In this document: positions 1 through 59,846 of the stretch, in pieces
How positions within the stretch are numbered: the stretch's first letter is position 1
Layout of the letters: each line of letters begins with the position of its first letter
Origin: a virus
Virus record (IMG/VR): IMGVR_UViG_3300029787_000011
Location: 22,744 to 82,589 of that record
Length of the DNA: 59,846 nucleotides
Strand: one strand, 5' to 3'
Made by a program: the position numbers and the translations under genes
The notes under the pieces: model-generated
Database searches by the model: none
Told to the model about the DNA's origin: nothing
What the model saw: the letters and a program-made list of their open reading frames with translations, nothing else

Positions 1-292
1 CCATCCCACCTTGAAGTTCAGTTCGTATAGTGAGTTCATCATCTCCATCAATCGTCTCCTCTAAATTTTTTTTCATCCAGTTAGTAGCATCAATACCTAA
101 TGCTTTCTCTTCTAAGTCTCTGGTTCTCTTCTCAGGTGTATCAACTCCTGCAATTCTGACACGTTCCTTTTTGATTAGGTCAAAACCCAAATCAATAGAC
201 ACATCTATTGTGTCTCCATCAACTACCCTGTCTATCGACACTACTCGGAAGTTGTAGCAACTCTTCCTGCTCGGTGGCACCATTGCTCCCAT
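1..292 (-). CDS. Staphylococcal-type thermonuclease (SNase), 3' end outside window
   Basis: The reading frame starts at an ATG at 290-292 and runs off the left edge after 97 codons without a stop. It encodes VVDGDTIDVSIDLGF followed by RVRIAGVDTPEKRTRDLEE, the hallmark N-terminal half of the staphylococcal nuclease family: a VVDGDTI strand with the metal-binding Asp, then R-x-x-G-x-D-T-P-E. These enzymes are calcium-dependent phosphodiesterases that cut DNA or RNA, and copies are known in marine T4-like phages. The catalytic region further along cannot be judged because it is cut off. The start lies 74 bases inside the upstream 88-aa gene. Another ATG three codons later is possible. The family call is firm; the role in the phage is not known. 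Confidence 0.85.
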   Translation of the reverse strand, partial: MGAMVPPSRKSCYNFRVVSIDRVVDGDTIDVSIDLGFDLIKKERVRIAGVDTPEKRTRDLEEKALGIDATNWMKKNLEETIDGDDELTIRTELQGGM

Positions 293-485
293 AATCTTGC
301 TCCATGAATGATTCTATAGCTGTATTTATAGCATCATCAGGTTGAGTCTTTTTCTGCTCTATTTGATATTCTTTAATATATTCTAATGCTTCCCAAATTA
401 ATTGATTCGGATTTTCCTGTGAGAATACAGGTACTGCACACCATGCTACTGCACCGATAATTACAGTGGTATAGATTTTAATCAT
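219..485 (-). CDS. Small exported protein with signal peptide, 88 aa
   Basis: No family is recognised. The first 22 or so residues (Met-Ile-Lys, then a hydrophobic stretch ending in AVPVFSQ) look like a cleavable signal peptide, with a likely cut near Ser-Gln. The remainder is acidic and Gln/Glu-rich, so the product is probably a small periplasmic or membrane-associated protein. Its start ATG overlaps the stop of the upstream 35-aa membrane protein, and its last 74 bases overlap the nuclease gene in another frame. Both neighbours suggest a compact operon. Confidence 0.6.
   Translation of the reverse strand: MIKIYTTVIIGAVAWCAVPVFSQENPNQLIWEALEYIKEYQIEQKKTQPDDAINTAIESFMEQDYGSNGATEQEELLQLPSSVDRQGS
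323..330 (-). promoter_or_regulatory. Possible late promoter TATAAATA
   Basis: The minus strand carries an exact TATAAATA, the T4-type late promoter -10 box read by a gp55-like sigma factor. It lies inside the 88-aa gene, 31 bases before the nuclease start. That distance fits, but the position within coding sequence makes chance plausible. Confidence 0.3.
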
Positions 486-585
486 CTTTCATCTCATCGT
501 AGGCATACTTTAGTATAGCATAGATTATGAACGATACACCAACAAGGAGTATCGCAACCATTATGTTAACACTATGTACTGCCAT
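478..585 (-). CDS. Single-pass membrane micropeptide, 35 aa
   Basis: The frame encodes MAVHSVNIMVAILLVGVSF followed by IIYAILKYAYDEMKDD and a TAA stop. Residues 7-25 form one clear transmembrane helix, with a short charged C-terminal tail. The stop overlaps the ATG of the downstream exported protein, which supports a real gene despite its size. Tiny one-helix proteins like this are common in marine T4-like phages; no function can be assigned. Confidence 0.55.
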   Translation of the reverse strand: MAVHSVNIMVAILLVGVSFIIYAILKYAYDEMKDD

Positions 586-588
586 TTG

Positions 589-876
589 TCAATATGTCCC
601 TCTATATAACCATTCAGTTGATCCGTCTTCACCTATAAGAATTTCAGACTCATCTTCTGGAAAGTCATAAGGACCATCAAGTTTCTTTTTATATTCTCTC
701 TCATCTAATACTTCATTAATGAGTTGTTTCAACTCTACCTTGAGTGCATCAGATAGAAGATTCATTTTATGTGTTTCCAAAGGTGGTATAGCATCACGTT
801 GTTCTTGAAGTGATCTACCACCATCACTGTCACCATACGACATTCCCTGTGTGTTAATCACGTTGCCTCCAGTCAT
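589..876 (-). CDS. Hypothetical protein, 95 aa
   Basis: No family is recognised. The product is acidic; its middle (about residues 35-65) looks helical (LSDALKVELKQLINEVLDER) and the end is EWLYRGTY. The start overlaps the end of the upstream 97-aa gene by 23 bases, which fits translational coupling. An internal Met at residue 12 (MSYGDSDGG) is an alternative start that would remove most of the overlap. Confidence 0.6.
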   Translation of the reverse strand: MTGGNVINTQGMSYGDSDGGRSLQEQRDAIPPLETHKMNLLSDALKVELKQLINEVLDEREYKKKLDGPYDFPEDESEILIGEDGSTEWLYRGTY

Positions 877-1147
877 CTGACCTATCTTCGTGAAACCAGT
901 CTACCACATCTTCGGGTTTTCCGAAACCCCTTATTTCTTTATCAACATCTCCCAAATTCATTTGGTTTGTAAATACATCCTCTGGATTTCTTGCCATCTT
1001 TCGAGCAGTTCTTAATATACCTCTTGCGGATGTATTTGCCTTTGCCAGTTTCTCTGCCCATATCATATCATTTATACTTACTTCCTGTCCTGCTGCTATT
1101 GATTTACAAATAGTCTCAAGACGTAAACGATATTGTGTAGATAACAT
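854..1147 (-). CDS. Conserved cyanophage-type hypothetical protein, 97 aa
   Basis: The sequence has an N-terminal helical section (YRLRLETICKSIAAGQEVS), then DMIWAEKLAKANTSARGILR, and ends in VDWFHEDRSDDWRQRD. I recognise this overall pattern, especially the WAEKLAKAN segment and the DDWRQRD end, from hypothetical proteins of marine T4-like phages near the terminase genes. No catalytic motif is visible. It lies downstream of the gp16 cluster and upstream of the small exported and nuclease genes. Confidence 0.7.
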   Translation of the reverse strand: MLSTQYRLRLETICKSIAAGQEVSINDMIWAEKLAKANTSARGILRTARKMARNPEDVFTNQMNLGDVDKEIRGFGKPEDVVDWFHEDRSDDWRQRD

Positions 1148-1180
1148 ATGTTAATAGGTAATATTAGTATTATCTATGTG

Positions 1181-1300
1181 TCATCTAAAGTACTTCTTAG
1201 TCATACGTTGTGATTTCAATAAAAATTTCCATATTCTCGTAAGAATTGGTACATGTTTTGGTTCATGATATGGTAATATTTCTTTGAAGCGATGTGCCAA
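1181..1300 (-). CDS. Basic small protein with TTG start, 39 aa
   Basis: A frame beginning with TTG reads (M)AHRFKEILPYHEPKHVPIL followed by TRIWKFLLKSQRMTKKYFR. The start is set by an in-frame TAA directly before it and a strong AAGGAGG ribosome site five bases upstream, which lies inside the last codons of the preceding 52-aa gene. The product is basic and rich in aromatics. No function is recognised. An internal ATG near the end would leave only seven residues, so TTG is the better start. Confidence 0.6.
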   Translation of the reverse strand: MAHRFKEILPYHEPKHVPILTRIWKFLLKSQRMTKKYFR

Positions 1301-1459
1301 TTATTCCTCCTTGATACAATATTCTGCTCTGTGTGGAGAGTTGAATCCTGTTAGATCTTCTTCTGCTTGTTTGATAGCATGAAATGCATCATCAGCATAC
1401 TCACAGATCTCATGTAGTCCGTTGTAGTTATCGTGATAACCTACTGTGTAATGTGACAT
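1301..1459 (-). CDS. Small conserved phage protein, 52 aa
   Basis: The frame starts MSHYTVGYHDNYNGLHEI and continues through CEYADDAFHAIKQAEEDL to CIKEE. MSHYTVG followed by CEYADDA is a pattern I associate with small proteins of marine T4-like phages. The stop codon abuts the TTG start of the next gene with no gap, and the last codons carry that gene's AAGGAGG site, so the two are translationally coupled. No function is known. Confidence 0.65.
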   Translation of the reverse strand: MSHYTVGYHDNYNGLHEICEYADDAFHAIKQAEEDLTGFNSPHRAEYCIKEE

Positions 1460-1526
1460 TTTAACAGCACAAATTTACTATACTAGCTATAATAGTATAG
1501 CAATTCAGTATGTAGTTTGGTATCAA

Positions 1527-1682
1527 TTATTGCTTTTTGCTAACATTATTACTGGGTTGCTTACAGCAACTTTCATCATGCTCTTTTTGTAGAGCATCTA
1601 TAGCGTTCTTAATTGTAGTGATACGCTTTTTTGTTTGTTTTTGGGAGTTTTCCACTTCTGATTTTTGTTCCTGATGTCTCAC
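1527..1682 (-). CDS. Possible small basic protein overlapping the 222-aa gene, 51 aa
   Basis: A GTG-started frame runs through KKRITTIKNAIDALQKEHDE and CC to ...NNVSKKQ. The first 74 bases lie inside the 222-aa gene in another frame. AAAGGTGAAG just before the GTG could be the ribosome site; a second in-frame GTG at 1653-1655 would shorten it to 42 aa. The helical middle and the Cys-Cys pair look protein-like, but the long overlap and GTG start keep this tentative. Confidence 0.35.
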   Translation of the reverse strand: MRHQEQKSEVENSQKQTKKRITTIKNAIDALQKEHDESCCKQPSNNVSKKQ

Positions 1683-2277
1683 CTTCACCTTTTGGATTTT
1701 TACCTGGATTGGATTTCCCTAGATTTACTGATTTGCTTGGTTTCTTATTTTGTGTATCGTGTAGTCTTGCAGGTTTGTTTTTGTCTTTTGTAATTACTGA
1801 TTCTTGACCATGTTTACGACCAAGACGACGCATTACTTTTCCAAATCTACGTTTTGACATTCCTTTTTTAGGACTTGTTTGGTACGTGACTTCACGACCT
1901 GTACCTTCTTTGCCATCGTCAGATTTGTATTTATACTCTCCTACACCCTTCTTGTAACCAATACCCTTTTTCTTTAAATCTTTTTCGAGACCTTTACGTT
2001 TTGCTCGATTGTCCTTTTCATCTGATCCTCTGTCAGCACTTATGTTGCCAGTCTGTTTTGTCTTAGACTTACTTAACATACGTGTAGTAGGGTTGCCCTC
2101 TACTAATTTTATGAAATCCTGATAATACATAACCTTTAAGTTTTCCTTTTGTGCTAACTTATTGGCAGTCGCATACATGACACTCTTAGCGTCATCACCA
2201 TATAAGCGATTGAAACTTTTCTTTTTGCGTTTCATCGCCATTACAATTTTCTCTGCCTTTTGATTAACAGCTGGCAT
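1609..2277 (-). CDS. Basic hypothetical protein, possibly DUF3293-like, 222 aa
   Basis: The N-terminal 60 residues contain YGDDAKSVMYATANKLAQKE, a helical segment seen in several marine phage proteins. After a linker, about residues 75-165 hold ADRGSDEKDNRAKRKGLEKD, then GIGYKKGVGEY and a late LGRKHGQESVI. This order (a conserved Asn-rich helix, a G-Y strand pair and a final F/HGQ-x-S-V-I strand) resembles DUF3293, but I infer this from pattern only. The tail is Lys/Asn/Pro-rich and probably disordered. The protein is very basic, so contact with DNA or RNA is possible. It follows the 177-aa virion-type gene with a one-base overlap. Confidence 0.55.
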   Translation of the reverse strand: MPAVNQKAEKIVMAMKRKKKSFNRLYGDDAKSVMYATANKLAQKENLKVMYYQDFIKLVEGNPTTRMLSKSKTKQTGNISADRGSDEKDNRAKRKGLEKDLKKKGIGYKKGVGEYKYKSDDGKEGTGREVTYQTSPKKGMSKRRFGKVMRRLGRKHGQESVITKDKNKPARLHDTQNKKPSKSVNLGKSNPGKNPKGEGETSGTKIRSGKLPKTNKKAYHYN

Positions 2278-2810
2278 TATCCACCAACTACTTGTATCTC
2301 TTCTAATACGATTGCGTTAGATGCAACTACCACCTTAGTGGCACGTTTCATAACTGCTTGAGGACCAGAAGCATATGTGTAATCTGCGGATGCACTGGAA
2401 GAATCTATATCTGTACTAACGAAATTACCTACAACTGCAGTTATCTTTTTACCTGCAGTTCCTGCAGAAAGAAAGTTGCTATCAATAGCAGGTGAAGTAC
2501 TATCATCTTCTACAGCAATAAAATCTCCCACTGAGAATGGGTGACTTGATGATGTTTCATGTAGGTGTCTACCTAATGTATAATCTGCTGTGGAATCATC
2601 AACGCCCTTTACAATCTTTGCATGACCAGGCTTACCACCTTTAAGTAGGATTGCCTCATCTTGAATCAAAGTGATTGCAGGTCCGCCATTAAATGATACT
2701 GTAGCATCTCCTGCGGTTGCTACGACACGATAGAACCCAGTCTTTACAACTTGGTATTCAGTCGCACCTGCTGCTATTGCGTTGGTACTTAATACGTTTA
2801 GAACTGTCAT
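2277..2810 (-). CDS. Conserved beta-rich protein, probable virion component, 177 aa
   Basis: The sequence begins MTVLNVLSTNAIAAGATEY and has alternating short hydrophobic strands (GFYRVVATAGDATVSFNGGP) and a final VVASNAIVLEEIQVVGG. I recognise this as a protein conserved next to the terminase genes of cyanomyoviruses, where it is annotated as hypothetical or structural. It has no signal peptide or membrane segment. Its start overlaps the gp16 stop by four bases, and a late promoter box sits 32 bases upstream inside gp16, which would let it be made separately from the neck operon. Confidence 0.7.
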   Translation of the reverse strand: MTVLNVLSTNAIAAGATEYQVVKTGFYRVVATAGDATVSFNGGPAITLIQDEAILLKGGKPGHAKIVKGVDDSTADYTLGRHLHETSSSHPFSVGDFIAVEDDSTSPAIDSNFLSAGTAGKKITAVVGNFVSTDIDSSSASADYTYASGPQAVMKRATKVVVASNAIVLEEIQVVGG

Positions 2811-3241
2811 TTCTTGTCTGTTGTCTTGTCTTCAGTATCTTTATTTATGTTTTTTAACATCTTCTGTAAATCAGTAGTGCTTCCTACGAAGAGTGCATTG
2901 GTAGTATTGTTAGTCACCTTCTTCTCTTCTGCATCCAACTCTTTCATTTTTCGTTGTAAATCTATAAGTTTCTCTGTAGTATCAGCAACGTTCTTTATCA
3001 TCAATGCAGCAACTTCATATGCTCTTGGATGATCACTGCTCTGTGCGACCTCTAGGATCCCATCTACTGCCTCTTGTCCTTTAGAAACTAGATTATGCAT
3101 CTGTGCACGTGCAGTCTCATAGTCATGTCTTACATCATCCTCTTGACTTTTCTTAAGAAGAGGTTTAACTTTATCAACATGCTTCTTCAAATCACCTTTC
3201 GGTTCTTCTCCAAATGCTTTATCTAATCCAGAAAATTCCAT
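2807..3241 (-). CDS. 16: Terminase small subunit gp16
   Basis: This 144-aa, mostly helical, charged protein sits directly after gp15, the position of T4 gene 16, and its length is close to the family's usual size. The central part (DYETARAQMHNLVSKGQEAV, then YEVAALMIKNVADTTEKLIDLQ) matches the gp16 pattern seen in cyanomyoviruses. The small terminase recognises replicated DNA and feeds it to the gp17 motor for head filling. gp17 is not in the window and would be expected further left. The start overlaps the gp15 stop by one base (TAATG). Confidence 0.85.
   Translation of the reverse strand: MEFSGLDKAFGEEPKGDLKKHVDKVKPLLKKSQEDDVRHDYETARAQMHNLVSKGQEAVDGILEVAQSSDHPRAYEVAALMIKNVADTTEKLIDLQRKMKELDAEEKKVTNNTTNALFVGSTTDLQKMLKNINKDTEDKTTDKK
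2842..2849 (-). promoter_or_regulatory. Late promoter CATAAATA within gp16
   Basis: The minus strand reads CATAAATA in an A-rich context near the 3' end of gp16, 32 bases before the ATG of the 177-aa gene. The same eight bases occur in four other positions upstream of virion genes in this window. Confidence 0.45.
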
Positions 3242-4272
3242 TAGATGTTCTCATCCTGTCCACTTACAGGATTATATTTCTTCATGTCAGTATACTCAGA
3301 GTATATCTCACCGAATCCAAAGTCATCATCAGATTCTACTAGAGCATTATCATCAGCATTAACGATGAATACATTTGATCCTACACTGTGTACTGTAGGA
3401 GTTGACTTCTCATACCCTCTGATAACACTTAGATTATTACCAACCTTGTTAGAGACTCTCATGAGTTCAGTACCAATGTATATGTTATCCCATTGATTGA
3501 TACCAGAAGCATTAGCAACTGCAAATCCTGTAGCAGTTTTACTAATGGTACCAGAAAGAGTTGTTGCTACTGTACCATCTCTATCAATAGTAGATTCTGG
3601 TTGTACAGTGTATCTCTTCGCTCTTGGTGCTGTAGCAGTATCTGTGTTTGCGTAGTAATCGACTTGAGTCTTCCTGACAACTTTTGCATCTGTGACAGGA
3701 CCGTAAAGGTATGTCTTAGCAGTGAATGATAAAGTGTATATAATTGCTCTACGAGTTGCAAAATCTCCCTCATAATCATCTTCATAGTCTATATTGTTTA
3801 AGACTATAGGTACGTCTTTAGTTTCTCCAACAGTTGTTAATAATTTTACAGATAGATTATAATGAGGTTGAAATATAGGTAATATTTGTTCTATAATTTG
3901 TAGTCCATCATCTTGGTTCTTTGCTATAATTGCTAACTCAAAACCTATGTTATAGGGCACAGGCATGAATACATTTTTATTTTCGTCTGTGTCTTTCTTA
4001 AATTTAATTTTTTGTGTAGGTGAGACTTTTCTTGTTGAGTCATATGATATATCATTGATCTCAAACGATAATCTTGGAAGAGTTATCTGTACTCTTTTAT
4101 TTGTAGGATCTGGATTCTGATCTAAACGTGCTAAGAATTTTTGTTTAGGACCATATGCAAGAGGTACTTTCATAACCTCATCCGATCTACGGATTTCTAT
4201 GTTATTAAACAGAGTTCCGAAAGATACAATTGTCTTACGAAATATTTCGTTGTATGAATAAGTTCCTAGCAT
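3241..4272 (-). CDS. 15: Tail completion and sheath stabilizer protein gp15
   Basis: The N-terminus (LGTYSYNEIFRKTIVSFGTL, then IRRSDEVMKVPLAYGPKQKF) matches T4 gp15, which opens with F-G-x-x-Y-N and has VPITYASKEHF at the same spot. QIIEQILPIFQPHYNLSVKL is another family signature. gp15 forms the hexameric ring that terminates the tail tube and sheath and joins the tail to the neck. At 343 aa it is longer than T4 gp15; the extra length is in the C-terminal third, where about residues 235-300 form an inserted beta module (TGFAVANASGINQWDNIYIG). It overlaps gp14 and gp16 by one base each. Confidence 0.9.
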   Translation of the reverse strand: MLGTYSYNEIFRKTIVSFGTLFNNIEIRRSDEVMKVPLAYGPKQKFLARLDQNPDPTNKRVQITLPRLSFEINDISYDSTRKVSPTQKIKFKKDTDENKNVFMPVPYNIGFELAIIAKNQDDGLQIIEQILPIFQPHYNLSVKLLTTVGETKDVPIVLNNIDYEDDYEGDFATRRAIIYTLSFTAKTYLYGPVTDAKVVRKTQVDYYANTDTATAPRAKRYTVQPESTIDRDGTVATTLSGTISKTATGFAVANASGINQWDNIYIGTELMRVSNKVGNNLSVIRGYEKSTPTVHSVGSNVFIVNADDNALVESDDDFGFGEIYSEYTDMKKYNPVSGQDENI

Positions 4273-5198
4273 TAGATTGTGTTGTCAGTAATAGATCCGA
4301 CTGAACCGAATGGGTTTGCCTCGGAGAAGTCAATAATCTGATTGTCAAGAGTTTCAAAGTCGTTGTTTTGATCGTACTCAGTATTAGCATTGTCAATCGT
4401 ATTATATGTAGCAGTTGTAAAGGATGCACCTGAACTACCACCTGTCAAAGTCTCTGGTACTGTAAATGTTCCAGAGCGATTAATAACAATAAGTGTTCTT
4501 GTAGTATTATCCCAAGATTTAACTTCAGCAGTTACGTTAGATGAACCACCAGTGACTGTTTCACCAACGGTATAGTCTCCAGTACCACCTGCAACAAGAC
4601 CAACTGTAATAGCGTTTGCAAAAGCAGTCTCGATAGCATCGAGTTCTGTAATACCTGTGTTGATCTCTTCGTCGCTGTACTCGAATAGTTCACATTGACA
4701 CTCCCAAACATAGTTTCTACCTAACTGATAGAAAGGTCTTTCTACTTCAACAAACTTTATTTCAAACAAATGTTTGGTTATAGGAAACCAGATTAAGTCC
4801 CCTTCGTTTGGTCTCCCTTCGACGTTAAGGACCGTAGAGTCGTCCACGTTTTCTTTAAATTTCTCACGGGAGAAAATAAAAGTCGTTTTGTCTTCAATAC
4901 GGATTCCAAATTTTGTAAGTAATTCACCTTGTCCTTCCCATCCTTCAACATTATTGACGTAAGCTCTGATAGGTTTCGCTGACTCAAATTTTCCATCCGA
5001 ATCTTCTTCAAAGATTGAATCTTGACTAACAATCGTTCTCGGAACATAGTAAATGTTTTGCCCATAAATCTCAATACTTTCTACTACTAAGTTTTCAATA
5101 AATTTTTGCTCCTGTGCAGAAGCATTAGCTTTCAAACGTCCTGCATTAGAATAATCTGACTGAACGTAATCTTGAGCTGGTGAATTCTGTATTGCCAT
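4272..5198 (-). CDS. 14: Neck protein gp14
   Basis: It starts near QNSPAQDYVQSDYSNAGR and contains IYGQNIYYVPRTIVSQDSIF, the typical gp14 motif. LIWFPITKHLFEIKFVEVER and GRNYVWECQCELFEYSDEEI complete the family pattern. gp14 forms part of the connector between head and tail. The C-terminal part, about residues 195-270, holds two copies of a beta module with VGETVTGGSSNVTAEV and VPETLTGGSSGASF, which is not part of the T4 protein and probably decorates the neck surface. Length 308 aa compares with about 256 in T4. The next gene, gp15, starts at its stop. Confidence 0.9.
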   Translation of the reverse strand: MAIQNSPAQDYVQSDYSNAGRLKANASAQEQKFIENLVVESIEIYGQNIYYVPRTIVSQDSIFEEDSDGKFESAKPIRAYVNNVEGWEGQGELLTKFGIRIEDKTTFIFSREKFKENVDDSTVLNVEGRPNEGDLIWFPITKHLFEIKFVEVERPFYQLGRNYVWECQCELFEYSDEEINTGITELDAIETAFANAITVGLVAGGTGDYTVGETVTGGSSNVTAEVKSWDNTTRTLIVINRSGTFTVPETLTGGSSGASFTTATYNTIDNANTEYDQNNDFETLDNQIIDFSEANPFGSVGSITDNTI

Positions 5199-5199
5199 A

Positions 5200-6006
5200 T
5201 TAGCCTACAATATCCAATGGTGGTGTTTCATAACGATCACGAAGATCCTTTTCAAGATCTGACTTGAAGGTACTTGCGTCTTCAAGTATCTGACGACCAT
5301 TAAGAGTCACTCCACCTAACATTTGAATACCATCATACTTGCTTAGGTTTCTACCCCATTGCTGTTGGAATAGTGCCTCAACATAATCCTTCAACCAGTT
5401 GTCATTAAACATGTCGGTATAGACTGTAGGATCTTGACGCATTGTCATGTCTACCATTATATAGTCTCCTGCTGTGAGGTCTTGCCAATCAAAGTCTAAG
5501 TAAAGTCTATTAGAATGTTCGTTCCATTTAACTCTTCTATTTGCTTGAGAGTTGGTAACAAAGTCAAGAGTTTCTAAGTATTGAGATGTTAGGAAATAGT
5601 GTAATATCTGTCCATGAGTCATGGAGTAGATATCGTTTAAGAATATTTGATATTTAATATTGAAAATATTACCTGGTACTATGCTTGATGCACCTATGTT
5701 TGTATATACATGATTAACACCTAAAGTGCCTGGTGGTGTAGATACGAAATTATTCTGCCCATACCAAGGAGTAGAACCTTCTTGTGTAAAACTTTTTGCT
5801 GCAGTTCTGATAGCTTCAGTAACTTCTATTCTCATGAAGGTTTGGTAACTACCATTGTAATGATATTCTTGGTAGTAATCTATTGCCTCTTCTATTAAAT
5901 CATCCAGTTGTTCAGTAGCAACGTTTATGTCTATCGTAGGATATCCTAACCTACGAAGAGCATAGTCTTTTAATTCTGTTTTAGTTGCGGGTCTTGTTGC
6001 AGACAT
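5200..6006 (-). CDS. 13: Neck protein gp13
   Basis: At 268 aa it begins near TKTELKDYALRRLGYPTIDI, then LDDLIEEAIDYYQEYHYNGS, the usual opening of gp13 in T4-like phages. Later segments (IFNIKYQIFLNDIYSMTH and LKDYVEALFQQQWGRNLSKY) also fit. gp13 binds the portal after packaging and seals the head before tail joining. It lies six bases after the fibre gene and two bases before gp14, so the three share a transcript. Confidence 0.9.
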   Translation of the reverse strand: MSATRPATKTELKDYALRRLGYPTIDINVATEQLDDLIEEAIDYYQEYHYNGSYQTFMRIEVTEAIRTAAKSFTQEGSTPWYGQNNFVSTPPGTLGVNHVYTNIGASSIVPGNIFNIKYQIFLNDIYSMTHGQILHYFLTSQYLETLDFVTNSQANRRVKWNEHSNRLYLDFDWQDLTAGDYIMVDMTMRQDPTVYTDMFNDNWLKDYVEALFQQQWGRNLSKYDGIQMLGGVTLNGRQILEDASTFKSDLEKDLRDRYETPPLDIVG

Positions 6007-6012
6007 AGTTTA

Positions 6013-9000
6013 TTAACCGAATGAACTGATAGTTAAGTTAGTTACATCATTAGCACCAACTGTTTCTCCTTTCTTAAAGAATCCAGATACATTATCAACT
6101 GTGACAGATGAGGCATCCATCGCTGTAATAACTCCTGTACTATTAGAAGTCGTTCCAGTTATAGTTGCTCCAACCTCCATAGATGTGATGTCGGATAGAC
6201 TGAAGGTAGCGTTCGTGAATACTGCCGATACATCGACTGTAGCGTTAGCAAATATTGTAGCAATGTCAATTGTAGCTCCGTTTCCATGAATAGCTGATAC
6301 TGGAATTGTACATCCATTACCATGTAGGTCTGATACAGGTACAGTTGCATCTGCATTTCCCCCTGTAATAGTTATGACTTCAGATGCTGCATAACCAGAT
6401 CCATCGTTATTAATTGTTGCAGAAGTAACATTACCACTCGCATCAACAACGATATCAAGAGTCAATCCAGTTCCAGATCCAGATGATGTTGTTGCAACAC
6501 CAGTTGCACTTCCTTCTGTATATCCAGTACCTGCAGCACTGATAGCACCAAGAGTTTTGACTCCAGTTGCGTTAGCATTTGCGATTGTAATAGTATCAGA
6601 TGTTGTAAATCCAGTACCATCGTCGTTGATTGCTACTGCTGTAATTGCACCTGAGGCAGATACAGATGAGATATCAACTGTTAAGGATGAACCAGATCCA
6701 TCATTAGTTGTTGCGATTGCAGTTCCAGTTGAGTATCCTGTTCCTGCTGTAGCAATTGTTCCAAGAGTCTTAACACCAGATGCGTTAGCATTGACGATTG
6801 TTATCGTATCATTAACTGCGTATCCAGATCCTGCAGCGTTTATTGCTGCACCAGTAACAACACCACTTGAAGTTGTCAAGTTAACTGTTAATCCTGATCC
6901 AGATCCAGTAGTTGTTGTAGCGATAGCAGTTCCGTTTGCATATCCTGTACCACCCACAAGTGTGTCAACTGTCGCTGCTCCCCCTGCATTAGAGTTTGCA
7001 ATCGTAATTGTATCACCTGCAGCATATCCTGTTCCTGCAGCATTAATAACAACGTTTGTTATTGCTCCATTTCCATCAACCGTAGTATTAACTGTTAAAC
7101 CATTATCACCAGATCCAGAGTTTGTTGTAGCAACAGCAGTTCCTGCTGTAAATCCTCCAACACCACCAGATAATGTACCTAAGTTAAGAGCATCAACACC
7201 ACCAAGATTAGAGTTAGTAATTGTTAAAGTGTCTCCTATTAAGTAATCAGTTCCTGCAGTGTTCAATGCAATTGCTGTAATCACACCATCAGCATTTACT
7301 GTAGTATCAACTGTCAATCCTGTTCCTGTACCACCTGTTGTTGCAACGTTAGTTCCACTTGTGAATCCACCAACACCACCTGCAGATACTGAACCAAGAG
7401 TGACAACAGCACCTGGTGTAGGATCACCAGATAGATTTAGTTTCAATGTAGTGGAAGTTGCAAGATTATTCAACATTGCTTTGAGTTGCTCAAACGCATG
7501 ATCAAGTTTTGTTTGTACTCTTGCTTCTGTATGATATAGATTAGTTCCTTCAGAAAGGTTAGTTGTAGACTTCTGACTTAAATCTAAGTTTGTACCAGTT
7601 GCAGCAGCAACTCTTGCATCTGCACGAGTGTTAGTAAAGAATACATTTGTAGATCCTTCAGTTACATTATCAGTATTGATGTCTGCCTGTGTTACAGAAA
7701 GAGCACCTGAACCATCATGTGTAATACCTGTGCCATATGTAAAGTGAGTTCTAGTTCTTGCAGCAGTTGTGAATAGATTTGTAGATCCTTCAGTTACATT
7801 GTCTGTATCAATATCTGCCTGTGTGACTGATAAAGTTCCAGAACTGTGTGTAATACCAGTTCCATAAGTGAAGTGAGTTCTAGTTCTTGCAGCAGTTGTA
7901 AAGAGGTTAGATGAACCTTCAGTTACATTGTCTGTGTCAACATCTGCTTGAGTTACAGATAGTTGACCTCCTGCACTTAATTCAATACCAGTTCCATATG
8001 TAAAGTGGGTTCTAGTTCTAGCAGCAGTAGTAAAGAGATTTGTTGATCCTTCAGTTACTGTGTCAGTATTAACGTCTGCTTGTGTGACAGATAATGTATA
8101 TGTGTTAGCAGCATCATCGTATGCTTTAGTAACACCAGTACCTGCAATGATAACAGCGTTAAGTCTGTCATCAACTCTTTCATCAGTATAGTATAGATTA
8201 GATCCTTCTGATAGAGCTCCAGTATCATGGTTTGCAATACTAGAAACTGTACCAGTTAAGGTTCCTGTAATAGCAGTAATATTTGCAGCATCTGCGTATA
8301 TGTTCTGCCATCTAACTGAGTTAGTACCAAGATCGAATGCACTATCACTAGCAGGGTTAAGATTCTTAGCAGTTGAAGTTGTTGCGACAATGTTTCCAGT
8401 AATATCTCCTTGAATATTACCTACCACATTACCTGTGAAGGTTGTCGAATGTACGTTTGCGTACTTGTTAGAAGAAGAACCAATGCTTCTAGTATTATTG
8501 GAATCTGATAATAGATCACCTGTTAGAGTTGCACCTGTTGATGTTGTGACAAATGTAGCAAGTCCATTATATCCTAAAGTGACTGATCCATCAGCATCAA
8601 CAATCATTCCAAATGAAGTACCATCTTGACTCTTAACTTCAAATTGTGCTGTTTGGACTATTTGTTTAGATGTTCCTGTTGACTTATAAAGAGTATCAGT
8701 TCCATCAGACTCAATAACTGCGTCAGTTCCTGCACCAAGTTTGACAGCAACATTATCACCAAATACTAATGCGTTATCTGATTTATCAAATACTATATTA
8801 CCACCACTTGCTGATACAAGAGTTAAGTCATCATTAAGTGTTGTTGAACCAGCTACTGTTAATATATCATCTACTGCAACAGTTCCACCTGCAGAATCAA
8901 GTGTTAGATTACCAGTTGATGTATCAATCTCATTTGCTCCTGTGACACCAACTTGAATATTCTGTGCGACTAACTTAGAAGTAATTTGATTAGATGCAAA

Positions 9001-12000
9001 ATTACCAGATCCATCACGTAAGACTAAGTTGTTTGAAGCGTTTGTGCTTGCAGATGCAACGTTAATTGTAGTATTACCAGATATACCATCAGCGTTTGTT
9101 AGTGTAATACCAGAAGATGCTGTGACTGCAAATGTGCGATGAGCATATGTGTTCGCAGCAGTCCTGACCATATATCCTGTGCCAGACTGTGCAGCAAGTG
9201 CAGTTATATCTGCATCGTTAAATGTGACTGAAAGTGTTGGATCAGAAGCACCATTAATTGATACTGAACCATCTACAACACCATCAATAGTTAATGTTCT
9301 TGCAGTCTTCCAAGCATCAGCAGTTGATGCGTTTCCTATAATACCTGCTGAAGAACCTGCAGCACTATTAACTGTAATTTGATTAGCAGAGAAATCACCA
9401 GATGATCTAACTACAACACTATTACCAGTTGTGTCTGTAGCACTTGTTGTTAATCCATCAAGTAAATCTGCGTTAAGATTGTTTACCTTAGTTGTAGATG
9501 CAACTACAAACGGAGCAGTACCTTGTGGAAGTTGAGAGATTATTTGTCCATCAACAGTTGCTGTACCATCAACATTTAAGTTATTATCTATATCAACAGA
9601 TGTACCTGCACCAGTTACATGGAGTGAACCTGCTCTTAGAGCACCATCAGTACCAGAGAAGACTTCGCTACTATTAGTAGCAGCAGTCATAAAGGCAAAT
9701 TCTGATGTACCTCTATCAAATCCAAAGAATCCAACTTTAGCAGACCCATCATAATATCTAAATTCTATACCTCTATCTTTACCATCATTAGATGCAGGAG
9801 CAGTATCACCACCTAAGGTGAAGACTGGATCATCTATTGTTACCGTTGTTGAGTTAACTGTAGAAGTTGTACCATTAACTGTAAGATTACCTGTGACAAT
9901 CAAGTTAGATTGAGCATTGACATCTCCAGCTACAGTTAATTGACCTTGTGATACTGTATCACCGTTGTCGGTATCAATTGTAAATTTATCTGCAGCAGAT
10001 GCATTTTGTACTTTGAAGAACTTATTGTCTGCTTGAACAATAACTTGATCATGAACAACTAAAGATCCTGATATATCAGCACTACTATTAAGATCGAGAG
10101 CACCTGATAGTTCAGTACCACCATAGACTCTAAGCCCGCCACCAACTGCTAAGTTTTTCGCTAATCCAATACCACCAGTGAATCTTGCAGCACCATCAGC
10201 AGCGTATGATCCTGTTAGAGTTTGCTCTGTGTTGTTAGTAAATGTATTGACACCAGATGTTTGGAATGTATCGTTAATCTGAGTCCCATCATTAACTGTT
10301 AAGGTACCGATAATAGTTGTATTACCGTTATCACTATCAACTTGAAACTTAGTTGTCTGGGCAGCATTTCTAACTTCAAAAATTTCGTTATCAGCTGCAA
10401 TAAATAGAGAATCGTTGATTTGAGTTTCACCTGCAACAGTTAAAGAACCAGATGTATTAATTGATCCATCACTGGATGAAACAGTCATCTTATCAGTCGA
10501 GCCTGATCTGACTGCAAAGTTTGCATCAACATCAACTGTACTATTAAATTCAGTTGCTCCTGAGACAGTTAGTTGTCCACCAAGTGTTGTATTACTATCA
10601 ACATTGAGTGTTGAATTTAATTCAGTATGACCATCAGCAGTTAGCGTTCCTTCAACGTTAGTATTACCTGTGGAAGATGCGACAAAGAACTTATCAGTAG
10701 ATCCTGATCTAACTGCAAAGTCATTATCAATATCAGTGACACCTTCAATATTAACAGTACCTTGAATTACTGTATTACCATTATCTGTATCTACTGTAAA
10801 CTTATCAACTGCAGATCCATTTTGAATCTTAAAGTTTTCATTTGATGCATTGATAGTAACAGAATCTTGAATAGTTGTATTGCCTTCAACATTTAAAGTA
10901 CCTTGAATATCTGTATTACCACTTGCACCAATAACACTAAACTTCTCAGTATCACCACTGTTTAATTTACCAACTGAGAACTTCTCTCCTGACCCTGTAG
11001 CACCAACGTACAAGGATTTCATAATACCTGCACCACCATGTGCTTTTATAGTAGAGAAGTTATGAGAAGCATAGGAAGGAGATGCCTGATATGTATCACC
11101 AAAACGACCTCTGTATCTAACTCTCAACCAGTTTAATCTTGATTCAGTTTCTGTCGCACTATCCTTAACTTCAATAGGACCATTAACATGCAACGTACCA
11201 TCAATCAGACCAGATCCTGCTACATAGAAACCACCATCAAGTCTAAGTGCACCATAATCATTTGATTGAATCTCCCAAGCACCAGAGGTTCCATTCTTAG
11301 CAGTAGTAATATCATTTGTGCTTTCAAAATGAACTTCACTCGCAACATTTAGAGTGCTGTTTGCATCAATAGCACCAGTATTTGTTAAGATACCACCAAC
11401 TTCAATATTACCTGTAGTAGTGTGAAGTTGTATTTTAGTTGTACCACTACCATTGTTCAATGATAATGTTTTAGAAGCACCTTGGAATACTATATTATCA
11501 TCAAATCTACTTGTAGAATTAGCACGGAATGTACCATCTACATCTAATAATCCACCAATATTAACATCATCTCCTATACCTGCACCACCTGCAACTACTA
11601 AATCTCCAGTAGTATTAGATGTTGAGTTTGTATTTGTTGTAAGTTTTAAGTTACCCGCACGGATTCCAGAGTCAGTTCCTGTAAAAATCTCTGCGGAGCT
11701 CTGTGAGGCATCGTGTATAAACGCAAATCCTCCTGTATGTCCTCCGAGATCTGCATACGAATCGTCGTAACCGAAGAATCCAAGTCTTGCTTGAGAGTCA
11801 TAATATCTGAACTCAATTCCCCTATCTTTATTATCGTCAGAAGAAGGAGCAGTGTCGCCACCCAAGGTAAATACTGGGTCATCGACTGTTGTAGTTGTGC
11901 TATTAACTGTTGTAGTCGTTCCATCTACTTGTAAGTTTCCTAAAATTTGTACAAGTCCTGTGACTGCTCTGTCATCGCCAGGATCAAGTTTAAGTGTACC

Positions 12001-13602
12001 AGTTGATGCAAGGTGATCTCCTTGTATCCTCATGTTCTCTACATGAACCTTACCAGTTGATGCATCAGATGCTTGGATGTCTACAACATCTTCAGCAGTA
12101 ATACTGACTGTACTGGTTCCAGAACCTGAGTTGGTTGCTGCAATACTTAGTGATCTTGCAGAACTAGAACTCTGAGTTGTTTGAATTGTAAGATTACCAT
12201 CACCAGTTTTGTCTATTGTCTGTGCAGTTGCACCATCAAATACTACATCTGGATCACTTATTAATGTCTTTACATTAATATCAACTTCACCATTACCACT
12301 ATCACCTGTGTTATTAGCAGCAAATAATAAACCACCTGAGGTATTCTTTACATTTACATAATTTATTCCAGTAAATCCTCTGTATCCAGTTGTTGTGGTG
12401 AGTTCTTGATCTAATTCAAAATGCTCAACAGAATTACCATCAGCAAAAGATACTCTATTGTTTTGTAATTGTGTATTGTCTATACCTGCAGCAGCAACAG
12501 TTACATGACCACCTGCACTTACGTCAAAGTCTTCTTGGGCAAAGGATGCCAATCCTTTCTGTTCTGTAGTCTCGGCAGCGAGATATCTCCACCCGCCAGT
12601 GTCACCGCTAGAATGAGTAGGAGCACCACCACCTGATGCGATACCAGTAATTGCTTGATATACCTTAGAGGCATTTTTAATGATATCATACCTGACGTAT
12701 GTTGTACCTGCATTATAATCTAGTGCAGTTGTACCTTCAACTGCTGTAGCGATTGGTACATTTGTCGCAGATGTAAGTCTTCCACGGTCATCTACAGTGA
12801 ACTTAGTAGCGTTAACTGTCTGTGTACCAAAGGGTTCTGAACTAGAACCAACAGCATTTACGGATGTCAGGGATTCCGTATTATAGTCACCTGCTACTAC
12901 AGCAGTTGTAATAAGATCTAATGTTGGGTTTCCAGAAACACCATTACCATTAACTACAGAAATTCTTGTAGCAGTACCAGTAATAGTTCTGGTTGCCATA
13001 TTTCCACCACTGACTCTGGATATCATACCAGTGGTAGTAAGTCCTGCTATTGCAACCAAGTCAAGGTCATATGGTTGAGCAGAGGAACCTTCTACAGTTC
13101 CATTTAAGTTATAATCAGCAAGTGTTGAAGGGAAAGAAGCATTTGTTATTCTACCTTTAGAGTCTACTACAACTTTTGTATAAGTTCCTGTAGCAGATGC
13201 AGTACCATCATAATGAGGTAATGTAGCTAAAAGTTCTAAAGAAGATGAAAGGTTTAAGTTTTGAGAACCATCAAAGTTTCCTGTTGAAGTTAAGTCACCA
13301 GATATCTGGATTTGACGAGTTGAAGCAAGTCTGGCAGCAGTTGATGAATTACCAATTATAGTCGCAGTTATAGTACCTGCAGCAAAATTACCATCTGCAT
13401 CTCTTTGTACAAGAGTATTTGCAGTGTTTGAGGTTGATTCTACTGGACGTTCGTATCGTAATGTGTTCCATGCGGATACACCATCACCGATTTTAAATCG
13501 ACCTGTGTCTAACTCAATACCCAATTCACCTTGAGCAAGTGTTGGGTTTGCGTTTGCCCATTCCTGAGCACCACCCCTTCTTAATTGTAATCTATTTGCC
13601 AT
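6013..13602 (-). CDS. Giant tail fibre with Mtd-like N-terminus, 2529 aa
   Basis: Residues 1-50 (RLQLRRGGAQEWANANPTLA, then GELGIELDTGRFKIGDG) match the N-terminal domain of the major tropism determinant and related phage fibres, used to anchor a fibre to the tail. The long middle is made of low-complexity beta repeats typical of a trimeric shaft. A module with TVDDPVFTLGGDTAPSS and DRGIEFRYYD occurs twice (about 560-650 and 1240-1320). Then come four about 43-residue copies of VTEGSTNLFTTAARTR and five about 70-residue Gly/Tyr repeats near the C-terminus. The end, about 2440-2529, has short HGNG/FANA repeats and a beta module. No S74-type chaperone domain is visible. It occupies the gp12/wac position before gp13 and has its own late promoter. 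Likely role: host recognition. Confidence 0.8.
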   Translation of the reverse strand: MANRLQLRRGGAQEWANANPTLAQGELGIELDTGRFKIGDGVSAWNTLRYERPVESTSNTANTLVQRDADGNFAAGTITATIIGNSSTAARLASTRQIQISGDLTSTGNFDGSQNLNLSSSLELLATLPHYDGTASATGTYTKVVVDSKGRITNASFPSTLADYNLNGTVEGSSAQPYDLDLVAIAGLTTTGMISRVSGGNMATRTITGTATRISVVNGNGVSGNPTLDLITTAVVAGDYNTESLTSVNAVGSSSEPFGTQTVNATKFTVDDRGRLTSATNVPIATAVEGTTALDYNAGTTYVRYDIIKNASKVYQAITGIASGGGAPTHSSGDTGGWRYLAAETTEQKGLASFAQEDFDVSAGGHVTVAAAGIDNTQLQNNRVSFADGNSVEHFELDQELTTTTGYRGFTGINYVNVKNTSGGLLFAANNTGDSGNGEVDINVKTLISDPDVVFDGATAQTIDKTGDGNLTIQTTQSSSSARSLSIAATNSGSGTSTVSITAEDVVDIQASDASTGKVHVENMRIQGDHLASTGTLKLDPGDDRAVTGLVQILGNLQVDGTTTTVNSTTTTVDDPVFTLGGDTAPSSDDNKDRGIEFRYYDSQARLGFFGYDDSYADLGGHTGGFAFIHDASQSSAEIFTGTDSGIRAGNLKLTTNTNSTSNTTGDLVVAGGAGIGDDVNIGGLLDVDGTFRANSTSRFDDNIVFQGASKTLSLNNGSGTTKIQLHTTTGNIEVGGILTNTGAIDANSTLNVASEVHFESTNDITTAKNGTSGAWEIQSNDYGALRLDGGFYVAGSGLIDGTLHVNGPIEVKDSATETESRLNWLRVRYRGRFGDTYQASPSYASHNFSTIKAHGGAGIMKSLYVGATGSGEKFSVGKLNSGDTEKFSVIGASGNTDIQGTLNVEGNTTIQDSVTINASNENFKIQNGSAVDKFTVDTDNGNTVIQGTVNIEGVTDIDNDFAVRSGSTDKFFVASSTGNTNVEGTLTADGHTELNSTLNVDSNTTLGGQLTVSGATEFNSTVDVDANFAVRSGSTDKMTVSSSDGSINTSGSLTVAGETQINDSLFIAADNEIFEVRNAAQTTKFQVDSDNGNTTIIGTLTVNDGTQINDTFQTSGVNTFTNNTEQTLTGSYAADGAARFTGGIGLAKNLAVGGGLRVYGGTELSGALDLNSSADISGSLVVHDQVIVQADNKFFKVQNASAADKFTIDTDNGDTVSQGQLTVAGDVNAQSNLIVTGNLTVNGTTSTVNSTTVTIDDPVFTLGGDTAPASNDGKDRGIEFRYYDGSAKVGFFGFDRGTSEFAFMTAATNSSEVFSGTDGALRAGSLHVTGAGTSVDIDNNLNVDGTATVDGQIISQLPQGTAPFVVASTTKVNNLNADLLDGLTTSATDTTGNSVVVRSSGDFSANQITVNSAAGSSAGIIGNASTADAWKTARTLTIDGVVDGSVSINGASDPTLSVTFNDADITALAAQSGTGYMVRTAANTYAHRTFAVTASSGITLTNADGISGNTTINVASASTNASNNLVLRDGSGNFASNQITSKLVAQNIQVGVTGANEIDTSTGNLTLDSAGGTVAVDDILTVAGSTTLNDDLTLVSASGGNIVFDKSDNALVFGDNVAVKLGAGTDAVIESDGTDTLYKSTGTSKQIVQTAQFEVKSQDGTSFGMIVDADGSVTLGYNGLATFVTTSTGATLTGDLLSDSNNTRSIGSSSNKYANVHSTTFTGNVVGNIQGDITGNIVATTSTAKNLNPASDSAFDLGTNSVRWQNIYADAANITAITGTLTGTVSSIANHDTGALSEGSNLYYTDERVDDRLNAVIIAGTGVTKAYDDAANTYTLSVTQADVNTDTVTEGSTNLFTTAARTRTHFTYGTGIELSAGGQLSVTQADVDTDNVTEGSSNLFTTAARTRTHFTYGTGITHSSGTLSVTQADIDTDNVTEGSTNLFTTAARTRTHFTYGTGITHDGSGALSVTQADINTDNVTEGSTNVFFTNTRADARVAAATGTNLDLSQKSTTNLSEGTNLYHTEARVQTKLDHAFEQLKAMLNNLATSTTLKLNLSGDPTPGAVVTLGSVSAGGVGGFTSGTNVATTGGTGTGLTVDTTVNADGVITAIALNTAGTDYLIGDTLTITNSNLGGVDALNLGTLSGGVGGFTAGTAVATTNSGSGDNGLTVNTTVDGNGAITNVVINAAGTGYAAGDTITIANSNAGGAATVDTLVGGTGYANGTAIATTTTGSGSGLTVNLTTSSGVVTGAAINAAGSGYAVNDTITIVNANASGVKTLGTIATAGTGYSTGTAIATTNDGSGSSLTVDISSVSASGAITAVAINDDGTGFTTSDTITIANANATGVKTLGAISAAGTGYTEGSATGVATTSSGSGTGLTLDIVVDASGNVTSATINNDGSGYAASEVITITGGNADATVPVSDLHGNGCTIPVSAIHGNGATIDIATIFANATVDVSAVFTNATFSLSDITSMEVGATITGTTSNSTGVITAMDASSVTVDNVSGFFKKGETVGANDVTNLTISSFG
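6345..7400 (-). repeat. Five tandem Gly/Tyr repeats in the fibre C-terminus
   Basis: Each unit encodes about 68-72 residues built as G-x-G-(Y/F)-x-x-G-T-x-(I/V)-A-T-T, a G-L-T-V strand, a turn, A-G-(T/S)-G-Y and D-T-(I/L)-T-I. Examples are TVNLTTSSGVVTGAAINAAG and AINDDGTGFTTSDTITIANA. The units are divergent in DNA but clearly homologous in protein, as expected for old tandem duplication of a fibre shaft module. Confidence 0.8.
7600..8100 (-). repeat. Four tandem repeats in the fibre, about 43 aa each
   Basis: Four successive units carry SVTQADxxTDxVTEGSxN, followed in the first three by LFTTAARTRTHFTYGTGI. The fourth unit diverges after VTEGSTN (VFFTNTRADARVAAATGTNL). The DNA copies are also highly similar, which points to recent duplication and makes the site a likely recombination hot spot. 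Confidence 0.85.
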
Positions 13603-13639
13603 TTTAAATTAGGACTTTAACTATAACATGCTTCCAAGT

Positions 13640-13647
13640 TATTTATG
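13640..13647 (-). promoter_or_regulatory. Late promoter CATAAATA for the fibre gene
   Basis: CATAAATA on the minus strand stands in the only gap between the 76-aa gene and the fibre, 38 bases before the fibre ATG and directly after a terminator. It matches the T4-type late -10 box. Confidence 0.75.
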
Positions 13648-13650
13648 CTC

Positions 13651-13675
13651 AAAAAAGAAGGGAACTTATGTTCCC
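13651..13675 (-). terminator. Intrinsic terminator after the gp8-DUF4815 operon
   Basis: On the minus strand GGGAAC-ATAA-GTTCCC is followed by TTCTTTTTT, a 6-bp stem with a 4-base loop and a T tract. The stop codon TAA of the 76-aa gene lies in the loop, so termination overlaps the end of the coding region. Confidence 0.8.
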
Positions 13676-13896
13676 TCAGTTTCTTCTTCAGTTTCTACTG
13701 GAGGTTCTGCATCCACTACTGGTGGATTATAGTATTCCAGTGCTTCTAAAGCACCTTGAAGCTTTAATGCTGTTGCCTCATTCTCTCGAATTTTACTGGC
13801 AAGTTGTTTGTTTTCTTCTATACACTTTGCATAGCGTTCCTTAAATTGACGCATCATTTCAACTTGAGAAACCTTTTCCAATGTGCTATCGGTCAT
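13666..13896 (-). CDS. Coiled-coil small protein, 76 aa
   Basis: Residues 5-55 are a charged amphipathic helix (MMRQFKERYAKCIEENKQLA then KIRENEATALKLQGALEALE) that should form a coiled coil. The tail is Pro/Glu-rich and acidic. It follows the 73-aa coiled-coil gene by two bases and ends inside the terminator. Its place between the DUF4815-type protein and the fibre suggests a virion accessory or chaperone role, but this is inference. Confidence 0.7.
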   Translation of the reverse strand: MTDSTLEKVSQVEMMRQFKERYAKCIEENKQLASKIRENEATALKLQGALEALEYYNPPVVDAEPPVETEEETEGT

Positions 13897-13898
13897 AA

Positions 13899-14120
13899 TT
13901 AATTGTTAGCTAACTTTAATAGTAGAGATTTGATCTCACTCATATCAGATTTTAGCAGAGAAACATCGTTTTGTAAAGCATCAAATTGTTGTTTCTTAAC
14001 TTCTTCAGCTTTACGTGCAGCCATATACTTTTTATAAGTATCTTGATCTGCACATGAAAGAGATCCAGTTCTGGAATCTCTAAACCATCTTTCTGCGTCT
14101 TGTACTGGGATTTGACTCAT
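13899..14120 (-). CDS. Coiled-coil small protein, conserved in cyanophages, 73 aa
   Basis: The N-terminus (VQDAERWFRDSRTGSLSCAD) has an R-D-S/T-x-T/S-G motif, followed by a helical tail (LQNDVSLLKSDMSEIKSLLL) with clear heptads. I recognise this arrangement from short proteins in the same place in cyanomyovirus tail operons. The start overlaps the end of the 2415-aa gene by four bases (ATGA). Function is unknown; a trimeric coiled coil that links or folds fibres would fit. Confidence 0.75.
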   Translation of the reverse strand: MSQIPVQDAERWFRDSRTGSLSCADQDTYKKYMAARKAEEVKKQQFDALQNDVSLLKSDMSEIKSLLLKLANN

Positions 14121-17100
14121 ACTGCAAGAGCAATTGCTCTAAGATCTTTTATGATAGGTGAGTATGCCTGATTAGGTGAGACGAATATTATTTTGATCTG
14201 ATACTGGTCGAAACTTAGTCCAGATACTTCATATTCATATTCAAAGAATACTTCTCTTTCCGACGTTGCAGGTATTTTAGCACCTGTTGTTGGGAAGAAC
14301 TCATAACCTAATTTTTCAATTGGATCAGTTGATCCAACTGGACGTACTCTATATAGCACCTTTATCTCACTGCCTGTTGGACGGTATCCACTGAAGAATA
14401 CTTTAATAGATCCAGAAGCATTTACGAGGTTTGCAACACGAGTGATATACACAGCATCATGTTCATCACCAACAGATAACTTAGCACTATTTTGATCAGT
14501 TGGTTTATTGATTCTATTTGATACACATGTAATTGACATTCTATCAGTATCAATGACTGGTGATAGAGTTGTCACTCCACTGGTCATTGTGAGATCCATT
14601 CTGAATGACTTAGCACCACTAAGTTCAGATGATTCATTAATACCTGAACATATTAGAGAAGGTGCTAATAAAGGATTATCTTCACTTAATACAATATCAC
14701 TGAATATACCATCATTAGAGAATGATGATTCTAGAACTGTACTACCATCATTGATTGATGTACCACTGATGGTATTAATTCTCGCAGCAATACCAGTTTT
14801 AGGAAGCAACATTCTTTCAATTTGAGGTACTAAGATCTCATATTGAATATTTTGTGTTGCGACTGTTTTAGTTCCACCAGATACAATACCAAGTCTAGCA
14901 ATAGAAGTAGTTGTAATCTCATAACTATCGATAGTTGGATTTTGTATACCAGTGTGTGTCTTGTTGATTTCTGTTAAAGGAATACCATCAAGATTATAAC
15001 ATTCAATAACTGTTTCATCAGCATGAGATCTTCCAGTTGTACCATTCAATCCTCTTTCATGAACTGTAATGGTTTTGCCATCGGTACTGATTGCACTGTA
15101 AGATACAATCTCAGCAAAGGTTGCTGCTAGACCTGAGGTAGAATTATAGATTCTTGCATAACCAACATTACTTGCACTAATTGCAACTCCATTAATTATC
15201 TTATGGAATGCAGTTGCATCATTAACAGATAGTGATGTATCACTAGCAGATATAGATGCAGTTAAGTAGGTTGGTGATACTTCTGATTCTACATTTTCAA
15301 TAGTCACATTGTTCAATGGATCATGCATACCATGATTACTATGAGAAATTTTTACCTTTCTTTGAGTTGTAGCATATGTTGGTGTTGCATCAGGGAAAGC
15401 AGGTTGTATAGCACCACTTGATACTGCGTCTCCTGCAGGAACAAAGTTAGTTCCTGAACCAGGTAGAGTTGTCTGCTGACTTGCAGTACCACCACCTGCA
15501 CCATCACCAGTAATAGTCTCACCATTTGAGAATGCTTTAGAAGCATTATTTAAAGCAAGAGTTGTGCTGTTTGTGACAGCAGTGATAGTAGCAGTGGCAG
15601 CTGATGTGCCTCCTGTAATTACATCTCCGATTGCATAACCTGATGTAGCAGCAACTGTTAATACAGCAGTTGTTTTGGATGAAACAATGCCATTAGTTGT
15701 TGATGTACCTTGTACAAATGTACCTGATATGTCTTTAATAGTTAATTGTACACCTTGTGTAGTATCAAGTATAGCAGAGATTGTACCTTGTGCTAATGAT
15801 GTCTTCTGATAGATACGTGCACCTATTGTATATGGAGTAGTTGCAACCTGTGAATTCATATTCAATACAATTTCTGGTACAAATGTCTGAATAGGATCTC
15901 TTCTTAATCTGAGTTTACCACCATTTCCTTCTTCAAGTGAGATGTTATTTAAAACTAATTTACTACTTGCAGTATTATTAAATGCTGCTCTATAAATTGC
16001 AAACTTAAGATCTTCATACTGGTCTGCAGTCCATGTCGATGCGTTCTGTGATTTGAATAGAACACCTGCATATGGTTGCTCAGATATAGTTCTGTCTCCT
16101 GTTATATCAATCTCACCCATTCTTGATATCCAAATCTTATATGAGTTAGAGTCTGATAAAAGAACGAAACAATGTTCAATTGACTGTGGGATATAAACTG
16201 GTGCTCTAAATGTAAATTTAGTTGCAACAGCACCTGTCTCAGATATCTGAATATCTGCAGGTTCTTTTGTTATATCAGAGAATGGTAAAATACTTGTAGT
16301 AGGATATCCATTTTCCATAGTTCTAATTTGCATAGAGACAGGAATGTTTGTATCCTTAGTATTGAAGTAAACATCTACAGATGTCAAGAACACACCGCCA
16401 GTTTCATCTACAATGAATGACTGTGCAAGAGGGTCATACCAACCAATCTGTCTTGTCTCTGTTCTAGTAGAACGAACTGTTCTGTCCTGAGTGACTGTAT
16501 CACGAACAATTTCAGCATTTCTAACAGCAAGAACATTTTCACGAACTCTATTAAGAGTTCCTTTTGCTTCGTATTCTACTTCAGCAGATGAATCTACTGC
16601 TCCTGCTAATCTTGAATCATCAACTGCAGTGGTCAATCTCATTGTTCTTGTACCAGTTCTCCATCTTGGATTACCTATTCCATTTGGAGATGGAATAAAG
16701 AATGAACCTCTTAACTTACCAAAACGATCAGATATTAATCTACGATCTTTAACAACTGCCTTAGCACCTGATGTTCCTATAATAACTTCACCAACTTGGA
16801 AATTACCAAAGAATTGTCCAGTTGCTTGGTTAGCACTAGCTGCCAAATCTATGTTTAGAATTGCAGTTGTAGATGCATAAGATGAAGGTAATACACTATC
16901 ATCATATGGATTATATGCAAATGTAGCATTAGGTGTTGCAACTTTAAATCTTGCACCAGATGTTTGTCCTATAACTGTTTCACCAATCACAAACGGTGTT
17001 GAGTTTGTACGATTATCTGTTGTTGGATCTTTAATAAGTTCAACTACTTTGGGAGTAATATAAGCATCTATTGATCTTCCATCAAAGAAAGCATACACTC

Positions 17101-20100
17101 TTGTTCTTGGTTTTAGTCTTTCAACTACAAACTTGACGTTTCTAGATCTAATCCAAGGAATAACTGTAGTTGCAACAATACTATCACCTAGTGATCTACG
17201 ATCTATTCTAGGTATAACTCTTGATCTTACACCAGCTCTAGTTTGTCCTGTTGTGACTTCAATTGTATCTGTTCTATTAACACGACGCATACCACGACCA
17301 TCCCAAACATCAGGTCTTGGTGATCTACCAATATCTTCTTCTAACCAACCACTATTTCTAGTAGTCTCAGAAGAAATAACTCTTTCAGTTGTCCACTGAT
17401 CTCTCCATGCACCCCATTGAATAGGAGCGAAACCATTTTGATCAACATTCATTTCAGATGATACCGCTTGGAAATCACCCTCAACTTGTGTCACCTGTAC
17501 AGGAAGTCTCTCTGTATCTAACCAGTCATCAGATGCAGGAGTTAAATCAATACGTCCAATGTATGTAAATACGTTGAATGGGTTGATATTCTCAACTCTA
17601 GATGCATATGGTTGATCAATAATCTTTTGCTCTGTATATGGTAGAGTGATTAAAGGACCAGTTGCTTGGAAGTTAGTTGATAATGAACTGTTAATTTCAA
17701 GACCTATGTTTGTAGTATAGTGAGATGCTCTTGAATAACCTTGTTTAAAGTCTAATGCAGCACTAAAATCTTCGTTCTGTGTATCTGACTTACTATGATC
17801 TGAAAAATCATCTACAATAAAACCATTCTTAAGACGGTCTTTGCCATCTGCGTCTATAATTTTGGTATTATAAGTATCAGTCTCTAATAAGTTTAACGAA
17901 GTATAGTATTCTACTTGATCTAATCTACGTTCTATACCACCGATATCACGCATGGTATAACGTTTGTTATCAGATCTCACTATCGCAACATCTGCTTCAG
18001 GATCAAAACCATATGGTTTATGATTTATGACTGCTAAGAGCATACCATCTTTTAAATCATCTGGTTCTAAAGGTCTTTCAGCAGATTTACCTTTGATAAT
18101 TTGGAACTCACCATCAGGAGATATGAATGCTTTGTCAGTTCTTGGTAGATACCAATCAAAATCACAACGCATACTTGTATTGATTTTAGGAATGTCAAAG
18201 ACTGTAGCAGTAGGAGTACCACTTACATTAAATAATCTTGAATTAAAATCAAATGTAGATGCTGAAACATATGCAGGTGATGCAACTGTTCCAGTTCCAG
18301 TGTATAAGTTCTTAACACCTGGTCTAAAGTCCAGATAATCTGCCATGAATTTGACACCAAAGAACGGAATATCTGTATACTCTGTAGAAAGATATGACTG
18401 ACCTCCAAAGTAATCGCCAGTCGCAGAATGTGTGTAGTAATCAATAACTACTTTTAATTTTCTAAGAGGAACTGCAACACCTTTCTTTCTTACAATCTTA
18501 GAAATATCGTATATAAATCCAGTTTGATTTACTTCAAGGAAGTAGTTATCAGTCACAACTTTAGATCCTGCAATTATTGATCCTGCAGAGTCATTAATAA
18601 TAGCACTAATTGCAGTACCTGCACTATTAACACCAGTAATAGTTTCACCTGCAACAAATGTTCCTTCAAGATATACTATTGATAGTGTTAAACTACCTGA
18701 AGCAAAGTCAATAACTTTTGCTCTTGCCTTAGAAGTTGAACCTGAGACAATAGTACCAGTAGCAAAGAACGTTGGTTCTACAATTGTGAGAGAAGGTAAT
18801 ACTGGATCTGCATCATCAAATGATTCATATACAGCATGTAGTCTATAACAATCTGCTACACCTAATGATATTTCCCTATCTTCAATACGTGTACCAAATA
18901 AGTTAGAATAAACTAAATTGTAATTCTGTTTGTCTAGATTTTGTATAGTCTTATTAACCTTCATAACAAACATCTGATTTTCAGTTTTTGTTTTTCTGGT
19001 TGCTATATTCTTAGATATTGTAGCAGTGACTTTAACAGATGTGACTGTTGTTAAGTTTTCAACCTGTAAAGTAGTTTGTTCGGATGATGTAAACGTTGTA
19101 TAACCAAATCCACCAGATGATGATGTGTTTAGAGGTACCTCAGCACCTACAGGATAAGAACTATTTGATCCTGCTAGTACAACTATAGTATAGTTTTCAT
19201 TTGTAATAGAAGCAAACTGTTCATTTTCTGGAAGAGTAATTGATATAGAGTTAGAAGATACTGTTTGTGCATCAAATGTTCTTCTGACAGTCATAGACTC
19301 ATCAGCAATTGATTTGATATACTTCTTAGGCATTGGACTAAGAAGATCTGCATTTTCTACTTCAAATAGTTTTGCACGGTATCTTAATAATGCAGTGTAT
19401 GTACCTGCAGAAGGAGCAGCAGTAGGATCTACTTTAACTGTCTGTCCTGTAGCTGATGTATAATCAAATATAGATGCAAAACCTGTTGTAGGTAATGCAT
19501 TAGGATCTACTTTATCAACATCAACATATTGTGTGTTATTGAAATATAATCTATCGCCAGGTCTTAAATCTAAAGCAAAGTTTGATTGTAAACCAGTAAT
19601 CTTTTCTGCACTACTTGTAGCATCATATGTAAATGTACTACCTTGTACAACTGCAACATCTTCAAGAATAATATCAGCACTAAACTCTACAGCAGATGTA
19701 CTTTCATCTCTTGCTACAAGTTGTCTTGCATCAGAGAAGTTATAATAATGTATATTAGTGACTGTATCTAAATTTAGTCCATCAACAGTAATCATCTCAC
19801 CTGCTTGGAATGTTCCTTCAACTTGATATAAGTCAATATGATCAGCAGAGAATGTCTCTGTCACATATCCTCTTGCACCAGATGTAGCACCAACAACTTG
19901 AGAACCTACAGTAACACTAACTGAGGATGCCATATCCAAAATAGTGAACATTTGAATATCAAACAATACTGTCTTATAAACATCGTCTGCATCACCAAAT
20001 GTTGCGTCCATATTTTGAGAATACTCACACGATAATATACGAGCATAACCTATAATATTACCTGCACCTGTACCAGGTGAACTTGTAAATGCATCTCTTA

Positions 20101-21364
20101 TCTGAGCAACTTGATATGCATTGCCTAATGAAGAACCTGTAGCATTTGGAAATCCATATATGTTGTTAACATTTACAAAGTTTCCAACCTCAAAAGGTAC
20201 ATTTACATTCTGTGCAGACTGTGTATCTCTTGGTTTTGCTAAGTCAACATAAGTTGGAGAAAGAGTAGAAACTCTATATCCTTTTACATATGCAGTACCA
20301 GGACCAAACTCAACTGCATACATGCTTTCTGCAGTGGTATTACCATCAGCAGTTGTAGAACCTGTAGCATAAACACCATTATTAAAAGTATCGTCTAAGT
20401 TTTCTCTTACATTAATATCAAAATCTTTTACAACATAGTCACCAGACTCCTCAAAGGTTCTGGTTGCCATTGTTTTTTCTAATTCACTATATGCACTACG
20501 ATCTACTAACTGTTCTACTTTAGAATTATTGATACGTAATAGTTCAATAAAGTCTTTATCAGCATCATCTGTAAGAAGTTTCTTAACTAAGTTTGTGGTG
20601 ATTCTAAATCTATGAGAACCAGGAGCAGCATAGTTAGATGTTCCTGCAGCATTATCGTTGAGGCTAAGGTCATCTTCTGGGGTGATGATTGACTCTTGAA
20701 TATCAAGTCCGATACGATAGGAGGGGTTGGTTCCATACTGATCTAATAGAATGTATTGATAAGGTACATCAACAAAGAAACCTCTAATAAAGTAAACACC
20801 ATCTTGAACATATGCAACAGAACCAGTCTGTAATGCACCTGTAGGTAATAACTGTGCAAATGGTGATCCAACTTCAATCAAAGTTGTACCGAAAGTTATT
20901 TCAGTATCAGTAATTAACTGTTCATTGTTGGAAAATGATTGTTGTGTATTTCCTGTACCACCTGATTCGATATACTTAACATAAAGAGTGATATATCCTT
21001 TAGTAGATACAGTATCAGAAATACTATACAATACTTTTGCTTTGACTCCTGATGTCAAACCAGTAAGAATTTTATCTGTAAGTTGAGATCTATACAATTC
21101 AACGTCAGCACCCAAGAAAGACTCTTGAACTAAGATACAGTCAACGTTTAAGTCATAACCAACTTGACCTGGTATAACCATTGCACCATCTTTGAATAGA
21201 TGTGCACCAACGTTCTCAACCTGATTCTGCAAAATACTTTGCATCGAGGTAAGTTCTCTTGCCTGTATTGGAAAACCAGGACGAAACAGTACTCGATAAA
21301 AGTTCTTCGTTTTATCAAAGTCGTCGTAATACGGTGTTACGTTTAAATTAGTATTTTGTGCCAT
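14117..21364 (-). CDS. DUF4815-type virion structural protein, 2415 aa
   Basis: The N-terminus (YYDDFDKTKNFYRVLFRPGF, then QARELTSMQSILQNQVENVG and HLFKDGAMVIPGQ) is the characteristic start of DUF4815 proteins, large baseplate or fibre proteins of cyanomyoviruses that stand where T4 has genes 9-11. A conserved section near residues 1625-1780 (YDPLAQSFIVDETGGVFLTS, then NTKDTNIPVSMQIRTMENGY) follows. Several beta modules with GETVIGQTSGARF-like motifs are inserted along the protein. The C-terminus holds beta domains ending in FVSPNQAYSPIIKDLRAIAL. It overlaps gp8 by one base. Likely role: baseplate periphery and attachment of fibres. Confidence 0.8.
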   Translation of the reverse strand: MAQNTNLNVTPYYDDFDKTKNFYRVLFRPGFPIQARELTSMQSILQNQVENVGAHLFKDGAMVIPGQVGYDLNVDCILVQESFLGADVELYRSQLTDKILTGLTSGVKAKVLYSISDTVSTKGYITLYVKYIESGGTGNTQQSFSNNEQLITDTEITFGTTLIEVGSPFAQLLPTGALQTGSVAYVQDGVYFIRGFFVDVPYQYILLDQYGTNPSYRIGLDIQESIITPEDDLSLNDNAAGTSNYAAPGSHRFRITTNLVKKLLTDDADKDFIELLRINNSKVEQLVDRSAYSELEKTMATRTFEESGDYVVKDFDINVRENLDDTFNNGVYATGSTTADGNTTAESMYAVEFGPGTAYVKGYRVSTLSPTYVDLAKPRDTQSAQNVNVPFEVGNFVNVNNIYGFPNATGSSLGNAYQVAQIRDAFTSSPGTGAGNIIGYARILSCEYSQNMDATFGDADDVYKTVLFDIQMFTILDMASSVSVTVGSQVVGATSGARGYVTETFSADHIDLYQVEGTFQAGEMITVDGLNLDTVTNIHYYNFSDARQLVARDESTSAVEFSADIILEDVAVVQGSTFTYDATSSAEKITGLQSNFALDLRPGDRLYFNNTQYVDVDKVDPNALPTTGFASIFDYTSATGQTVKVDPTAAPSAGTYTALLRYRAKLFEVENADLLSPMPKKYIKSIADESMTVRRTFDAQTVSSNSISITLPENEQFASITNENYTIVVLAGSNSSYPVGAEVPLNTSSSGGFGYTTFTSSEQTTLQVENLTTVTSVKVTATISKNIATRKTKTENQMFVMKVNKTIQNLDKQNYNLVYSNLFGTRIEDREISLGVADCYRLHAVYESFDDADPVLPSLTIVEPTFFATGTIVSGSTSKARAKVIDFASGSLTLSIVYLEGTFVAGETITGVNSAGTAISAIINDSAGSIIAGSKVVTDNYFLEVNQTGFIYDISKIVRKKGVAVPLRKLKVVIDYYTHSATGDYFGGQSYLSTEYTDIPFFGVKFMADYLDFRPGVKNLYTGTGTVASPAYVSASTFDFNSRLFNVSGTPTATVFDIPKINTSMRCDFDWYLPRTDKAFISPDGEFQIIKGKSAERPLEPDDLKDGMLLAVINHKPYGFDPEADVAIVRSDNKRYTMRDIGGIERRLDQVEYYTSLNLLETDTYNTKIIDADGKDRLKNGFIVDDFSDHSKSDTQNEDFSAALDFKQGYSRASHYTTNIGLEINSSLSTNFQATGPLITLPYTEQKIIDQPYASRVENINPFNVFTYIGRIDLTPASDDWLDTERLPVQVTQVEGDFQAVSSEMNVDQNGFAPIQWGAWRDQWTTERVISSETTRNSGWLEEDIGRSPRPDVWDGRGMRRVNRTDTIEVTTGQTRAGVRSRVIPRIDRRSLGDSIVATTVIPWIRSRNVKFVVERLKPRTRVYAFFDGRSIDAYITPKVVELIKDPTTDNRTNSTPFVIGETVIGQTSGARFKVATPNATFAYNPYDDSVLPSSYASTTAILNIDLAASANQATGQFFGNFQVGEVIIGTSGAKAVVKDRRLISDRFGKLRGSFFIPSPNGIGNPRWRTGTRTMRLTTAVDDSRLAGAVDSSAEVEYEAKGTLNRVRENVLAVRNAEIVRDTVTQDRTVRSTRTETRQIGWYDPLAQSFIVDETGGVFLTSVDVYFNTKDTNIPVSMQIRTMENGYPTTSILPFSDITKEPADIQISETGAVATKFTFRAPVYIPQSIEHCFVLLSDSNSYKIWISRMGEIDITGDRTISEQPYAGVLFKSQNASTWTADQYEDLKFAIYRAAFNNTASSKLVLNNISLEEGNGGKLRLRRDPIQTFVPEIVLNMNSQVATTPYTIGARIYQKTSLAQGTISAILDTTQGVQLTIKDISGTFVQGTSTTNGIVSSKTTAVLTVAATSGYAIGDVITGGTSAATATITAVTNSTTLALNNASKAFSNGETITGDGAGGGTASQQTTLPGSGTNFVPAGDAVSSGAIQPAFPDATPTYATTQRKVKISHSNHGMHDPLNNVTIENVESEVSPTYLTASISASDTSLSVNDATAFHKIINGVAISASNVGYARIYNSTSGLAATFAEIVSYSAISTDGKTITVHERGLNGTTGRSHADETVIECYNLDGIPLTEINKTHTGIQNPTIDSYEITTTSIARLGIVSGGTKTVATQNIQYEILVPQIERMLLPKTGIAARINTISGTSINDGSTVLESSFSNDGIFSDIVLSEDNPLLAPSLICSGINESSELSGAKSFRMDLTMTSGVTTLSPVIDTDRMSITCVSNRINKPTDQNSAKLSVGDEHDAVYITRVANLVNASGSIKVFFSGYRPTGSEIKVLYRVRPVGSTDPIEKLGYEFFPTTGAKIPATSEREVFFEYEYEVSGLSFDQYQIKIIFVSPNQAYSPIIKDLRAIALAV

Positions 21365-22896
21365 TAGAACTCGATTACGATTTTAATATCTTCTACTTGG
21401 TCGTTTGCACGACTGATTGCTCGCCTATTATCTATGTAAACAACGTCACCGCTATTTGACTCGATTTCAGGTTTAGCATATCCATTGTTAAATTTCATAC
21501 CTAAGTCATACTCTGTATTGTTGATTGTTCTTGCTGATGAGTTAGGAACAGCAGGGAAGTTTACGTCTGGAGCACCAGCCGCACCTGATGTTGCACCACT
21601 TACAACGTTTGAACCATCAAATTCATTTTGTGTACCAGTAACTTCTGGGAAGATACCGTCAACTGCGTTCTGATAATATTTCAAAACTTTAGTTGTAGCA
21701 TTCCATGAGATTACTCGTGCTCTTGCAGTCACGTTTGTACCACCAACAACTCTTGTTTGTGTGATAATTTCGTCAGGAACGTAATTACCTTGGAATGTTG
21801 GAGAGAAAATAACCGCTTTTGTTGCAGAAACTGTCAAGTCAGAAAGAAGTTCTGCAGTACCATACTTAAGAGGGTTGGTGATTAGACCAATTCTTCTGTA
21901 GTCGTTATCAACTGGGAAGTCTCCTGCACCCTCATCATATGAGAGTTTAGCGTTGATCATGGTTCTAAAAGCACCAAGTTCAACAACTGAGTCCTTACCA
22001 TGTCCGCCAGGTGGTGGAATGATAACATCAACTTGTCCACCAGTACCAGTACCGATACCAGTTATGTTGTCAACACTGATTTTACCGAATGTATATCCAG
22101 TACCACCAGATGTCACAGTAGCAGATATAATCTTACCACCGTCAATAACGATAGAAACACGACCACCAGTTCCATCACCGTTGATCGCTACATTGTCATA
22201 GGTACCATTGTTGTAACCAGACCCAGCTGCGTTAATAACAACAGTATCGACTTCACCTGCAACTGCGTTGGTTTGAACAGCAGCGTTGGTGAATACTGGC
22301 ATGTAGTCGTTTGAGAAAAACTTAAGAACGCTTGCAACTGGAATAGTGTACATGTACTTCCAACGATACCCATCGCCAGTAGTAATGATGCTAGTGCTAG
22401 TACCAGTAGGCTCGACAGTGCTAGGCTTGCCATTTGGATCGGACGGACTTGTTCCATTGTAGATTGCTTTATATACTTGATACTGAGAGTTTACGACATA
22501 AAAATCAGAGTCGTAAAGTTTAGTCGCACCAGAAGCAGCAGTTTTACTAGGTGAGTAATCATGACGATACATGTCATAGGTAAAACCTAATCCACCAGTA
22601 GTTTGTTCTGGAGAAACCCAGTCAATTCTACGAACAACCTGCACGGTATCTGAAGCCAGCACTCTTTTTAGGGATACCATGTCATCATAAGAACCAGAAA
22701 ACTCTGAGAATGAATCCACTGCCTGAGGCGGTGAGTTTTCATTATCCCATGTTTGTGGTCTACCAATGAAAAGATATAACCTATCTCTTGTTGCACCCGC
22801 AACCGTATCACTCTCGGTTGCATTAGGACCTTCAAGTGCCTTTATGAACTTTTGTGCTGAAAAAATTCTAAATTGGTCTGTTAATAGAGCTGCCAT
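21364..22896 (-). CDS. 8: Baseplate wedge protein gp8
   Basis: It opens with LTDQFRIFSAQKFIKALEGP, then RLYLFIGRPQTWDNENSPP and VSLKRVLASDTVQVVRRIDW, the gp8 pattern of T4-like phages. YRWKYMYTIPVASVLKFFSN and the closing VYIDNRRAISRANDQVEDIK also fit. gp8 is a baseplate wedge subunit that contacts gp7, gp10 and gp6. At 510 aa it is much longer than T4 gp8 (334 aa). The extra sequence includes, at about 220-300, Gly/Tyr repeats like those of the neighbouring fibres (VVINAAGSGYNNGTYDNVAI), followed by a beta module. A late promoter lies just upstream. AGGAGG is 18 bases from the ATG, an unusually long spacing. Confidence 0.9.
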   Translation of the reverse strand: MAALLTDQFRIFSAQKFIKALEGPNATESDTVAGATRDRLYLFIGRPQTWDNENSPPQAVDSFSEFSGSYDDMVSLKRVLASDTVQVVRRIDWVSPEQTTGGLGFTYDMYRHDYSPSKTAASGATKLYDSDFYVVNSQYQVYKAIYNGTSPSDPNGKPSTVEPTGTSTSIITTGDGYRWKYMYTIPVASVLKFFSNDYMPVFTNAAVQTNAVAGEVDTVVINAAGSGYNNGTYDNVAINGDGTGGRVSIVIDGGKIISATVTSGGTGYTFGKISVDNITGIGTGTGGQVDVIIPPPGGHGKDSVVELGAFRTMINAKLSYDEGAGDFPVDNDYRRIGLITNPLKYGTAELLSDLTVSATKAVIFSPTFQGNYVPDEIITQTRVVGGTNVTARARVISWNATTKVLKYYQNAVDGIFPEVTGTQNEFDGSNVVSGATSGAAGAPDVNFPAVPNSSARTINNTEYDLGMKFNNGYAKPEIESNSGDVVYIDNRRAISRANDQVEDIKIVIEF

Positions 22897-22923
22897 TGTA
22901 TGTGACTATTATGTCCTCCTGTT

Positions 22924-22931
22924 TATTTATG
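22924..22931 (-). promoter_or_regulatory. Late promoter CATAAATA before gp8
   Basis: CATAAATA on the minus strand lies in the 36-base gap between the 1445-aa gene and gp8, 28 bases before the gp8 ATG and just upstream of an AGGAGG ribosome site. It should start a transcript covering gp8, the DUF4815-type gene and the two coiled-coil genes. Confidence 0.75.
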
Positions 22932-22932
22932 C

Positions 22933-25900
22933 CTATTTGGATCGAACTATTGCAGAATATTCGATACTCTTAATTCTATAAGAAGCACCGCCATTTCCGT
23001 TAACTAATTCTCCCCCTAAAACTGCCTGTGCAGCAGCATTAGCACCAGTAGTATCACTGGCATTATTAGTAAATGTTATTGTAGGATGTAAGGCATATGT
23101 TCCATCCACAGTTTGTGGAATACCATATCCACCATTGTTTACAGTAATTGATGCAACTTGATCTCCTGCAGCTGTCATGACCACAGTACCAATTGCTTGT
23201 ATATCACCTGTATTTTCTATTGCTACAGTAGGAACTGCAGTATAGTTAGTGCCAGGATTTGTAATCACAAAGTCAGTAATAGTATTCTTTGATGAAAACT
23301 CATAAAGATAACCTGCAATACCAACATTTATATTATTAGTATTGAATGGTATAACATCCTTAACTGTTAATACACCTGTTGAAGGTATCCAAGAAACAAC
23401 AGTTGCTTGTACACCAGATACTCCACCACTAACTATTTCGTTAGTAGAGAAGTTCTGACCATTACCAGTTGCACTATCCAAATATAAATCTATAAGTGCA
23501 GTGTGTTCAACACCTTCTGATAATCCACCTGCAGTTGTAATTGTTGCATACTTAAATGGTACATCACCATCTTTAATATTATCACCAACTTGGAATAGAG
23601 TTGTGTTAGTACCACCCTGTGTTTCCTCGATACCATAAAGTGAATTGTAAATACCACCATCAAGTGCAATTTGATTTGCATATGTTGTATTAGTATTACT
23701 TAAATCAGCAATACCGTCACCTGCAACAGTTGGTAATATATCTTGGAAAGACCTATCTGCCAATACAGATAAAGGTTCAGTCAATAAATCTATAGAAGTA
23801 CCTGCAGTTGTAAGAATTACATGTGGTAATACTCCTGCAGCAGAACTATCTGCAACACCACCATCAAATTGTACGATAGCATCTTCAGTCGCTGCCCTAC
23901 CACCGTCAATAAATGCTAATTCATCAACCTCAAATGTGACTAATAATTCTCTTGTATTAGCATCCCAATCATATACCTTAGCAACTTTGTTATTAGCATT
24001 TTCAACTTTTCTAATAACTCTATCACCAACATTAAATTTATAGTTTGATGATCCATCAGGATTATTTTGATTTGGGTCTAATATAACTCTTTGGTCATAG
24101 TTAAAGTTTACACCACGAGTTAGACCAGTGAATTTACCTGCAGATTTAGAGGTATAACTTATTGTTTCTCTATTAAGAATAATAGATCCAGAACCAGGAT
24201 ACGCATCTGTAGAATCAACATATATGTTTGAATCATTAGCAGTGACACTCTTGATTAATCCAGTTAAGTAAATTGCAGAAGAGTTAAATGCTTGTCTTGA
24301 TCTTGCTTTACGTTTTAATTGTACTAATTTTGTAAATACAATATTAGGTACAGATGTATATCCTACACCTGGTTCAGTAACTGTAATACCTGTTATAGCA
24401 CCTTGGAATATAGTTGCTGTTGCCTTCGCACCAATACCTCCACCACCAGTGATGAGAATATAAGGAGGTTCTTGATAAAACTCACCTGGATTAACAATAG
24501 AAATACTATTTACTTTACCAAGTGTATCGATTTCAGCAGCACCAACTGCACCTTGTCCACCACCACCTTCAAATATAAGAGTTGGAGGAGTAGCATAATT
24601 TCTACCAGAATTTAATAAAGAAAGACCTGTGACTGTTTGTACAATAGGACTACCTGCAGCACCAGTTCCAGTACCACCTAAAACTCTTGCTTGTGCAGGA
24701 CCAAAGTAATTATCACCAAACTTAGTCATCCTAACATAGTCAAGTTGACCTGCATTAGTCGTGCTCAAAACAACTTCTGCCTCAGCACCTTCTGGGAAGT
24801 TAGTTGTTAGTGGAGGGACTGTACTACCTTCAAATAAAGGCACACCATAATATTTCGGACCTATAGCATAAGGATATGTTGGATTACCTGCAGCATCCTC
24901 AGTCATATAATATGCATAAGTTCCATTTGGATATTCTGGAGTCTGAGAGAATCTACCATTATAATAATCTAAAGTTCCTACGATTGCCAAATATTTCCAA
25001 TTGCTTGTAGTACCAGTTGTATGTGTAGGTGCACTACCACCTGCACTTATTGATGCAGTTGCTTCGTAAATATATCCTGCGTTTCTTACAGTATCATATT
25101 GAACATAACTTGCTGTACTTGACCATGCATCAGATTCATCAAAAATATAATCATCTACAAGATCTCCTAATTGATAACCTCTATTAACTAATCTTAATCC
25201 CATACCTGCAGTGATATAAGCAAAGACATATAGATTACCTGGTGCATCTACAGGAACTGTAAAACGCACTTCTCTCTGTGTACTAGCAGTATTAAATAAA
25301 CTTACCCAAGTTTGATATGGTCGTTGTGAACCATCAATCCAATACTCTACACCTTGACCTGTGTAAAGATATGCACTATCACCAACTAAACCTGCATGCC
25401 AACCATCACTTGTTGTTGATATGAATAAGTGTTGGGAAGGAGCATTAGAAGAATCTAATTGATTAAAGACATAAGTCTTTCCTCTATCCAAAGATAAGAA
25501 AGTAGGAGATGCTCCATCAAAAAGAAATTTATTATTAGATACAGTTACAGCATAAGTGACTGTACTAGCAGTAGTGACTATTGGTCTAGCACCTTGTAAT
25601 TCTGGAGTAGTTCTTAATCTATATCCTGATCTTTCTTTAGCATATGTATTACCTGTTCTTCCAAAAGGTCCGTAAATAGGATACCCATCAAATGACATAC
25701 CTATAATTCTAGAATGACCATTTGCATATCTTGAATAATCTAATGTGGCACCACTTCCATAGTATCCTTCAATATAATAAGTGTTGTTTACAACTCCTGC
25801 AGTACCTGTCTGTGTAGCACTATCAAGTTGCATATAACCTTCGTCACCTGTAAACCCAGACATATATCTGTGGAACTGACAATAATAGTAAATTCTATTA

Positions 25901-27270
25901 TTCTCATCTGGATTCATTATAAACCAAGGTTTAAATGCTTCCTCGTAATCTGCAACAACAGCACCTGATGAACCTGTACTATTATAATACAATGTGCCAC
26001 CATTTAATGTACCATCAGCAGTGGTACTGAATTGCATAGGATGACCTTGTGTATGTGTTGACGTTATTCCATTACTAGCATCTGCTTGATTCCAAATAAT
26101 TAAATTATTAGCATGTACTTTGATATCTTGTGGAGCAAAGTAATATTGACCTGCTACAAAAGGACCGAACTCACTTGCATGAGTACCAAAATCAATATAA
26201 AATATACCACTATTGAAAGTTCTTGGTGCACCGCTTACTTTAAATGAGAATCCATTAGATCCCAAACATAGATCATCTTGTGAGAAAGCATCTCCTGTAA
26301 GACTTCTAAGATATATTCTTGTTACAACATTCTGACTATCTTTAACTACTTTTGATATTATACCTCTACCTGTACCACTAACTTCATCTACAATTCTACC
26401 AACTTCTACTTGTCCTAAGGTCTCATCAACATTAATAACGTTGAGCATTATATTATCAAACTCTACTTTAATATTCCAAACAAATACTCTAAGTAAACCC
26501 CATTCAAATACACCTTTTGTTAATGCAAATTCATCTATAGTTTTACTTGTTTGATAATAATGTGTTTGATTATCAATAATCGTATCATATACACTTGTAT
26601 TTTTTACGTAGTCATACTTTACAGTATCAATAGCAAAGTTTGTAGGTGCTCCACCAACTGTACTACCCCATTCTGGAGTATGTAAAAGACCACCGTTTGC
26701 TAATATACCAAGTGATTTATTTCTTTGAAATTCTCTTGTACCTGGATTTGGAACATCCTTACCACCTCTATAAACAAATGTCTGATTAAAAGTTCTATCT
26801 AAAATTAAAGTTGATCCACCAGACTGTCTTTCTGTTGGATAAATTTGTGAAGGTTTCGGATGATTATCTGATAATATAGTTAATCTATCTGTTGATCTAA
26901 CAGGAGTACCTGTAGTACCAAATGTTGCAGTGGTAGTACTATTTGGGTGACGTTGAAATATTCTTGTAAAATCAAATGAATTTACAACATTAGGAGTTTC
27001 CTGTTCAGGAATAATTTGCACTCTTAATGGATCATAACCCAAACCTCTATCAAGAACACGAACGTGAACTATTTGTCCTGAGTCTTCATCTATAATTGGA
27101 TATAATATTGCATCTCTTGTTGGAGTTCCACAACCAGTCACAGTGAGTCTAGGTGGATCTGCCTGAGTATACCCAGACCCACCATTTACAACTCTTACAG
27201 CACGGACACCAAACGTTTCGTCAAAGATAGGTTCAATGTCGGCACCAGTACCTGGAACGGTTCTTGCCAT
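22933..27270 (-). CDS. Virion protein with cupredoxin-like and YHYH-like domains, 1445 aa
   Basis: The N-terminus has Gly/Tyr repeats ([16 protein letters not shown]). About residues 365-490 form a cupredoxin-like domain whose type-1 copper ligands can be placed: H410 (GHPMQF), C464, H467 and M470 ([10 protein letters not shown]). Then [20 protein letters not shown] opens a YHYH-type domain. It is interrupted at about 590-700 by a second, degenerate cupredoxin-like unit (QHLFIST ... [13 protein letters not shown]) lacking the Cys and second His. It resumes with [21 protein letters not shown] at about 765-810, where the YHYH tetrad has become YAYY. The C-terminal half is Gly-rich repeats. It lies one base after the 409-aa cupredoxin protein and before gp8. 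It is probably an exposed baseplate or fibre protein; real copper binding is inferred. Confidence 0.7.
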
Positions 27271-28500
27271 TTATGTTACAACGTTGATAGTTCCTTGCAT
27301 TGCAGCATGGAGAGTACACTGATAATACAGTGTTGCAGGAGCGTCAAAAGGAACAGTCCAGTATAATACAGTAGTTCCACTACCAGATTGACCAGTAGTA
27401 TAAGGAGTACCAGTTAAACCTTGAGAAGACTGTATCCTAAATGGATGTCCTCCACCTTCAACTGAATTATCAAATGCATAACTAAAACCTCTATGTACAT
27501 AAAGTGTAGGGTCTCGAACTGCACCAGTAAGTCCTGGTCCTGATATTAAGAAGTCATTACTTGCATCTTCTACAGGTGCACCTATTTCATACCAAGTCAA
27601 TGGACTTCTAGTGACTACCCATGAGGTTCCATTATAGAATAAATTATCACCCTGAGTAATACCTGCAGTGTTTGTATCTGTTAAGGCTGCTAATGTGGTA
27701 GTTAAAGTACCAGAGAAGTTAACTGTGAGTGTGTCTCCTGAAACCGCAGTGGTAATATTTGTTCCACCTGCTATCGTTAATGTATCAGTCTGACTGTTAG
27801 CAGTTGTAGATCCTGAATCACCTGCAACTGTAGCAAACAAGTTAACAGAACTAACACCTGCGTTATCATCAGCAGGAACCCAGTTAGTTCCATTCCATTT
27901 TAAAGTCTGGTTTAAGTTTGGAGCAGTTGTTGTGACATCAACGTTTGATAAGTCATCAATACCAGAATATTGTGTTAATAGTGCTGCTCTTGTATCTCCA
28001 ACACCACCTGCTGTTATATTAATGTTTACGTATGGTTTATCATCACCATCTACTGTGAAGAAATAACCAGTATATGTCGCAGCAGCAGGAGCTGCAGCAA
28101 GAGAAGTATATTCGTTTTTATATTTTACTGTCGTCGGTAAGTCGATAGATCCATCAGAGCCGCTGAAAGTGCTAGTAATGGAACCATGACCCACAGTAAA
28201 ATTACCAGTTCCGTTGGGAGCGATAGCAATGTTTCCATTACTTGACGATACGATAGAATTTCCATTTACATTAAGGGCAGCTGTAAGGTTAGAATAATCA
28301 GAGGGGATAAAAGATGAACCATCATAACGTAATACTTGTCCTGCAGCAGGGTTAGTAGTATTTACAGTTAATGTAGTACCATTACCTAACGCAGAATACA
28401 ATTCGTTAAAATTATCATTAATCTTGTCGCCACCAGCTCTCAGGGTATCACCTGTGTTATCATTTGCAGCAGTTCCTAGATCTAGTGCTTGTTTTGCCAT
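27271..28500 (-). CDS. Fibre-like protein with C-terminal cupredoxin-like domain, 409 aa
   Basis: The N-terminus (ALDLGTAANDNTGDTLRAGG, then DKINDNFNELYSALG) is a common phage fibre anchor motif. The middle is Thr/Asn/Gly-rich beta sequence. The last 100 residues form a cupredoxin-like domain: TLYVHRGFSYAFDNS, then GGHPFRIQ, VPFDAPATLYYQCTLHAAMQ and a final GTINVV strand. The four type-1 copper ligands are H352, C395, H398 and M401, with the C-x2-H-x2-M spacing of amicyanin and pseudoazurin. A late promoter precedes the gene, and the stop abuts the 1445-aa gene. The domain may bind copper or may serve only as a stable beta fold; sequence alone does not decide. Confidence 0.75.
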   Translation of the reverse strand: MAKQALDLGTAANDNTGDTLRAGGDKINDNFNELYSALGNGTTLTVNTTNPAAGQVLRYDGSSFIPSDYSNLTAALNVNGNSIVSSSNGNIAIAPNGTGNFTVGHGSITSTFSGSDGSIDLPTTVKYKNEYTSLAAAPAAATYTGYFFTVDGDDKPYVNINITAGGVGDTRAALLTQYSGIDDLSNVDVTTTAPNLNQTLKWNGTNWVPADDNAGVSSVNLFATVAGDSGSTTANSQTDTLTIAGGTNITTAVSGDTLTVNFSGTLTTTLAALTDTNTAGITQGDNLFYNGTSWVVTRSPLTWYEIGAPVEDASNDFLISGPGLTGAVRDPTLYVHRGFSYAFDNSVEGGGHPFRIQSSQGLTGTPYTTGQSGSGTTVLYWTVPFDAPATLYYQCTLHAAMQGTINVVT

Positions 28501-28527
28501 CTTTCTTTAAGATTTTTTGCTATAAAG

Positions 28528-28535
28528 TATTTATG
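28528..28535 (-). promoter_or_regulatory. Late promoter CATAAATA before the 409-aa gene
   Basis: CATAAATA on the minus strand overlaps the TAA stop codon of the giant gene and stands 28 bases before the ATG of the 409-aa gene. The spacing to the next start matches the other late promoters here. Confidence 0.7.
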
Positions 28536-31500
28536 TGATTATCTCAGGGTCAACTACTTCTTCACCATATTGACTTAAATCTGGTGCAGTCCAGTCATCT
28601 GGAACAGAAGTTTCTACTGCGATGTCAGGATTTACATAACCAGTACCTGTATTACTTAGGGTGACTCCACCAACACCAACCAGTGCTCTAATATTACCTT
28701 CAAAACCAGATATAGAGTCAACTCTTACAGTAGGTCTTGTAGTATATCCAGAACCACCACCAGTAACTTGTACCTGTTTAATGAATCCAGTTGTCAACGC
28801 AGCAGTAGCAATTGCGTCTTGACCAAATACAGATCCGAGATAATCAAATGTAATTAATGAGTTAGAAGATTCAATAACAGCAACTGTTCTATCCTCAGTC
28901 TCACCCTGTATTCTAATATCATCACCAGGTTCTACAGGAGGTACAACCTCAGCAGCGTCTACGTCCGCTTCAGAACCAACGTATGAGAATGCAACGAATG
29001 TAGATCCTACACGAGGTATTTCTGAGAAGATAATTCTAGAACCAACAATCTCAAAACCAATACCAGGTTCCTGTATAACACCGTTCAATGAACAGATGAT
29101 ATTGTTCTCTGGTCTAATTGATGATGATTGTACACCATCAGTCAATGTCAATGAGTAAAATACCTCATTACGTTTTAAGTTAAATGATTGTCTTAATGAA
29201 TCAAACTCGAATGATATATCATCTAACTGTCTAAGTTTACCAACATAGAATCCTGTGAATGATGCTCCAAGATCAGGTGCTTCAGTAAACTGAATCTGAT
29301 TAGAGAATGCTGTATAGGCATTAGTTGCACCTGGTGGTTGTAGAATACCATTGATGAATATCAATAGATGTCCTGCAGGATCTGGTAGATAACTTGTACC
29401 ATTATTCTGAGATAGATTAAAGGTTGTTTGTACACCATCAAATCCTTTGAATGATCTCTTAACTCTTGCTTTAAGATCACCTTTAGTAGAAACTGCTGCC
29501 TTATAATTATCAATACTCTTGACAGCATCATTAACATCAAATACTCCTGCAACATCACTTAGATATACTCTCTTAAGAGTACCAACTGTCTTGATATCTT
29601 GAACAGTTGCAGATGCAGCACCTGCAGTTGTCACCTTAGTTGTTATAGTTGCATAACCTTGTGGGAAACTTCCTACTCCATAATCACCAACTTGATCACC
29701 ATTTGTTATTGTTCCTTGGAACTCTTGTGCGTAGATAAAGTTGTTTCCAACATCTACACCAGTAATTATTGCATAAGTATTCAAATCTTGAACACCATTA
29801 GAAATCTTATAAAGTCTATTTCCAACTTGGAATGTAGCAAGACTGGATATGATACTAATACCAAGTTTAATATATCCAGTAGATGCGATCTTAGCACCAA
29901 CTTTAAGTTCTAATCCATCATATTTAATAACATCAAGATACTGTCTAGAACTTTCAGGATAAACAACAGAGTTGAGTTCAAATGATCCTAGTAGTGATGC
30001 AGTATCAACAGTCAATGTACCACCAGTATTGTCTGTCACTGCAGCTTCGTTCTTCAAGAATGCTGATGCAGGTTGTGCACTATTTCCAGATGTATAACCT
30101 TTGAATGGAATATTATCACTGAAATCACCTAATAAATCAATGATATGAATACGACTCTCTATTGCACTAATTTGTGCAGTTGTGGAGTTAGATGAACCAA
30201 CAACATTATCAGTAATTGCCCATGGTCCTGCAGTCACCTTAACGTCAAGATACTTGTAGTTTGCATCTTCATAGAATCCATAAACAACACCAGTAATAGA
30301 AGCATTACCTTGTTTCTGTACGGTCTCATTCATAGTATAAGGACCGTCTGTTATATCACCATCAATTCTAAATCTTTGATATACCTGAACAACTTTACCT
30401 GAGTTTTCTGCAATAGATTCAAGTTCACCATAAACATTACTTGATATACCATATGCATAATCAGCATTATTCAATCCACCTGAAAGACCAACTGGAATAG
30501 TTCTAGTTCCATATAACTTAGTAGGAACAGTAATACCATTCTGAGATGTAATCTGTGTATAGTAAGTTCCTGTCTTGATCTGATTCCTAATAATATCAAG
30601 ATTGGATCTTATAACTCTACCCATTGATTTAGTAGTATAGTTTGCAGCTTCAGTTGAGTCATAGAACTTATAGAATCCTGCATTAGGTGAAGGTTCTGTA
30701 AGTGTATTATCAAGTGCCTGTTGCATGTATGTCTGAAGTGTATTAATAGCATACTGCTTGATATTATATTCATTATCAGAGTAGAATACTGTGCCGTCAC
30801 CAGACTGATAAGGATCAAGTGCACTCTTAGTAAGTTTAACACCCCAAACGTAAATACCATCTGTACCATTACCTGCATAGTTTTGAGAACCAGCTGCATT
30901 ATTAATGATAATTTTATTAGATAGTGTTGAGAAACCAAAGGAGAATGTGGTTGTAATAAATGCTCTATACCAACCATTACCTAAAGGAACTACTCCTGCA
31001 GCATCATTACTCATACCACCTTGAGGTGTAAAGATAGAACCTATAGTTCCTGCAGTTAAGTTAAGATCAAAGAAGATTCTTTGTACAGCAGATGTTCCTT
31101 CGTCAAGTGCCATCTGGAAACGAATTGATGTATATCCTGCTGCCTTAACAAATGCTGAGAATGTAAATGTCTGACTTGCAGTTGCTGAAGTAGAACCAGT
31201 ATCAAATGTCTCATTAGTAGCGTCAAATTTAACTACACCAGAGTCAAATGTCTCAAATGCATTTAAGGAGAAGTTCCTGTTAAGTGTATGAAGTGCAGTA
31301 TTAGTACTTGGTACAATTTTCTCAGAAGTAATTGTAAGATCAGGAGCAGCAATTGAGTTGTTAGTAATTGTTGCTTCAGTAGCAGTCCAATCTGTTGCAA
31401 TTGCTTCAGGATTTGTAAATTCGTTAACACCTGCAATCTGACCAGTAATATTAGATGTTAAAGTTCTAGCATGTGCTATGGTTTGTACGTTTGTTGGTTT

Positions 31501-34500
31501 GTTGTACCAGTCATATCCAGAACCAACTGTATTAACTACACCTACTGTTTTAGATGTTCTACCAACAATAGTATTACCATTTGCCCATTGTGTTCCCACA
31601 AATGGAGCAACAACTAAGAATGTTGTATCTTCATTCCATTCTAATACTTTTGCATATGCACCATTACTTGAATGAACTACCTCACCAACTGTATAGTTTC
31701 CAATATTACTTGTAAGTGTAATCTCATATGCAGTTGTTTTATCTGTAAGATCAGTTGCAATAATATCGTGTACCATATCATTAGTGATATTGGTTAAGAA
31801 TGTATCATATATCCATTGACCAGTACCAAACTGTGAGTTGACCTGATTAGTAATTTCTTCTTTATAATAATTGTAGTTGTAAAGAAGATGTTTTGCTGCA
31901 CTTCTACCTGCAAACTTAGCAGGTCCTAATAGGTTAACTGCAATCTTAATTAACTCTCTAAATCGAGTAATTACAGTAGAAATAGTAGTTGGTGATTCTG
32001 AATCTCTAACTGCAGTTTCATCAGTCTTCGTTGCAGAATATCCAGTTGGTAGAGTAAATCCACTATTGAAATCATAAAGTAAATTATTAATCGCATGCTC
32101 ACCAATAACCCCGATCTGTTCTATAGCAAAGATGAATGAAGGTAATTCCTCTTCTATTGTTTGTATTTGTAAGCCAGCAGTTAGATATACTTCCAGAGCA
32201 GCTACAGTGCTATTTTGACCACCAGTTTGTAAATCAGATATTATACCGTCAAGAAGATCTTTAAGATTATTTTGAACTATTATTTCAGTTCTACCAGTAC
32301 CAGGATAACTGTATGCGTTGTAAGATATGCCATTAAGTGTATAGTTAAATTCTGATGATGTTAGACCAGTTGCCTCTTCTACAATGTACTGTCTGTTAAA
32401 GTATAATCTATCTCCACCGATGTTGAAATCATTATTAGTAGGAGCAATCATATCATTGATTGTTGTCACTAATGTGTCAACTTCAGTTTTAACTCCATCA
32501 AAGTAATTTGCAACTCCTGCACCAGTAATATCCCAATCACCTGTAATAATATCATCAGTATTTGTATAAGTTAAATCACCAGTAATTGCTTCTTTAATAT
32601 AAACTGCAAGACGATCATGAGCATAAATTGATTGATGAATCTGTAAACGAATACGTCTTACTTCATTACTATTTCCGAGATAGAAGTTAGTTGCTTCTAC
32701 AGTTTTTGCATTACCACCATTTTCAATATCATTAGCAATTGCCTCTACAAGTAGTGTTAGGTCAGTCTTTTTCGCTAATGTTCCATCAGTAGATGTACCA
32801 TTAGCATTTCCTGGTAGTTCTTGTGCCAGTTTAGGATATCTTGTAAGCATATCAGCAGATGCCTTGTCAACAATAACACTAGCATTTGCACGAATTAAAT
32901 ATGCAGCATCTCTAAATCTATACTGCCCATCTACATCAATTTGATTTGTGTATATAAGATCATTTGCACTGTCATGATATGACACTGGGAATGGTACTTC
33001 CTTAAATCCATTAACTCTACCACCAACAAACTCAGCAGCAGGAGATACAGAAGTCACTCCAGCTAGATGATCTGTGGGAGATGCTAATATAGCATTGTTT
33101 AATGTATCTGTTAATATTGTGACTAAGTTATTTTGAGTAGTAATAACATCAGAACAATCTGATAATGAATAGAATACTTTAGTGACAGCATTTGTTGCAG
33201 ATGCAGTCCATGTATGAGTATACTGATCTTCAAGAGCAGACTTACCTACATTAATAGTAAATGTATTTGTATCGTGTGCTGTTAGTGGTAATACCTGAGC
33301 AGATGCAGGGTCAGTGGATCTTGGGTAGGTATGAGTTGTAGCATTACTATCTTTAGTACATGTGAATGTTAAAGAATTGTCTGAGATAATTACAGAGTCT
33401 CCTGCAACATCGATACCATTGCTTGTAGCAGATACGAACGTATGTGTGTAATTACCACCTGTAGATACCCCATTAGCAAGTCCAGATGCAAACTTATGTG
33501 TATAATTACCGCCTGTCTGAAGAAGTGCTCTTGTGATTCCATTACTTGTTGCAGATACAAATGTGTGTGCGTAGTTTCCACCAGTAGTTATAGAATCAGC
33601 AGTAGCAGAAACAAATATATGATTAGAAGTATTTGTTGAAGGTGTGCTTGCTAATGTCTGAACTGTGATTGTGTCATCAGTGACATCAGTAATTGTGACC
33701 GCAGTATTATAGTTAGGATCAGTAGTACGAGGATATGCATGATCTGTAGCATAGTTATCCTGAGCACATCTTAATACTATTGAATTTGTAGCAATCTTAA
33801 TTGCAGTTCCCTTTCTTAGATTATGACGACCTATTGTAAGTGTCATGAATCCTGTTGTAGGATTATAATCAACATGTGTAGGAGTAAATTTCCTTAGAGG
33901 TGATTTACCAACATTAATGCTTAGTTTATTATAGTCTACATTGAATACATTTAACCATTTACCAGTAATAGGATCAGTAGAACGAGGATATGCTTTGTTA
34001 GAACTATTACCATCCATTGTGCAACTAAATGTGACTGCACCTGCTGCTAATTGAATCTTTTCATGTTCTTTAATCTGATGTCCATACTGAACAGCGTTAG
34101 TTGCTGCAGACACAAATGTATGTGCAGAAGTATCTGAAATTGCTGTACCATCACCATTTACATTGACTGTAATTGTAGTTGCAGTTTCATTAGTGATTGT
34201 TAGATCATAATTGTATGGATAATCATTGCTGCTTGCTCTTGGATATGTCTTCTGAGCAACGTTGCTGTCTAATGCACATGTGAATGTTAAAGAATTAGGT
34301 GCGATTCTAACTGTATCACCAACACTCAAAGTATGAGATCCAATGGTCAATACCATATCACCTGTAGTAGGATTATATGTTGCATTGGTTGGAGTAAAGT
34401 TAGTAGTTGCAAATGTCAATTCCATGACACCAGTTGCTGCATCATAAGTTGCACCAGAAGGTGTGTACTGATGACCTGCAAATCCAGTCACAACGTGAGT

Positions 34501-37500
34501 AGTTGTGTTGGAAGGTGTATAACCATCAAGAGTATTAATTGTGATAGTTGAACCTGTGACAGCATCAATAGGAACTGCCTGAGCAACTAAAGGATCACCC
34601 TCTATAATTCCACCCTTAATAGCAGATACGAATGTATGAATTGTTGTATTTGTAGAAGGAATCTTATCAAGAACAACAACAGTGAATGTAGTTGTAGTTG
34701 GAACAGACGCTACAAATAACCATCTATTACTTGGATAGTCTGTAGATCTTGGATATGGATGATTAGTTGCATTACTATCTTCAGCACATGTAAATGTTAG
34801 AGATCCATCTTGGAACATTATTGGTGTGCCAGTTCTTAATCCATGTACAGCAGCAGTTGTGACTGTCATTACACCAGTTACAGGATTGTAAGTTGTTCCA
34901 GTTGTAGCAGTATGTCTATCTTGCTCTGATCTTGGATATAGATGAACTGTAGCATCACTATCCTGATCACAGGTCATCTTGATAGAATTAGGTGCTAACT
35001 TAATAGTTGAGTTTGCTTTACTTACACCACCAGATGTTGCACTTACAAATGTATGAGCAGTGACGTTAGTGGAAGGAATGCTATCTAAAACCTGTACATC
35101 AAATGTGTTTGTTGTGACGTTAGAAATAGGAATCCACTTATTACTTACAGCATCAGTAGATCTTGGATAATCATGGTTTGTAGCATTGTTATCTTGTGCA
35201 CAAGTAAATCTTAATGAGTTATCTGCAATCTTAACTTTCTCACCATTAGAGAAGTTATGACCTGCAATAGTCAATGTCATGATACCTGTTGAAGGTACAT
35301 ATGATGCATCTGTGACTGTATGAGTTGTTGGAGCAGGAAGACTATGACTTCCAATGTTTATCTCAAGTGCACCTGTGGTAGCGTTGTATGTTCCTGATTG
35401 AGGTTGATAATTAACTGTTGGTGATTTACCAATATTAACTGTGATTGTATTATCTCTCTTAGTAAGACCGTTCTCAAGAGCAGAAACAAATGTATGAACA
35501 TACTGATCAGCAACAGCACCAATACCAACATTGACTGTAAATGTATTATCTGTCTTAGCAGTAATTCTTAACCATCTCTGTGCATATGGATCTGTAGCAC
35601 GAGGATATGAATGAGTTGTCTTATTACCATCTTTAATACAACTAAATGTTAGAGAATTTAATTCAATTCTAACTTCATCAGTTAGTGTAAGTCCATGTGC
35701 ATTACTGGTAATGACCATTTCACCTGTTGTCTGGTTATATGATGCATTTGATGCAGTAAATGAAGTACCGTTAGTCCAGATTGGTAGTGATGTATTATAA
35801 CCAGGATCGTCAGTTCTTGGATAAGAGTGTATAGTTCTGAAGTTATCTTGTGAGCACTTGAATGATACTGCATCTTTGGAAAGTCTGAGTGTTTCTCCAG
35901 AACGAACCATTGAGTTAGGTAGTGCATACTTGAATACGTGAGTTGTAGTATTACTTGAAGTACCTATGTTTACAGTAAATGTATTTGTAGTGACGTTGCT
36001 TATTGCAATCCACTTATTATAGAATGGATCAGTAATTCTTGGATAAGCATGATCAGTTGCATTACTATCTTGAGCACATGTAAAGACAAGTGAATTTACA
36101 CCAAACATTACTCTATCACCAACATAGAATCCATGATTAGCAATAGTGACTGTTAGAACACCTGATGATGGATTATAAGAAGTTCCAGATTCAGGAGTAT
36201 ACTTCCAACCAGTTCTTAAATCATTGTCTCCAATGTCCATTGTTAAGAATCCAGTTTCACCATCATAAGTACCATCTGTTACTGTGTAATTTACAGTAGG
36301 AGATTTACCAACATTAATACTAAAGTTGTTTGCATCAATTCTTGTGACTTCCATCCAACCCTGTCCAGCTGGATCATCAGGACGAGGATAGGATTGTGAT
36401 ACTGTATTACCATCAGATGTACATGTCATGGTAATAGAGTTTGGTTTCAATTTAATTTGATCACCAGTTTGGAGGTCATGACTATTAGATGTAATTGTTA
36501 AAACACCAGTTGTAGCAGTGTATCCTGCATTTGATGCAGTTATTTCACGAGGTGAAAGTAATCCATGACTATTACTGGTAAGAACCATGTCACCAGTAGC
36601 AGCATTGTAGGTTGCACCTGTAGGAGTAAAGTTTACAGCAGATGGATAATCAGAATCTTTTAGAGTTCCATCATATACCTGTGTAAATGAATGACTTGTA
36701 TCTTGAATATCCCAAGGAACATTATTAATAATAAATTTAGATATCTTCTCTACAATTTCAGTTGCAAATACTTCCTGTGGAACATCACCATCAATAGTTC
36801 CTGTTGCTACTGATATTGGATTTGTTGTTCTATCAATGTAAGATGCTGATGTAGTCCAGATATGACTATTACTACCATTACGAAGATCGTCTGCTAATGC
36901 TTGTATAAGAACTTCGAGTCTTGCTAAAGCAACATTATCTCCACCTTTAACAGTATGAGCAGGGAATACCTGTTTCATAATGTATAGTGCTTCTGCTTTT
37001 ATAAGTTCTTTGTTTAGTAATATATCATCAGCAGCGTTTAAGTATCTGTGTGTTCTACCAACGAATCCAGCTGGTGCACCAGTTGTACGAGATGTTGCTA
37101 GTATTGAATCATTGTTAAACTCATCTCCAACAGCAGGAGCAACATAACCAGACCAATCTTCAGTATATGTTTGACCGTTAGTACCATCAAAATGAATTAA
37201 TAACTTAGCATTTATATCACCTTGGTGTATTCCTTGTGCAACAGTGAATGGTCCTGTATAACGGTTAGTATTAGATGCTCTAAATTCATCAATATATCCT
37301 GTAAGTCCATTAGCACCGTTATAATCCATACCAAGTCTAATTGGTTTAGCAGCAAAGTTGCTACTATCAGTTCCAGTACCAACCTCGGCACCGTTAAGAT
37401 ATATCTTAGTAGTTGTAGAAGATCTAACAATCGCTACATGATACCATGTAGCATTATTAAGAGTAGTAGCACCAGATGTGACAAGATCTGATCCATTTAC

Positions 37501-40500
37501 GTTATAACGAATCTGAGCTGCCTCTAGATATATTCTAACAGCAACTTCAGTTGCATTTTCTCTTTGATCAACTAAGGTTTTAGTTCCACTTATTGATGTA
37601 GCATTAACCCAGAAGTCTATAGTAAATGCATTACTACCCCAAGCAAATTCGCTAGAAGAAGCAACGTTTATATAGTCTCCTGTACCATCTACTAATAATG
37701 ATGATCCACCAAACTTAAATGCACCAGTAGATATCTGTGCATTACCTGTAAATGCAATCGCATGTACGTCTAGACCATTATATTGACATCTACCAATTTT
37801 ACCAAGATAAACTGTTTTTCTTGCTTGACTATAACCAACAACTTCTGCCTTAGTACCTTCACCTTCTGCTATAGAACCAATTCTAATATTTTGACCTGCT
37901 ACAAAGAATCCAGATCCTTTCTTATCTGTAAATGTTAACTTACGTATTTTAGCATCTTCTGCTGCATTAAAATCTCCACTAGAATTACCATACTCTAGTT
38001 TGTAATTTCTAATATCTTCTCCTTCTGTTAATGCACCAGTAGATTGATCATAAGAAATTATATAATTATTGATTTGTTCATTAGCAGGGAAGTTTTCATT
38101 GAATGGAGTATTGTTATCTGTATAATTAACAATATTAACTTGAGAGTTAGCAATGTTATCAAGAACAACGTTTGGATATGTTTGTGATGTAATTCTGTTG
38201 AATAGTAGACCAAAGAATGATGATCCTGGTGATATATTAACCTGTCCAATAAACTCGTTAGTTGTAGGATCTTGATATACACTTGATGCAGTAACCTGTG
38301 CCACAACACCTGATTGTGCAGCAATAATATAGTCATTAAGTTGGATATCAAATAGACCTGGTGTAGACTGATATGTACCTGCAGTTTTACTTAAAGTTAA
38401 ACTATTTGTGACAGATATATCAGTACCATATACAGGAACATCTTCTTGATGTGAAACCGCAGTCGTACCATTCTGTGCTCTGACTACAGTCAAAGTTGTA
38501 GAATCACTATTCTGTACAACAGCAGTGACTTGAACAATTTCAGATCCAAACTGATAGTTTTTAGTTAAAGTAAATGTTCCAGTTGGGACAACCGCATCAG
38601 CAGCAGTATTATCAGTTCTATATGCTACTACTTCTATAGAAGTTGTAGAAAGACCAACAGTATAACGAAGTTGTGCAAGAGGTGTCTCTTGTCCTGTCTG
38701 TAAGTTAACTTGTTCAACTTTTGCAGTATCACCATCAAAGTTAGTGACTTGCTCTCCAAATATGAATAGACCACCACTTTCTACACCACCAGTCACCGTA
38801 TAAGTTGTACCAGAGAATGCTGCTCCACCAGATAAAGTAGCAGTTATAATTTCATTTGCTTGGAAATTGCCTATAGAGACTGTTCCTGATATAGTAGTGC
38901 TATTAATTTGAGTAATTGTTAACTGAGCACCAGATGTTCCACCTGTAAAGACTGTACCTGCAGTTATATCTGCTGTAGCAGGGAAGTTTCCAGTAGTAAC
39001 GTTATTGATATTGATATCAACTGTTCTTGTGGCAATGTTAGCAGAGAATCCAGTAGCACTAACTGTACATAATTCACCACCGCCACCTGCAGTAGGTAAA
39101 ATGAATGTTCCTTGAGTTATAAAACCAGTAATAGTATTACCAGTTATCTTTGTGACCGTTAAACGAGCATTAGATGAAGTACCTACAACAACATTACCGA
39201 TACTAGGGAAAATACCACTAATATTACTGAATGTTAGATCAACTGTCTGTATAAGATTGATAGTGACATTTACATACTTGACACTCGCAGGAGGTTGTGG
39301 TGCTTCAACAAATACAATAGAATCCTGTTGAATTGAGAATGCAGTACCAGGTGTTTGTACAACACCATTAAGTACGATCATTAACTGATTTGCGTTAGCA
39401 ACAATATTAGTTTGATTAACTTGTAATGGGAACGCAGTTCTTTCACCATCAAATAGAGTTGATATATCATCAATTCTTTGTACAACAGATGTAAGAATGT
39501 TCTCAGAAGATGTTAATCGTTTCTGTCTAAACAATACCTCAGTATTATTGAATGCAGTATAAACAGGTTCTACAAGAGCAAAGTTTTGTATATTAGGAAC
39601 TATCGCTTCTTGTGCTAATTCAACAGATTTAGTTAGAGAGAAGAATGTTTCTTTGTTAGGAATAAATCCATACTCATTTAAGTTAAGTTCACCAAATACT
39701 TTAAATGATGCAGGGTGAACGTTCTTAATAAGAATCTCTTTCCACTCACTAATAGAAGTAGAAGACTTAACCGCATAAGAGAAGTCCTGATAGTAGTAAG
39801 AGTCTTGAATCTTCTGAATAATCTCGGAAGGTTTACCAACGTCATCAATAAACTGACCAGTAGTCTTAGTAATAGATCCAATCTCAAGAACACCACGAGC
39901 AATCTTAAGATCAGTAATAATACCAGAAGACTTAGATATAACACCAGTAAGTCTTTGATTTGATGCAAAGTCTCCAGTGTAATCAACAATCTTAAGTATT
40001 CTAGGTCCTACCTGCCAACCAGAGTTAGTAGAAACATATCCTTGTGCAGTTGCAGTAGCAAGTGAATCACCTTGGTATACAAGTTCTCCTTCTAAGAATG
40101 TTGATGTGATAACGTTTGCAGTAGCAGAACCACCGAATGATTCAGTTAATACTTGTTGACGACCTGTACCTGCGTTAGAGAATGATAAAGCATCACCAAG
40201 TGCAGCGTTAGAAGCAGTAATGGCAAGTTTTAATTGATCATCTTCTAGTGAGTTTGCAGTACCAGATATAGCATAATAAGTGGTAGATGCGTTTAATCTA
40301 CCTGTAGCACCAGATGATAGTGGGAAATCAGCACCATCTCCTGTATCAACAACATTCAATGTGACTGCAGAACCATTTGCAATACCGTGTGGGAAAGCAA
40401 ATTGTAGTAATCCTAAGTCAAGGTTTATAACATAGTTAAATGAAGATCTTAAATTAACTGTAGGAGTTGATGAATATCCTGCACCAGGATCTTTTACAAT

Positions 40501-43500
40501 AATAACATCTAATCTACCATTCTTAATTGTTGCCTCAGCAATAGCACCAGAACCTCCACCACCAGTAATAACAACTGCAGGTGCCTGTGAATATCCAGTA
40601 CCTGGATCTGTTATAGTAATACTATCAAGTATACTTGTAGAAGTAAGCTGTGCGTTTATTGGGAAAGATATTTCAGGGCGTAGCGTATAATCATGTGGAT
40701 AATCATAACCAAAGTTATTGTTCTTAAGTTTCTTAATCTTACCAACATTAGCACCTTTAGTAAATACAGATGCTCCTGTACCTGCAGATGGTATAACAAC
40801 TACTAATTCAGCACCTGATCCAGTCAAACCCGTTCCAAGAATACCTGGTATAGCATTAATATCAATAGATGCTGTAGTGTAATTTTTACCTGATGATGTG
40901 ACAACAACGTTGTTTATCTGACCTGGTATTGTTGCTCCTGCAGCGTCAGTTCCGTCTGCAACAGTAATAGAAACAAATCCACCTTCACCATCACCAGTTA
41001 TTGATACACCACTATATGTTCCAACTGCATATTCAGTACCTGGTGCATTAATTTGTACTCTTTCTATTTGTCTACTTGATGTAATACCACTAACTATAGG
41101 CAACTTAGTATAGAAACCGCCAGGATTAACAATACGAATATCACCAATAGAACCAACCGCTTTAGTGGAACTTGTCATGTAAGATGCTTGTGATATAGTT
41201 GCAGCACCTTCTGGTTCATTAACTAATGGGAATTTAAGTATATCTGCACCCTTAGTAATAGTAGCACCTGCAATAGAACTAATCTCAAATGTTCCGTTAT
41301 ATGGAGAATCTACAACATCAAGGTAGCTACCAGGTACCACTGGACTATCAGTGCCTGTTCTTGATGGATCGAAGTAGTATGATATATTTGTTACTATACT
41401 TCTATCAACTTTAAGTTTAACTGTAGGAGTTGGTTGTCCACCACCAGTTACACCTGGTGTACCTACTCTTTCTATAGAGTTGAATGAGTATTCAAGTTTG
41501 TATAGATTATCTTTTGCAAATGATAAGTTTCCACCTGTCATAGATGAATGACTTAGGTCAAACAAATACTGATGACCATAATACATCTTTAATGTAGGTG
41601 ATTTAATAAAGATACTTACAGCAGATGCTGATGTAGCAGGAGCAGTTAGAGCAGCTGTCTTTAACTTGTAAGTAAATTCAAGAGGACTTACAACAGTCTG
41701 TACAGCAAATGCACCATCATATTCATCATATGAAGTGGCACCAATAGTTTGTGTTGGGTTTCCATCAACATAAACCATATCACCTGTACTCAAGTAATGA
41801 CTTGTGTTAGTAATAACATACACTTCATCACTATTTGCTACAGCAGTTGCTTGAAGAATCTTAGTTAGATTGGCAACTAGAGTAATTTTAAGAACACCTG
41901 TTAATCCACTAATTGTTGCTTGGGAGTAATCACTATTCCATGTAATTGCACCAGAACCTATAGTGACTACAGATCCAACAATATATGCAGATGATCCTGC
42001 AACTTGATCAATTCTTACGGAGTAATCTGCATCAGCATATGGTTTAAATGTTGCAAATGAATCAAGATTACCAGTACAGGAGTTAATAGTAAACTTAGCA
42101 TCTCCATTACCACCACTAACTACTACTTCATCTCCAACTTTATACCCAGATCCTGCAGCTCCACCTGAATCAATTGAGATGGATTGTATAACACCACCAG
42201 ATGCAGTGTAGTCAACTAATAATCCAGATGCCTCTCCATTAGTTGTAGTTGTAGCAACACTATCCCCAGTATTAGGATAACCAGTACCTGCTGCACTTAG
42301 AGCAATTGTTGCAGGTATATCTGCTATCGTACCATCTAAATCAAAACCATCCAAGTTGATGATAAATGTGCCAGGTGTTTGATTATTAATTTCTGCAAAT
42401 GTATAATTTGTTATTTCATTAACATCAGCAGGGATTGCACCAGTAATACCATAACTAGACTGTTCATTAAATTGTGCAGTAGATAATTGACCAGTGTTTA
42501 GATCATTACTCCAAGCATTATTGTTAACTGCTAAGTAAATCTTGTTATTTGCATCATCCTTTCTAATAATATAACCACTATTAACAAACTGTCCAGAAGA
42601 ATTGTTTAATACTAACTTAGAACCAACAGTAAAATTAAATGATTGGTTGACAGTCAATTCTTGGACATTATCAATCTTAACTGTAGGTGTGACCTTGAAG
42701 TAGTATCTATCTTTAACAACCGCAGTGACTTGTAATTTTTGTGAACCTGGTGAAGGAACAGTAGCAGTTCTAGAACTCCAGATATCTTGAACATGAGTTA
42801 ATGTCTCAGTATCCTCAGTCATAGTTGTAGTGCTATCATCAAAGTCTAATGACTGATAACCTGCATCTCCAAGAGCATAACCATTTACATTGATTGTAAG
42901 AGGTGAACCAGTGACAGCTGTCACAGCAGTTCTTGTAAAGGTTATACCAGTAGTAGGTTTCTTACCTTGATTTCCTAATCTTACTGCATCAGCATTTCTA
43001 TCAGTCTTAAGACCAAATCCTGCATATTCAATATAATCATAACGACTCATTGCATCAGTAAACCATGCATCATCAACCCAGTTATATGCAAGACCATATG
43101 CACCTGCAGTAGGTAATGCAAGGATATCACTTGGTACAGTTGGTGTAATTGCTCTATTTCTTAGACGTAAATGATCTATATGATATTGACCCTGTTCATT
43201 AGATCTAAACTGACCTAGTGTACCATTTGCACCAGGTATATTACCAAAGTATAGATCTTTAGCACCTAACGAAGTGCCTGATATAGTTCCAGTAAGAACT
43301 TCTATTCCGTTAACATATGCTTTGAATGTATCACCACTCTTAGTTACTGCAATCGCTTGCCATGTATTATCGGCATATAAATTTGTTTGAGATGATGTTA
43401 GAGAACTACCTGCAGAGTTGATACTTGTGCTACTATTAGTAATAGTCATCGTCAAAGGACCACTCGGACCTGCAGAAGACTGATCATAGTATAAATGTAG

Positions 43501-46500
43501 TCCACCAGTAGATACTGTAGCATCACCTATAGCAATTAATGTCTCTTTAGGCTGGGAGAATGAATTACTATTTGTAGCATCCTTGAATATAAAGAATTCT
43601 AATGTCCAATCTCCTGCAAGTTTTTGTCCTAAGTCTGAACCTGCAAATTTAATATTAGTATTTGTCCAAACACTTGGTGCAGATGTTTGTGCACCAAGTA
43701 TCTTACCCCATCCATTTGTAGCATCATAACTGAATGAATCACCAGTATTTGTGAGAGCAGCAGTATAATGTGTTGTAGTGTCTGTAAGAGCACTAGATGT
43801 AAATGGTATAACAAACTCATTTCTATTCCAATATGTCTGACCAAATGTGTGAACATCACCAGATGTATCAACATCCAATCCATGAATTTGTAAACCTTCT
43901 ATATTGTCTGCAGTAAATTCTGTAGTTGTATGATTTTTAATTAATCCATCATATCCAATCTTTAATACATCAACAGTCTTATACTCATTAGTATTATTAT
44001 CTCTAGTATATGCAATATTAAGATCTCCAAATAAGTCAATAGCAGACTTACCTGCAGATGTGACATCTCTACCAGGTGTTAGATAACGATAGTTCCATAT
44101 TAATGTACCTGCACTATCAATTTTACCAACCCAAATACTATCTCTATCAGTATCATTTGCTTTTTGTCTACATGTAGCATTAATATAAATTTCATTAAAC
44201 TCATCTATGGCAATGCTAGTGTCTATCATAGAATGTAAAGAACTAGCATAAGTGTTGATCCAGTCAACAGTAATAGCATTGACTCCAATTTGACACTTAC
44301 CAACAGCAACATCAACATCTAAAGCATTGACTGTAGATGCAGTCTCCATACAGAAGTAAACATCCTGTGAACCTGTTGTTTGGTTATAATTGCAGATAAT
44401 ATCTGTAATTCTTTCAGATTTGTTTGCAGAAGCAAATTTTCTCTTAATAGCAAAATTACCTGTAGTATCAATAGATGCTATAAAGGCATCATCAGGATTT
44501 GCTGAGTTTGTATTTGTATAACCACCGATTATATAACGAGTAGAACTATACTTTTTAATTATTGTTATATTATCAGCACGAGTACCACCAGAGATACCTG
44601 CATATGCTTTTTGGAAACTGAGTGTGGCACTTAGACCGTTTGCTGCTTGTGTATACTTACAGAGGATTATATCAGGATTATATGCATTAAGAATATTACT
44701 ATTAGGTTTATTGATACCTACAACCCAAACATCATTACCATCAACATATAGTGAGTTAAACTCTGCGTAATTTAATCCACCAGAGAGTTCAAGAGTTTTT
44801 GACCATTCTTTAACACCAGTTGCTGATAATTTAGAGACAAATCCGACGACGTTGCCACTTGAGTCTTTTGTTTTACCACAGATGAATACTTCCTTGTTAT
44901 CGTTAACAAAGGTATCGTTGACTTTAACATAATTGTTATTATTAATGAATGATAGATAATAATCTGCTTTTTTAAAGATTTGTGGGTGTGATAATATAAC
45001 TCTTGGATTAGCTGAATATCCAGAACCAGAATTGATAATATTGACAGTATCAATAGAACCTACACTAGATACAACTGCTTGCAATTCACCATCTTGACCG
45101 CTAGTACTGTCAATAATAATTGTAGGAGGAATATCGGTATTATATCCAGATCCAGTTTGTGTAATCTGTATTTCTTCTATACCTTTATATTGACGAACAG
45201 TAAACTGTTTGTTAGTATTATCCATTACAGGAGTATAATCAACAAATATACTGTCACCTGCTGCTAGGTTGTGAGGACTAGAAGTTGTTAGTACACCAAA
45301 GTTATTACCACTTATACTTTCAAATGTATATGCACTAACTGTTTCCCCTTTAATACGAGAGACACGTGCAGAAGCACCATCACCACCAGTATTTGTATTA
45401 TCAAAAACTAATCTATCATTTACCTGATATGATATACCTGCGTTTTCAACAGTAAATCCAGTGACGTTAGCATCTTCAAATTTATTAGTTGTTTCTACTT
45501 CAATATCAACTTTTGAGTCAAATCTAACTTTAGGGAAGTAATCAAATAGTTGTAAAGGTGATTCTTCAAATAATTGACCTAGATTAACGTCTGCTGATTC
45601 TTCAGCATCTATCTGTCCATCTCTATTAGTATCTTCTGGATCAAATAATAGTATTAGACCATCTTCAGTTGTTAAAGCATTAGTAGAAGCGTTAGGTGCT
45701 CTTTCAACATCAATATCAACATTTTCATATGGATCACGATATCTTACAACACCAGTTGGAATATTTTGCTGCACAGCACTTGTACTTAAGTTCCAAGTAT
45801 CAACAACAGAGTTGAAGTTAGGACCTAAGACATAAGGAAATTCTGGATTACCTGCCTCTGTAGCATCAATAGTAACGAAGTAGCAATATCTACCTGTAGG
45901 ATAGTCAGGTGTTTTACAGAATCTACCATTGTATTGATCTAAATCACCAAGGTTAAAGATATACTCATAGTCTTCAACAAAATTACCTGCTGCCTCTGCA
46001 CTAAGCAAAGGACCTGAAGTTCTTACAGGAGTTGGATTAGTTGAGGATACAACAAGAGCAGGTTGAACTCTATATGATGTTCTTAGTCTTGTAATAGAAG
46101 ATGCTTGATCTGTAGGATCAGTATATCCATAAGGACCGTAGATTGGGTTGCCATCAAATGCCCAACCAATAATAGGAGAGTGAGCTAACTGTGTTTCTTG
46201 TTCAGTAATAGTTCCTGCAACTACTTCTTGTAAATTATCACCAAGAATGAAACGTAATTTTTGTGGATTTGATAGGTGAGCATATTCACCACCATACTGG
46301 TTATTATATCCTTCAAATACTCCACCCTTAGCAGAGTCTAACGTAGATGTTGCTTGTAAGTTATATGTCCACTTAAATACTGAAGGTGTAAAGATTGCAC
46401 CTTGACCAACAGATGTCATATTGATAAGAGTAGTTCCTTGAACGTACCCAATACCACGGTTGATAATAGTAATACTTGTCACTCTACCTGCGTTTTCACC

Positions 46501-49500
46501 ATCAGTGTCTATGGCAGCACGAGCAACAGCACCAAATCCAACACCTTGAATACTAACTTCAGGTGCTGTCGTATATCCTGAACCTGCAGAAATGATAGCA
46601 ATAGAGATTATTCTACCGTTTTGTACAATGGGTTGTGCCACTGCTCCTGAACCAGAAGATAGACTTACACTCGGTGCACTGGTATAAGAAGTACCACCAC
46701 TGGTAATATTAACAGTATTAATAGGACCTCTAACACTTGCAGTACCCGCAGCACCCGTTCCGCCTCCACCAACAATAGTGATAGATGGCTGCGAAACATA
46801 ACCTGTACCACCAGAGTTAATTAAAATACGGCTTACAGCACCTTTAGTAATAATAGCAGTCGCTGCTGCTCCTGAACCGCCTCCACCAACGATTGATACT
46901 AGAGGAGAAGATGTATAACCAGAACCACCTGCTGTGACTGTAATCTCAGAGATAGAACCATTAACTATAACAGTAGCAGTAGCACCTGTACCGCCACCAC
47001 CAGAAATAGTGATAACAGGAGGAGATGCTGCATCATAACCTTGTCCCGCATTAGTAATTGCAATACTTGTAATAGCACCAAAGGTTTTACTCTGTGTTGA
47101 CTTATATGACCATACAGAAACACCATTTACCCATGTACCAATAGGACCTGAAGAAATAGCGGACTTAGTTGATATTGTAGTAGGTAATGCAGGGAATCTG
47201 TTTAATTTACGTTGGTTGCCAGGTAAAAGAGCAGAACCAGGAAAAGGACCTATAGAATAGTTTGGAATACCAGTTGATGCAACGTAAGTATGATTATCAT
47301 TGAAGAATGAGTTTTGTATATTAGTAGTGTAAGGTCCTACTGCATTTAAAATTGTACTGGTATCAGACTTACCTTTGTTTAGGTCAACAGATACAAGAAT
47401 ATTACCTTGAGGTACGATTGATGCAGGTTGTGGTAGTGCATATTGGAATACCGTCTCACTATCTCTCGATGTGACAGTAAATGTTCCATTATAGATGATT
47501 GGGTTTGCACCATAGACTGTAACCTGATCTCCAACTAACAAACCATGATTATTAGCACAAGTAACAGTTGCAGATTGATTATTTACACCACCAAATGTAA
47601 TACCACTAACAGTAATCAGTTTTTTAACGTTATATAACCAAGTTGTAAGTAAAGGAGATGTTCCAGTACCACCTAACTTAGAAACTGTTAGTTTATCACC
47701 TTGTAAGTAGTAAGAACCTGTATCAGTTAGAGTTGTCTGTTGTGCATCAACAATACCAACAACATTCATCACAACTTCTTGTGGTGTATCCTTATTAATC
47801 TTAACTTGGAAGTTTGATGCAACTTCTGTAGCAGAATCCCAGTCCTCTACAACTCCATTTGCCGAACGAGTACACTCAATGAACTGGTTGAGTGATTTTT
47901 CCTTATATTGTACTAATTCTGTAACAGTGCCTGAACCAATTACAAACTCACCGTTTCTCTCTGGCCACCCAATAGTAGAGTCAACCGTAATGATTGAGTC
48001 AGTTGCACTTAATGGTTCAGCAAGTTTTGTTTTATAAGGTACAGTGAACGTTCCTGTAATAGTTTCTTCTGATAGAACAAGTTCAAATATTTCTACTGTA
48101 GATGTTTTAATTGAGATGTAATTTTCAACTAACGCAGATGCTGCTAGTACATTAGGATCCGCAATATCTGCTTCCTGTTGTAGAAGACCATCTCTAATGT
48201 CTGTAGCGAGTCCAGAAACCTTCGTTGCTCTTAAAATAGTATCAATAGCCCATGTTGCTGCAGATGGTTTGATAATCTGGTCTTTTGGATATGATATACT
48301 TACTGTTTCACCGTATAATAACTTGAATAGATACGCAATACTGAATGATGTACCCTTTGCAGAGTAAAAATCTTTAATAGTCTTAATTGCTGTACGAACA
48401 TCGATCTTAGTATAGTCTAGTTCTGGTACATCAGGTAAGAACTGTTGTGTATACTTGTCTAGTAAACGTTTTACAAATAATGCATCAAGACATTTTACCT
48501 CTGTATCAACAGCAGCTGCAGCAGCAGTAGTATCATTAGAGAATACTGCATTACCATCTTCCGTGTATTCTACGATACCAGATGCAGCACGTGCACATCC
48601 TACGAACTGTGCTTTATTATATTCTTTACCCGCTTGATTAACTTTAAAACCTGTGACCTCATTTAAACCTATTTCCGCAGATGCTTCAGCACTTGTAGGT
48701 GCTTGGATTACAACAGAAGGGGGATTTGCAGAAGAATATCCAGTTCCGAACGCACTTACGTTAATATCTGTAATTGCACCGTTAAATATCGCAGCAGTTG
48801 CGGTAGCACCTGTACCACCTGCGTATGCTCCTGTACCATCTACTCTATTATCAACAATATAAACTGAAGGAACTTCATCATATCCGCTTCCTCCGTTAAG
48901 TATATCGATACGAATGACTCTTCCGTCTCCGTCAACTACTGTTTGTAATACTTGTGCACCAACAGGATCTACAATTGATACTCTTGGAACGGATGTATAA
49001 CCTTGTCCTGCGTTAATTGTAGTAATAGATGCAATAGTTCCGTCAGACGCTAAGACTGTTTGGAAAGATGCTCTGATTGGATTATTTCCAGTTGGTTCGT
49101 CAACATATATTGCAGGAGGGGTTGTATATCCAAATCCTGCATTTACTAATGTTAAACCACCACTAATAGATCCACTAGATAACGTCGGAGTGGCAACTGT
49201 AGCACCGCCAGGTTGTCGAAAAGTAATTCTAGGTGTGAATGTATATCCTGAACCTGATCCAACTAATTCTACACCAGTAACAGAACCATTAGTCACTGTT
49301 GCTTTTAGTGTTGCTTGAGTAGAACCTGTTTTTGTAGGAGATTCTATTTGAACAACAGGAGGGTTTGTATCACTATATCCTTTACCACCATCAAGTAGAG
49401 TGACGTTCTTAATACCGTTTACTAATGCAGATGCAGCACCACCAGATCCAGTAGTTGTGTTGATAGAAACTTTTGGTGGATATTCAAATCTATAATTACT

Positions 49501-50463
49501 ACCATTTACGTTAGTTGAGATACTTGTAAGTTGACCTGCATCATTTACTCGTGCAAAACCTTCCGCACCACTACCAAAAGAAGGAACAGGTGCTTCTATA
49601 GAGTATAATGATAAAAATCTACCGTTTGTAGGTGCGGTAGCAAATATAAAGTCTGCACCATCTATAAAGTAGTCTACTTTAGGTATTAATAATCTTTTGT
49701 CGTATATTGCAACTACATATTCATCTACAATTGGTTCATATGCTAAACCATTACTTGTTATTCTAAATTGTGTCTTACCTTCACCGAAAGAGTTTGAAAT
49801 ATTATCGAGTCCAATAATCTGATTCTCTACAAAACCATCTAGGTATGTAATAAAGGTGTTTATAGCGTCATCAGAGGGAATCTTTGTTCTAGGAGCAGTT
49901 GCATAGGTAATAGTTGTTCCAGACACCGTGTAGTCGGTCACAGGGGTCAATACCTCGCCATATACAGAAACAATCAAATGTTGTGCAGATGGGGGTGCTA
50001 TAGGATTGTCTTGAGATGTTAGATTAAACTGAGTGGTAGTGCCATCAAAGTCATTAATAGGAGTTGCAAGGTTAACAAACTTAAGTTTTACCTGATCGTA
50101 TGAAATACCTGGTGAAAGAGCAATGTTTGGAGAACTGGTTATACTCTCATAGTAGATAACTTCATTACCTATGAGAATAGATCCAGATTTTTCTAGAAAC
50201 TGGTCAATCGACTCTACAACGATTGTGTCACTAGTAATATTAATTGCTTCTACTAATTTTGTCCTACCATCTAATATACCAACGTCTAACCTATCAATAT
50301 CAAGGTATCCAAGGAAATTGTTTAGAATATTCTGCCCAAGACCAGTTTTCTCTTGAGATTGGTAGTAATACTCAAGAAATCGGTTAAAAAGTGGGTAGTC
50401 AGACTCGATAAATTCGGGAGTCTGGGCAACAACTGCCTGAGAGACTTTATTGATATTTGTCAT
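28531..50463 (-). CDS. Giant multidomain virion protein in gp7 position, 7310 aa
   Basis: One uninterrupted 21.9-kb frame lies between gp6 and gp8, where T4 has gene 7. The N-terminus (EFIESDYPLFNRFLEYYYQS) and about 665-725 (VRTAIKTIKDFYSAKGTSFS, then FKLLYGE) look like a baseplate-bound base, as in cyanomyovirus wedge proteins. Later segments are: Gly/Tyr repeats (about 300-600 and 1125-1320); a YHYH-like domain (about 1425-1550, with YCYF for YHYH); an EF-hand loop D1611-E1622 (DTNRDGQIDAEE); a probable beta-propeller (about 1825-2220); LamG-like domains (about 2240-2440 and 4235-4420); eleven Cys/YPR repeats (about 4610-5760); and beta modules up to the C-terminus. It is probably a very long fibre or adhesin attached to the baseplate. 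Whether it replaces gp7 is inference. Confidence 0.8.
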   Translation of the reverse strand: MTNINKVSQAVVAQTPEFIESDYPLFNRFLEYYYQSQEKTGLGQNILNNFLGYLDIDRLDVGILDGRTKLVEAINITSDTIVVESIDQFLEKSGSILIGNEVIYYESITSSPNIALSPGISYDQVKLKFVNLATPINDFDGTTTQFNLTSQDNPIAPPSAQHLIVSVYGEVLTPVTDYTVSGTTITYATAPRTKIPSDDAINTFITYLDGFVENQIIGLDNISNSFGEGKTQFRITSNGLAYEPIVDEYVVAIYDKRLLIPKVDYFIDGADFIFATAPTNGRFLSLYSIEAPVPSFGSGAEGFARVNDAGQLTSISTNVNGSNYRFEYPPKVSINTTTGSGGAASALVNGIKNVTLLDGGKGYSDTNPPVVQIESPTKTGSTQATLKATVTNGSVTGVELVGSGSGYTFTPRITFRQPGGATVATPTLSSGSISGGLTLVNAGFGYTTPPAIYVDEPTGNNPIRASFQTVLASDGTIASITTINAGQGYTSVPRVSIVDPVGAQVLQTVVDGDGRVIRIDILNGGSGYDEVPSVYIVDNRVDGTGAYAGGTGATATAAIFNGAITDINVSAFGTGYSSANPPSVVIQAPTSAEASAEIGLNEVTGFKVNQAGKEYNKAQFVGCARAASGIVEYTEDGNAVFSNDTTAAAAAVDTEVKCLDALFVKRLLDKYTQQFLPDVPELDYTKIDVRTAIKTIKDFYSAKGTSFSIAYLFKLLYGETVSISYPKDQIIKPSAATWAIDTILRATKVSGLATDIRDGLLQQEADIADPNVLAASALVENYISIKTSTVEIFELVLSEETITGTFTVPYKTKLAEPLSATDSIITVDSTIGWPERNGEFVIGSGTVTELVQYKEKSLNQFIECTRSANGVVEDWDSATEVASNFQVKINKDTPQEVVMNVVGIVDAQQTTLTDTGSYYLQGDKLTVSKLGGTGTSPLLTTWLYNVKKLITVSGITFGGVNNQSATVTCANNHGLLVGDQVTVYGANPIIYNGTFTVTSRDSETVFQYALPQPASIVPQGNILVSVDLNKGKSDTSTILNAVGPYTTNIQNSFFNDNHTYVASTGIPNYSIGPFPGSALLPGNQRKLNRFPALPTTISTKSAISSGPIGTWVNGVSVWSYKSTQSKTFGAITSIAITNAGQGYDAASPPVITISGGGGTGATATVIVNGSISEITVTAGGSGYTSSPLVSIVGGGGSGAAATAIITKGAVSRILINSGGTGYVSQPSITIVGGGGTGAAGTASVRGPINTVNITSGGTSYTSAPSVSLSSGSGAVAQPIVQNGRIISIAIISAGSGYTTAPEVSIQGVGFGAVARAAIDTDGENAGRVTSITIINRGIGYVQGTTLINMTSVGQGAIFTPSVFKWTYNLQATSTLDSAKGGVFEGYNNQYGGEYAHLSNPQKLRFILGDNLQEVVAGTITEQETQLAHSPIIGWAFDGNPIYGPYGYTDPTDQASSITRLRTSYRVQPALVVSSTNPTPVRTSGPLLSAEAAGNFVEDYEYIFNLGDLDQYNGRFCKTPDYPTGRYCYFVTIDATEAGNPEFPYVLGPNFNSVVDTWNLSTSAVQQNIPTGVVRYRDPYENVDIDVERAPNASTNALTTEDGLILLFDPEDTNRDGQIDAEESADVNLGQLFEESPLQLFDYFPKVRFDSKVDIEVETTNKFEDANVTGFTVENAGISYQVNDRLVFDNTNTGGDGASARVSRIKGETVSAYTFESISGNNFGVLTTSSPHNLAAGDSIFVDYTPVMDNTNKQFTVRQYKGIEEIQITQTGSGYNTDIPPTIIIDSTSGQDGELQAVVSSVGSIDTVNIINSGSGYSANPRVILSHPQIFKKADYYLSFINNNNYVKVNDTFVNDNKEVFICGKTKDSSGNVVGFVSKLSATGVKEWSKTLELSGGLNYAEFNSLYVDGNDVWVVGINKPNSNILNAYNPDIILCKYTQAANGLSATLSFQKAYAGISGGTRADNITIIKKYSSTRYIIGGYTNTNSANPDDAFIASIDTTGNFAIKRKFASANKSERITDIICNYNQTTGSQDVYFCMETASTVNALDVDVAVGKCQIGVNAITVDWINTYASSLHSMIDTSIAIDEFNEIYINATCRQKANDTDRDSIWVGKIDSAGTLIWNYRYLTPGRDVTSAGKSAIDLFGDLNIAYTRDNNTNEYKTVDVLKIGYDGLIKNHTTTEFTADNIEGLQIHGLDVDTSGDVHTFGQTYWNRNEFVIPFTSSALTDTTTHYTAALTNTGDSFSYDATNGWGKILGAQTSAPSVWTNTNIKFAGSDLGQKLAGDWTLEFFIFKDATNSNSFSQPKETLIAIGDATVSTGGLHLYYDQSSAGPSGPLTMTITNSSTSINSAGSSLTSSQTNLYADNTWQAIAVTKSGDTFKAYVNGIEVLTGTISGTSLGAKDLYFGNIPGANGTLGQFRSNEQGQYHIDHLRLRNRAITPTVPSDILALPTAGAYGLAYNWVDDAWFTDAMSRYDYIEYAGFGLKTDRNADAVRLGNQGKKPTTGITFTRTAVTAVTGSPLTINVNGYALGDAGYQSLDFDDSTTTMTEDTETLTHVQDIWSSRTATVPSPGSQKLQVTAVVKDRYYFKVTPTVKIDNVQELTVNQSFNFTVGSKLVLNNSSGQFVNSGYIIRKDDANNKIYLAVNNNAWSNDLNTGQLSTAQFNEQSSYGITGAIPADVNEITNYTFAEINNQTPGTFIINLDGFDLDGTIADIPATIALSAAGTGYPNTGDSVATTTTNGEASGLLVDYTASGGVIQSISIDSGGAAGSGYKVGDEVVVSGGNGDAKFTINSCTGNLDSFATFKPYADADYSVRIDQVAGSSAYIVGSVVTIGSGAITWNSDYSQATISGLTGVLKITLVANLTKILQATAVANSDEVYVITNTSHYLSTGDMVYVDGNPTQTIGATSYDEYDGAFAVQTVVSPLEFTYKLKTAALTAPATSASAVSIFIKSPTLKMYYGHQYLFDLSHSSMTGGNLSFAKDNLYKLEYSFNSIERVGTPGVTGGGQPTPTVKLKVDRSIVTNISYYFDPSRTGTDSPVVPGSYLDVVDSPYNGTFEISSIAGATITKGADILKFPLVNEPEGAATISQASYMTSSTKAVGSIGDIRIVNPGGFYTKLPIVSGITSSRQIERVQINAPGTEYAVGTYSGVSITGDGEGGFVSITVADGTDAAGATIPGQINNVVVTSSGKNYTTASIDINAIPGILGTGLTGSGAELVVVIPSAGTGASVFTKGANVGKIKKLKNNNFGYDYPHDYTLRPEISFPINAQLTSTSILDSITITDPGTGYSQAPAVVITGGGGSGAIAEATIKNGRLDVIIVKDPGAGYSSTPTVNLRSSFNYVINLDLGLLQFAFPHGIANGSAVTLNVVDTGDGADFPLSSGATGRLNASTTYYAISGTANSLEDDQLKLAITASNAALGDALSFSNAGTGRQQVLTESFGGSATANVITSTFLEGELVYQGDSLATATAQGYVSTNSGWQVGPRILKIVDYTGDFASNQRLTGVISKSSGIITDLKIARGVLEIGSITKTTGQFIDDVGKPSEIIQKIQDSYYYQDFSYAVKSSTSISEWKEILIKNVHPASFKVFGELNLNEYGFIPNKETFFSLTKSVELAQEAIVPNIQNFALVEPVYTAFNNTEVLFRQKRLTSSENILTSVVQRIDDISTLFDGERTAFPLQVNQTNIVANANQLMIVLNGVVQTPGTAFSIQQDSIVFVEAPQPPASVKYVNVTINLIQTVDLTFSNISGIFPSIGNVVVGTSSNARLTVTKITGNTITGFITQGTFILPTAGGGGELCTVSATGFSANIATRTVDININNVTTGNFPATADITAGTVFTGGTSGAQLTITQINSTTISGTVSIGNFQANEIITATLSGGAAFSGTTYTVTGGVESGGLFIFGEQVTNFDGDTAKVEQVNLQTGQETPLAQLRYTVGLSTTSIEVVAYRTDNTAADAVVPTGTFTLTKNYQFGSEIVQVTAVVQNSDSTTLTVVRAQNGTTAVSHQEDVPVYGTDISVTNSLTLSKTAGTYQSTPGLFDIQLNDYIIAAQSGVVAQVTASSVYQDPTTNEFIGQVNISPGSSFFGLLFNRITSQTYPNVVLDNIANSQVNIVNYTDNNTPFNENFPANEQINNYIISYDQSTGALTEGEDIRNYKLEYGNSSGDFNAAEDAKIRKLTFTDKKGSGFFVAGQNIRIGSIAEGEGTKAEVVGYSQARKTVYLGKIGRCQYNGLDVHAIAFTGNAQISTGAFKFGGSSLLVDGTGDYINVASSSEFAWGSNAFTIDFWVNATSISGTKTLVDQRENATEVAVRIYLEAAQIRYNVNGSDLVTSGATTLNNATWYHVAIVRSSTTTKIYLNGAEVGTGTDSSNFAAKPIRLGMDYNGANGLTGYIDEFRASNTNRYTGPFTVAQGIHQGDINAKLLIHFDGTNGQTYTEDWSGYVAPAVGDEFNNDSILATSRTTGAPAGFVGRTHRYLNAADDILLNKELIKAEALYIMKQVFPAHTVKGGDNVALARLEVLIQALADDLRNGSNSHIWTTSASYIDRTTNPISVATGTIDGDVPQEVFATEIVEKISKFIINNVPWDIQDTSHSFTQVYDGTLKDSDYPSAVNFTPTGATYNAATGDMVLTSNSHGLLSPREITASNAGYTATTGVLTITSNSHDLQTGDQIKLKPNSITMTCTSDGNTVSQSYPRPDDPAGQGWMEVTRIDANNFSINVGKSPTVNYTVTDGTYDGETGFLTMDIGDNDLRTGWKYTPESGTSYNPSSGVLTVTIANHGFYVGDRVMFGVNSLVFTCAQDSNATDHAYPRITDPFYNKWIAISNVTTNTFTVNIGTSSNTTTHVFKYALPNSMVRSGETLRLSKDAVSFKCSQDNFRTIHSYPRTDDPGYNTSLPIWTNGTSFTASNASYNQTTGEMVITSNAHGLTLTDEVRIELNSLTFSCIKDGNKTTHSYPRATDPYAQRWLRITAKTDNTFTVNVGIGAVADQYVHTFVSALENGLTKRDNTITVNIGKSPTVNYQPQSGTYNATTGALEINIGSHSLPAPTTHTVTDASYVPSTGIMTLTIAGHNFSNGEKVKIADNSLRFTCAQDNNATNHDYPRSTDAVSNKWIPISNVTTNTFDVQVLDSIPSTNVTAHTFVSATSGGVSKANSTIKLAPNSIKMTCDQDSDATVHLYPRSEQDRHTATTGTTYNPVTGVMTVTTAAVHGLRTGTPIMFQDGSLTFTCAEDSNATNHPYPRSTDYPSNRWLFVASVPTTTTFTVVVLDKIPSTNTTIHTFVSAIKGGIIEGDPLVAQAVPIDAVTGSTITINTLDGYTPSNTTTHVVTGFAGHQYTPSGATYDAATGVMELTFATTNFTPTNATYNPTTGDMVLTIGSHTLSVGDTVRIAPNSLTFTCALDSNVAQKTYPRASSNDYPYNYDLTITNETATTITVNVNGDGTAISDTSAHTFVSAATNAVQYGHQIKEHEKIQLAAGAVTFSCTMDGNSSNKAYPRSTDPITGKWLNVFNVDYNKLSINVGKSPLRKFTPTHVDYNPTTGFMTLTIGRHNLRKGTAIKIATNSIVLRCAQDNYATDHAYPRTTDPNYNTAVTITDVTDDTITVQTLASTPSTNTSNHIFVSATADSITTGGNYAHTFVSATSNGITRALLQTGGNYTHKFASGLANGVSTGGNYTHTFVSATSNGIDVAGDSVIISDNSLTFTCTKDSNATTHTYPRSTDPASAQVLPLTAHDTNTFTINVGKSALEDQYTHTWTASATNAVTKVFYSLSDCSDVITTQNNLVTILTDTLNNAILASPTDHLAGVTSVSPAAEFVGGRVNGFKEVPFPVSYHDSANDLIYTNQIDVDGQYRFRDAAYLIRANASVIVDKASADMLTRYPKLAQELPGNANGTSTDGTLAKKTDLTLLVEAIANDIENGGNAKTVEATNFYLGNSNEVRRIRLQIHQSIYAHDRLAVYIKEAITGDLTYTNTDDIITGDWDITGAGVANYFDGVKTEVDTLVTTINDMIAPTNNDFNIGGDRLYFNRQYIVEEATGLTSSEFNYTLNGISYNAYSYPGTGRTEIIVQNNLKDLLDGIISDLQTGGQNSTVAALEVYLTAGLQIQTIEEELPSFIFAIEQIGVIGEHAINNLLYDFNSGFTLPTGYSATKTDETAVRDSESPTTISTVITRFRELIKIAVNLLGPAKFAGRSAAKHLLYNYNYYKEEITNQVNSQFGTGQWIYDTFLTNITNDMVHDIIATDLTDKTTAYEITLTSNIGNYTVGEVVHSSNGAYAKVLEWNEDTTFLVVAPFVGTQWANGNTIVGRTSKTVGVVNTVGSGYDWYNKPTNVQTIAHARTLTSNITGQIAGVNEFTNPEAIATDWTATEATITNNSIAAPDLTITSEKIVPSTNTALHTLNRNFSLNAFETFDSGVVKFDATNETFDTGSTSATASQTFTFSAFVKAAGYTSIRFQMALDEGTSAVQRIFFDLNLTAGTIGSIFTPQGGMSNDAAGVVPLGNGWYRAFITTTFSFGFSTLSNKIIINNAAGSQNYAGNGTDGIYVWGVKLTKSALDPYQSGDGTVFYSDNEYNIKQYAINTLQTYMQQALDNTLTEPSPNAGFYKFYDSTEAANYTTKSMGRVIRSNLDIIRNQIKTGTYYTQITSQNGITVPTKLYGTRTIPVGLSGGLNNADYAYGISSNVYGELESIAENSGKVVQVYQRFRIDGDITDGPYTMNETVQKQGNASITGVVYGFYEDANYKYLDVKVTAGPWAITDNVVGSSNSTTAQISAIESRIHIIDLLGDFSDNIPFKGYTSGNSAQPASAFLKNEAAVTDNTGGTLTVDTASLLGSFELNSVVYPESSRQYLDVIKYDGLELKVGAKIASTGYIKLGISIISSLATFQVGNRLYKISNGVQDLNTYAIITGVDVGNNFIYAQEFQGTITNGDQVGDYGVGSFPQGYATITTKVTTAGAASATVQDIKTVGTLKRVYLSDVAGVFDVNDAVKSIDNYKAAVSTKGDLKARVKRSFKGFDGVQTTFNLSQNNGTSYLPDPAGHLLIFINGILQPPGATNAYTAFSNQIQFTEAPDLGASFTGFYVGKLRQLDDISFEFDSLRQSFNLKRNEVFYSLTLTDGVQSSSIRPENNIICSLNGVIQEPGIGFEIVGSRIIFSEIPRVGSTFVAFSYVGSEADVDAAEVVPPVEPGDDIRIQGETEDRTVAVIESSNSLITFDYLGSVFGQDAIATAALTTGFIKQVQVTGGGSGYTTRPTVRVDSISGFEGNIRALVGVGGVTLSNTGTGYVNPDIAVETSVPDDWTAPDLSQYGEEVVDPEIIT
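33180..36640 (-). repeat. Eleven Cys/YPR repeats in the giant protein
   Basis: Units of roughly 70-130 residues share a strand YNPTTGxMxLTIGxHxL, a segment SLTFTCAxDxNATxHxYPRS and a closing T-x-NTFTVNV-x-T-H-x-FVSA. I count eleven copies of the Cys...YPR core, for example LVFTCAQDSNATDHAYPRIT and LTFTCTKDSNATTHTYPRST. Copies differ mainly between these anchors. The motif also occurs in fibres of other marine phages, so it is a known but uncharacterised module. Confidence 0.85.
46500..47090 (-). repeat. Five tandem GGGGTGA beta repeats in the giant protein
   Basis: Five units of about 37 residues follow the scheme GYxSxPxVxIxGGGGxGAxA plus a short I-x-x-I/V-x-I strand, for example GYTSSPLVSIVGGGGSGAAA and GYVSQPSITIVGGGGTGAAG. 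The regular length suggests a solenoid or beta-helix. Similar units appear in the 1445-aa protein and gp8. Confidence 0.8.
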
Positions 50464-50471
50464 TAAACCTT

Positions 50472-52460
50472 TTAGGTTACACTAACTAATGTTGGTGTTT
50501 GGTCGAACACTGTTGGACTCAAACTATTTAGTGGGATTGAAGGAGGTGGAGCAGTTCCAATCGGTGAAATTGTCACTTCAGGACTTACTAAGTTAATAAT
50601 TGTGCCTGGTGTTGAGGCAGGTATGGTAGAACTGTTAGCAGGAATGAACTGAATCGGTAATGATAATGCTGTTGGTAATGCAGCTGGATCACTTACAGAA
50701 CCTGCACCAGTTGTTGAATCAGTAATTGTTACACCAGTGGTGGCAATATTTGTACCTGTTCCAATAACAGATATAGGACCAAAGGCAATTTCTCCTGTGT
50801 CATAGTTGACAGTCCCTGCAGAAGTGTTAGTATATACTTTTCTTGTACCTGTATTATAGAACGTTCTAAGATTTCCATAACCATCATCCTCGAATTGTTG
50901 ATCAACACCTGGTCTATCTGCTGAACGGAACTGTCCAGAGAGTAGAATTGGTTCTTTTGCTCCATCTATAGAAAGAGATGTCTTACTTGGTGCGGAGTTA
51001 TACAAAGCAGAACCAGTAGATATTGTATATGTGTTAGTTTGATTGCTAACAGGAACGATATATCTCAATAGAGTGACTTGTAGAGATACGTCTGTAATAG
51101 CATTATTTGATAGTGTAATCGCTTTCTCGTATGCTTGTGATCTAAATGTACTGTTAAAGTTGTTTATTTGTGTTTGTGTTGCCCACTGACTGATTGAAGT
51201 CTGTACATTTGTCTTGATAGTAGATGTATCTGAACTACTACCAGTATCGTAAAGAACAAATACCTTAGTGTAGATGTAAAGATTTTCTGGATCAATGATT
51301 ACAGGGTCAATAGATGCCATTGCATACTTTCTCAAATCTGCAGCAATAGACTTTTTAGTCGCATCATTAAGTGTAGCACCTGTAGCAGTCTTTACCGCAA
51401 CATATACTTTACCATATACAGGAGGGTTTAAAGAGTCTCCACCGTATGCTACCACTGCATCTGCATTAGGATATACCTTTTTAGTAAGAATAGCATAGTC
51501 TCCTGCAGTCACAGCACGATATTGTGAGGAGTAGAACCTTGGAGCATTGTATTTAATAGACTCAATAGTCTCAGCAGCAGTTCCGTTTTGTGATCTTGCC
51601 AGTTTTGTAAGTGTCACAGCAGCAGGAGCATAACTTTGACCTAATGTATCCGTCATTCTACCAGTGTATGAGAACCTATCTACGTCATTTGCCTCATCAC
51701 CAGAGGTCACAAGGTACTCAAACAGCACAACTTCTCCGTCTTTTAACGCTCTACCTACAGAATCATCTCCAAATTTTACCTCATACCGCATATCTTCACC
51801 CTCTGATAGGAAATATACCCTAGTGGATGCGGTAAGTCCTGTAATTGTGTCCACTAAATTGTACAAATCAGAGGTTGTGGAGGATTCGTTTGCCTTTACT
51901 CTAACAGAAAGGGTGTTTATGTCCGCATCTTCTGAGGGAACTTTGTAATTTTGTGTCGCAAATGTGTTTACAACGTACTGGAATGTGACTATAGACCCCT
52001 CTTTTAGTACAAGATTACTAAAAGTTGCTATACCAGTCGTGGCATTTACCTCAGCAGTGGTATCTGCAAGGACATTCCATATATAATTTCCACCAGTTGC
52101 TACTGCACCTTTCTTTAAGGTAACAGTAGAAGGGTAAGATCCGCTACTTTGTATAGTTTGTACAGTTAGATTTACAGTTCCTTGACTTGCTTGTATCGAT
52201 CTCGGTACATAATTTAAGAGTTTTGCTATATTAACTACATTGTCACGCACTGTGGAAGAGGGTAGGAATGCCTCATTCATTGCCATGTTCGCATTAAACG
52301 AACTATAGTACGTATTATATGACAGTACATCTACCAGATAGTTCAATGTTGCACCATCAAACTCATAATCTGTAAATTCTTTTCTAGTTCTCAGATAAGA
52401 TTTGATTGACGCTTTAATGTCATTAAAATCTAGTGCTGTTAAATTATTCGGTGTTGACAT
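50472..52460 (-). CDS. 6: Baseplate wedge protein gp6
   Basis: At 662 aa it is almost the size of T4 gp6 (660 aa). FDGATLNYLVDVLSYNTYYS, then NMAMNEAFLPSSTVRDNVVN and AKLLNYVPRSIQASQGTVNL are the gp6/baseplate J-like signature. AGDYAILTKKVYPNADAVVA is a later family motif. gp6 dimers form the inner ring that holds the baseplate wedges together and drives sheath contraction. The start overlaps the stop of gp25 by one base, and the giant gene begins nine bases after its end, so the three are one transcription unit. Confidence 0.93.
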   Translation of the reverse strand: MSTPNNLTALDFNDIKASIKSYLRTRKEFTDYEFDGATLNYLVDVLSYNTYYSSFNANMAMNEAFLPSSTVRDNVVNIAKLLNYVPRSIQASQGTVNLTVQTIQSSGSYPSTVTLKKGAVATGGNYIWNVLADTTAEVNATTGIATFSNLVLKEGSIVTFQYVVNTFATQNYKVPSEDADINTLSVRVKANESSTTSDLYNLVDTITGLTASTRVYFLSEGEDMRYEVKFGDDSVGRALKDGEVVLFEYLVTSGDEANDVDRFSYTGRMTDTLGQSYAPAAVTLTKLARSQNGTAAETIESIKYNAPRFYSSQYRAVTAGDYAILTKKVYPNADAVVAYGGDSLNPPVYGKVYVAVKTATGATLNDATKKSIAADLRKYAMASIDPVIIDPENLYIYTKVFVLYDTGSSSDTSTIKTNVQTSISQWATQTQINNFNSTFRSQAYEKAITLSNNAITDVSLQVTLLRYIVPVSNQTNTYTISTGSALYNSAPSKTSLSIDGAKEPILLSGQFRSADRPGVDQQFEDDGYGNLRTFYNTGTRKVYTNTSAGTVNYDTGEIAFGPISVIGTGTNIATTGVTITDSTTGAGSVSDPAALPTALSLPIQFIPANSSTIPASTPGTIINLVSPEVTISPIGTAPPPSIPLNSLSPTVFDQTPTLVSVT

Positions 52461-52879
52461 TACTCAGGTCTCTTAAGAATGAATGACACAGTTTCCACGA
52501 GTGGTTGACCCACAATATTATAATCTATAGTGACATTAAATTGATTTGCATCATACTGCTCTACTACAGCAAGATTGTTTATTGTAATTCTAGGTTCATG
52601 TTGCCCAACAGTATTTAGAATGTCATCTCTAATAGCATCTGCTGTGAAACCATCCATAGGTTCAAACAACAATTGTCTAACTCCAGAACCTATTTGGGGT
52701 TGAAATAACTTTTCACCAGGTTGTGTCATCACAAGATTCCTCAATGACTGCTTAATAGCATTGTCATTAGATACTTGAGATACATCTTGTGTAAAAGGAT
52801 TCCTTGCAAAGTCTACTTTTATGTCTTTAAAAGCACGACTCAGGTTTACATCCTTTCCGCTTATTGATTTTAACGCCAT
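52460..52879 (-). CDS. 25: Baseplate wedge protein gp25
   Basis: This 139-aa protein is near the size of T4 gp25 (132 aa). It has a short N-terminal tail with DVNLSRAFKDIKVDFARNPF, then IKQSLRNLVMTQPGEKLFQP and GSGVRQLLFEPMDGFTADAI, the standard gp25/lysozyme-like wedge pattern. gp25 binds gp6 and starts sheath polymerisation from the baseplate. Its ATG overlaps the end of the 40-aa gene, and it is the first main gene after the late promoter at 53.05 kb. Confidence 0.93.
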   Translation of the reverse strand: MALKSISGKDVNLSRAFKDIKVDFARNPFTQDVSQVSNDNAIKQSLRNLVMTQPGEKLFQPQIGSGVRQLLFEPMDGFTADAIRDDILNTVGQHEPRITINNLAVVEQYDANQFNVTIDYNIVGQPLVETVSFILKRPE

Positions 52880-52992
52880 TTTCTAAGTGGTTTTACATCC
52901 TTTTCCTTTTTAGGTGTGGGATATTCAGTCACTAATCTCTTTGTGCCATGTTCTTTGAACATGATTTCACGATTTACATCTGGATTTACCAT
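52870..52992 (-). CDS. Small basic protein before gp25, 40 aa
   Basis: The frame encodes VNPDVNREIMFKEHGTKRLV and ends in KDVKPLRKWR. The start follows a GGAGG site six bases upstream, and the stop overlaps the first codons of gp25. It is the first gene after the late promoter. No family is recognised; the position suggests a tail-assembly helper or a coupled leader peptide. Confidence 0.6.
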   Translation of the reverse strand: MVNPDVNREIMFKEHGTKRLVTEYPTPKKEKDVKPLRKWR

Positions 52993-53000
52993 TTTAACCT

Positions 53001-53026
53001 CCATGAAGTTCGAGAACTTTTCATGG
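53001..53026 (-). promoter_or_regulatory. Hairpin beside the ribosome site of the baseplate operon
   Basis: The sequence CCATGAA-GTT-CGAG-AAC-TTTTCATGG is an imperfect inverted repeat with two unpaired bases. It lies between the late promoter and the start of the 40-aa gene. Its end overlaps the GGAGG ribosome site, so folding could limit ribosome access. Confidence 0.4.
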
Positions 53027-53043
53027 GGTTACTATCCCAAAAG

Positions 53044-53051
53044 TATTTATG
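53044..53051 (-). promoter_or_regulatory. Late promoter CATAAATA of the baseplate operon
   Basis: CATAAATA on the minus strand directly follows the stop codon of the 27-aa membrane protein and precedes the 40-aa gene, gp25, gp6 and the giant gene. It divides the small-gene block from the virion block. Confidence 0.75.
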
Positions 53052-53135
53052 CTACTTCTTGAATACTTTTAACTTTGTAAGGACAAAAAGGGATAAAATT
53101 ACCCAAAATGCTATTTCTAATCCGTAATTGTTCAT
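53052..53135 (-). CDS. Membrane micropeptide, 27 aa
   Basis: The frame NNYGLEIAFWVILSLFVLTK plus LKVFKK has one transmembrane helix (residues 5-20) and a basic end. Its ATG overlaps the oxygenase stop (ATGA), which argues for a coupled gene. No function is known; the very short length keeps confidence moderate. Confidence 0.5.
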   Translation of the reverse strand: MNNYGLEIAFWVILSLFVLTKLKVFKK

Positions 53136-53686
53136 TTCATGAAGTTGAAGTTTGCTAGAATACGATTTGGATGGTGTAATGGGGAATGACCTGTATGCAT
53201 CTTATCTCCATCAAAGATAACCAATCTGTTCTTTCTAGGTTCTACTGAGTGTAATATAGTTAGTTCTTTTGCTCCTTTATCTTCATTGTATATTACGGTA
53301 TCACCATCACTATCTATTAGATATAGTATACAAGACATGTGAGGATAGTTCTGATCCGTATGTGGTGTATGCATAGTCTTTTCTGGTGCTCTTAACGTCA
53401 TATCTAGTCTACATCTTGTCAGACTACCTTTTTGTACACCCAATTCCTTTTCTATCTTCAAGACAGCAGGTATCCAGATCTCCCTTTGAAATCCCAAATT
53501 GTTCTGAGTATCAAAGAGAACATTAGATAAACCAGACAAAAATTCCATATCCCGAAGAGATGCGTGGTTAGGGGGTATGAACTTAGAGATATTATTATGG
53601 TACCTCCACTCAAACTGAGGATTGGTGACAGTATCAGAAAGATAGTCTATATAATAGTCATCTAAAAAGTCATTAATAACCTGCAT
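53132..53686 (-). CDS. 2-oxoglutarate-Fe(II) oxygenase, 184 aa
   Basis: The double-stranded beta-helix core is visible. The iron ligands are H109 and D111 (HTPHTDQNYPH) and H164 (FDGDKMHTGHSP), with R175 (HPNRILANFNF) to bind 2-oxoglutarate. YLIDSDGDTVIYNEDKGAKE is typical of prolyl-4-hydroxylase-like members. These enzymes hydroxylate proteins or small molecules using O2 and 2-oxoglutarate, and several are known in cyanomyoviruses, with substrates unknown. The gene overlaps the cupin by one base, so the two are probably made together. Confidence 0.85.
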   Translation of the reverse strand: MQVINDFLDDYYIDYLSDTVTNPQFEWRYHNNISKFIPPNHASLRDMEFLSGLSNVLFDTQNNLGFQREIWIPAVLKIEKELGVQKGSLTRCRLDMTLRAPEKTMHTPHTDQNYPHMSCILYLIDSDGDTVIYNEDKGAKELTILHSVEPRKNRLVIFDGDKMHTGHSPLHHPNRILANFNFMK

Positions 53687-54159
53687 TATTCTCCGAGTGT
53701 GTGGATAACTGGTTTTTCGTGTTTAAGTATCTCGTATAATTTCTTATTTTCGGCAGCAGAGACTGGAATAAACTCAGTACCATGATCAAAACCCTCAGTT
53801 CTACTGGATTGATTGATTACTATTGATCCTTTCTCTCCAGATATTGACCTATGGTAGGTTTTTGTGGGTATAACGAGTGCACCAGACGTACGGTTAAGGT
53901 GTACAATATGATATGGATACTTCCAATCGAAGTTTACCAACTCAAATTGCCTCTCTCCTTGTACTACTCTGTTAAAATCTGTCTGATGATAGTGTATGTA
54001 AAACTGTTTTGCACCTACCATATCATTTGGAGGAGAAATCGCAGCACCTTCATGCACTACTAGATCAGAGGCATTCGATTCTTCTACAGATATATCGAAG
54101 AAGATTACGTCTTGCGTCTCTCGGAAGACTCTATGCTTCCGAAATAACACGTCACTCAC
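53686..54159 (-). CDS. Cupin-fold protein, RmlC/WxcM-like, 157 aa
   Basis: The middle reads KQFYIHYHQTDFNRVVQGER, then FELVNFDWKYPYHIVHLNR and ALVIPTKTYHRSISG. This is a cupin barrel with His residues in both motifs (HYH and YHR), similar to sugar-nucleotide epimerases and isomerases such as dTDP-4-dehydrorhamnose 3,5-epimerase, though shorter and without a clear catalytic His/Asp set. It starts with GTG, overlapping the upstream stop (GTGA), with GAGGT nine bases upstream. It is paired with a 2OG oxygenase, so a role in modifying a sugar or a virion protein is possible. Confidence 0.65.
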   Translation of the reverse strand: MSDVLFRKHRVFRETQDVIFFDISVEESNASDLVVHEGAAISPPNDMVGAKQFYIHYHQTDFNRVVQGERQFELVNFDWKYPYHIVHLNRTSGALVIPTKTYHRSISGEKGSIVINQSSRTEGFDHGTEFIPVSAAENKKLYEILKHEKPVIHTLGE

Positions 54160-54293
54160 TTTCCTTGACCTCTATAAGGTTTCCTTTTCTTATTACTAGC
54201 AGTTGCAGAGTACTTTGTATGTGCTCCGTTTCCTTGTCTTGTCTTCTTAGGTTTGGTTTCATTAACTTGAATACCATTTCTATACATTGCCAT
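54156..54293 (-). CDS. Small very basic protein, 45 aa
   Basis: The chosen start gives MAMYRNGIQVNETKPKKTRQ, then GNGAHTKYSATASNKKRKPY and RGQGK. Lys, Arg and Gly dominate, which suggests binding to nucleic acid. I recognise the YRNGIQV...KKTRQGNG...YRGQG layout from small proteins of marine T4-like phages. A longer frame to 54338 exists but would overlap the upstream gene. No strong ribosome site is seen. Confidence 0.6.
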   Translation of the reverse strand: MAMYRNGIQVNETKPKKTRQGNGAHTKYSATASNKKRKPYRGQGK

Positions 54294-54322
54294 AATTGTG
54301 GTCGCTCGCGGGGTAGTTTGGA

Positions 54323-54574
54323 CTATTTTCGGCACCAACGGTGCAAATTATCAACTTTTTTATCAATTATCTCGATTTTTTCGTATAAATCGTTAATTAT
54401 TTGATAAAAGTTCAAGTTTTCTTCAGTATTCTTCGGATTATACTGTATTTTATCCAAAGATGGTGTTTCTGCAACATATTCTTCTATTATTTGCGTTCTT
54501 GCTGCTAATTTTATGATACATTCATTGACAGTATTCAATGCTTGTGCATATGGGTCTATTTCTTGCTCACTCAT
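54323..54574 (-). CDS. Helical hypothetical protein, 83 aa
   Basis: No family is recognised. Two long helices are likely (AQALNTVNECIIKLAARTQI and NFYQIINDLYEKIEIIDKKV), suited to a coiled coil. The end is LHRWCRK. The start overlaps the stop of the upstream 73-aa gene by four bases (ATGA). Confidence 0.6.
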   Translation of the reverse strand: MSEQEIDPYAQALNTVNECIIKLAARTQIIEEYVAETPSLDKIQYNPKNTEENLNFYQIINDLYEKIEIIDKKVDNLHRWCRK

Positions 54575-54792
54575 GTCTTACTAACAAAGTATTTGTTGAG
54601 AACCTCGACCTGATCGTGGTAACGGGATATGTGGTCTAACTCAGTTTGTATTGCTTCAGTAATATCTGAATGCTCTCCGATACCTGCAGGGTTCTCAAGG
54701 TATACGTTTACATTTGCTTTATGCTTCTCTATCTCACCGTGAGCATGTGCAAGGACTGCTCTGATAAGTATCTCACGCATATGAAGTGCCAT
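54571..54792 (-). CDS. Conserved cyanophage-type hypothetical protein, 73 aa
   Basis: The sequence LHMREILIRAVLAHAHGEIE, then KHKANVNVYLENPAGIGEHS and ITEAIQTELDHISRYHDQVE is a pattern I recognise from marine T4-like phages. It is an all-helical His-rich protein with no known function. A consensus sigma70 promoter lies 19 bases upstream, inside the end of the zinc-protein gene, so it can be transcribed as the first gene of a unit. Confidence 0.75.
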   Translation of the reverse strand: MALHMREILIRAVLAHAHGEIEKHKANVNVYLENPAGIGEHSDITEAIQTELDHISRYHDQVEVLNKYFVSKT

Positions 54793-54810
54793 AGTTCTAG
54801 ATTTTTTTAT

Positions 54811-54839
54811 ATTATAGACTATCTATTCATCATTGTCAA
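54811..54839 (-). promoter_or_regulatory. Consensus sigma70 promoter (TTGACA-17-TATAAT)
   Basis: On the minus strand TTGACA (54834-54839) and TATAAT (54811-54816) are separated by exactly 17 bases, a perfect match to the bacterial consensus. It overlaps the last codons of the Cys-rich protein. This is what an early promoter read by host RNA polymerase looks like. Confidence 0.85.
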
Positions 54840-55059
54840 GTACACTGTCAAAGAATTCATCTATTTCTTCTTCTGAATGTCTCCATGTAATCCCAGAGGT
54901 AGAACCTTTGCATGGGTTCACACACTTGAAATTGGGTTTGATACAATTGCATACCATACCTGCAAGGTCATGTGGACATGCTTCTCGTCCTGTATTCCAA
55001 TATAACTGTCCTTCTAACCATCTTGCGTCACATATAGGACAGATCTTTGGATCATCCAC
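54823..55059 (-). CDS. Cys-rich putative zinc protein, 78 aa
   Basis: It starts at GTG and reads DDPKICPICDARWLEGQLYW, then ACPHDLAGMVCNCIKPNFKC and VNPCKGSTSGITW, with an acidic tail. CPIC near the start, followed by C-P-H, C-x-C and C-x3-C, gives enough ligands for one or two zinc sites. This layout is conserved in small cyanophage proteins. GAGG lies ten bases before the GTG. The first bases overlap the end of the upstream basic membrane protein, in the next frame across an A-run. The role may be regulation by contact with protein or nucleic acid, which is inference. Confidence 0.7.
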   Translation of the reverse strand: MDDPKICPICDARWLEGQLYWNTGREACPHDLAGMVCNCIKPNFKCVNPCKGSTSGITWRHSEEEIDEFFDSVLDNDE

Positions 55060-55213
55060 GTTTGCGTCGCCTCTTTTTTTTCTTAAACAACTTTTGATAG
55101 ATGGGTCTAATTACAAATAGATCCAATGTTTCTATCAGGAACACAAATCCGAAGAATACTACCACTCCTGATAGGACTATAGGTTCTAATATCTTCTCTA
55201 ATTTCTTATTCAT
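55052..55213 (-). CDS. Membrane protein with polybasic tail, 53 aa
   Basis: The frame NKKLEKILEPIVLSGVVVFF then GFVFLIETLDLFVIRPIYQK has one long transmembrane helix (about residues 11-35). It ends in KKKKRRRKRG, encoded across an eight-A run. The positive tail should lie in the cytoplasm. The start overlaps the upstream stop by several bases, and the end overlaps the zinc-protein GTG. No function is known. Confidence 0.55.
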   Translation of the reverse strand: MNKKLEKILEPIVLSGVVVFFGFVFLIETLDLFVIRPIYQKLFKKKKRRRKRG

Positions 55214-55346
55214 CTCTCGTACCACGTATAGGAGGAAGTATTACTCGATGATACTCTTCCCAGAGTTGTTGTGGGTTTGGGTGATATAACCTATCTATTT
55301 CAGAAACCTTTACAAGGTTATTTAGTTTTTTCTTTTTTTGACTCAT
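55206..55346 (-). CDS. Small conserved protein, 46 aa
   Basis: The chosen start (MSQKKKKLNNLVKVSEIDRL) overlaps the preceding stop as ATGA; an ATG seven codons earlier is possible but would overlap more. The rest reads YHPNPQQLWEEYHRVILPPI and RGTRDE. Nothing beyond a basic N-terminus and an aromatic helix is recognised. Confidence 0.6.
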   Translation of the reverse strand: MSQKKKKLNNLVKVSEIDRLYHPNPQQLWEEYHRVILPPIRGTRDE

Positions 55347-55516
55347 TCTACTATCTCGAAATGCCATTTTATACCTTTAATGTAATCAAATGTGCATGAG
55401 ATATCTTTATCACAATCATGTTCGTACTTCCTATCACAAAGAAATCTTCTTAGTTCTTCTATAGAAGCAAAAGAACCTTGAGGGACAAACTCTTCATTAA
55501 GGAGTACGTATTTCAT
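55343..55516 (-). CDS. Hypothetical protein, 57 aa
   Basis: The frame KYVLLNEEFVPQGSFASIEE then LRRFLCDRKYEHDCDKDISC and TFDYIKGIKWHFEIVE has ATGA overlaps with both neighbours, which strongly supports translation. The three Cys residues and the acidic pattern suggest a small folded domain. No family is recognised. Confidence 0.6.
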   Translation of the reverse strand: MKYVLLNEEFVPQGSFASIEELRRFLCDRKYEHDCDKDISCTFDYIKGIKWHFEIVE

Positions 55517-55692
55517 CTATCTAAAGGTTTAAAGTGTATAGAACCATCATCTGACATCTCGTATTCAAACTCTGTAGTCTCGTCCCAACCAAACTCTTCA
55601 CATATATCATACGGTATAGTAAGTTGCAGGTCACCGAAATCATCTTCAAGGAGTTTCGTGGTGAATCTTTTTGACATATTAAGTGTATCCAT
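55513..55692 (-). CDS. AbrB/SpoVT-like small protein, 59 aa
   Basis: After a short lead, KRFTTKLLEDDFGDLQLTIP then YDICEEFGWDETTEFEYEM and DGSIHFKPLDR follow the swapped-hairpin AbrB scheme: strand, L-x-x-P, a short helix ending in G-W, then two strands. AbrB-like proteins dimerise and usually bind DNA or act as antitoxins. No toxin partner is visible, so a small regulator is the better guess. An ATG five codons downstream is an alternative start. It overlaps the next gene (ATGA). Confidence 0.55.
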   Translation of the reverse strand: MDTLNMSKRFTTKLLEDDFGDLQLTIPYDICEEFGWDETTEFEYEMSDDGSIHFKPLDR

Positions 55693-55886
55693 TATAGTCT
55701 ATTATTAGGTATTCTTGTTGCAAAGCATTCCCATGACTTATATAGTTTTTCTTTATCTTGCAAATCACCCCATATATCAGTGTATTGTTGGGCACATTCA
55801 TACATGCTAGTGTATAAACATCCTTCCTTATGCATGAGTTGTTGCATTGCCCATGTTCTTGTTTCTTGGTGGGGTATTGATGCCAT
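55692..55886 (-). CDS. Hypothetical protein, 64 aa
   Basis: The sequence ASIPHQETRTWAMQQLMHKE then SMYECAQQYTDIWGDLQDKE and SWECFATRIPNNRL is rich in Trp, Met and Cys and looks helical. No family is recognised. It is the first gene after the terminator at 56.1 kb and should lead the operon that ends near the oxygenase, but its promoter is not clear. Confidence 0.6.
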   Translation of the reverse strand: MASIPHQETRTWAMQQLMHKEGCLYTSMYECAQQYTDIWGDLQDKEKLYKSWECFATRIPNNRL

Positions 55887-55996
55887 TTTTTTTCTGGGAA
55901 TTTTTTTATATAGGAAGTTAACTTTAATATGAATAATATACTGCCTCTGGGGAACCTTTGTAGGTTAGGGACTTAAGCGTTTTTAGTTACACCGCC

Positions 55997-56030
55997 CGCA
56001 GATACCGCGAGAACCCTTACAGTGACTGCG
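55997..56030 (-). ncRNA. Candidate structured RNA in a GC-rich intergenic patch
   Basis: The 197 bases between the terminator and the 64-aa gene hold no credible gene but contain an unusually GC-rich patch (about 55990-56040). On the minus strand CGCAG pairs with CTGCG and, inside, ACTG pairs with CGGT, around a 12-base loop. It could be part of a leader or a small RNA. I found no tRNA signature. Confidence 0.25.
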
Positions 56031-56083
56031 ATCTCGACTGTTATTGTTTATATTTAGTGGTGCAAGTCTTAAGTCATAAGTAA

Positions 56084-56107
56084 TAAAAAAGGGGTGTGAT
56101 TACCCCT
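56084..56107 (-). terminator. Intrinsic terminator after the DUF8033-like gene
   Basis: On the minus strand AGGGGT-AATCAC-ACCCC is followed by TTTTTT. The GC-rich stem with a six-base loop and T tract is a clear rho-independent terminator, 13 bases after the stop of the 77-aa gene. Confidence 0.85.
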
Positions 56108-56119
56108 ATTATAGTATAT

Positions 56120-56353
56120 TTAAGCAAGGTTGTCAAGTCTGGACTGTGAAACCCTTTTAATATCATCAGTTTTAGAACAAACACCGATCCACTTATTAAT
56201 GTGACGAGATGTAGTGACTGAGAAGAAATCCTCTGATCTTACAAAACCCTCGCCAAATATGTAAGCAGCAACAGGGGTAGAATAAGAAAAGAAAATCCTT
56301 GCTTCTGAAGTTTCGATTTCTGTCTGGTTTGTTCCGATTGGTGTTAGTCTCAT
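56120..56353 (-). CDS. DUF8033-like protein, 77 aa
   Basis: The sequence RLTPIGTNQTEIETSEARIF then FSYSTPVAAYIFGEGFVRSE and SVTTSRHINKWIGVCSKTDD fits a small family common in marine T4-like phages: a beta strand with F-F-S-Y-x-T-P-V-A-A, then T-T-x-H-I-N-K-W. No catalytic residues are visible. It stands alone between a strong sigma70-like promoter and a terminator, so it is a one-gene transcript, consistent with early expression. AAGGA lies nine bases before the ATG. Confidence 0.75.
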   Translation of the reverse strand: MRLTPIGTNQTEIETSEARIFFSYSTPVAAYIFGEGFVRSEDFFSVTTSRHINKWIGVCSKTDDIKRVSQSRLDNLA

Positions 56354-56380
56354 TTTTAAATGTTCCTTTGGTATACATCT

Positions 56381-56408
56381 ATTATAACAAGGCGTTACCT
56401 GTTGTCAC
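56381..56408 (-). promoter_or_regulatory. Sigma70-like promoter for the DUF8033-like gene
   Basis: On the minus strand GTGACA (56403-56408) and TATAAT (56381-56386) are separated by 16 bases. The -10 is perfect and the -35 matches five of six positions. The start codon lies about 30 bases downstream. Confidence 0.75.
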
Positions 56409-56423
56409 CAATCCCTGTGACAC

Positions 56424-56609
56424 TTATTTTATTGGCACATAGTAGCAGTAACCTTCTTCCAGGAAGTAGTTACAGTATTTTTCGATAAACTCATTATAGT
56501 GTGTCTGCTCAGTATCAAGAAGAAACTGACATAACTCCACTTTTAATTCGTTACATATAGTGGGGAAATTATCCCACAATTGTTGATACTTATCAGGAAG
56601 AAATAGCAT
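56424..56609 (-). CDS. Hypothetical protein, 61 aa
   Basis: The sequence LFLPDKYQQLWDNFPTICNE then LCQFLLDTEQTHYNEFIEKY and YFLEEGYCYYVPIK is helical and aromatic, with no recognised family. A consensus promoter is 28 bases upstream, and GAGGT in the leader is part of a short hairpin. Confidence 0.6.
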   Translation of the reverse strand: MLFLPDKYQQLWDNFPTICNELKVELCQFLLDTEQTHYNEFIEKYCNYFLEEGYCYYVPIK

Positions 56610-56636
56610 TAGTATTCTTAAACCTCTACAAGGTTA

Positions 56637-56665
56637 ATTGTAGCATAATTCTTATAACTTGTCAA
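56637..56665 (-). promoter_or_regulatory. Sigma70 promoter (TTGACA-17-TACAAT)
   Basis: TTGACA at 56660-56665 and TACAAT at 56637-56642 are 17 bases apart on the minus strand. The transcript would begin near AACCTTGTAGAGGTT, an inverted repeat that includes the GAGGT ribosome site of the 61-aa gene. No gene is seen in the rest of 56666-56793. Confidence 0.8.
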
Positions 56666-56793
56666 GAAAATGTGCGTTTACTAATAGTACTTGACAGATG
56701 GGTATTTACACGCTAAAAGTATTACTTACGGAAGGATACTACCCTATACTAACTAAACACTAATACATTTAATTAACCATTTATTGTTTATAC

Positions 56794-56967
56794 TTAATTC
56801 TGCGGATTTGGGGGTTTATCTGTATCTTTCTTCTTTAAATACTTCTCTCTGATATACTCCCAGATGATAATTGTTAATTCCTTTAATGTCACATAGACGT
56901 ACAATACCTCTTCCTTAGTTATTATCTTAAAGTCGTTATTATCACTAGAATTCTTATTATTTTGCAT
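56794..56967 (-). CDS. Hypothetical protein, 57 aa
   Basis: The chosen start gives QNNKNSSDNNDFKIITKEEV then LKELTIIIWEYIREKYLKKK and a Pro-rich end. A hydrophobic helix in the middle could be a membrane contact. A start nine codons upstream (at 56994) is possible but overlaps the previous gene by 38 bases; the chosen one overlaps by 11. No family is recognised. Confidence 0.5.
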   Translation of the reverse strand: MQNNKNSSDNNDFKIITKEEVLYVYVTLKELTIIIWEYIREKYLKKKDTDKPPNPQN

Positions 56968-57199
56968 ATCTATTCTTTCGCCCTTCGATAACATTTAATT
57001 CATCCCAATTACACCTATAAATTAACAATAACACTTGCCTATATGGTAGAACTGAATGTTCCGCATACTCACTATTATGGGGTATTTCATTTAAACATAG
57101 TGTGATGTAATCTTTACATATAAAATTAATATAACCCTCCCTTTCTTTGGGGGATTGTATATACTTTCCTAAGATAAATTCACTATATTTCATTAACAT
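56957..57199 (-). CDS. Hypothetical protein, 80 aa
   Basis: No family is recognised. KYSEFILGKYIQSPKEREGY, then ICKDYITLCLNEIP and RQVLLLIYRCNWDELNVIEG read as a helical domain. The start abuts the stop of the upstream gene; a Met two codons later may be the true start. Confidence 0.55.
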   Translation of the reverse strand: MLMKYSEFILGKYIQSPKEREGYINFICKDYITLCLNEIPHNSEYAEHSVLPYRQVLLLIYRCNWDELNVIEGRKNRYAK

Positions 57200-57438
57200 T
57201 ATATCCCGATATGTATCTGGTCATTAATGTTAATTAGTGTAGAATCTGCATGCGAAAAATCTTCTACATCTTTGTCATATATACTGACAGTTTGTGTTAG
57301 TTGATCGCTGTTTAATTCGCTTAATTGTTGATACAAATCGAGGTAAGTCATAGTTGGTTTGTTGTTATCTAATGCTTGTAATGTGTCTACACTATGTGTT
57401 AACTCACTCCAAGGAATTAATGTCCAAGTTGTTGACAT
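57199..57438 (-). CDS. Hypothetical protein, 79 aa
   Basis: The chosen start gives STTWTLIPWSELTHSVDTLQ then TYLDLYQQLSELNSDQLTQT and VSIYDKDVEDFSHADSTLIN. LNSDQLTQTVSIYD followed by a D-rich strand resembles small proteins of marine phages with a short beta domain. GAGGA lies about 14 bases before the ATG. An ATG three codons further upstream is an alternative. Confidence 0.6.
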   Translation of the reverse strand: MSTTWTLIPWSELTHSVDTLQALDNNKPTMTYLDLYQQLSELNSDQLTQTVSIYDKDVEDFSHADSTLININDQIHIGI

Positions 57439-57529
57439 AATACCCAAATAATCCTCATTATGTTATTACTTATATGAGTAAAAAATCGGGCGAGCAACCA
57501 CATTCGGTGCGAATTTACTCGGATAAGTG

Positions 57530-57670
57530 TTATCTACGAGGGTTAATTAGTTCCTCTGAGTAATAACTAGATTGACGTAATTGTTGCCGATCTTTTTCAT
57601 CTTGTTCCAATAATGCTTGATATACTAATGGGTCGAGGGCAAGCATCTTTGTATTTTGTCGATTACACAT
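57530..57670 (-). CDS. Hypothetical protein, 46 aa
   Basis: The frame MCNRQNTKMLALDPLVYQAL then EQDEKDRQQLRQSSYYSEEL has a strong AAGGAGG site nine bases before the ATG, located in the end of the upstream gene. It overlaps that gene's stop by eight bases. The remaining gap to 57438 contains a GC-rich stretch with a T6 run that may be a weak terminator. Confidence 0.6.
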   Translation of the reverse strand: MCNRQNTKMLALDPLVYQALLEQDEKDRQQLRQSSYYSEELINPRR

Positions 57671-57911
57671 TGCGAAGTTCCTCCTTAGTTCTTTCTACTA
57701 CTAAAGTTTTTTGAATGTCTAAAAGTGCATTAAGGTTGAGACCTTCGAGGTCTGTCCACTCTGATACAAGTCCATTTCTATCCCAGTCAGTTGTACCATC
57801 TTTAAAAGTTGGTGCTGAATACAGTTCCCAATTTTTGTCTAACCAAAATGTTCTCCCAAATTCCATTGAGAGAAGTGTTTGAAACATCTGTTCATATAAA
57901 TTAGGTCTCAT
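57663..57911 (-). CDS. Hypothetical protein, 82 aa
   Basis: No family is recognised. The sequence RPNLYEQMFQTLLSMEFGRT then WLDKNWELYSAPTFKDGTTD and LNALLDIQKTLVVERTKEEL contains a Trp-rich beta section and a final helix. The start overlaps the stop of the upstream gene by one base. It is the second gene after promoter cassette A. Confidence 0.6.
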   Translation of the reverse strand: MRPNLYEQMFQTLLSMEFGRTFWLDKNWELYSAPTFKDGTTDWDRNGLVSEWTDLEGLNLNALLDIQKTLVVERTKEELRNV

Positions 57912-58129
57912 TATGCAACCTCCCTTACATATCCGTTTTCTGAATGTATGAAAGCATCTAGCATAGGGACGTTTAACTCTGGATCGTCAAAATCAACTTT
58001 TGCACATCCGTCAACACCCCACTCTGCTAACTCTATTACAAATTCATTCCAGTCAGCACAACAACATGCCATATTCTGAAAATTGTCAACTTGTACTATT
58101 CTGTTCATTACTGTTTGAGTTTTGTTCAT
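57911..58129 (-). CDS. Hypothetical protein, 72 aa
   Basis: No family is recognised. NRIVQVDNFQNMACCCADWN then FVIELAEWGVDGCAKVDFDD has a run of three Cys and a later Cys, which could bind a metal. It is the first gene behind promoter cassette A, 28 bases from the -10, and has no Shine-Dalgarno sequence in its short leader. An internal ATG at residue 8 is a possible alternative start. Confidence 0.6.
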   Translation of the reverse strand: MNKTQTVMNRIVQVDNFQNMACCCADWNEFVIELAEWGVDGCAKVDFDDPELNVPMLDAFIHSENGYVREVA

Positions 58130-58217
58130 AGGTCTTTGTTTGTTGCTTATAGTACTATTATAAAGGATGATAATGCCAATTACTAGGTCACATGTGCCAG
58201 TAATATAATTGGCACAC
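58130..58217 (-). promoter_or_regulatory. Promoter cassette A: stem-loop plus -10
   Basis: The whole gap between two genes is one regulatory element. GTGCCA (58194-58199) pairs with TGGCAC (58210-58215) across a ten-base loop. CCTTTATAATA on the minus strand gives a perfect -10 (58157-58162), and the leader contains AGCAACAAACAAA. It aligns along most of its length with cassette C at 59.45 kb, and its -10 region with cassette B. Confidence 0.65.
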
Positions 58218-58421
58218 TCATGTATAAAATTCTGCTAGTGAGTCTGTATAATAGTCTTTATGGATTTTCTTCAATTTGGGTATGGGGAAAGATACTTCCA
58301 TACATTTAGTTTTAGGATTGTAGCACATTTTTGTCGTTATATAATTGCACTCCTCGAAAGGGCAAGTATCTAACCACTCGTTGAAAATTTCAAAATTGTC
58401 CTTTTTCTTAACTGGTTTCAT
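58218..58421 (-). CDS. Hypothetical protein, 67 aa
   Basis: No family is recognised. KKDNFEIFNEWLDTCPFEEC then TTKMCYNPKTKCMEVSFPIP has four Cys in C-x4-C and C-x6-C spacings, possibly a small metal site. The start overlaps the preceding stop as ATGA. It is the last gene before cassette A. Confidence 0.6.
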   Translation of the reverse strand: MKPVKKKDNFEIFNEWLDTCPFEECNYITTKMCYNPKTKCMEVSFPIPKLKKIHKDYYTDSLAEFYT

Positions 58422-58573
58422 TGCATGTCCTCGAATCGTTGATAGGTTAATTTTTCTGCTTCGCTCTCTATAGTCTTACGAGAGATCACATCCCACTTGT
58501 ATTTTTCAAATAGTTCGGATAAAACTTCTTCATATATTGTTTCAAGAAGTTGGTCGTTAATTGCATGACTCAT
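58418..58573 (-). CDS. Helical small protein, 51 aa
   Basis: The frame SHAINDQLLETIYEEVLSEL then FEKYKWDVISRKTIESEAEK and LTYQRFEDMQ is acidic and helical. It has an ATGA overlap with the next gene and a TAATG overlap with the previous one, which together support translation. No function is recognised. Confidence 0.6.
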   Translation of the reverse strand: MSHAINDQLLETIYEEVLSELFEKYKWDVISRKTIESEAEKLTYQRFEDMQ

Positions 58574-58722
58574 TAGTTTGAATCTCCATTACTCATGATA
58601 ACATCAAATAGTGAATCGAAATCATCTGCATTCATATCATCATTTAATCCCATGTCAGTAAAAAATGATAGCATTTGTACAAGTACTTGATCTTGTTGGT
58701 CGGTCAAAGTGTATTTTCTCAT
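58573..58722 (-). CDS. Acidic small protein, 49 aa
   Basis: The chosen start gives RKYTLTDQQDQVLVQMLSFF then TDMGLNDDMNADDFDSLFDV. A longer frame to 58770 would run back through the -10 of cassette B, so the shorter start is preferred. The product is acidic and helical with no known family. Confidence 0.6.
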   Translation of the reverse strand: MRKYTLTDQQDQVLVQMLSFFTDMGLNDDMNADDFDSLFDVIMSNGDSN

Positions 58723-58794
58723 AATTAAAATTCGTTTGTATAATACTATTATAAAGGATAGAATCCCCAAATGGTAGTAAAAGTAGACACTATT
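58723..58794 (-). promoter_or_regulatory. Promoter cassette B: -10 element without a clear stem
   Basis: ATCCTTTATAATAG with the perfect -10 at 58748-58753 matches cassettes A and C, and the distance to the ATG (26 bases) is nearly identical. The upstream half differs and lacks the TGCCA/TGGCA stem. It shares a GGTAG stretch with C, and the neighbouring gene end (58801-58810) shares GGCACACTCA with A. This looks like a partly replaced or eroded copy. Confidence 0.5.
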
Positions 58795-58995
58795 CTAAGT
58801 GGCACACTCATCTTTTAAATCGGTCTTCTCTGCTGTACCTTTTATATCATAGTCAAAATAGTCTAGTGAATATCCTGACCGAGCAACAACTTCACATAAT
58901 AATTCAGTAAGTTGCTCTTTTTCTTCCTGATTCATTAGATAATAAATATCGAAATCTTCGAGGTTGACTTTCCGAGGTGTTCGAGGTGTTATCAT
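58795..58995 (-). CDS. Hypothetical protein, 66 aa
   Basis: The chosen ATG overlaps the upstream stop as ATGA. ITPRTPRKVNLEDFDIYYLM then QEEKEQLTELLCEVVARSGY and YFDYDIKGTAEKTDL follow. A basic start is followed by an acidic helix. No family is recognised. Confidence 0.6.
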   Translation of the reverse strand: MITPRTPRKVNLEDFDIYYLMNQEEKEQLTELLCEVVARSGYSLDYFDYDIKGTAEKTDLKDECAT

Positions 58996-59156
58996 TTTAG
59001 TTGATTCTCCCATACTTGAGTTTTGAATCTTTTGACTGCTTTGTCTAGCAATTTGATGTCCCCATCACATATATCAGCAACATTCTCGTCTTCGATATGA
59101 GCGAAATTGTTGTTGATGTCTCCTATGAGAGTGAGTAATGCTTCGTAATTTGACAT
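58992..59156 (-). CDS. Helical small protein, 54 aa
   Basis: The frame SNYEALLTLIGDINNNFAHI then EDENVADICDGDIKLLDKAV and KRFKTQVWENQLK sits exactly between two genes, with TAATG and ATGA overlaps. It has two predicted helices and no known family. Confidence 0.6.
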   Translation of the reverse strand: MSNYEALLTLIGDINNNFAHIEDENVADICDGDIKLLDKAVKRFKTQVWENQLK

Positions 59157-59422
59157 TATGCTGTTAACCCCTCTCTTATAATAAGATCTTCAAATGCTTG
59201 ATTATGTGATCTTGTTTCAATAAGAATATCTCTCACTCTCTCACGATCTAAAGAATCACCCTCTCCCCATGTCATATCACCATCACATGATGCGATTAGG
59301 TCAAGATAGTTGAGAGTAGCAAGTGCTAACTCTTCTCTAGTTAATCCATCAATAGGATATAATCCATTATAAGGATTGTAGAATGACATGCAATAGTCTA
59401 AAAATTCTCTGAAGTTGGTCAT
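59156..59422 (-). CDS. Hypothetical protein, 88 aa
   Basis: No family is recognised. TNFREFLDYCMSFYNPYNGL then LTREELALATLNYLDLIASC and GDSLDRERVRDILIETRSHN form an all-helical acidic protein. It is the first gene behind cassette C, only 24 bases from the -10, with no Shine-Dalgarno sequence. An operon of five genes follows it down to cassette A, with cassette B as an internal start. Confidence 0.65.
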   Translation of the reverse strand: MTNFREFLDYCMSFYNPYNGLYPIDGLTREELALATLNYLDLIASCDGDMTWGEGDSLDRERVRDILIETRSHNQAFEDLIIREGLTA

Positions 59423-59505
59423 GTTTGTTTGTTGCTTATAGTAATATTATAAAGGATATAATACCATAATGGTAGGTGACTTGTGCCAGTAATTAAACTG
59501 GCATA
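59423..59505 (-). promoter_or_regulatory. Promoter cassette C: stem-loop plus -10
   Basis: TGCCAGT (59484-59490) and ACTGGCA (59497-59503) form a perfect seven-base stem with a six-base loop, overlapping the stop of the upstream gene. ATCCTTTATAATA gives the -10 (59446-59451), followed by AGCAACAAACAAAC and the ATG. It is the best preserved of the three copies. A stem-loop joined to an early promoter is the design described as PeSL cassettes in T4-type phages. Confidence 0.7.
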
Positions 59506-59705
59506 ACATTGTCTTCATTAATATTGAACTCTAGCATATAATGTTCTAAGTTCACTCCCATGAGATCACAATGCTCTAAACACTGCTTATAAACCTTTTT
59601 GGATATAAACTCAATATCTAAGTGTTCAGTTTGAACTAGATAAGGTTTTGGTTTTCTATTCTTCTTAGGTAGATTAGGAAGTTTTGGTTCTTTGTTTTTT
59701 GCCAT
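59493..59705 (-). CDS. Basic hypothetical protein, 70 aa
   Basis: The chosen start gives AKNKEPKLPNLPKKNRKPKP then YLVQTEHLDIEFISKKVYKQ and LEHCDLMGVNLEHYMLEFNI. A Lys/Pro-rich basic arm precedes a folded helical part. A frame reaching 59771 is possible but lacks support. The last codons lie in the stem of cassette C. Confidence 0.6.
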   Translation of the reverse strand: MAKNKEPKLPNLPKKNRKPKPYLVQTEHLDIEFISKKVYKQCLEHCDLMGVNLEHYMLEFNINEDNVMPV

Positions 59706-59740
59706 GTTAATAATGAATAAGGTTTTTAAGTGAGAGTGGA

Positions 59741-59821
59741 TTATCTCATGTAGAGATAACCACCTGCCCATCCTGTGAAATTAGGATTATGTAATAACTG
59801 ACGTTGAGTAATAATTCTCAT
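59741..59821 (-). CDS. Possible micropeptide, 26 aa
   Basis: The frame RIITQRQLLHNPNFTGWAGG then YLYMR lies between an upstream stop and the 70-aa gene. It reads like protein, but there is no ribosome site or other support, so this is tentative. Confidence 0.35.
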   Translation of the reverse strand: MRIITQRQLLHNPNFTGWAGGYLYMR

Positions 59822-59822
59822 G

Positions 59823-59846
59823 TCATATCTTACATGCTTTGCGGGT
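59823..59846 (-). CDS. Possible C-terminal end of an upstream gene
   Basis: The last seven codons before a TGA read TRKACKI. The stop is one base from the next ATG, as between other genes here. Only the end is in the window, so neither product nor frame can be confirmed. Confidence 0.25.
   Translation of the reverse strand, partial: TRKACKI

What the first reader, a model, noticed from the sequence alone, without database searches (positions are those of the whole stretch)
27271..28500. Intact type-1 copper site in a phage fibre-like protein
The last 100 residues of the 409-aa protein show a cupredoxin-like fold with H352, C395, H398 and M401 in the C-x2-H-x2-M spacing of amicyanin and pseudoazurin. 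A blue-copper domain displayed on a virion would be unexpected. It could stabilise the fibre, sense redox state or bind copper at the host surface. Ligands are seen directly; copper binding is inference.
Basis: partly seen in the sequence, partly recalled or inferred. Interest (0 to 1): 0.75.

Follow-up and report, generated by a model that had tools for sequence, protein, structure and literature searches.

The report
Blue-copper-like domain on cyanophage baseplate
A protein that joins the tail fibres to the baseplate of common ocean viruses of cyanobacteria ends in a domain that looks like a blue copper electron-carrier protein with all four copper-holding residues strictly conserved, which suggests, though does not yet prove, that these virus particles carry copper on their outside.

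Summary
The ORF lies on the minus strand (27271-28500) and is gp9, the baseplate-wedge/long-tail-fibre connector, of a P-SSM4-like T4-type marine cyanophage. Residues 301-409 are predicted with high confidence (pLDDT 94) to form a beta-barrel. By profile and by fold, the best hits are all blue-copper proteins or proteins built from cupredoxin domains (amicyanin, rusticyanin, Cu nitrite reductase, laccase). H352, C395, H398 and M401 sit where type-1 copper ligands sit. In 64 of 64 gp9 proteins fetched by their N-terminal part alone, all four are unchanged, while codons drift synonymously.

Beyond the first report: the next gene (gp10-like, 22933-27270) has a second conserved His/Cys/His/Met set (H410, C464, H467, M470), its fold match unproven. 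A related copy further along that protein has lost the ligands and varies freely, a built-in control. The domain recurs in many marine phage fibre proteins and in bacterial secreted or lipoprotein-like proteins.

No description of cupredoxins in virions was found in the paper library. Copper binding and function are not shown. Best reading: a metal-holding cupredoxin platform, probably 18 per virion, at the tail-fibre joint.

The parts
27271..28500 (-). gp9, baseplate wedge / long tail fibre connector, 409 aa
   Evidence: phrog_677 E 9.1e-195 over residues 1-408; 92% identical to P-SSM4 gp9
28318..28494 (-). N-terminal T4 gp9/gp10-type baseplate-docking domain, residues 3-61
   Evidence: PF07880 47.3 bits, cutoff 25; PDB T4 gp10 E 4.5e-7 and gp9 E 1.8e-5
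27274..27600 (-). C-terminal cupredoxin domain, residues 301-409
   Evidence: AF2 pLDDT 94.4, nine strands; Foldseek PDB hits with E<=0.001 are all proteins with cupredoxin domains; profile hits amicyanin E 1.7e-6
27445..27447 (-). codon of H352, predicted N-terminal His ligand, in GHPF motif
   Evidence: 64/64 His, codons CAT 34 / CAC 30
27316..27318 (-). codon of C395, predicted Cys thiolate ligand at end of penultimate strand
   Evidence: 64/64 Cys, TGT 51 / TGC 13
27307..27309 (-). codon of H398, predicted second His ligand
   Evidence: 64/64 His, CAT 45 / CAC 19
27298..27300 (-). codon of M401, predicted axial Met ligand
   Evidence: 64/64 Met
22933..27270 (-). gp10-like baseplate wedge subunit (phrog_708), 1445 aa, starts directly after gp9's stop codon; also carries a YHYH domain
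25801..26238 (-). second candidate type-1 site, residues 345-490, with H410, C464, H467, M470
   Evidence: aligned rows (gaps aside): His 131/131, Cys 116/117, His 115/115, Met 115/115; AF2 pLDDT 93.1; Foldseek does not find cupredoxins; weak profile link to the gp9 domain
25156..25575 (-). third, ligand-less cupredoxin-related copy in the gp10-like protein, residues 566-705 (internal control)
   Evidence: Cys position is A/S/G in 112 rows and Cys in only 4; the other positions vary freely

Best explanation
The last ~109 residues of cyanophage gp9 are a genuine cupredoxin domain with an intact type-1 copper site (His352, Cys395, His398, axial Met401; amicyanin-type short loop). It stands in the place of the C-terminal domain by which T4 gp9 holds the long tail fibre. 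By analogy with T4, gp9 docks on the baseplate by its N-terminus and carries the fibre on its C-terminal domain, so up to 18 such sites would ring the baseplate at the fibre joints, solvent-exposed. Most likely the site binds copper in seawater or on release from the cell. The bound metal then closes and stiffens the top of the barrel, so that the domain is a rugged, metal-locked socket for the fibre. Shown here: sequence, predicted fold, conservation, place in the genome. Inferred: trimer and copy number (from T4), copper identity, stabilising role.
For: Profile of 81 phage domains against all PDB sequences: the 48 hits with E<=0.1 are all copper proteins of the cupredoxin kind, best amicyanin 1.7e-6 (the same picture with 16 sequences). 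AF2 pLDDT 94.4, pTM 0.87; Foldseek PDB: all 25 hits with E<=0.001 are Cu nitrite reductase, rusticyanin, amicyanin, pseudoazurin, laccase or other multicopper oxidase. Topology fits: H352 (model residue 57) just before strand 59-62; C395 (100) ends strand 95-100; H398 and M401 lie in the loop before the last strand 107-113. Ligands 64/64 in gp9s fetched by the N-terminal part, with synonymous codon change; 222 of 242 unique domains HCHM, 12 HCHQ, most of the rest truncated matches. The diverged copy in the gp10-like protein that lost its Cys varies freely at all four positions. RN05-S lost His, Cys and His together. T4 gp9: N-terminal domain on gp7, fibre coaxial on the C-terminal domain, 18 copies (PMC3004832).
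Against: No single domain reaches a Pfam or NCBIfam cut-off. Foldseek TM-scores are only about 0.4-0.56, so it is a divergent cupredoxin. In the amicyanin alignment the first His is two residues out of register. The unbiased conservation set spans only 68-100% identity. gp9 is assembled in the host cytoplasm, where copper is kept scarce (own knowledge), so loading in vivo is uncertain. The stabilising role rests on analogy only.
Confidence: 0.6

Rival explanations
1. The copper site is redox-active and matters during infection: reduction or copper exchange at the photosynthetic host's surface alters the gp9-fibre or gp9-gp10 contact and helps trigger the baseplate switch.
For: A full type-1 ligand set, axial Met included, is what tunes an electron-transfer site. 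The neighbouring gp10-like protein has a second conserved set, and in T4 gp9 binds gp10's C-terminal domain at the switch (PMC3004832).
Against: No electron partner is known; no redox data; contacts between the two domains are not shown; the domain also occurs in proteins unlikely to be switches.
Confidence: 0.13
2. The domain is a host-binding or copper-scavenging module: the metal, or the domain as a mimic of a host copper protein, is recognised by a receptor or copper-uptake protein on the cell (like the iron Trojan Horse idea for tail fibres).
For: Widespread in tail fibre and baseplate proteins of marine phages; bacteria carry secreted or lipoprotein-like versions; iron-binding fibre motifs have been proposed in a marine phage (PMC11705849).
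Against: In T4 gp9 is a joint, not the receptor-binding tip; the gp9 domain is conserved across phages of many hosts, unlike receptor-binding tips.
Confidence: 0.1
3. The fold is a cupredoxin but the site holds another metal (Zn or Fe), or none in the virion; the residues are kept for folding.
For: Metal identity cannot be read from sequence; host cytoplasm is copper-poor (own knowledge); other phage fibres use Fe or Zn (own knowledge).
Against: Cys plus two His plus axial Met is the type-1 copper set, and where the set is not kept in a sister copy the domain still exists with free variation at those positions, so the residues are not needed for the fold.
Confidence: 0.15
4. A generic Ig-like or beta-sandwich decoration domain; the His/Cys/His/Met pattern is coincidence.
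For: Phage tails are full of such sandwiches; Pfam finds no family above threshold for this part.
Against: Sequence profile and fold searches both return only cupredoxin-type copper proteins at the top; motif expected 0.009 times and found twice; invariance.
Confidence: 0.02

Closest known systems
Amicyanin (type-1 blue copper protein of methylotrophs)
   Same: C-x2-H-x2-M ligand loop, cupredoxin fold; best PDB sequence hit (E 1.7e-6)
   Different: Free periplasmic electron carrier; the phage domain has His-Pro instead of His-Asn at the first ligand and is fused to a baseplate protein; NCBIfam amicyanin cut-off far from reached (18 of 110 bits)
Rusticyanin
   Same: Best match among single-domain cupredoxins by Foldseek E-value (1gy1 7.8e-5; 1rcy 8.3e-5, TMq 0.56); similar G-H-x-F-x-[IV] first-ligand motif (rusticyanin L401 GHSFDV against GHPFRI)
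   Different: Longer ligand loop; acid-stable high-potential electron carrier
Multicopper oxidase / Cu nitrite reductase cupredoxin domains
   Same: Foldseek hits 2dv6, 5anh; His-Pro after the first ligand as in the HPxHxH motif of multicopper oxidases (own knowledge)
   Different: No trinuclear or type-2 site ligands seen; single domain
T4 gp9
   Same: N-terminal baseplate domain (PF07880) and gene order in the baseplate cluster
   Different: The match to T4 gp9 ends near residue 61; no sequence match to T4 gp9's C-terminal domain; about 109 C-terminal residues are cupredoxin-like
Plastocyanin PetE of cyanophages (auxiliary metabolic gene)
   Same: Copper protein family in the same phages (PMC3037559)
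   Different: PetE is a separate gene acting in host photosynthesis; this is a domain of a structural protein
Pfam At5g54830-like domain (PF25489)
   Same: Sub-threshold match to 25 of 81 phage domains, best E 1.3e-4
   Different: Domain of plant DOMON-type proteins (own knowledge); no cut-off reached

Membership tests
Cupredoxin fold | Greek-key beta-barrel like solved cupredoxins | tested here: met
   AF2 pLDDT 94.4; all Foldseek hits with E<=0.001 are proteins with cupredoxin domains; TM only about 0.5, so divergent
Cupredoxin fold | Sequence homology to cupredoxins | tested here: met
   Profile to PDB: only cupredoxin-type proteins among hits with E<=0.1, best 1.7e-6
Cupredoxin Pfam families (Copper-bind, Cupredoxin_1) | Gathering score | tested here: not met
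   Window domain matches neither up to E 10; relatives sub-threshold, 20 of 81 hit Copper-bind at E<=0.01
Type-1 copper site | Two His, one Cys, axial Met, at the canonical places on the fold | tested here: met
   Position on strands and loops; conservation 64/64
Type-1 copper site | Ligand atoms within bonding distance of one point | not testable with these tools
   Model coordinates not given out
Type-1 copper site | Cu bound; absorption near 600 nm; small hyperfine coupling in EPR | not testable with these tools
   Needs protein
Amicyanin (TIGR02657 equivalog) | Model cut-off 110 bits | tested here: not met
   18.2 bits: works like, but not a member
T4-type gp9 | gp9/gp10 N-terminal domain, baseplate gene cluster position | tested here: met
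   PF07880, phrog_677, order gp6-gp7-gp9-gp10-like-gp8
T4-type gp9 | T4-type C-terminal domain | tested here: not met
   No T4 gp9 match beyond residue 61; C-terminus is cupredoxin-like
Cupredoxin fold, for the second site in the gp10-like protein | Fold like solved cupredoxins | tested here: inconclusive
   Ligands invariant and weak profile link to the gp9 domain (E 1.1e-5, prob 82), but Foldseek gives only weak Ig-like hits

The most novel reading that the evidence does not exclude
Marine cyanomyovirus particles are copper proteins: each carries about 18-36 blue-copper sites on gp9 and the gp10-like subunit around the baseplate, redox-active, helping to trigger or gate tail-fibre and baseplate rearrangement at the surface of a photosynthetic host, and forming a particulate copper pool in the ocean.
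Probability: 0.15. Interest if true: 0.9.

Novelty: new variant of a known kind. Interest (0 to 1): 0.68.

Why it matters
T4-like cyanophages are among the most abundant viruses in the sea. If their baseplates carry conserved blue-copper sites, virion chemistry includes a redox metal that seems not to have been looked for, with bearings on virus stability, on entry into copper-sensitive Prochlorococcus, and on where oceanic copper sits. The claim is testable at once on laboratory phages such as P-SSM4, Syn19 or S-SM1, whose gp9 carries the domain.

Tried and rejected
Plus-strand reading of the coordinates: stops throughout. Single-sequence Pfam and NCBIfam scans: only sub-threshold copper-protein hits, so a profile was used instead. 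H336 as a possible ligand: it varies H/M/Q/Y, so rejected. Motif-based scans of viral contigs would bias the conservation count because the search pattern contains the motif; hence the fetch by residues 1-300 used for the 64/64 figure. Expecting the gp10-like site to be an obvious cupredoxin: Foldseek did not agree and its profile finds nothing convincing in the PDB, so it is only a candidate. The first genome-contig scan with one phage sequence found no relative; the alignment A4 did. Literature searches for cupredoxin, plastocyanin-like or type-1 copper with phage, cyanophage, virion or tail fibre found nothing relevant; the library lacks most subscription papers. Virion mass-spectrometry tables that may name gp9 and its neighbour in S-SM1 are in supplements that could not be read.

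Full report
WHAT IS THERE. The stated coordinates carry a 409-aa ORF on the minus strand. It is gp9, the baseplate wedge / long tail fibre connector, of a T4-like marine cyanophage: phrog_677 over its whole length and 92% identical to gp9 of Prochlorococcus phage P-SSM4. The window is part of a 92-kb virus record and shows the baseplate order gp6 - giant gp7 - gp9 - gp10-like - gp8. The first ~60 residues match T4 gp9 and gp10.

IS IT MORE THAN CHANCE. C-x2-H-x2-M occurs twice in 17,222 residues of the main proteins of the window, with 0.009 expected from shuffles. One is in gp9; the other is in the very next gene.

FOLD. A profile of 16 diverse phage domains, and then one of 81, was run against all PDB sequences. 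All hits at E<=0.1 for the larger profile are cupredoxin-type proteins: amicyanin 1.7e-6, Cu nitrite reductase 3e-6, rusticyanin 2.4e-5, plastocyanin, pseudoazurin, azurin. AlphaFold2 with the 81-row alignment gave pLDDT 94.4 and pTM 0.87. Foldseek against the PDB gave 25 hits at E<=0.001, all nitrite reductase, rusticyanin, amicyanin, pseudoazurin, laccase or other multicopper oxidase. TM-scores near 0.5 say the domain is divergent. On the model, H352 lies just before one strand, C395 ends the penultimate strand, and H398 and M401 sit in the loop before the last strand: the type-1 arrangement. In the printed amicyanin alignment the C-terminal three ligands align exactly and the first His is two residues off. 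In a four-sequence alignment with a rusticyanin (L401, TIGR03095 above cut-off) the GHSF motif is likewise not aligned column for column with GHPF. So the register of the first His rests on motif likeness and model topology.

CONSERVATION, WITH CONTROLS. To avoid bias, gp9 homologues were fetched with residues 1-300 only. Of 67 unique proteins, 64 reach the C-terminus, at 68-100% identity to the window; all 64 have H352, C395, H398 and M401, while His and Cys codons drift synonymously (CAT/CAC, TGT/TGC) and H336 changes freely. Across 242 unique domains from all scans, 222 are HCHM and 12 HCHQ; most of the rest are truncated matches (these scans partly use the motif). Synechococcus phage RN05-S has lost His, Cys and His together. 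A further control lies in the neighbouring protein: residues 566-705 of the gp10-like product are a related copy whose Cys position is Ala, Ser or Gly in 112 rows and Cys in only 4, with the other ligand positions equally free. So the domain can live without the ligands, yet gp9 never loses them in the unbiased set.

A SECOND SITE. The gp10-like protein (phrog_708) has H410, C464, H467 and M470, invariant but for one Cys (gaps aside) in some 115-131 aligned rows. Its model is confident (pLDDT 93.1) but Foldseek does not return cupredoxins and its profile finds nothing convincing in the PDB. A profile-profile link to the gp9 domain is weak (E 1.1e-5, probability 82). Some alphaproteobacteria (PS1 / OCS116 clade) have both types in tandem in one protein. 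I call it a candidate second metal site.

SPREAD. The domain is found in 334 phage records, nearly all cyanophages, in several fibre or baseplate proteins, in a lake actinophage, and as nameless 'beta-sandwich' proteins of giant viruses by fold. Relatives occur in bacterial secreted or lipoprotein-like proteins. Enteric T4-like phages share only the first ~35 residues.

HOW IT PROBABLY WORKS. In T4, gp9 is a trimer, 18 copies per tail; [quoted passage not shown] at the switch gp9 meets gp10 (PMC3004832). If cyanophage gp9 is built alike, the cupredoxin domain is the socket of the fibre. I think it most likely that the site takes copper and the metal stiffens that socket (shown: sequence, predicted fold, conservation; inferred: copper, copy number, role). 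A redox or copper-exchange trigger is the more exciting rival and is not excluded. A receptor or Trojan-horse role, or another metal, are further rivals.

NOVELTY. Cupredoxins and gp9 are both known; their fusion as a conserved virion copper site was not described in any paper I could search, and databases call it only 'connector'. It is a divergent cupredoxin not captured by Pfam cut-offs. Hence: new variant of a known kind.

Noticed in passing
22933-27270 (-), residues 345-490: Second conserved His/Cys/His/Met set in the gp10-like protein; fold match to cupredoxins not established.
   Followed up: partly
25156-25575 (-): Ligand-less cupredoxin-related copy in the same protein; some relatives (for example L055, L030) have HCHQ here, the Gln-for-Met swap known from stellacyanin-like sites (own knowledge).
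   Followed up: partly
L371, L373, L375, L376, L378, L381, L382, L385: Alphaproteobacterial proteins of the PS1/OCS116 clade carry the gp10-type and gp9-type domains in tandem, in that order; possible cellular source or recipient of the phage domains.
   Followed up: partly
28531-50463 (-): Single ORF of 7310 aa in the gp7 position (annotated baseplate wedge initiator in P-SSM4), with many repeats; very large for a phage protein.
   Followed up: no
22933-27270 (-), around residues 748-793: YHYH domain (PF14240) in the gp10-like protein.
   Followed up: no
L082 (Synechococcus phage RN05-S): Cupredoxin-related domain in a tail fibre protein with His, Cys and His all lost.
   Followed up: no
BFVD hits A0A481Z7Q7, A0A481YWX9 and similar: Giant-virus 'beta-sandwich' proteins (Pithovirus, Marseillevirus metagenome genomes) match the gp9 domain by fold; ligands not checked.
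   Followed up: no

Follow-up and report, generated by a model that had tools for sequence, protein, structure and literature searches.

A 7310-codon virus gene is an orthologue of T4 gene 7 with its core in three pieces

How a single gene of 21.9 kb comes to stand at the place of T4 gene 7, which encodes a baseplate wedge protein of 1032 aa (close to the 1030 or so residues given in an earlier reading made from the letters alone, here called the sequence-only reading), is the question raised by the stretch of DNA analysed here. This stretch (the window) comprises 59,846 bases, all free of N, of a linear virus record of 92,438 bases that is itself a fragment. The coordinates 28531-50463 given in the sequence-only reading were borne out, with the correction that the gene lies on the minus strand, starting with an ATG at 50463 and running for 7310 codons to a single stop at its terminus, so that the predicted product has 7310 aa and a mass of 778.7 kDa. 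The plus-strand reading of the same bases has frequent stops and was rejected. An uninterrupted frame of this length had been claimed, and it was confirmed by translation, by shuffling and by comparison with the isolate P-SSM4. When these 21.9 kb were shuffled 50 times, stop-free runs reached 162 codons at most, and the GC fraction by codon position is 0.17 at third positions versus 0.47 at first and 0.45 at second. Comparison with the P-SSM4 gene, which has 89.6% nucleotide identity, gave a dN/dS of 0.15 for the gene as a whole and of 0.05-0.27 per bin in 15 of 15 bins; purifying selection thus acts along the whole gene, and these low values together with the shuffle limit indicate that the gene is real and is kept at full length. 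A chimera of several genes joined by assembly error, which the sequence-only reading had allowed for and which has the unusual length as the one point in its favor, was excluded and has a vanishingly small probability, since P-SSM4 carries the same whole gene with only four gap columns over its full length, and residues 1-1000 are shared with P-SSM4, P-SSM3 and P-RSM3 at 92.5-93.6% identity.

The gene begins 8 bases past the end of gp6 (662 aa, phrog_219, 50472-52460), which is preceded by gp25 (139 aa, phrog_261 and P-SSM4 gp25, 52460-52879), and it therefore adjoins gp6 and gp25 as T4 family gp7 genes do. In the direction of reading it is followed by a gp9-like wedge/tail-fibre connector (409 aa, phrog_677 and PF07880, 27271-28500), a wedge subunit of PHROG 708 (1445 aa), a gp8-like wedge protein (510 aa, phrog_438 and P-SSM4 gp8, 21364-22896) and a protein of 2415 aa at the place of VrlC; gp25, gp6, the gp9-like gene and the gp8-like gene are, like the giant gene, on the minus strand. 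The gene order in P-SSM4 is identical and carries these names. The proposal that the giant gene lies between gp6 and gp8 was thus right for gp6 and has to be amended for gp8, the next gene downstream being the gp9-like one.

Three further loci of the window deserve mention in their own right. At 1612-2277 (minus strand), where the structural cluster ends, a protein of 222 aa matches S-adenosylmethionine lyase (PF23780, E 6.3e-7), and at 7645-8094 a 132-bp unit is repeated in tandem, in 3.4 copies, within the gene of a structural protein of 2529 aa. For the product of 53132-53686 (minus strand), both P-SSM4 and PHROG 274 give the label DNA endonuclease V, and its Pfam match is to a 2OG-Fe(II) oxygenase (PF13640, E 1.6e-7, above the cut-off); going by this match, the denV label appears to be wrong.

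The giant protein belongs to a known family. All four pieces in which it was searched match phrog_701, a family of virion structural proteins, with E 0 each, and their best stretches run from profile position 1 to 6135 of 6136, covering most of the protein. Its orthologue in P-SSM4, PSSM4_080, is 7312 aa long and already annotated as gp7; it has the same neighbours, a length within 2 residues and 91.6% identity over the full length, and differs by point changes and the four gap columns only. Residues 1-1000 are matched in 476 of 50,697 phage records, mostly those of Synechococcus and Prochlorococcus phages. A giant gp7 gene is therefore already known and annotated in isolates, and that of the window is not unique. 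Position and homology together identify the giant gene as the gp7 gene, in line with the place that it had been given at the outset.

What relates a protein of this size to T4 gp7 is a core in three blocks, found at residues 1-62 (window 50278-50463), 641-808 (48040-48543) and 3497-3612 (39628-39975), all on the minus strand. Block 1 is a predicted helix-turn-helix, with low-confidence helices in the structure model; block 2 is probably accompanied by the first part of a domain corresponding to domain V of T4 gp7, and the end of that domain would precede block 3, both assignments being made by hhalign to a short gp7. HMMs of the blocks were built from marine and related phages with T4 and RB43 left out. 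The block 2 HMM matches T4 gp7 at 725-759 with 30.3 bits (best of 1000 shuffles, 5.9), and its profile, likewise made without T4, found T4 gp7 as the top match among 177,635 PDB sequences (E 4.9e-7, residues 709-759), followed by the gp7 of a T4-like phage (E 1.1e-6); hhalign of block 2 against T4 gp7 gave E 1.2e-6, which places the core in the T4 family. Block 3 is strong among marine gp7s and marginal against T4, where 14.2 bits at 865-892 compare with 12.9 for the best of 1000 shuffles (hhalign, E 2.9e-4). Pfam places the helical domain, domain V and domain VI of T4 gp7 (Gp7_helical, Gp7_5th and Gp7_6th) at 643-689, 766-861 and 920-1012, so that these bracket blocks 2 and 3 as expected, with domain V between the two and domain VI after them. 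Block 1 is significant in 20 of 22 gp7s and was not found by its HMM in T4 (-1.6 bits) or RB43 (-3.3 bits); it is expected to be the element of the core bundle that matches the T4 helical domain at 643-689. In the giant, Pfam gave no match to domain VI.

The Pfam family of phage baseplate wedge subunits, PF23786, gave a concordant result, with three collinear matches to the giant (profile positions 4-52 at block 1, followed by 170-221 and then by 235-280 at block 3), all below the family cut-off, and it matched nothing else in the record from which the window is taken. Profiles were needed for these relationships to appear: direct phmmer searches of pieces of the window against the PDB found no gp7, and a family profile of short gp7s matched the PDB weakly (E 0.24), its three pieces being collinear with the gp7 of 9f4a. 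T4 gp7 shares with the giant a clear block 2, the block order and the gene position, block 3 being marginal; it differs in having about 640 residues ahead of the core and a domain V of 96 residues, whereas in the giant the core comes first and the inserts measure about 580, 2690 and 3700 residues. The short marine gp7s (Melnitz-2, 896 aa; HTVC008M, 1016 aa) have the three blocks in the same order with only 71-109, 356-492 and 194-210 residues in the corresponding slots, and a Melnitz-type profile matches the giant on either side of slot 2.

The same order, 1-2-3, was found by best match in all 22 gp7 proteins compared, the match of block 1 in T4 and RB43 not being significant. These proteins were picked non-randomly from search listings, and 18 of them (17 for block 1) trained the block HMMs, leaving T4, RB43, S-SZBM1 and HTVC008M as independent cases. 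They were accompanied by two larger sets of 80 loci each: in the first, 57 loci with near-full spans were translated, all of them open, and 45 were kept for alignment, and in the second 63 were translated, again all open, and 32 were kept. Each of 22 phage records (14 plus 8) was matched by the block 2 profile exactly once (the record of the window is a fragment and that of P-SSM4 is complete), and there is no second gp7 in any of them, which upholds the claim that a separate gp7 gene is missing.

These results bear on a published account of the family. A 2020 paper states that cyano- and pelagimyophages are without gp7, none having appeared among their protein clusters, and that VrlC is its replacement (PMC7029224). 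Such a loss is highly improbable: all 22 records have, within one long frame, a match to the gp7 core, with E 1.2e-24 or better in 20 of the 22, HTVC008M included, and with E 5.5e-10 for T4 and 9.0e-10 for RB43, both outside the profile training set, while VrlC occurs in addition to gp7 and not in its stead. Judged from these profile matches, the evidence disagrees with the printed statement (PMC7029224), because the pelagiphage HTVC008M too has the core blocks, in its protein of 1016 aa. The gp7 homologue of this Pelagibacter phage (2436-5486 of NC_020484) is labelled head closure Hc2. Within one open-access literature collection, no printed account of a split gp7 core was found.

Beyond its core, the giant has additional sequence divided among three slots, whose lengths are about 580, 2690 and 3700 residues. 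Among the 22 gp7s, slot 1 has two states (-25 to 109 or 573-591 residues), while slot 2 ranges over 100-2794 and slot 3 over 2-4952 residues, and the proteins form a graded series: Cr30 (767 aa), Melnitz-2 (896), phiN3 (1006), HTVC008M (1016), RB43 (1027), T4 (1032), S-CREM2 (1937), S-H34 (1942), S-RIM44 (3328), S-CAM9 (3884), S-SCSM1 (4120), P-TIM68 (4307), P-HM2 (4454), P-SSM2 (5195), S-SM1 (6180), ACG-2014b (6422), S-SZBM1 (6619), ACG-2014d (6817), P-SSM7 (7124), the window (7310), P-SSM4 (7312) and P-RSM6 (8573). The last of these (108-25829 of its record) is the largest of the set mainly through a longer slot 3, and it has 18 copies of a repeat that is present ten times in the gp7 of the window. 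In a tree built from 259 columns of the core blocks, the eight gp7s with a long slot 1 form one clade with 99% support, and most deeper branches, on which the succession of growth in slots 2 and 3 depends, have 41-70% support.

The sequence-only reading had proposed that a wedge protein at the N-terminus was fused to a giant fibre. An end-to-end fusion of this kind would account for the gp7-core sequence at the N-terminus and for the roughly 3,700 residues of slot 3, but the proposal did not hold up, as the core is spread in three pieces over the first half of the protein with the extra sequence between and after them. Block 3 lies at 3497-3612, past more than 2,600 inserted residues, and the gp7s of about 1.9 k residues show the same split with slot 3 nearly empty (2 residues in S-CREM2, 37 in S-H34); fusion to a tail fibre is accordingly regarded as improbable, and a split gp7 core is the reading followed below.

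Where the second slot interrupts the core was approached with structure models. The AlphaFold model of a short marine gp7 (locus L108, 896 aa, 32 alignment rows) has a mean pLDDT of 54, mostly below 50 in the core blocks and 62-94 by tens of residues over 241-610, except at 401-460. In a Foldseek search with this model against 350,542 chains, the first two ranks were the gp7 of a Klebsiella phage (E 1.5e-3) and that of T4 (E 2.2e-3), and VIA aligned 79 residues within 233..609 of the model to T4 gp7 763-843 (Z 9.1, 2.4 A) and the model to 5hx2_A, a chain named gp7 (Z 8.8). According to the model, the slot-2 domain of L108 corresponds to T4 domain V, and the spread of the 79 aligned residues over so long a part of the model implies that this domain carries an insert inside. 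By hhalign, residues 664-808 of the window protein align to L108 160-298 (E 3.8e-19) and residues 3497-3596 to L108 575-673 (E 3.9e-22), and because these segments flank domain V in L108, slot 2 of the giant (809-3496) most likely sits inside domain V, as read through this chain of two comparisons. The model of window residues 1-830 has a confident beta-rich insert at about 66-620 between two helical parts of low confidence; confidence is low for the core blocks in both models, and gp7 was absent from the Foldseek top 50 obtained with the model of 1-830.

The contents of the slots, all on the minus strand, are modular. Slot 1 (residues 63-640, 48544-50277) holds two adaptor-like modules and six GSGY repeats. 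Slot 2 (39976-48039) contains a YHYH domain (residues 1365-1535, 45859-46371; PF14240, E 5.9e-32), described as a predicted metal-dependent hydrolase in a review of jumbo phages (PMC7824862), and a concanavalin/laminin G-like domain (residues 2283-2441, 43141-43617; PF13385, E 8.3e-7). Slot 3 is a C-terminal extension at the place of T4 domain VI (residues 3613-7310, 28534-39627) with a second concanavalin/laminin G-like domain (residues 4259-4398, 37270-37689; PF13385, E 1.6e-21), an array in which a repeat of about 76 residues occurs ten times (residues 4644-5740, 33244-36534) and, close to the C-terminal end, a pair of adaptor-like modules (residues 7006-7156, 28996-29448). The whole protein has five adaptor-like modules, 18 GSGY repeats and the ten repeats, none of which occurred in 20 shuffled copies, and the stretch 4590-5700 is mostly absent, like much of the ten-repeat array, from S-SM1 and ACG-2014b. 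Repeat modules of the giant recur in the window at 4275-5198, 21364-22896 and 22933-27270 (the head-closure-like, gp8-like and 1445-aa wedge genes), where they are seen as cross-matches to PHROG 701, 460, 2885 and 708. In the model of 1-830, residues 210-294 gave by Foldseek and VIA mainly small matches, to adaptor domains of tailspikes and fibres; the match to the docking domain of the tailspike TSP4 (PMC8825819) has Z 8.0 over 72 residues and possibly lies at the level of chance, and a role in docking is put forward as a lead only. The best-conserved parts are the core and, with the last two adaptor-like modules among them, the last 300 or so residues (28534-29490), where dN/dS is 0.05 and identity across six relatives is 48-98%; because this end is so well conserved, it may bind something fixed. 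The description of the protein as a mosaic of adhesin modules thus stands as to its modularity, and the inserted sequence probably includes host-binding parts.

Published mass spectrometry has detected giant gp7 orthologues as long as 6619 aa in virions. In S-SZBM1, the 6619-aa protein S-SZBM1_208, which contains all three core blocks, was detected with 71 peptides and 13.5% coverage (PMC9146016), ORF122 of S-CREM2 with 91 unique peptides (PMC10665884), and T4-GC969 of S-SM1 is likewise reported (PMC3037559), the genome record giving it as SSM1_102 with 6180 aa. The chain might still be cut during or after assembly, which would leave the core and the display parts as separate polypeptides in the virion. 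The published coverage, 13.5-27.2% and given without positions (PMC9146016, PMC10665884), would accord with cutting, but each of the 22 proteins has retained one uninterrupted frame; cutting is considered unlikely, and as a matter of processing it is compatible with the protein being the gp7 orthologue.

The explanation that very probably applies as a whole is orthology to T4 gene 7, with a three-piece core in the wedge beside gp6 and with inserts at three exits that would form the periphery and contact the host. The three core pieces would fold together with two chains of gp6 to build the baseplate wedge, like the small gp7 homologues, and the extra domains would emerge at three places, one separating the helical hairpin from block 2, one within domain V and one past block 3. 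The T4 baseplate has six wedges. Six are also described for Vibrio phage XM1 (PMC10457771), and six copies of the giant would amount to 4.67 MDa per baseplate. It is probably the inserted modules, of the YHYH, concanavalin-like, adaptor-like and repeat types, that make up the periphery of the baseplate, provide docking sites for other fibres and reach the host surface, and they may thereby do work that in T4 is given to separate proteins. The published description of XM1 invites comparison: its gp17, a minimal gp7 of the wedge with 242 aa, attaches separate tail spikes through a short loop (80-106) and its C-terminus (201-242) (PMC10457771), and slots serving as attachment points in the giant would, by analogy, fit these sites. 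The giant may use XM1-like exits for parts that are built in. Going further, and more tentatively, the host-recognition periphery may have grown from gp7 itself at three fixed exits of the core, comparable to the spike-holding places of XM1 (PMC10457771), so that receptor contact and wedge opening would be linked in one chain of about 780 kDa; this is a possibility that we hold to be less likely than its alternatives.

What is added to the known gene is therefore its anatomy, namely a conserved gp7 core in three pieces and a graded series of sizes from 767 to 8573 residues. This anatomy contradicts the absence of gp7 printed for cyano- and pelagimyophages (PMC7029224), and it joins genes that had been placed in different clusters (T4-GC 107, 397, 507, 643 and 969). 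It also pinpoints where, in phages that are very common in the ocean, the host-binding parts are to be sought.
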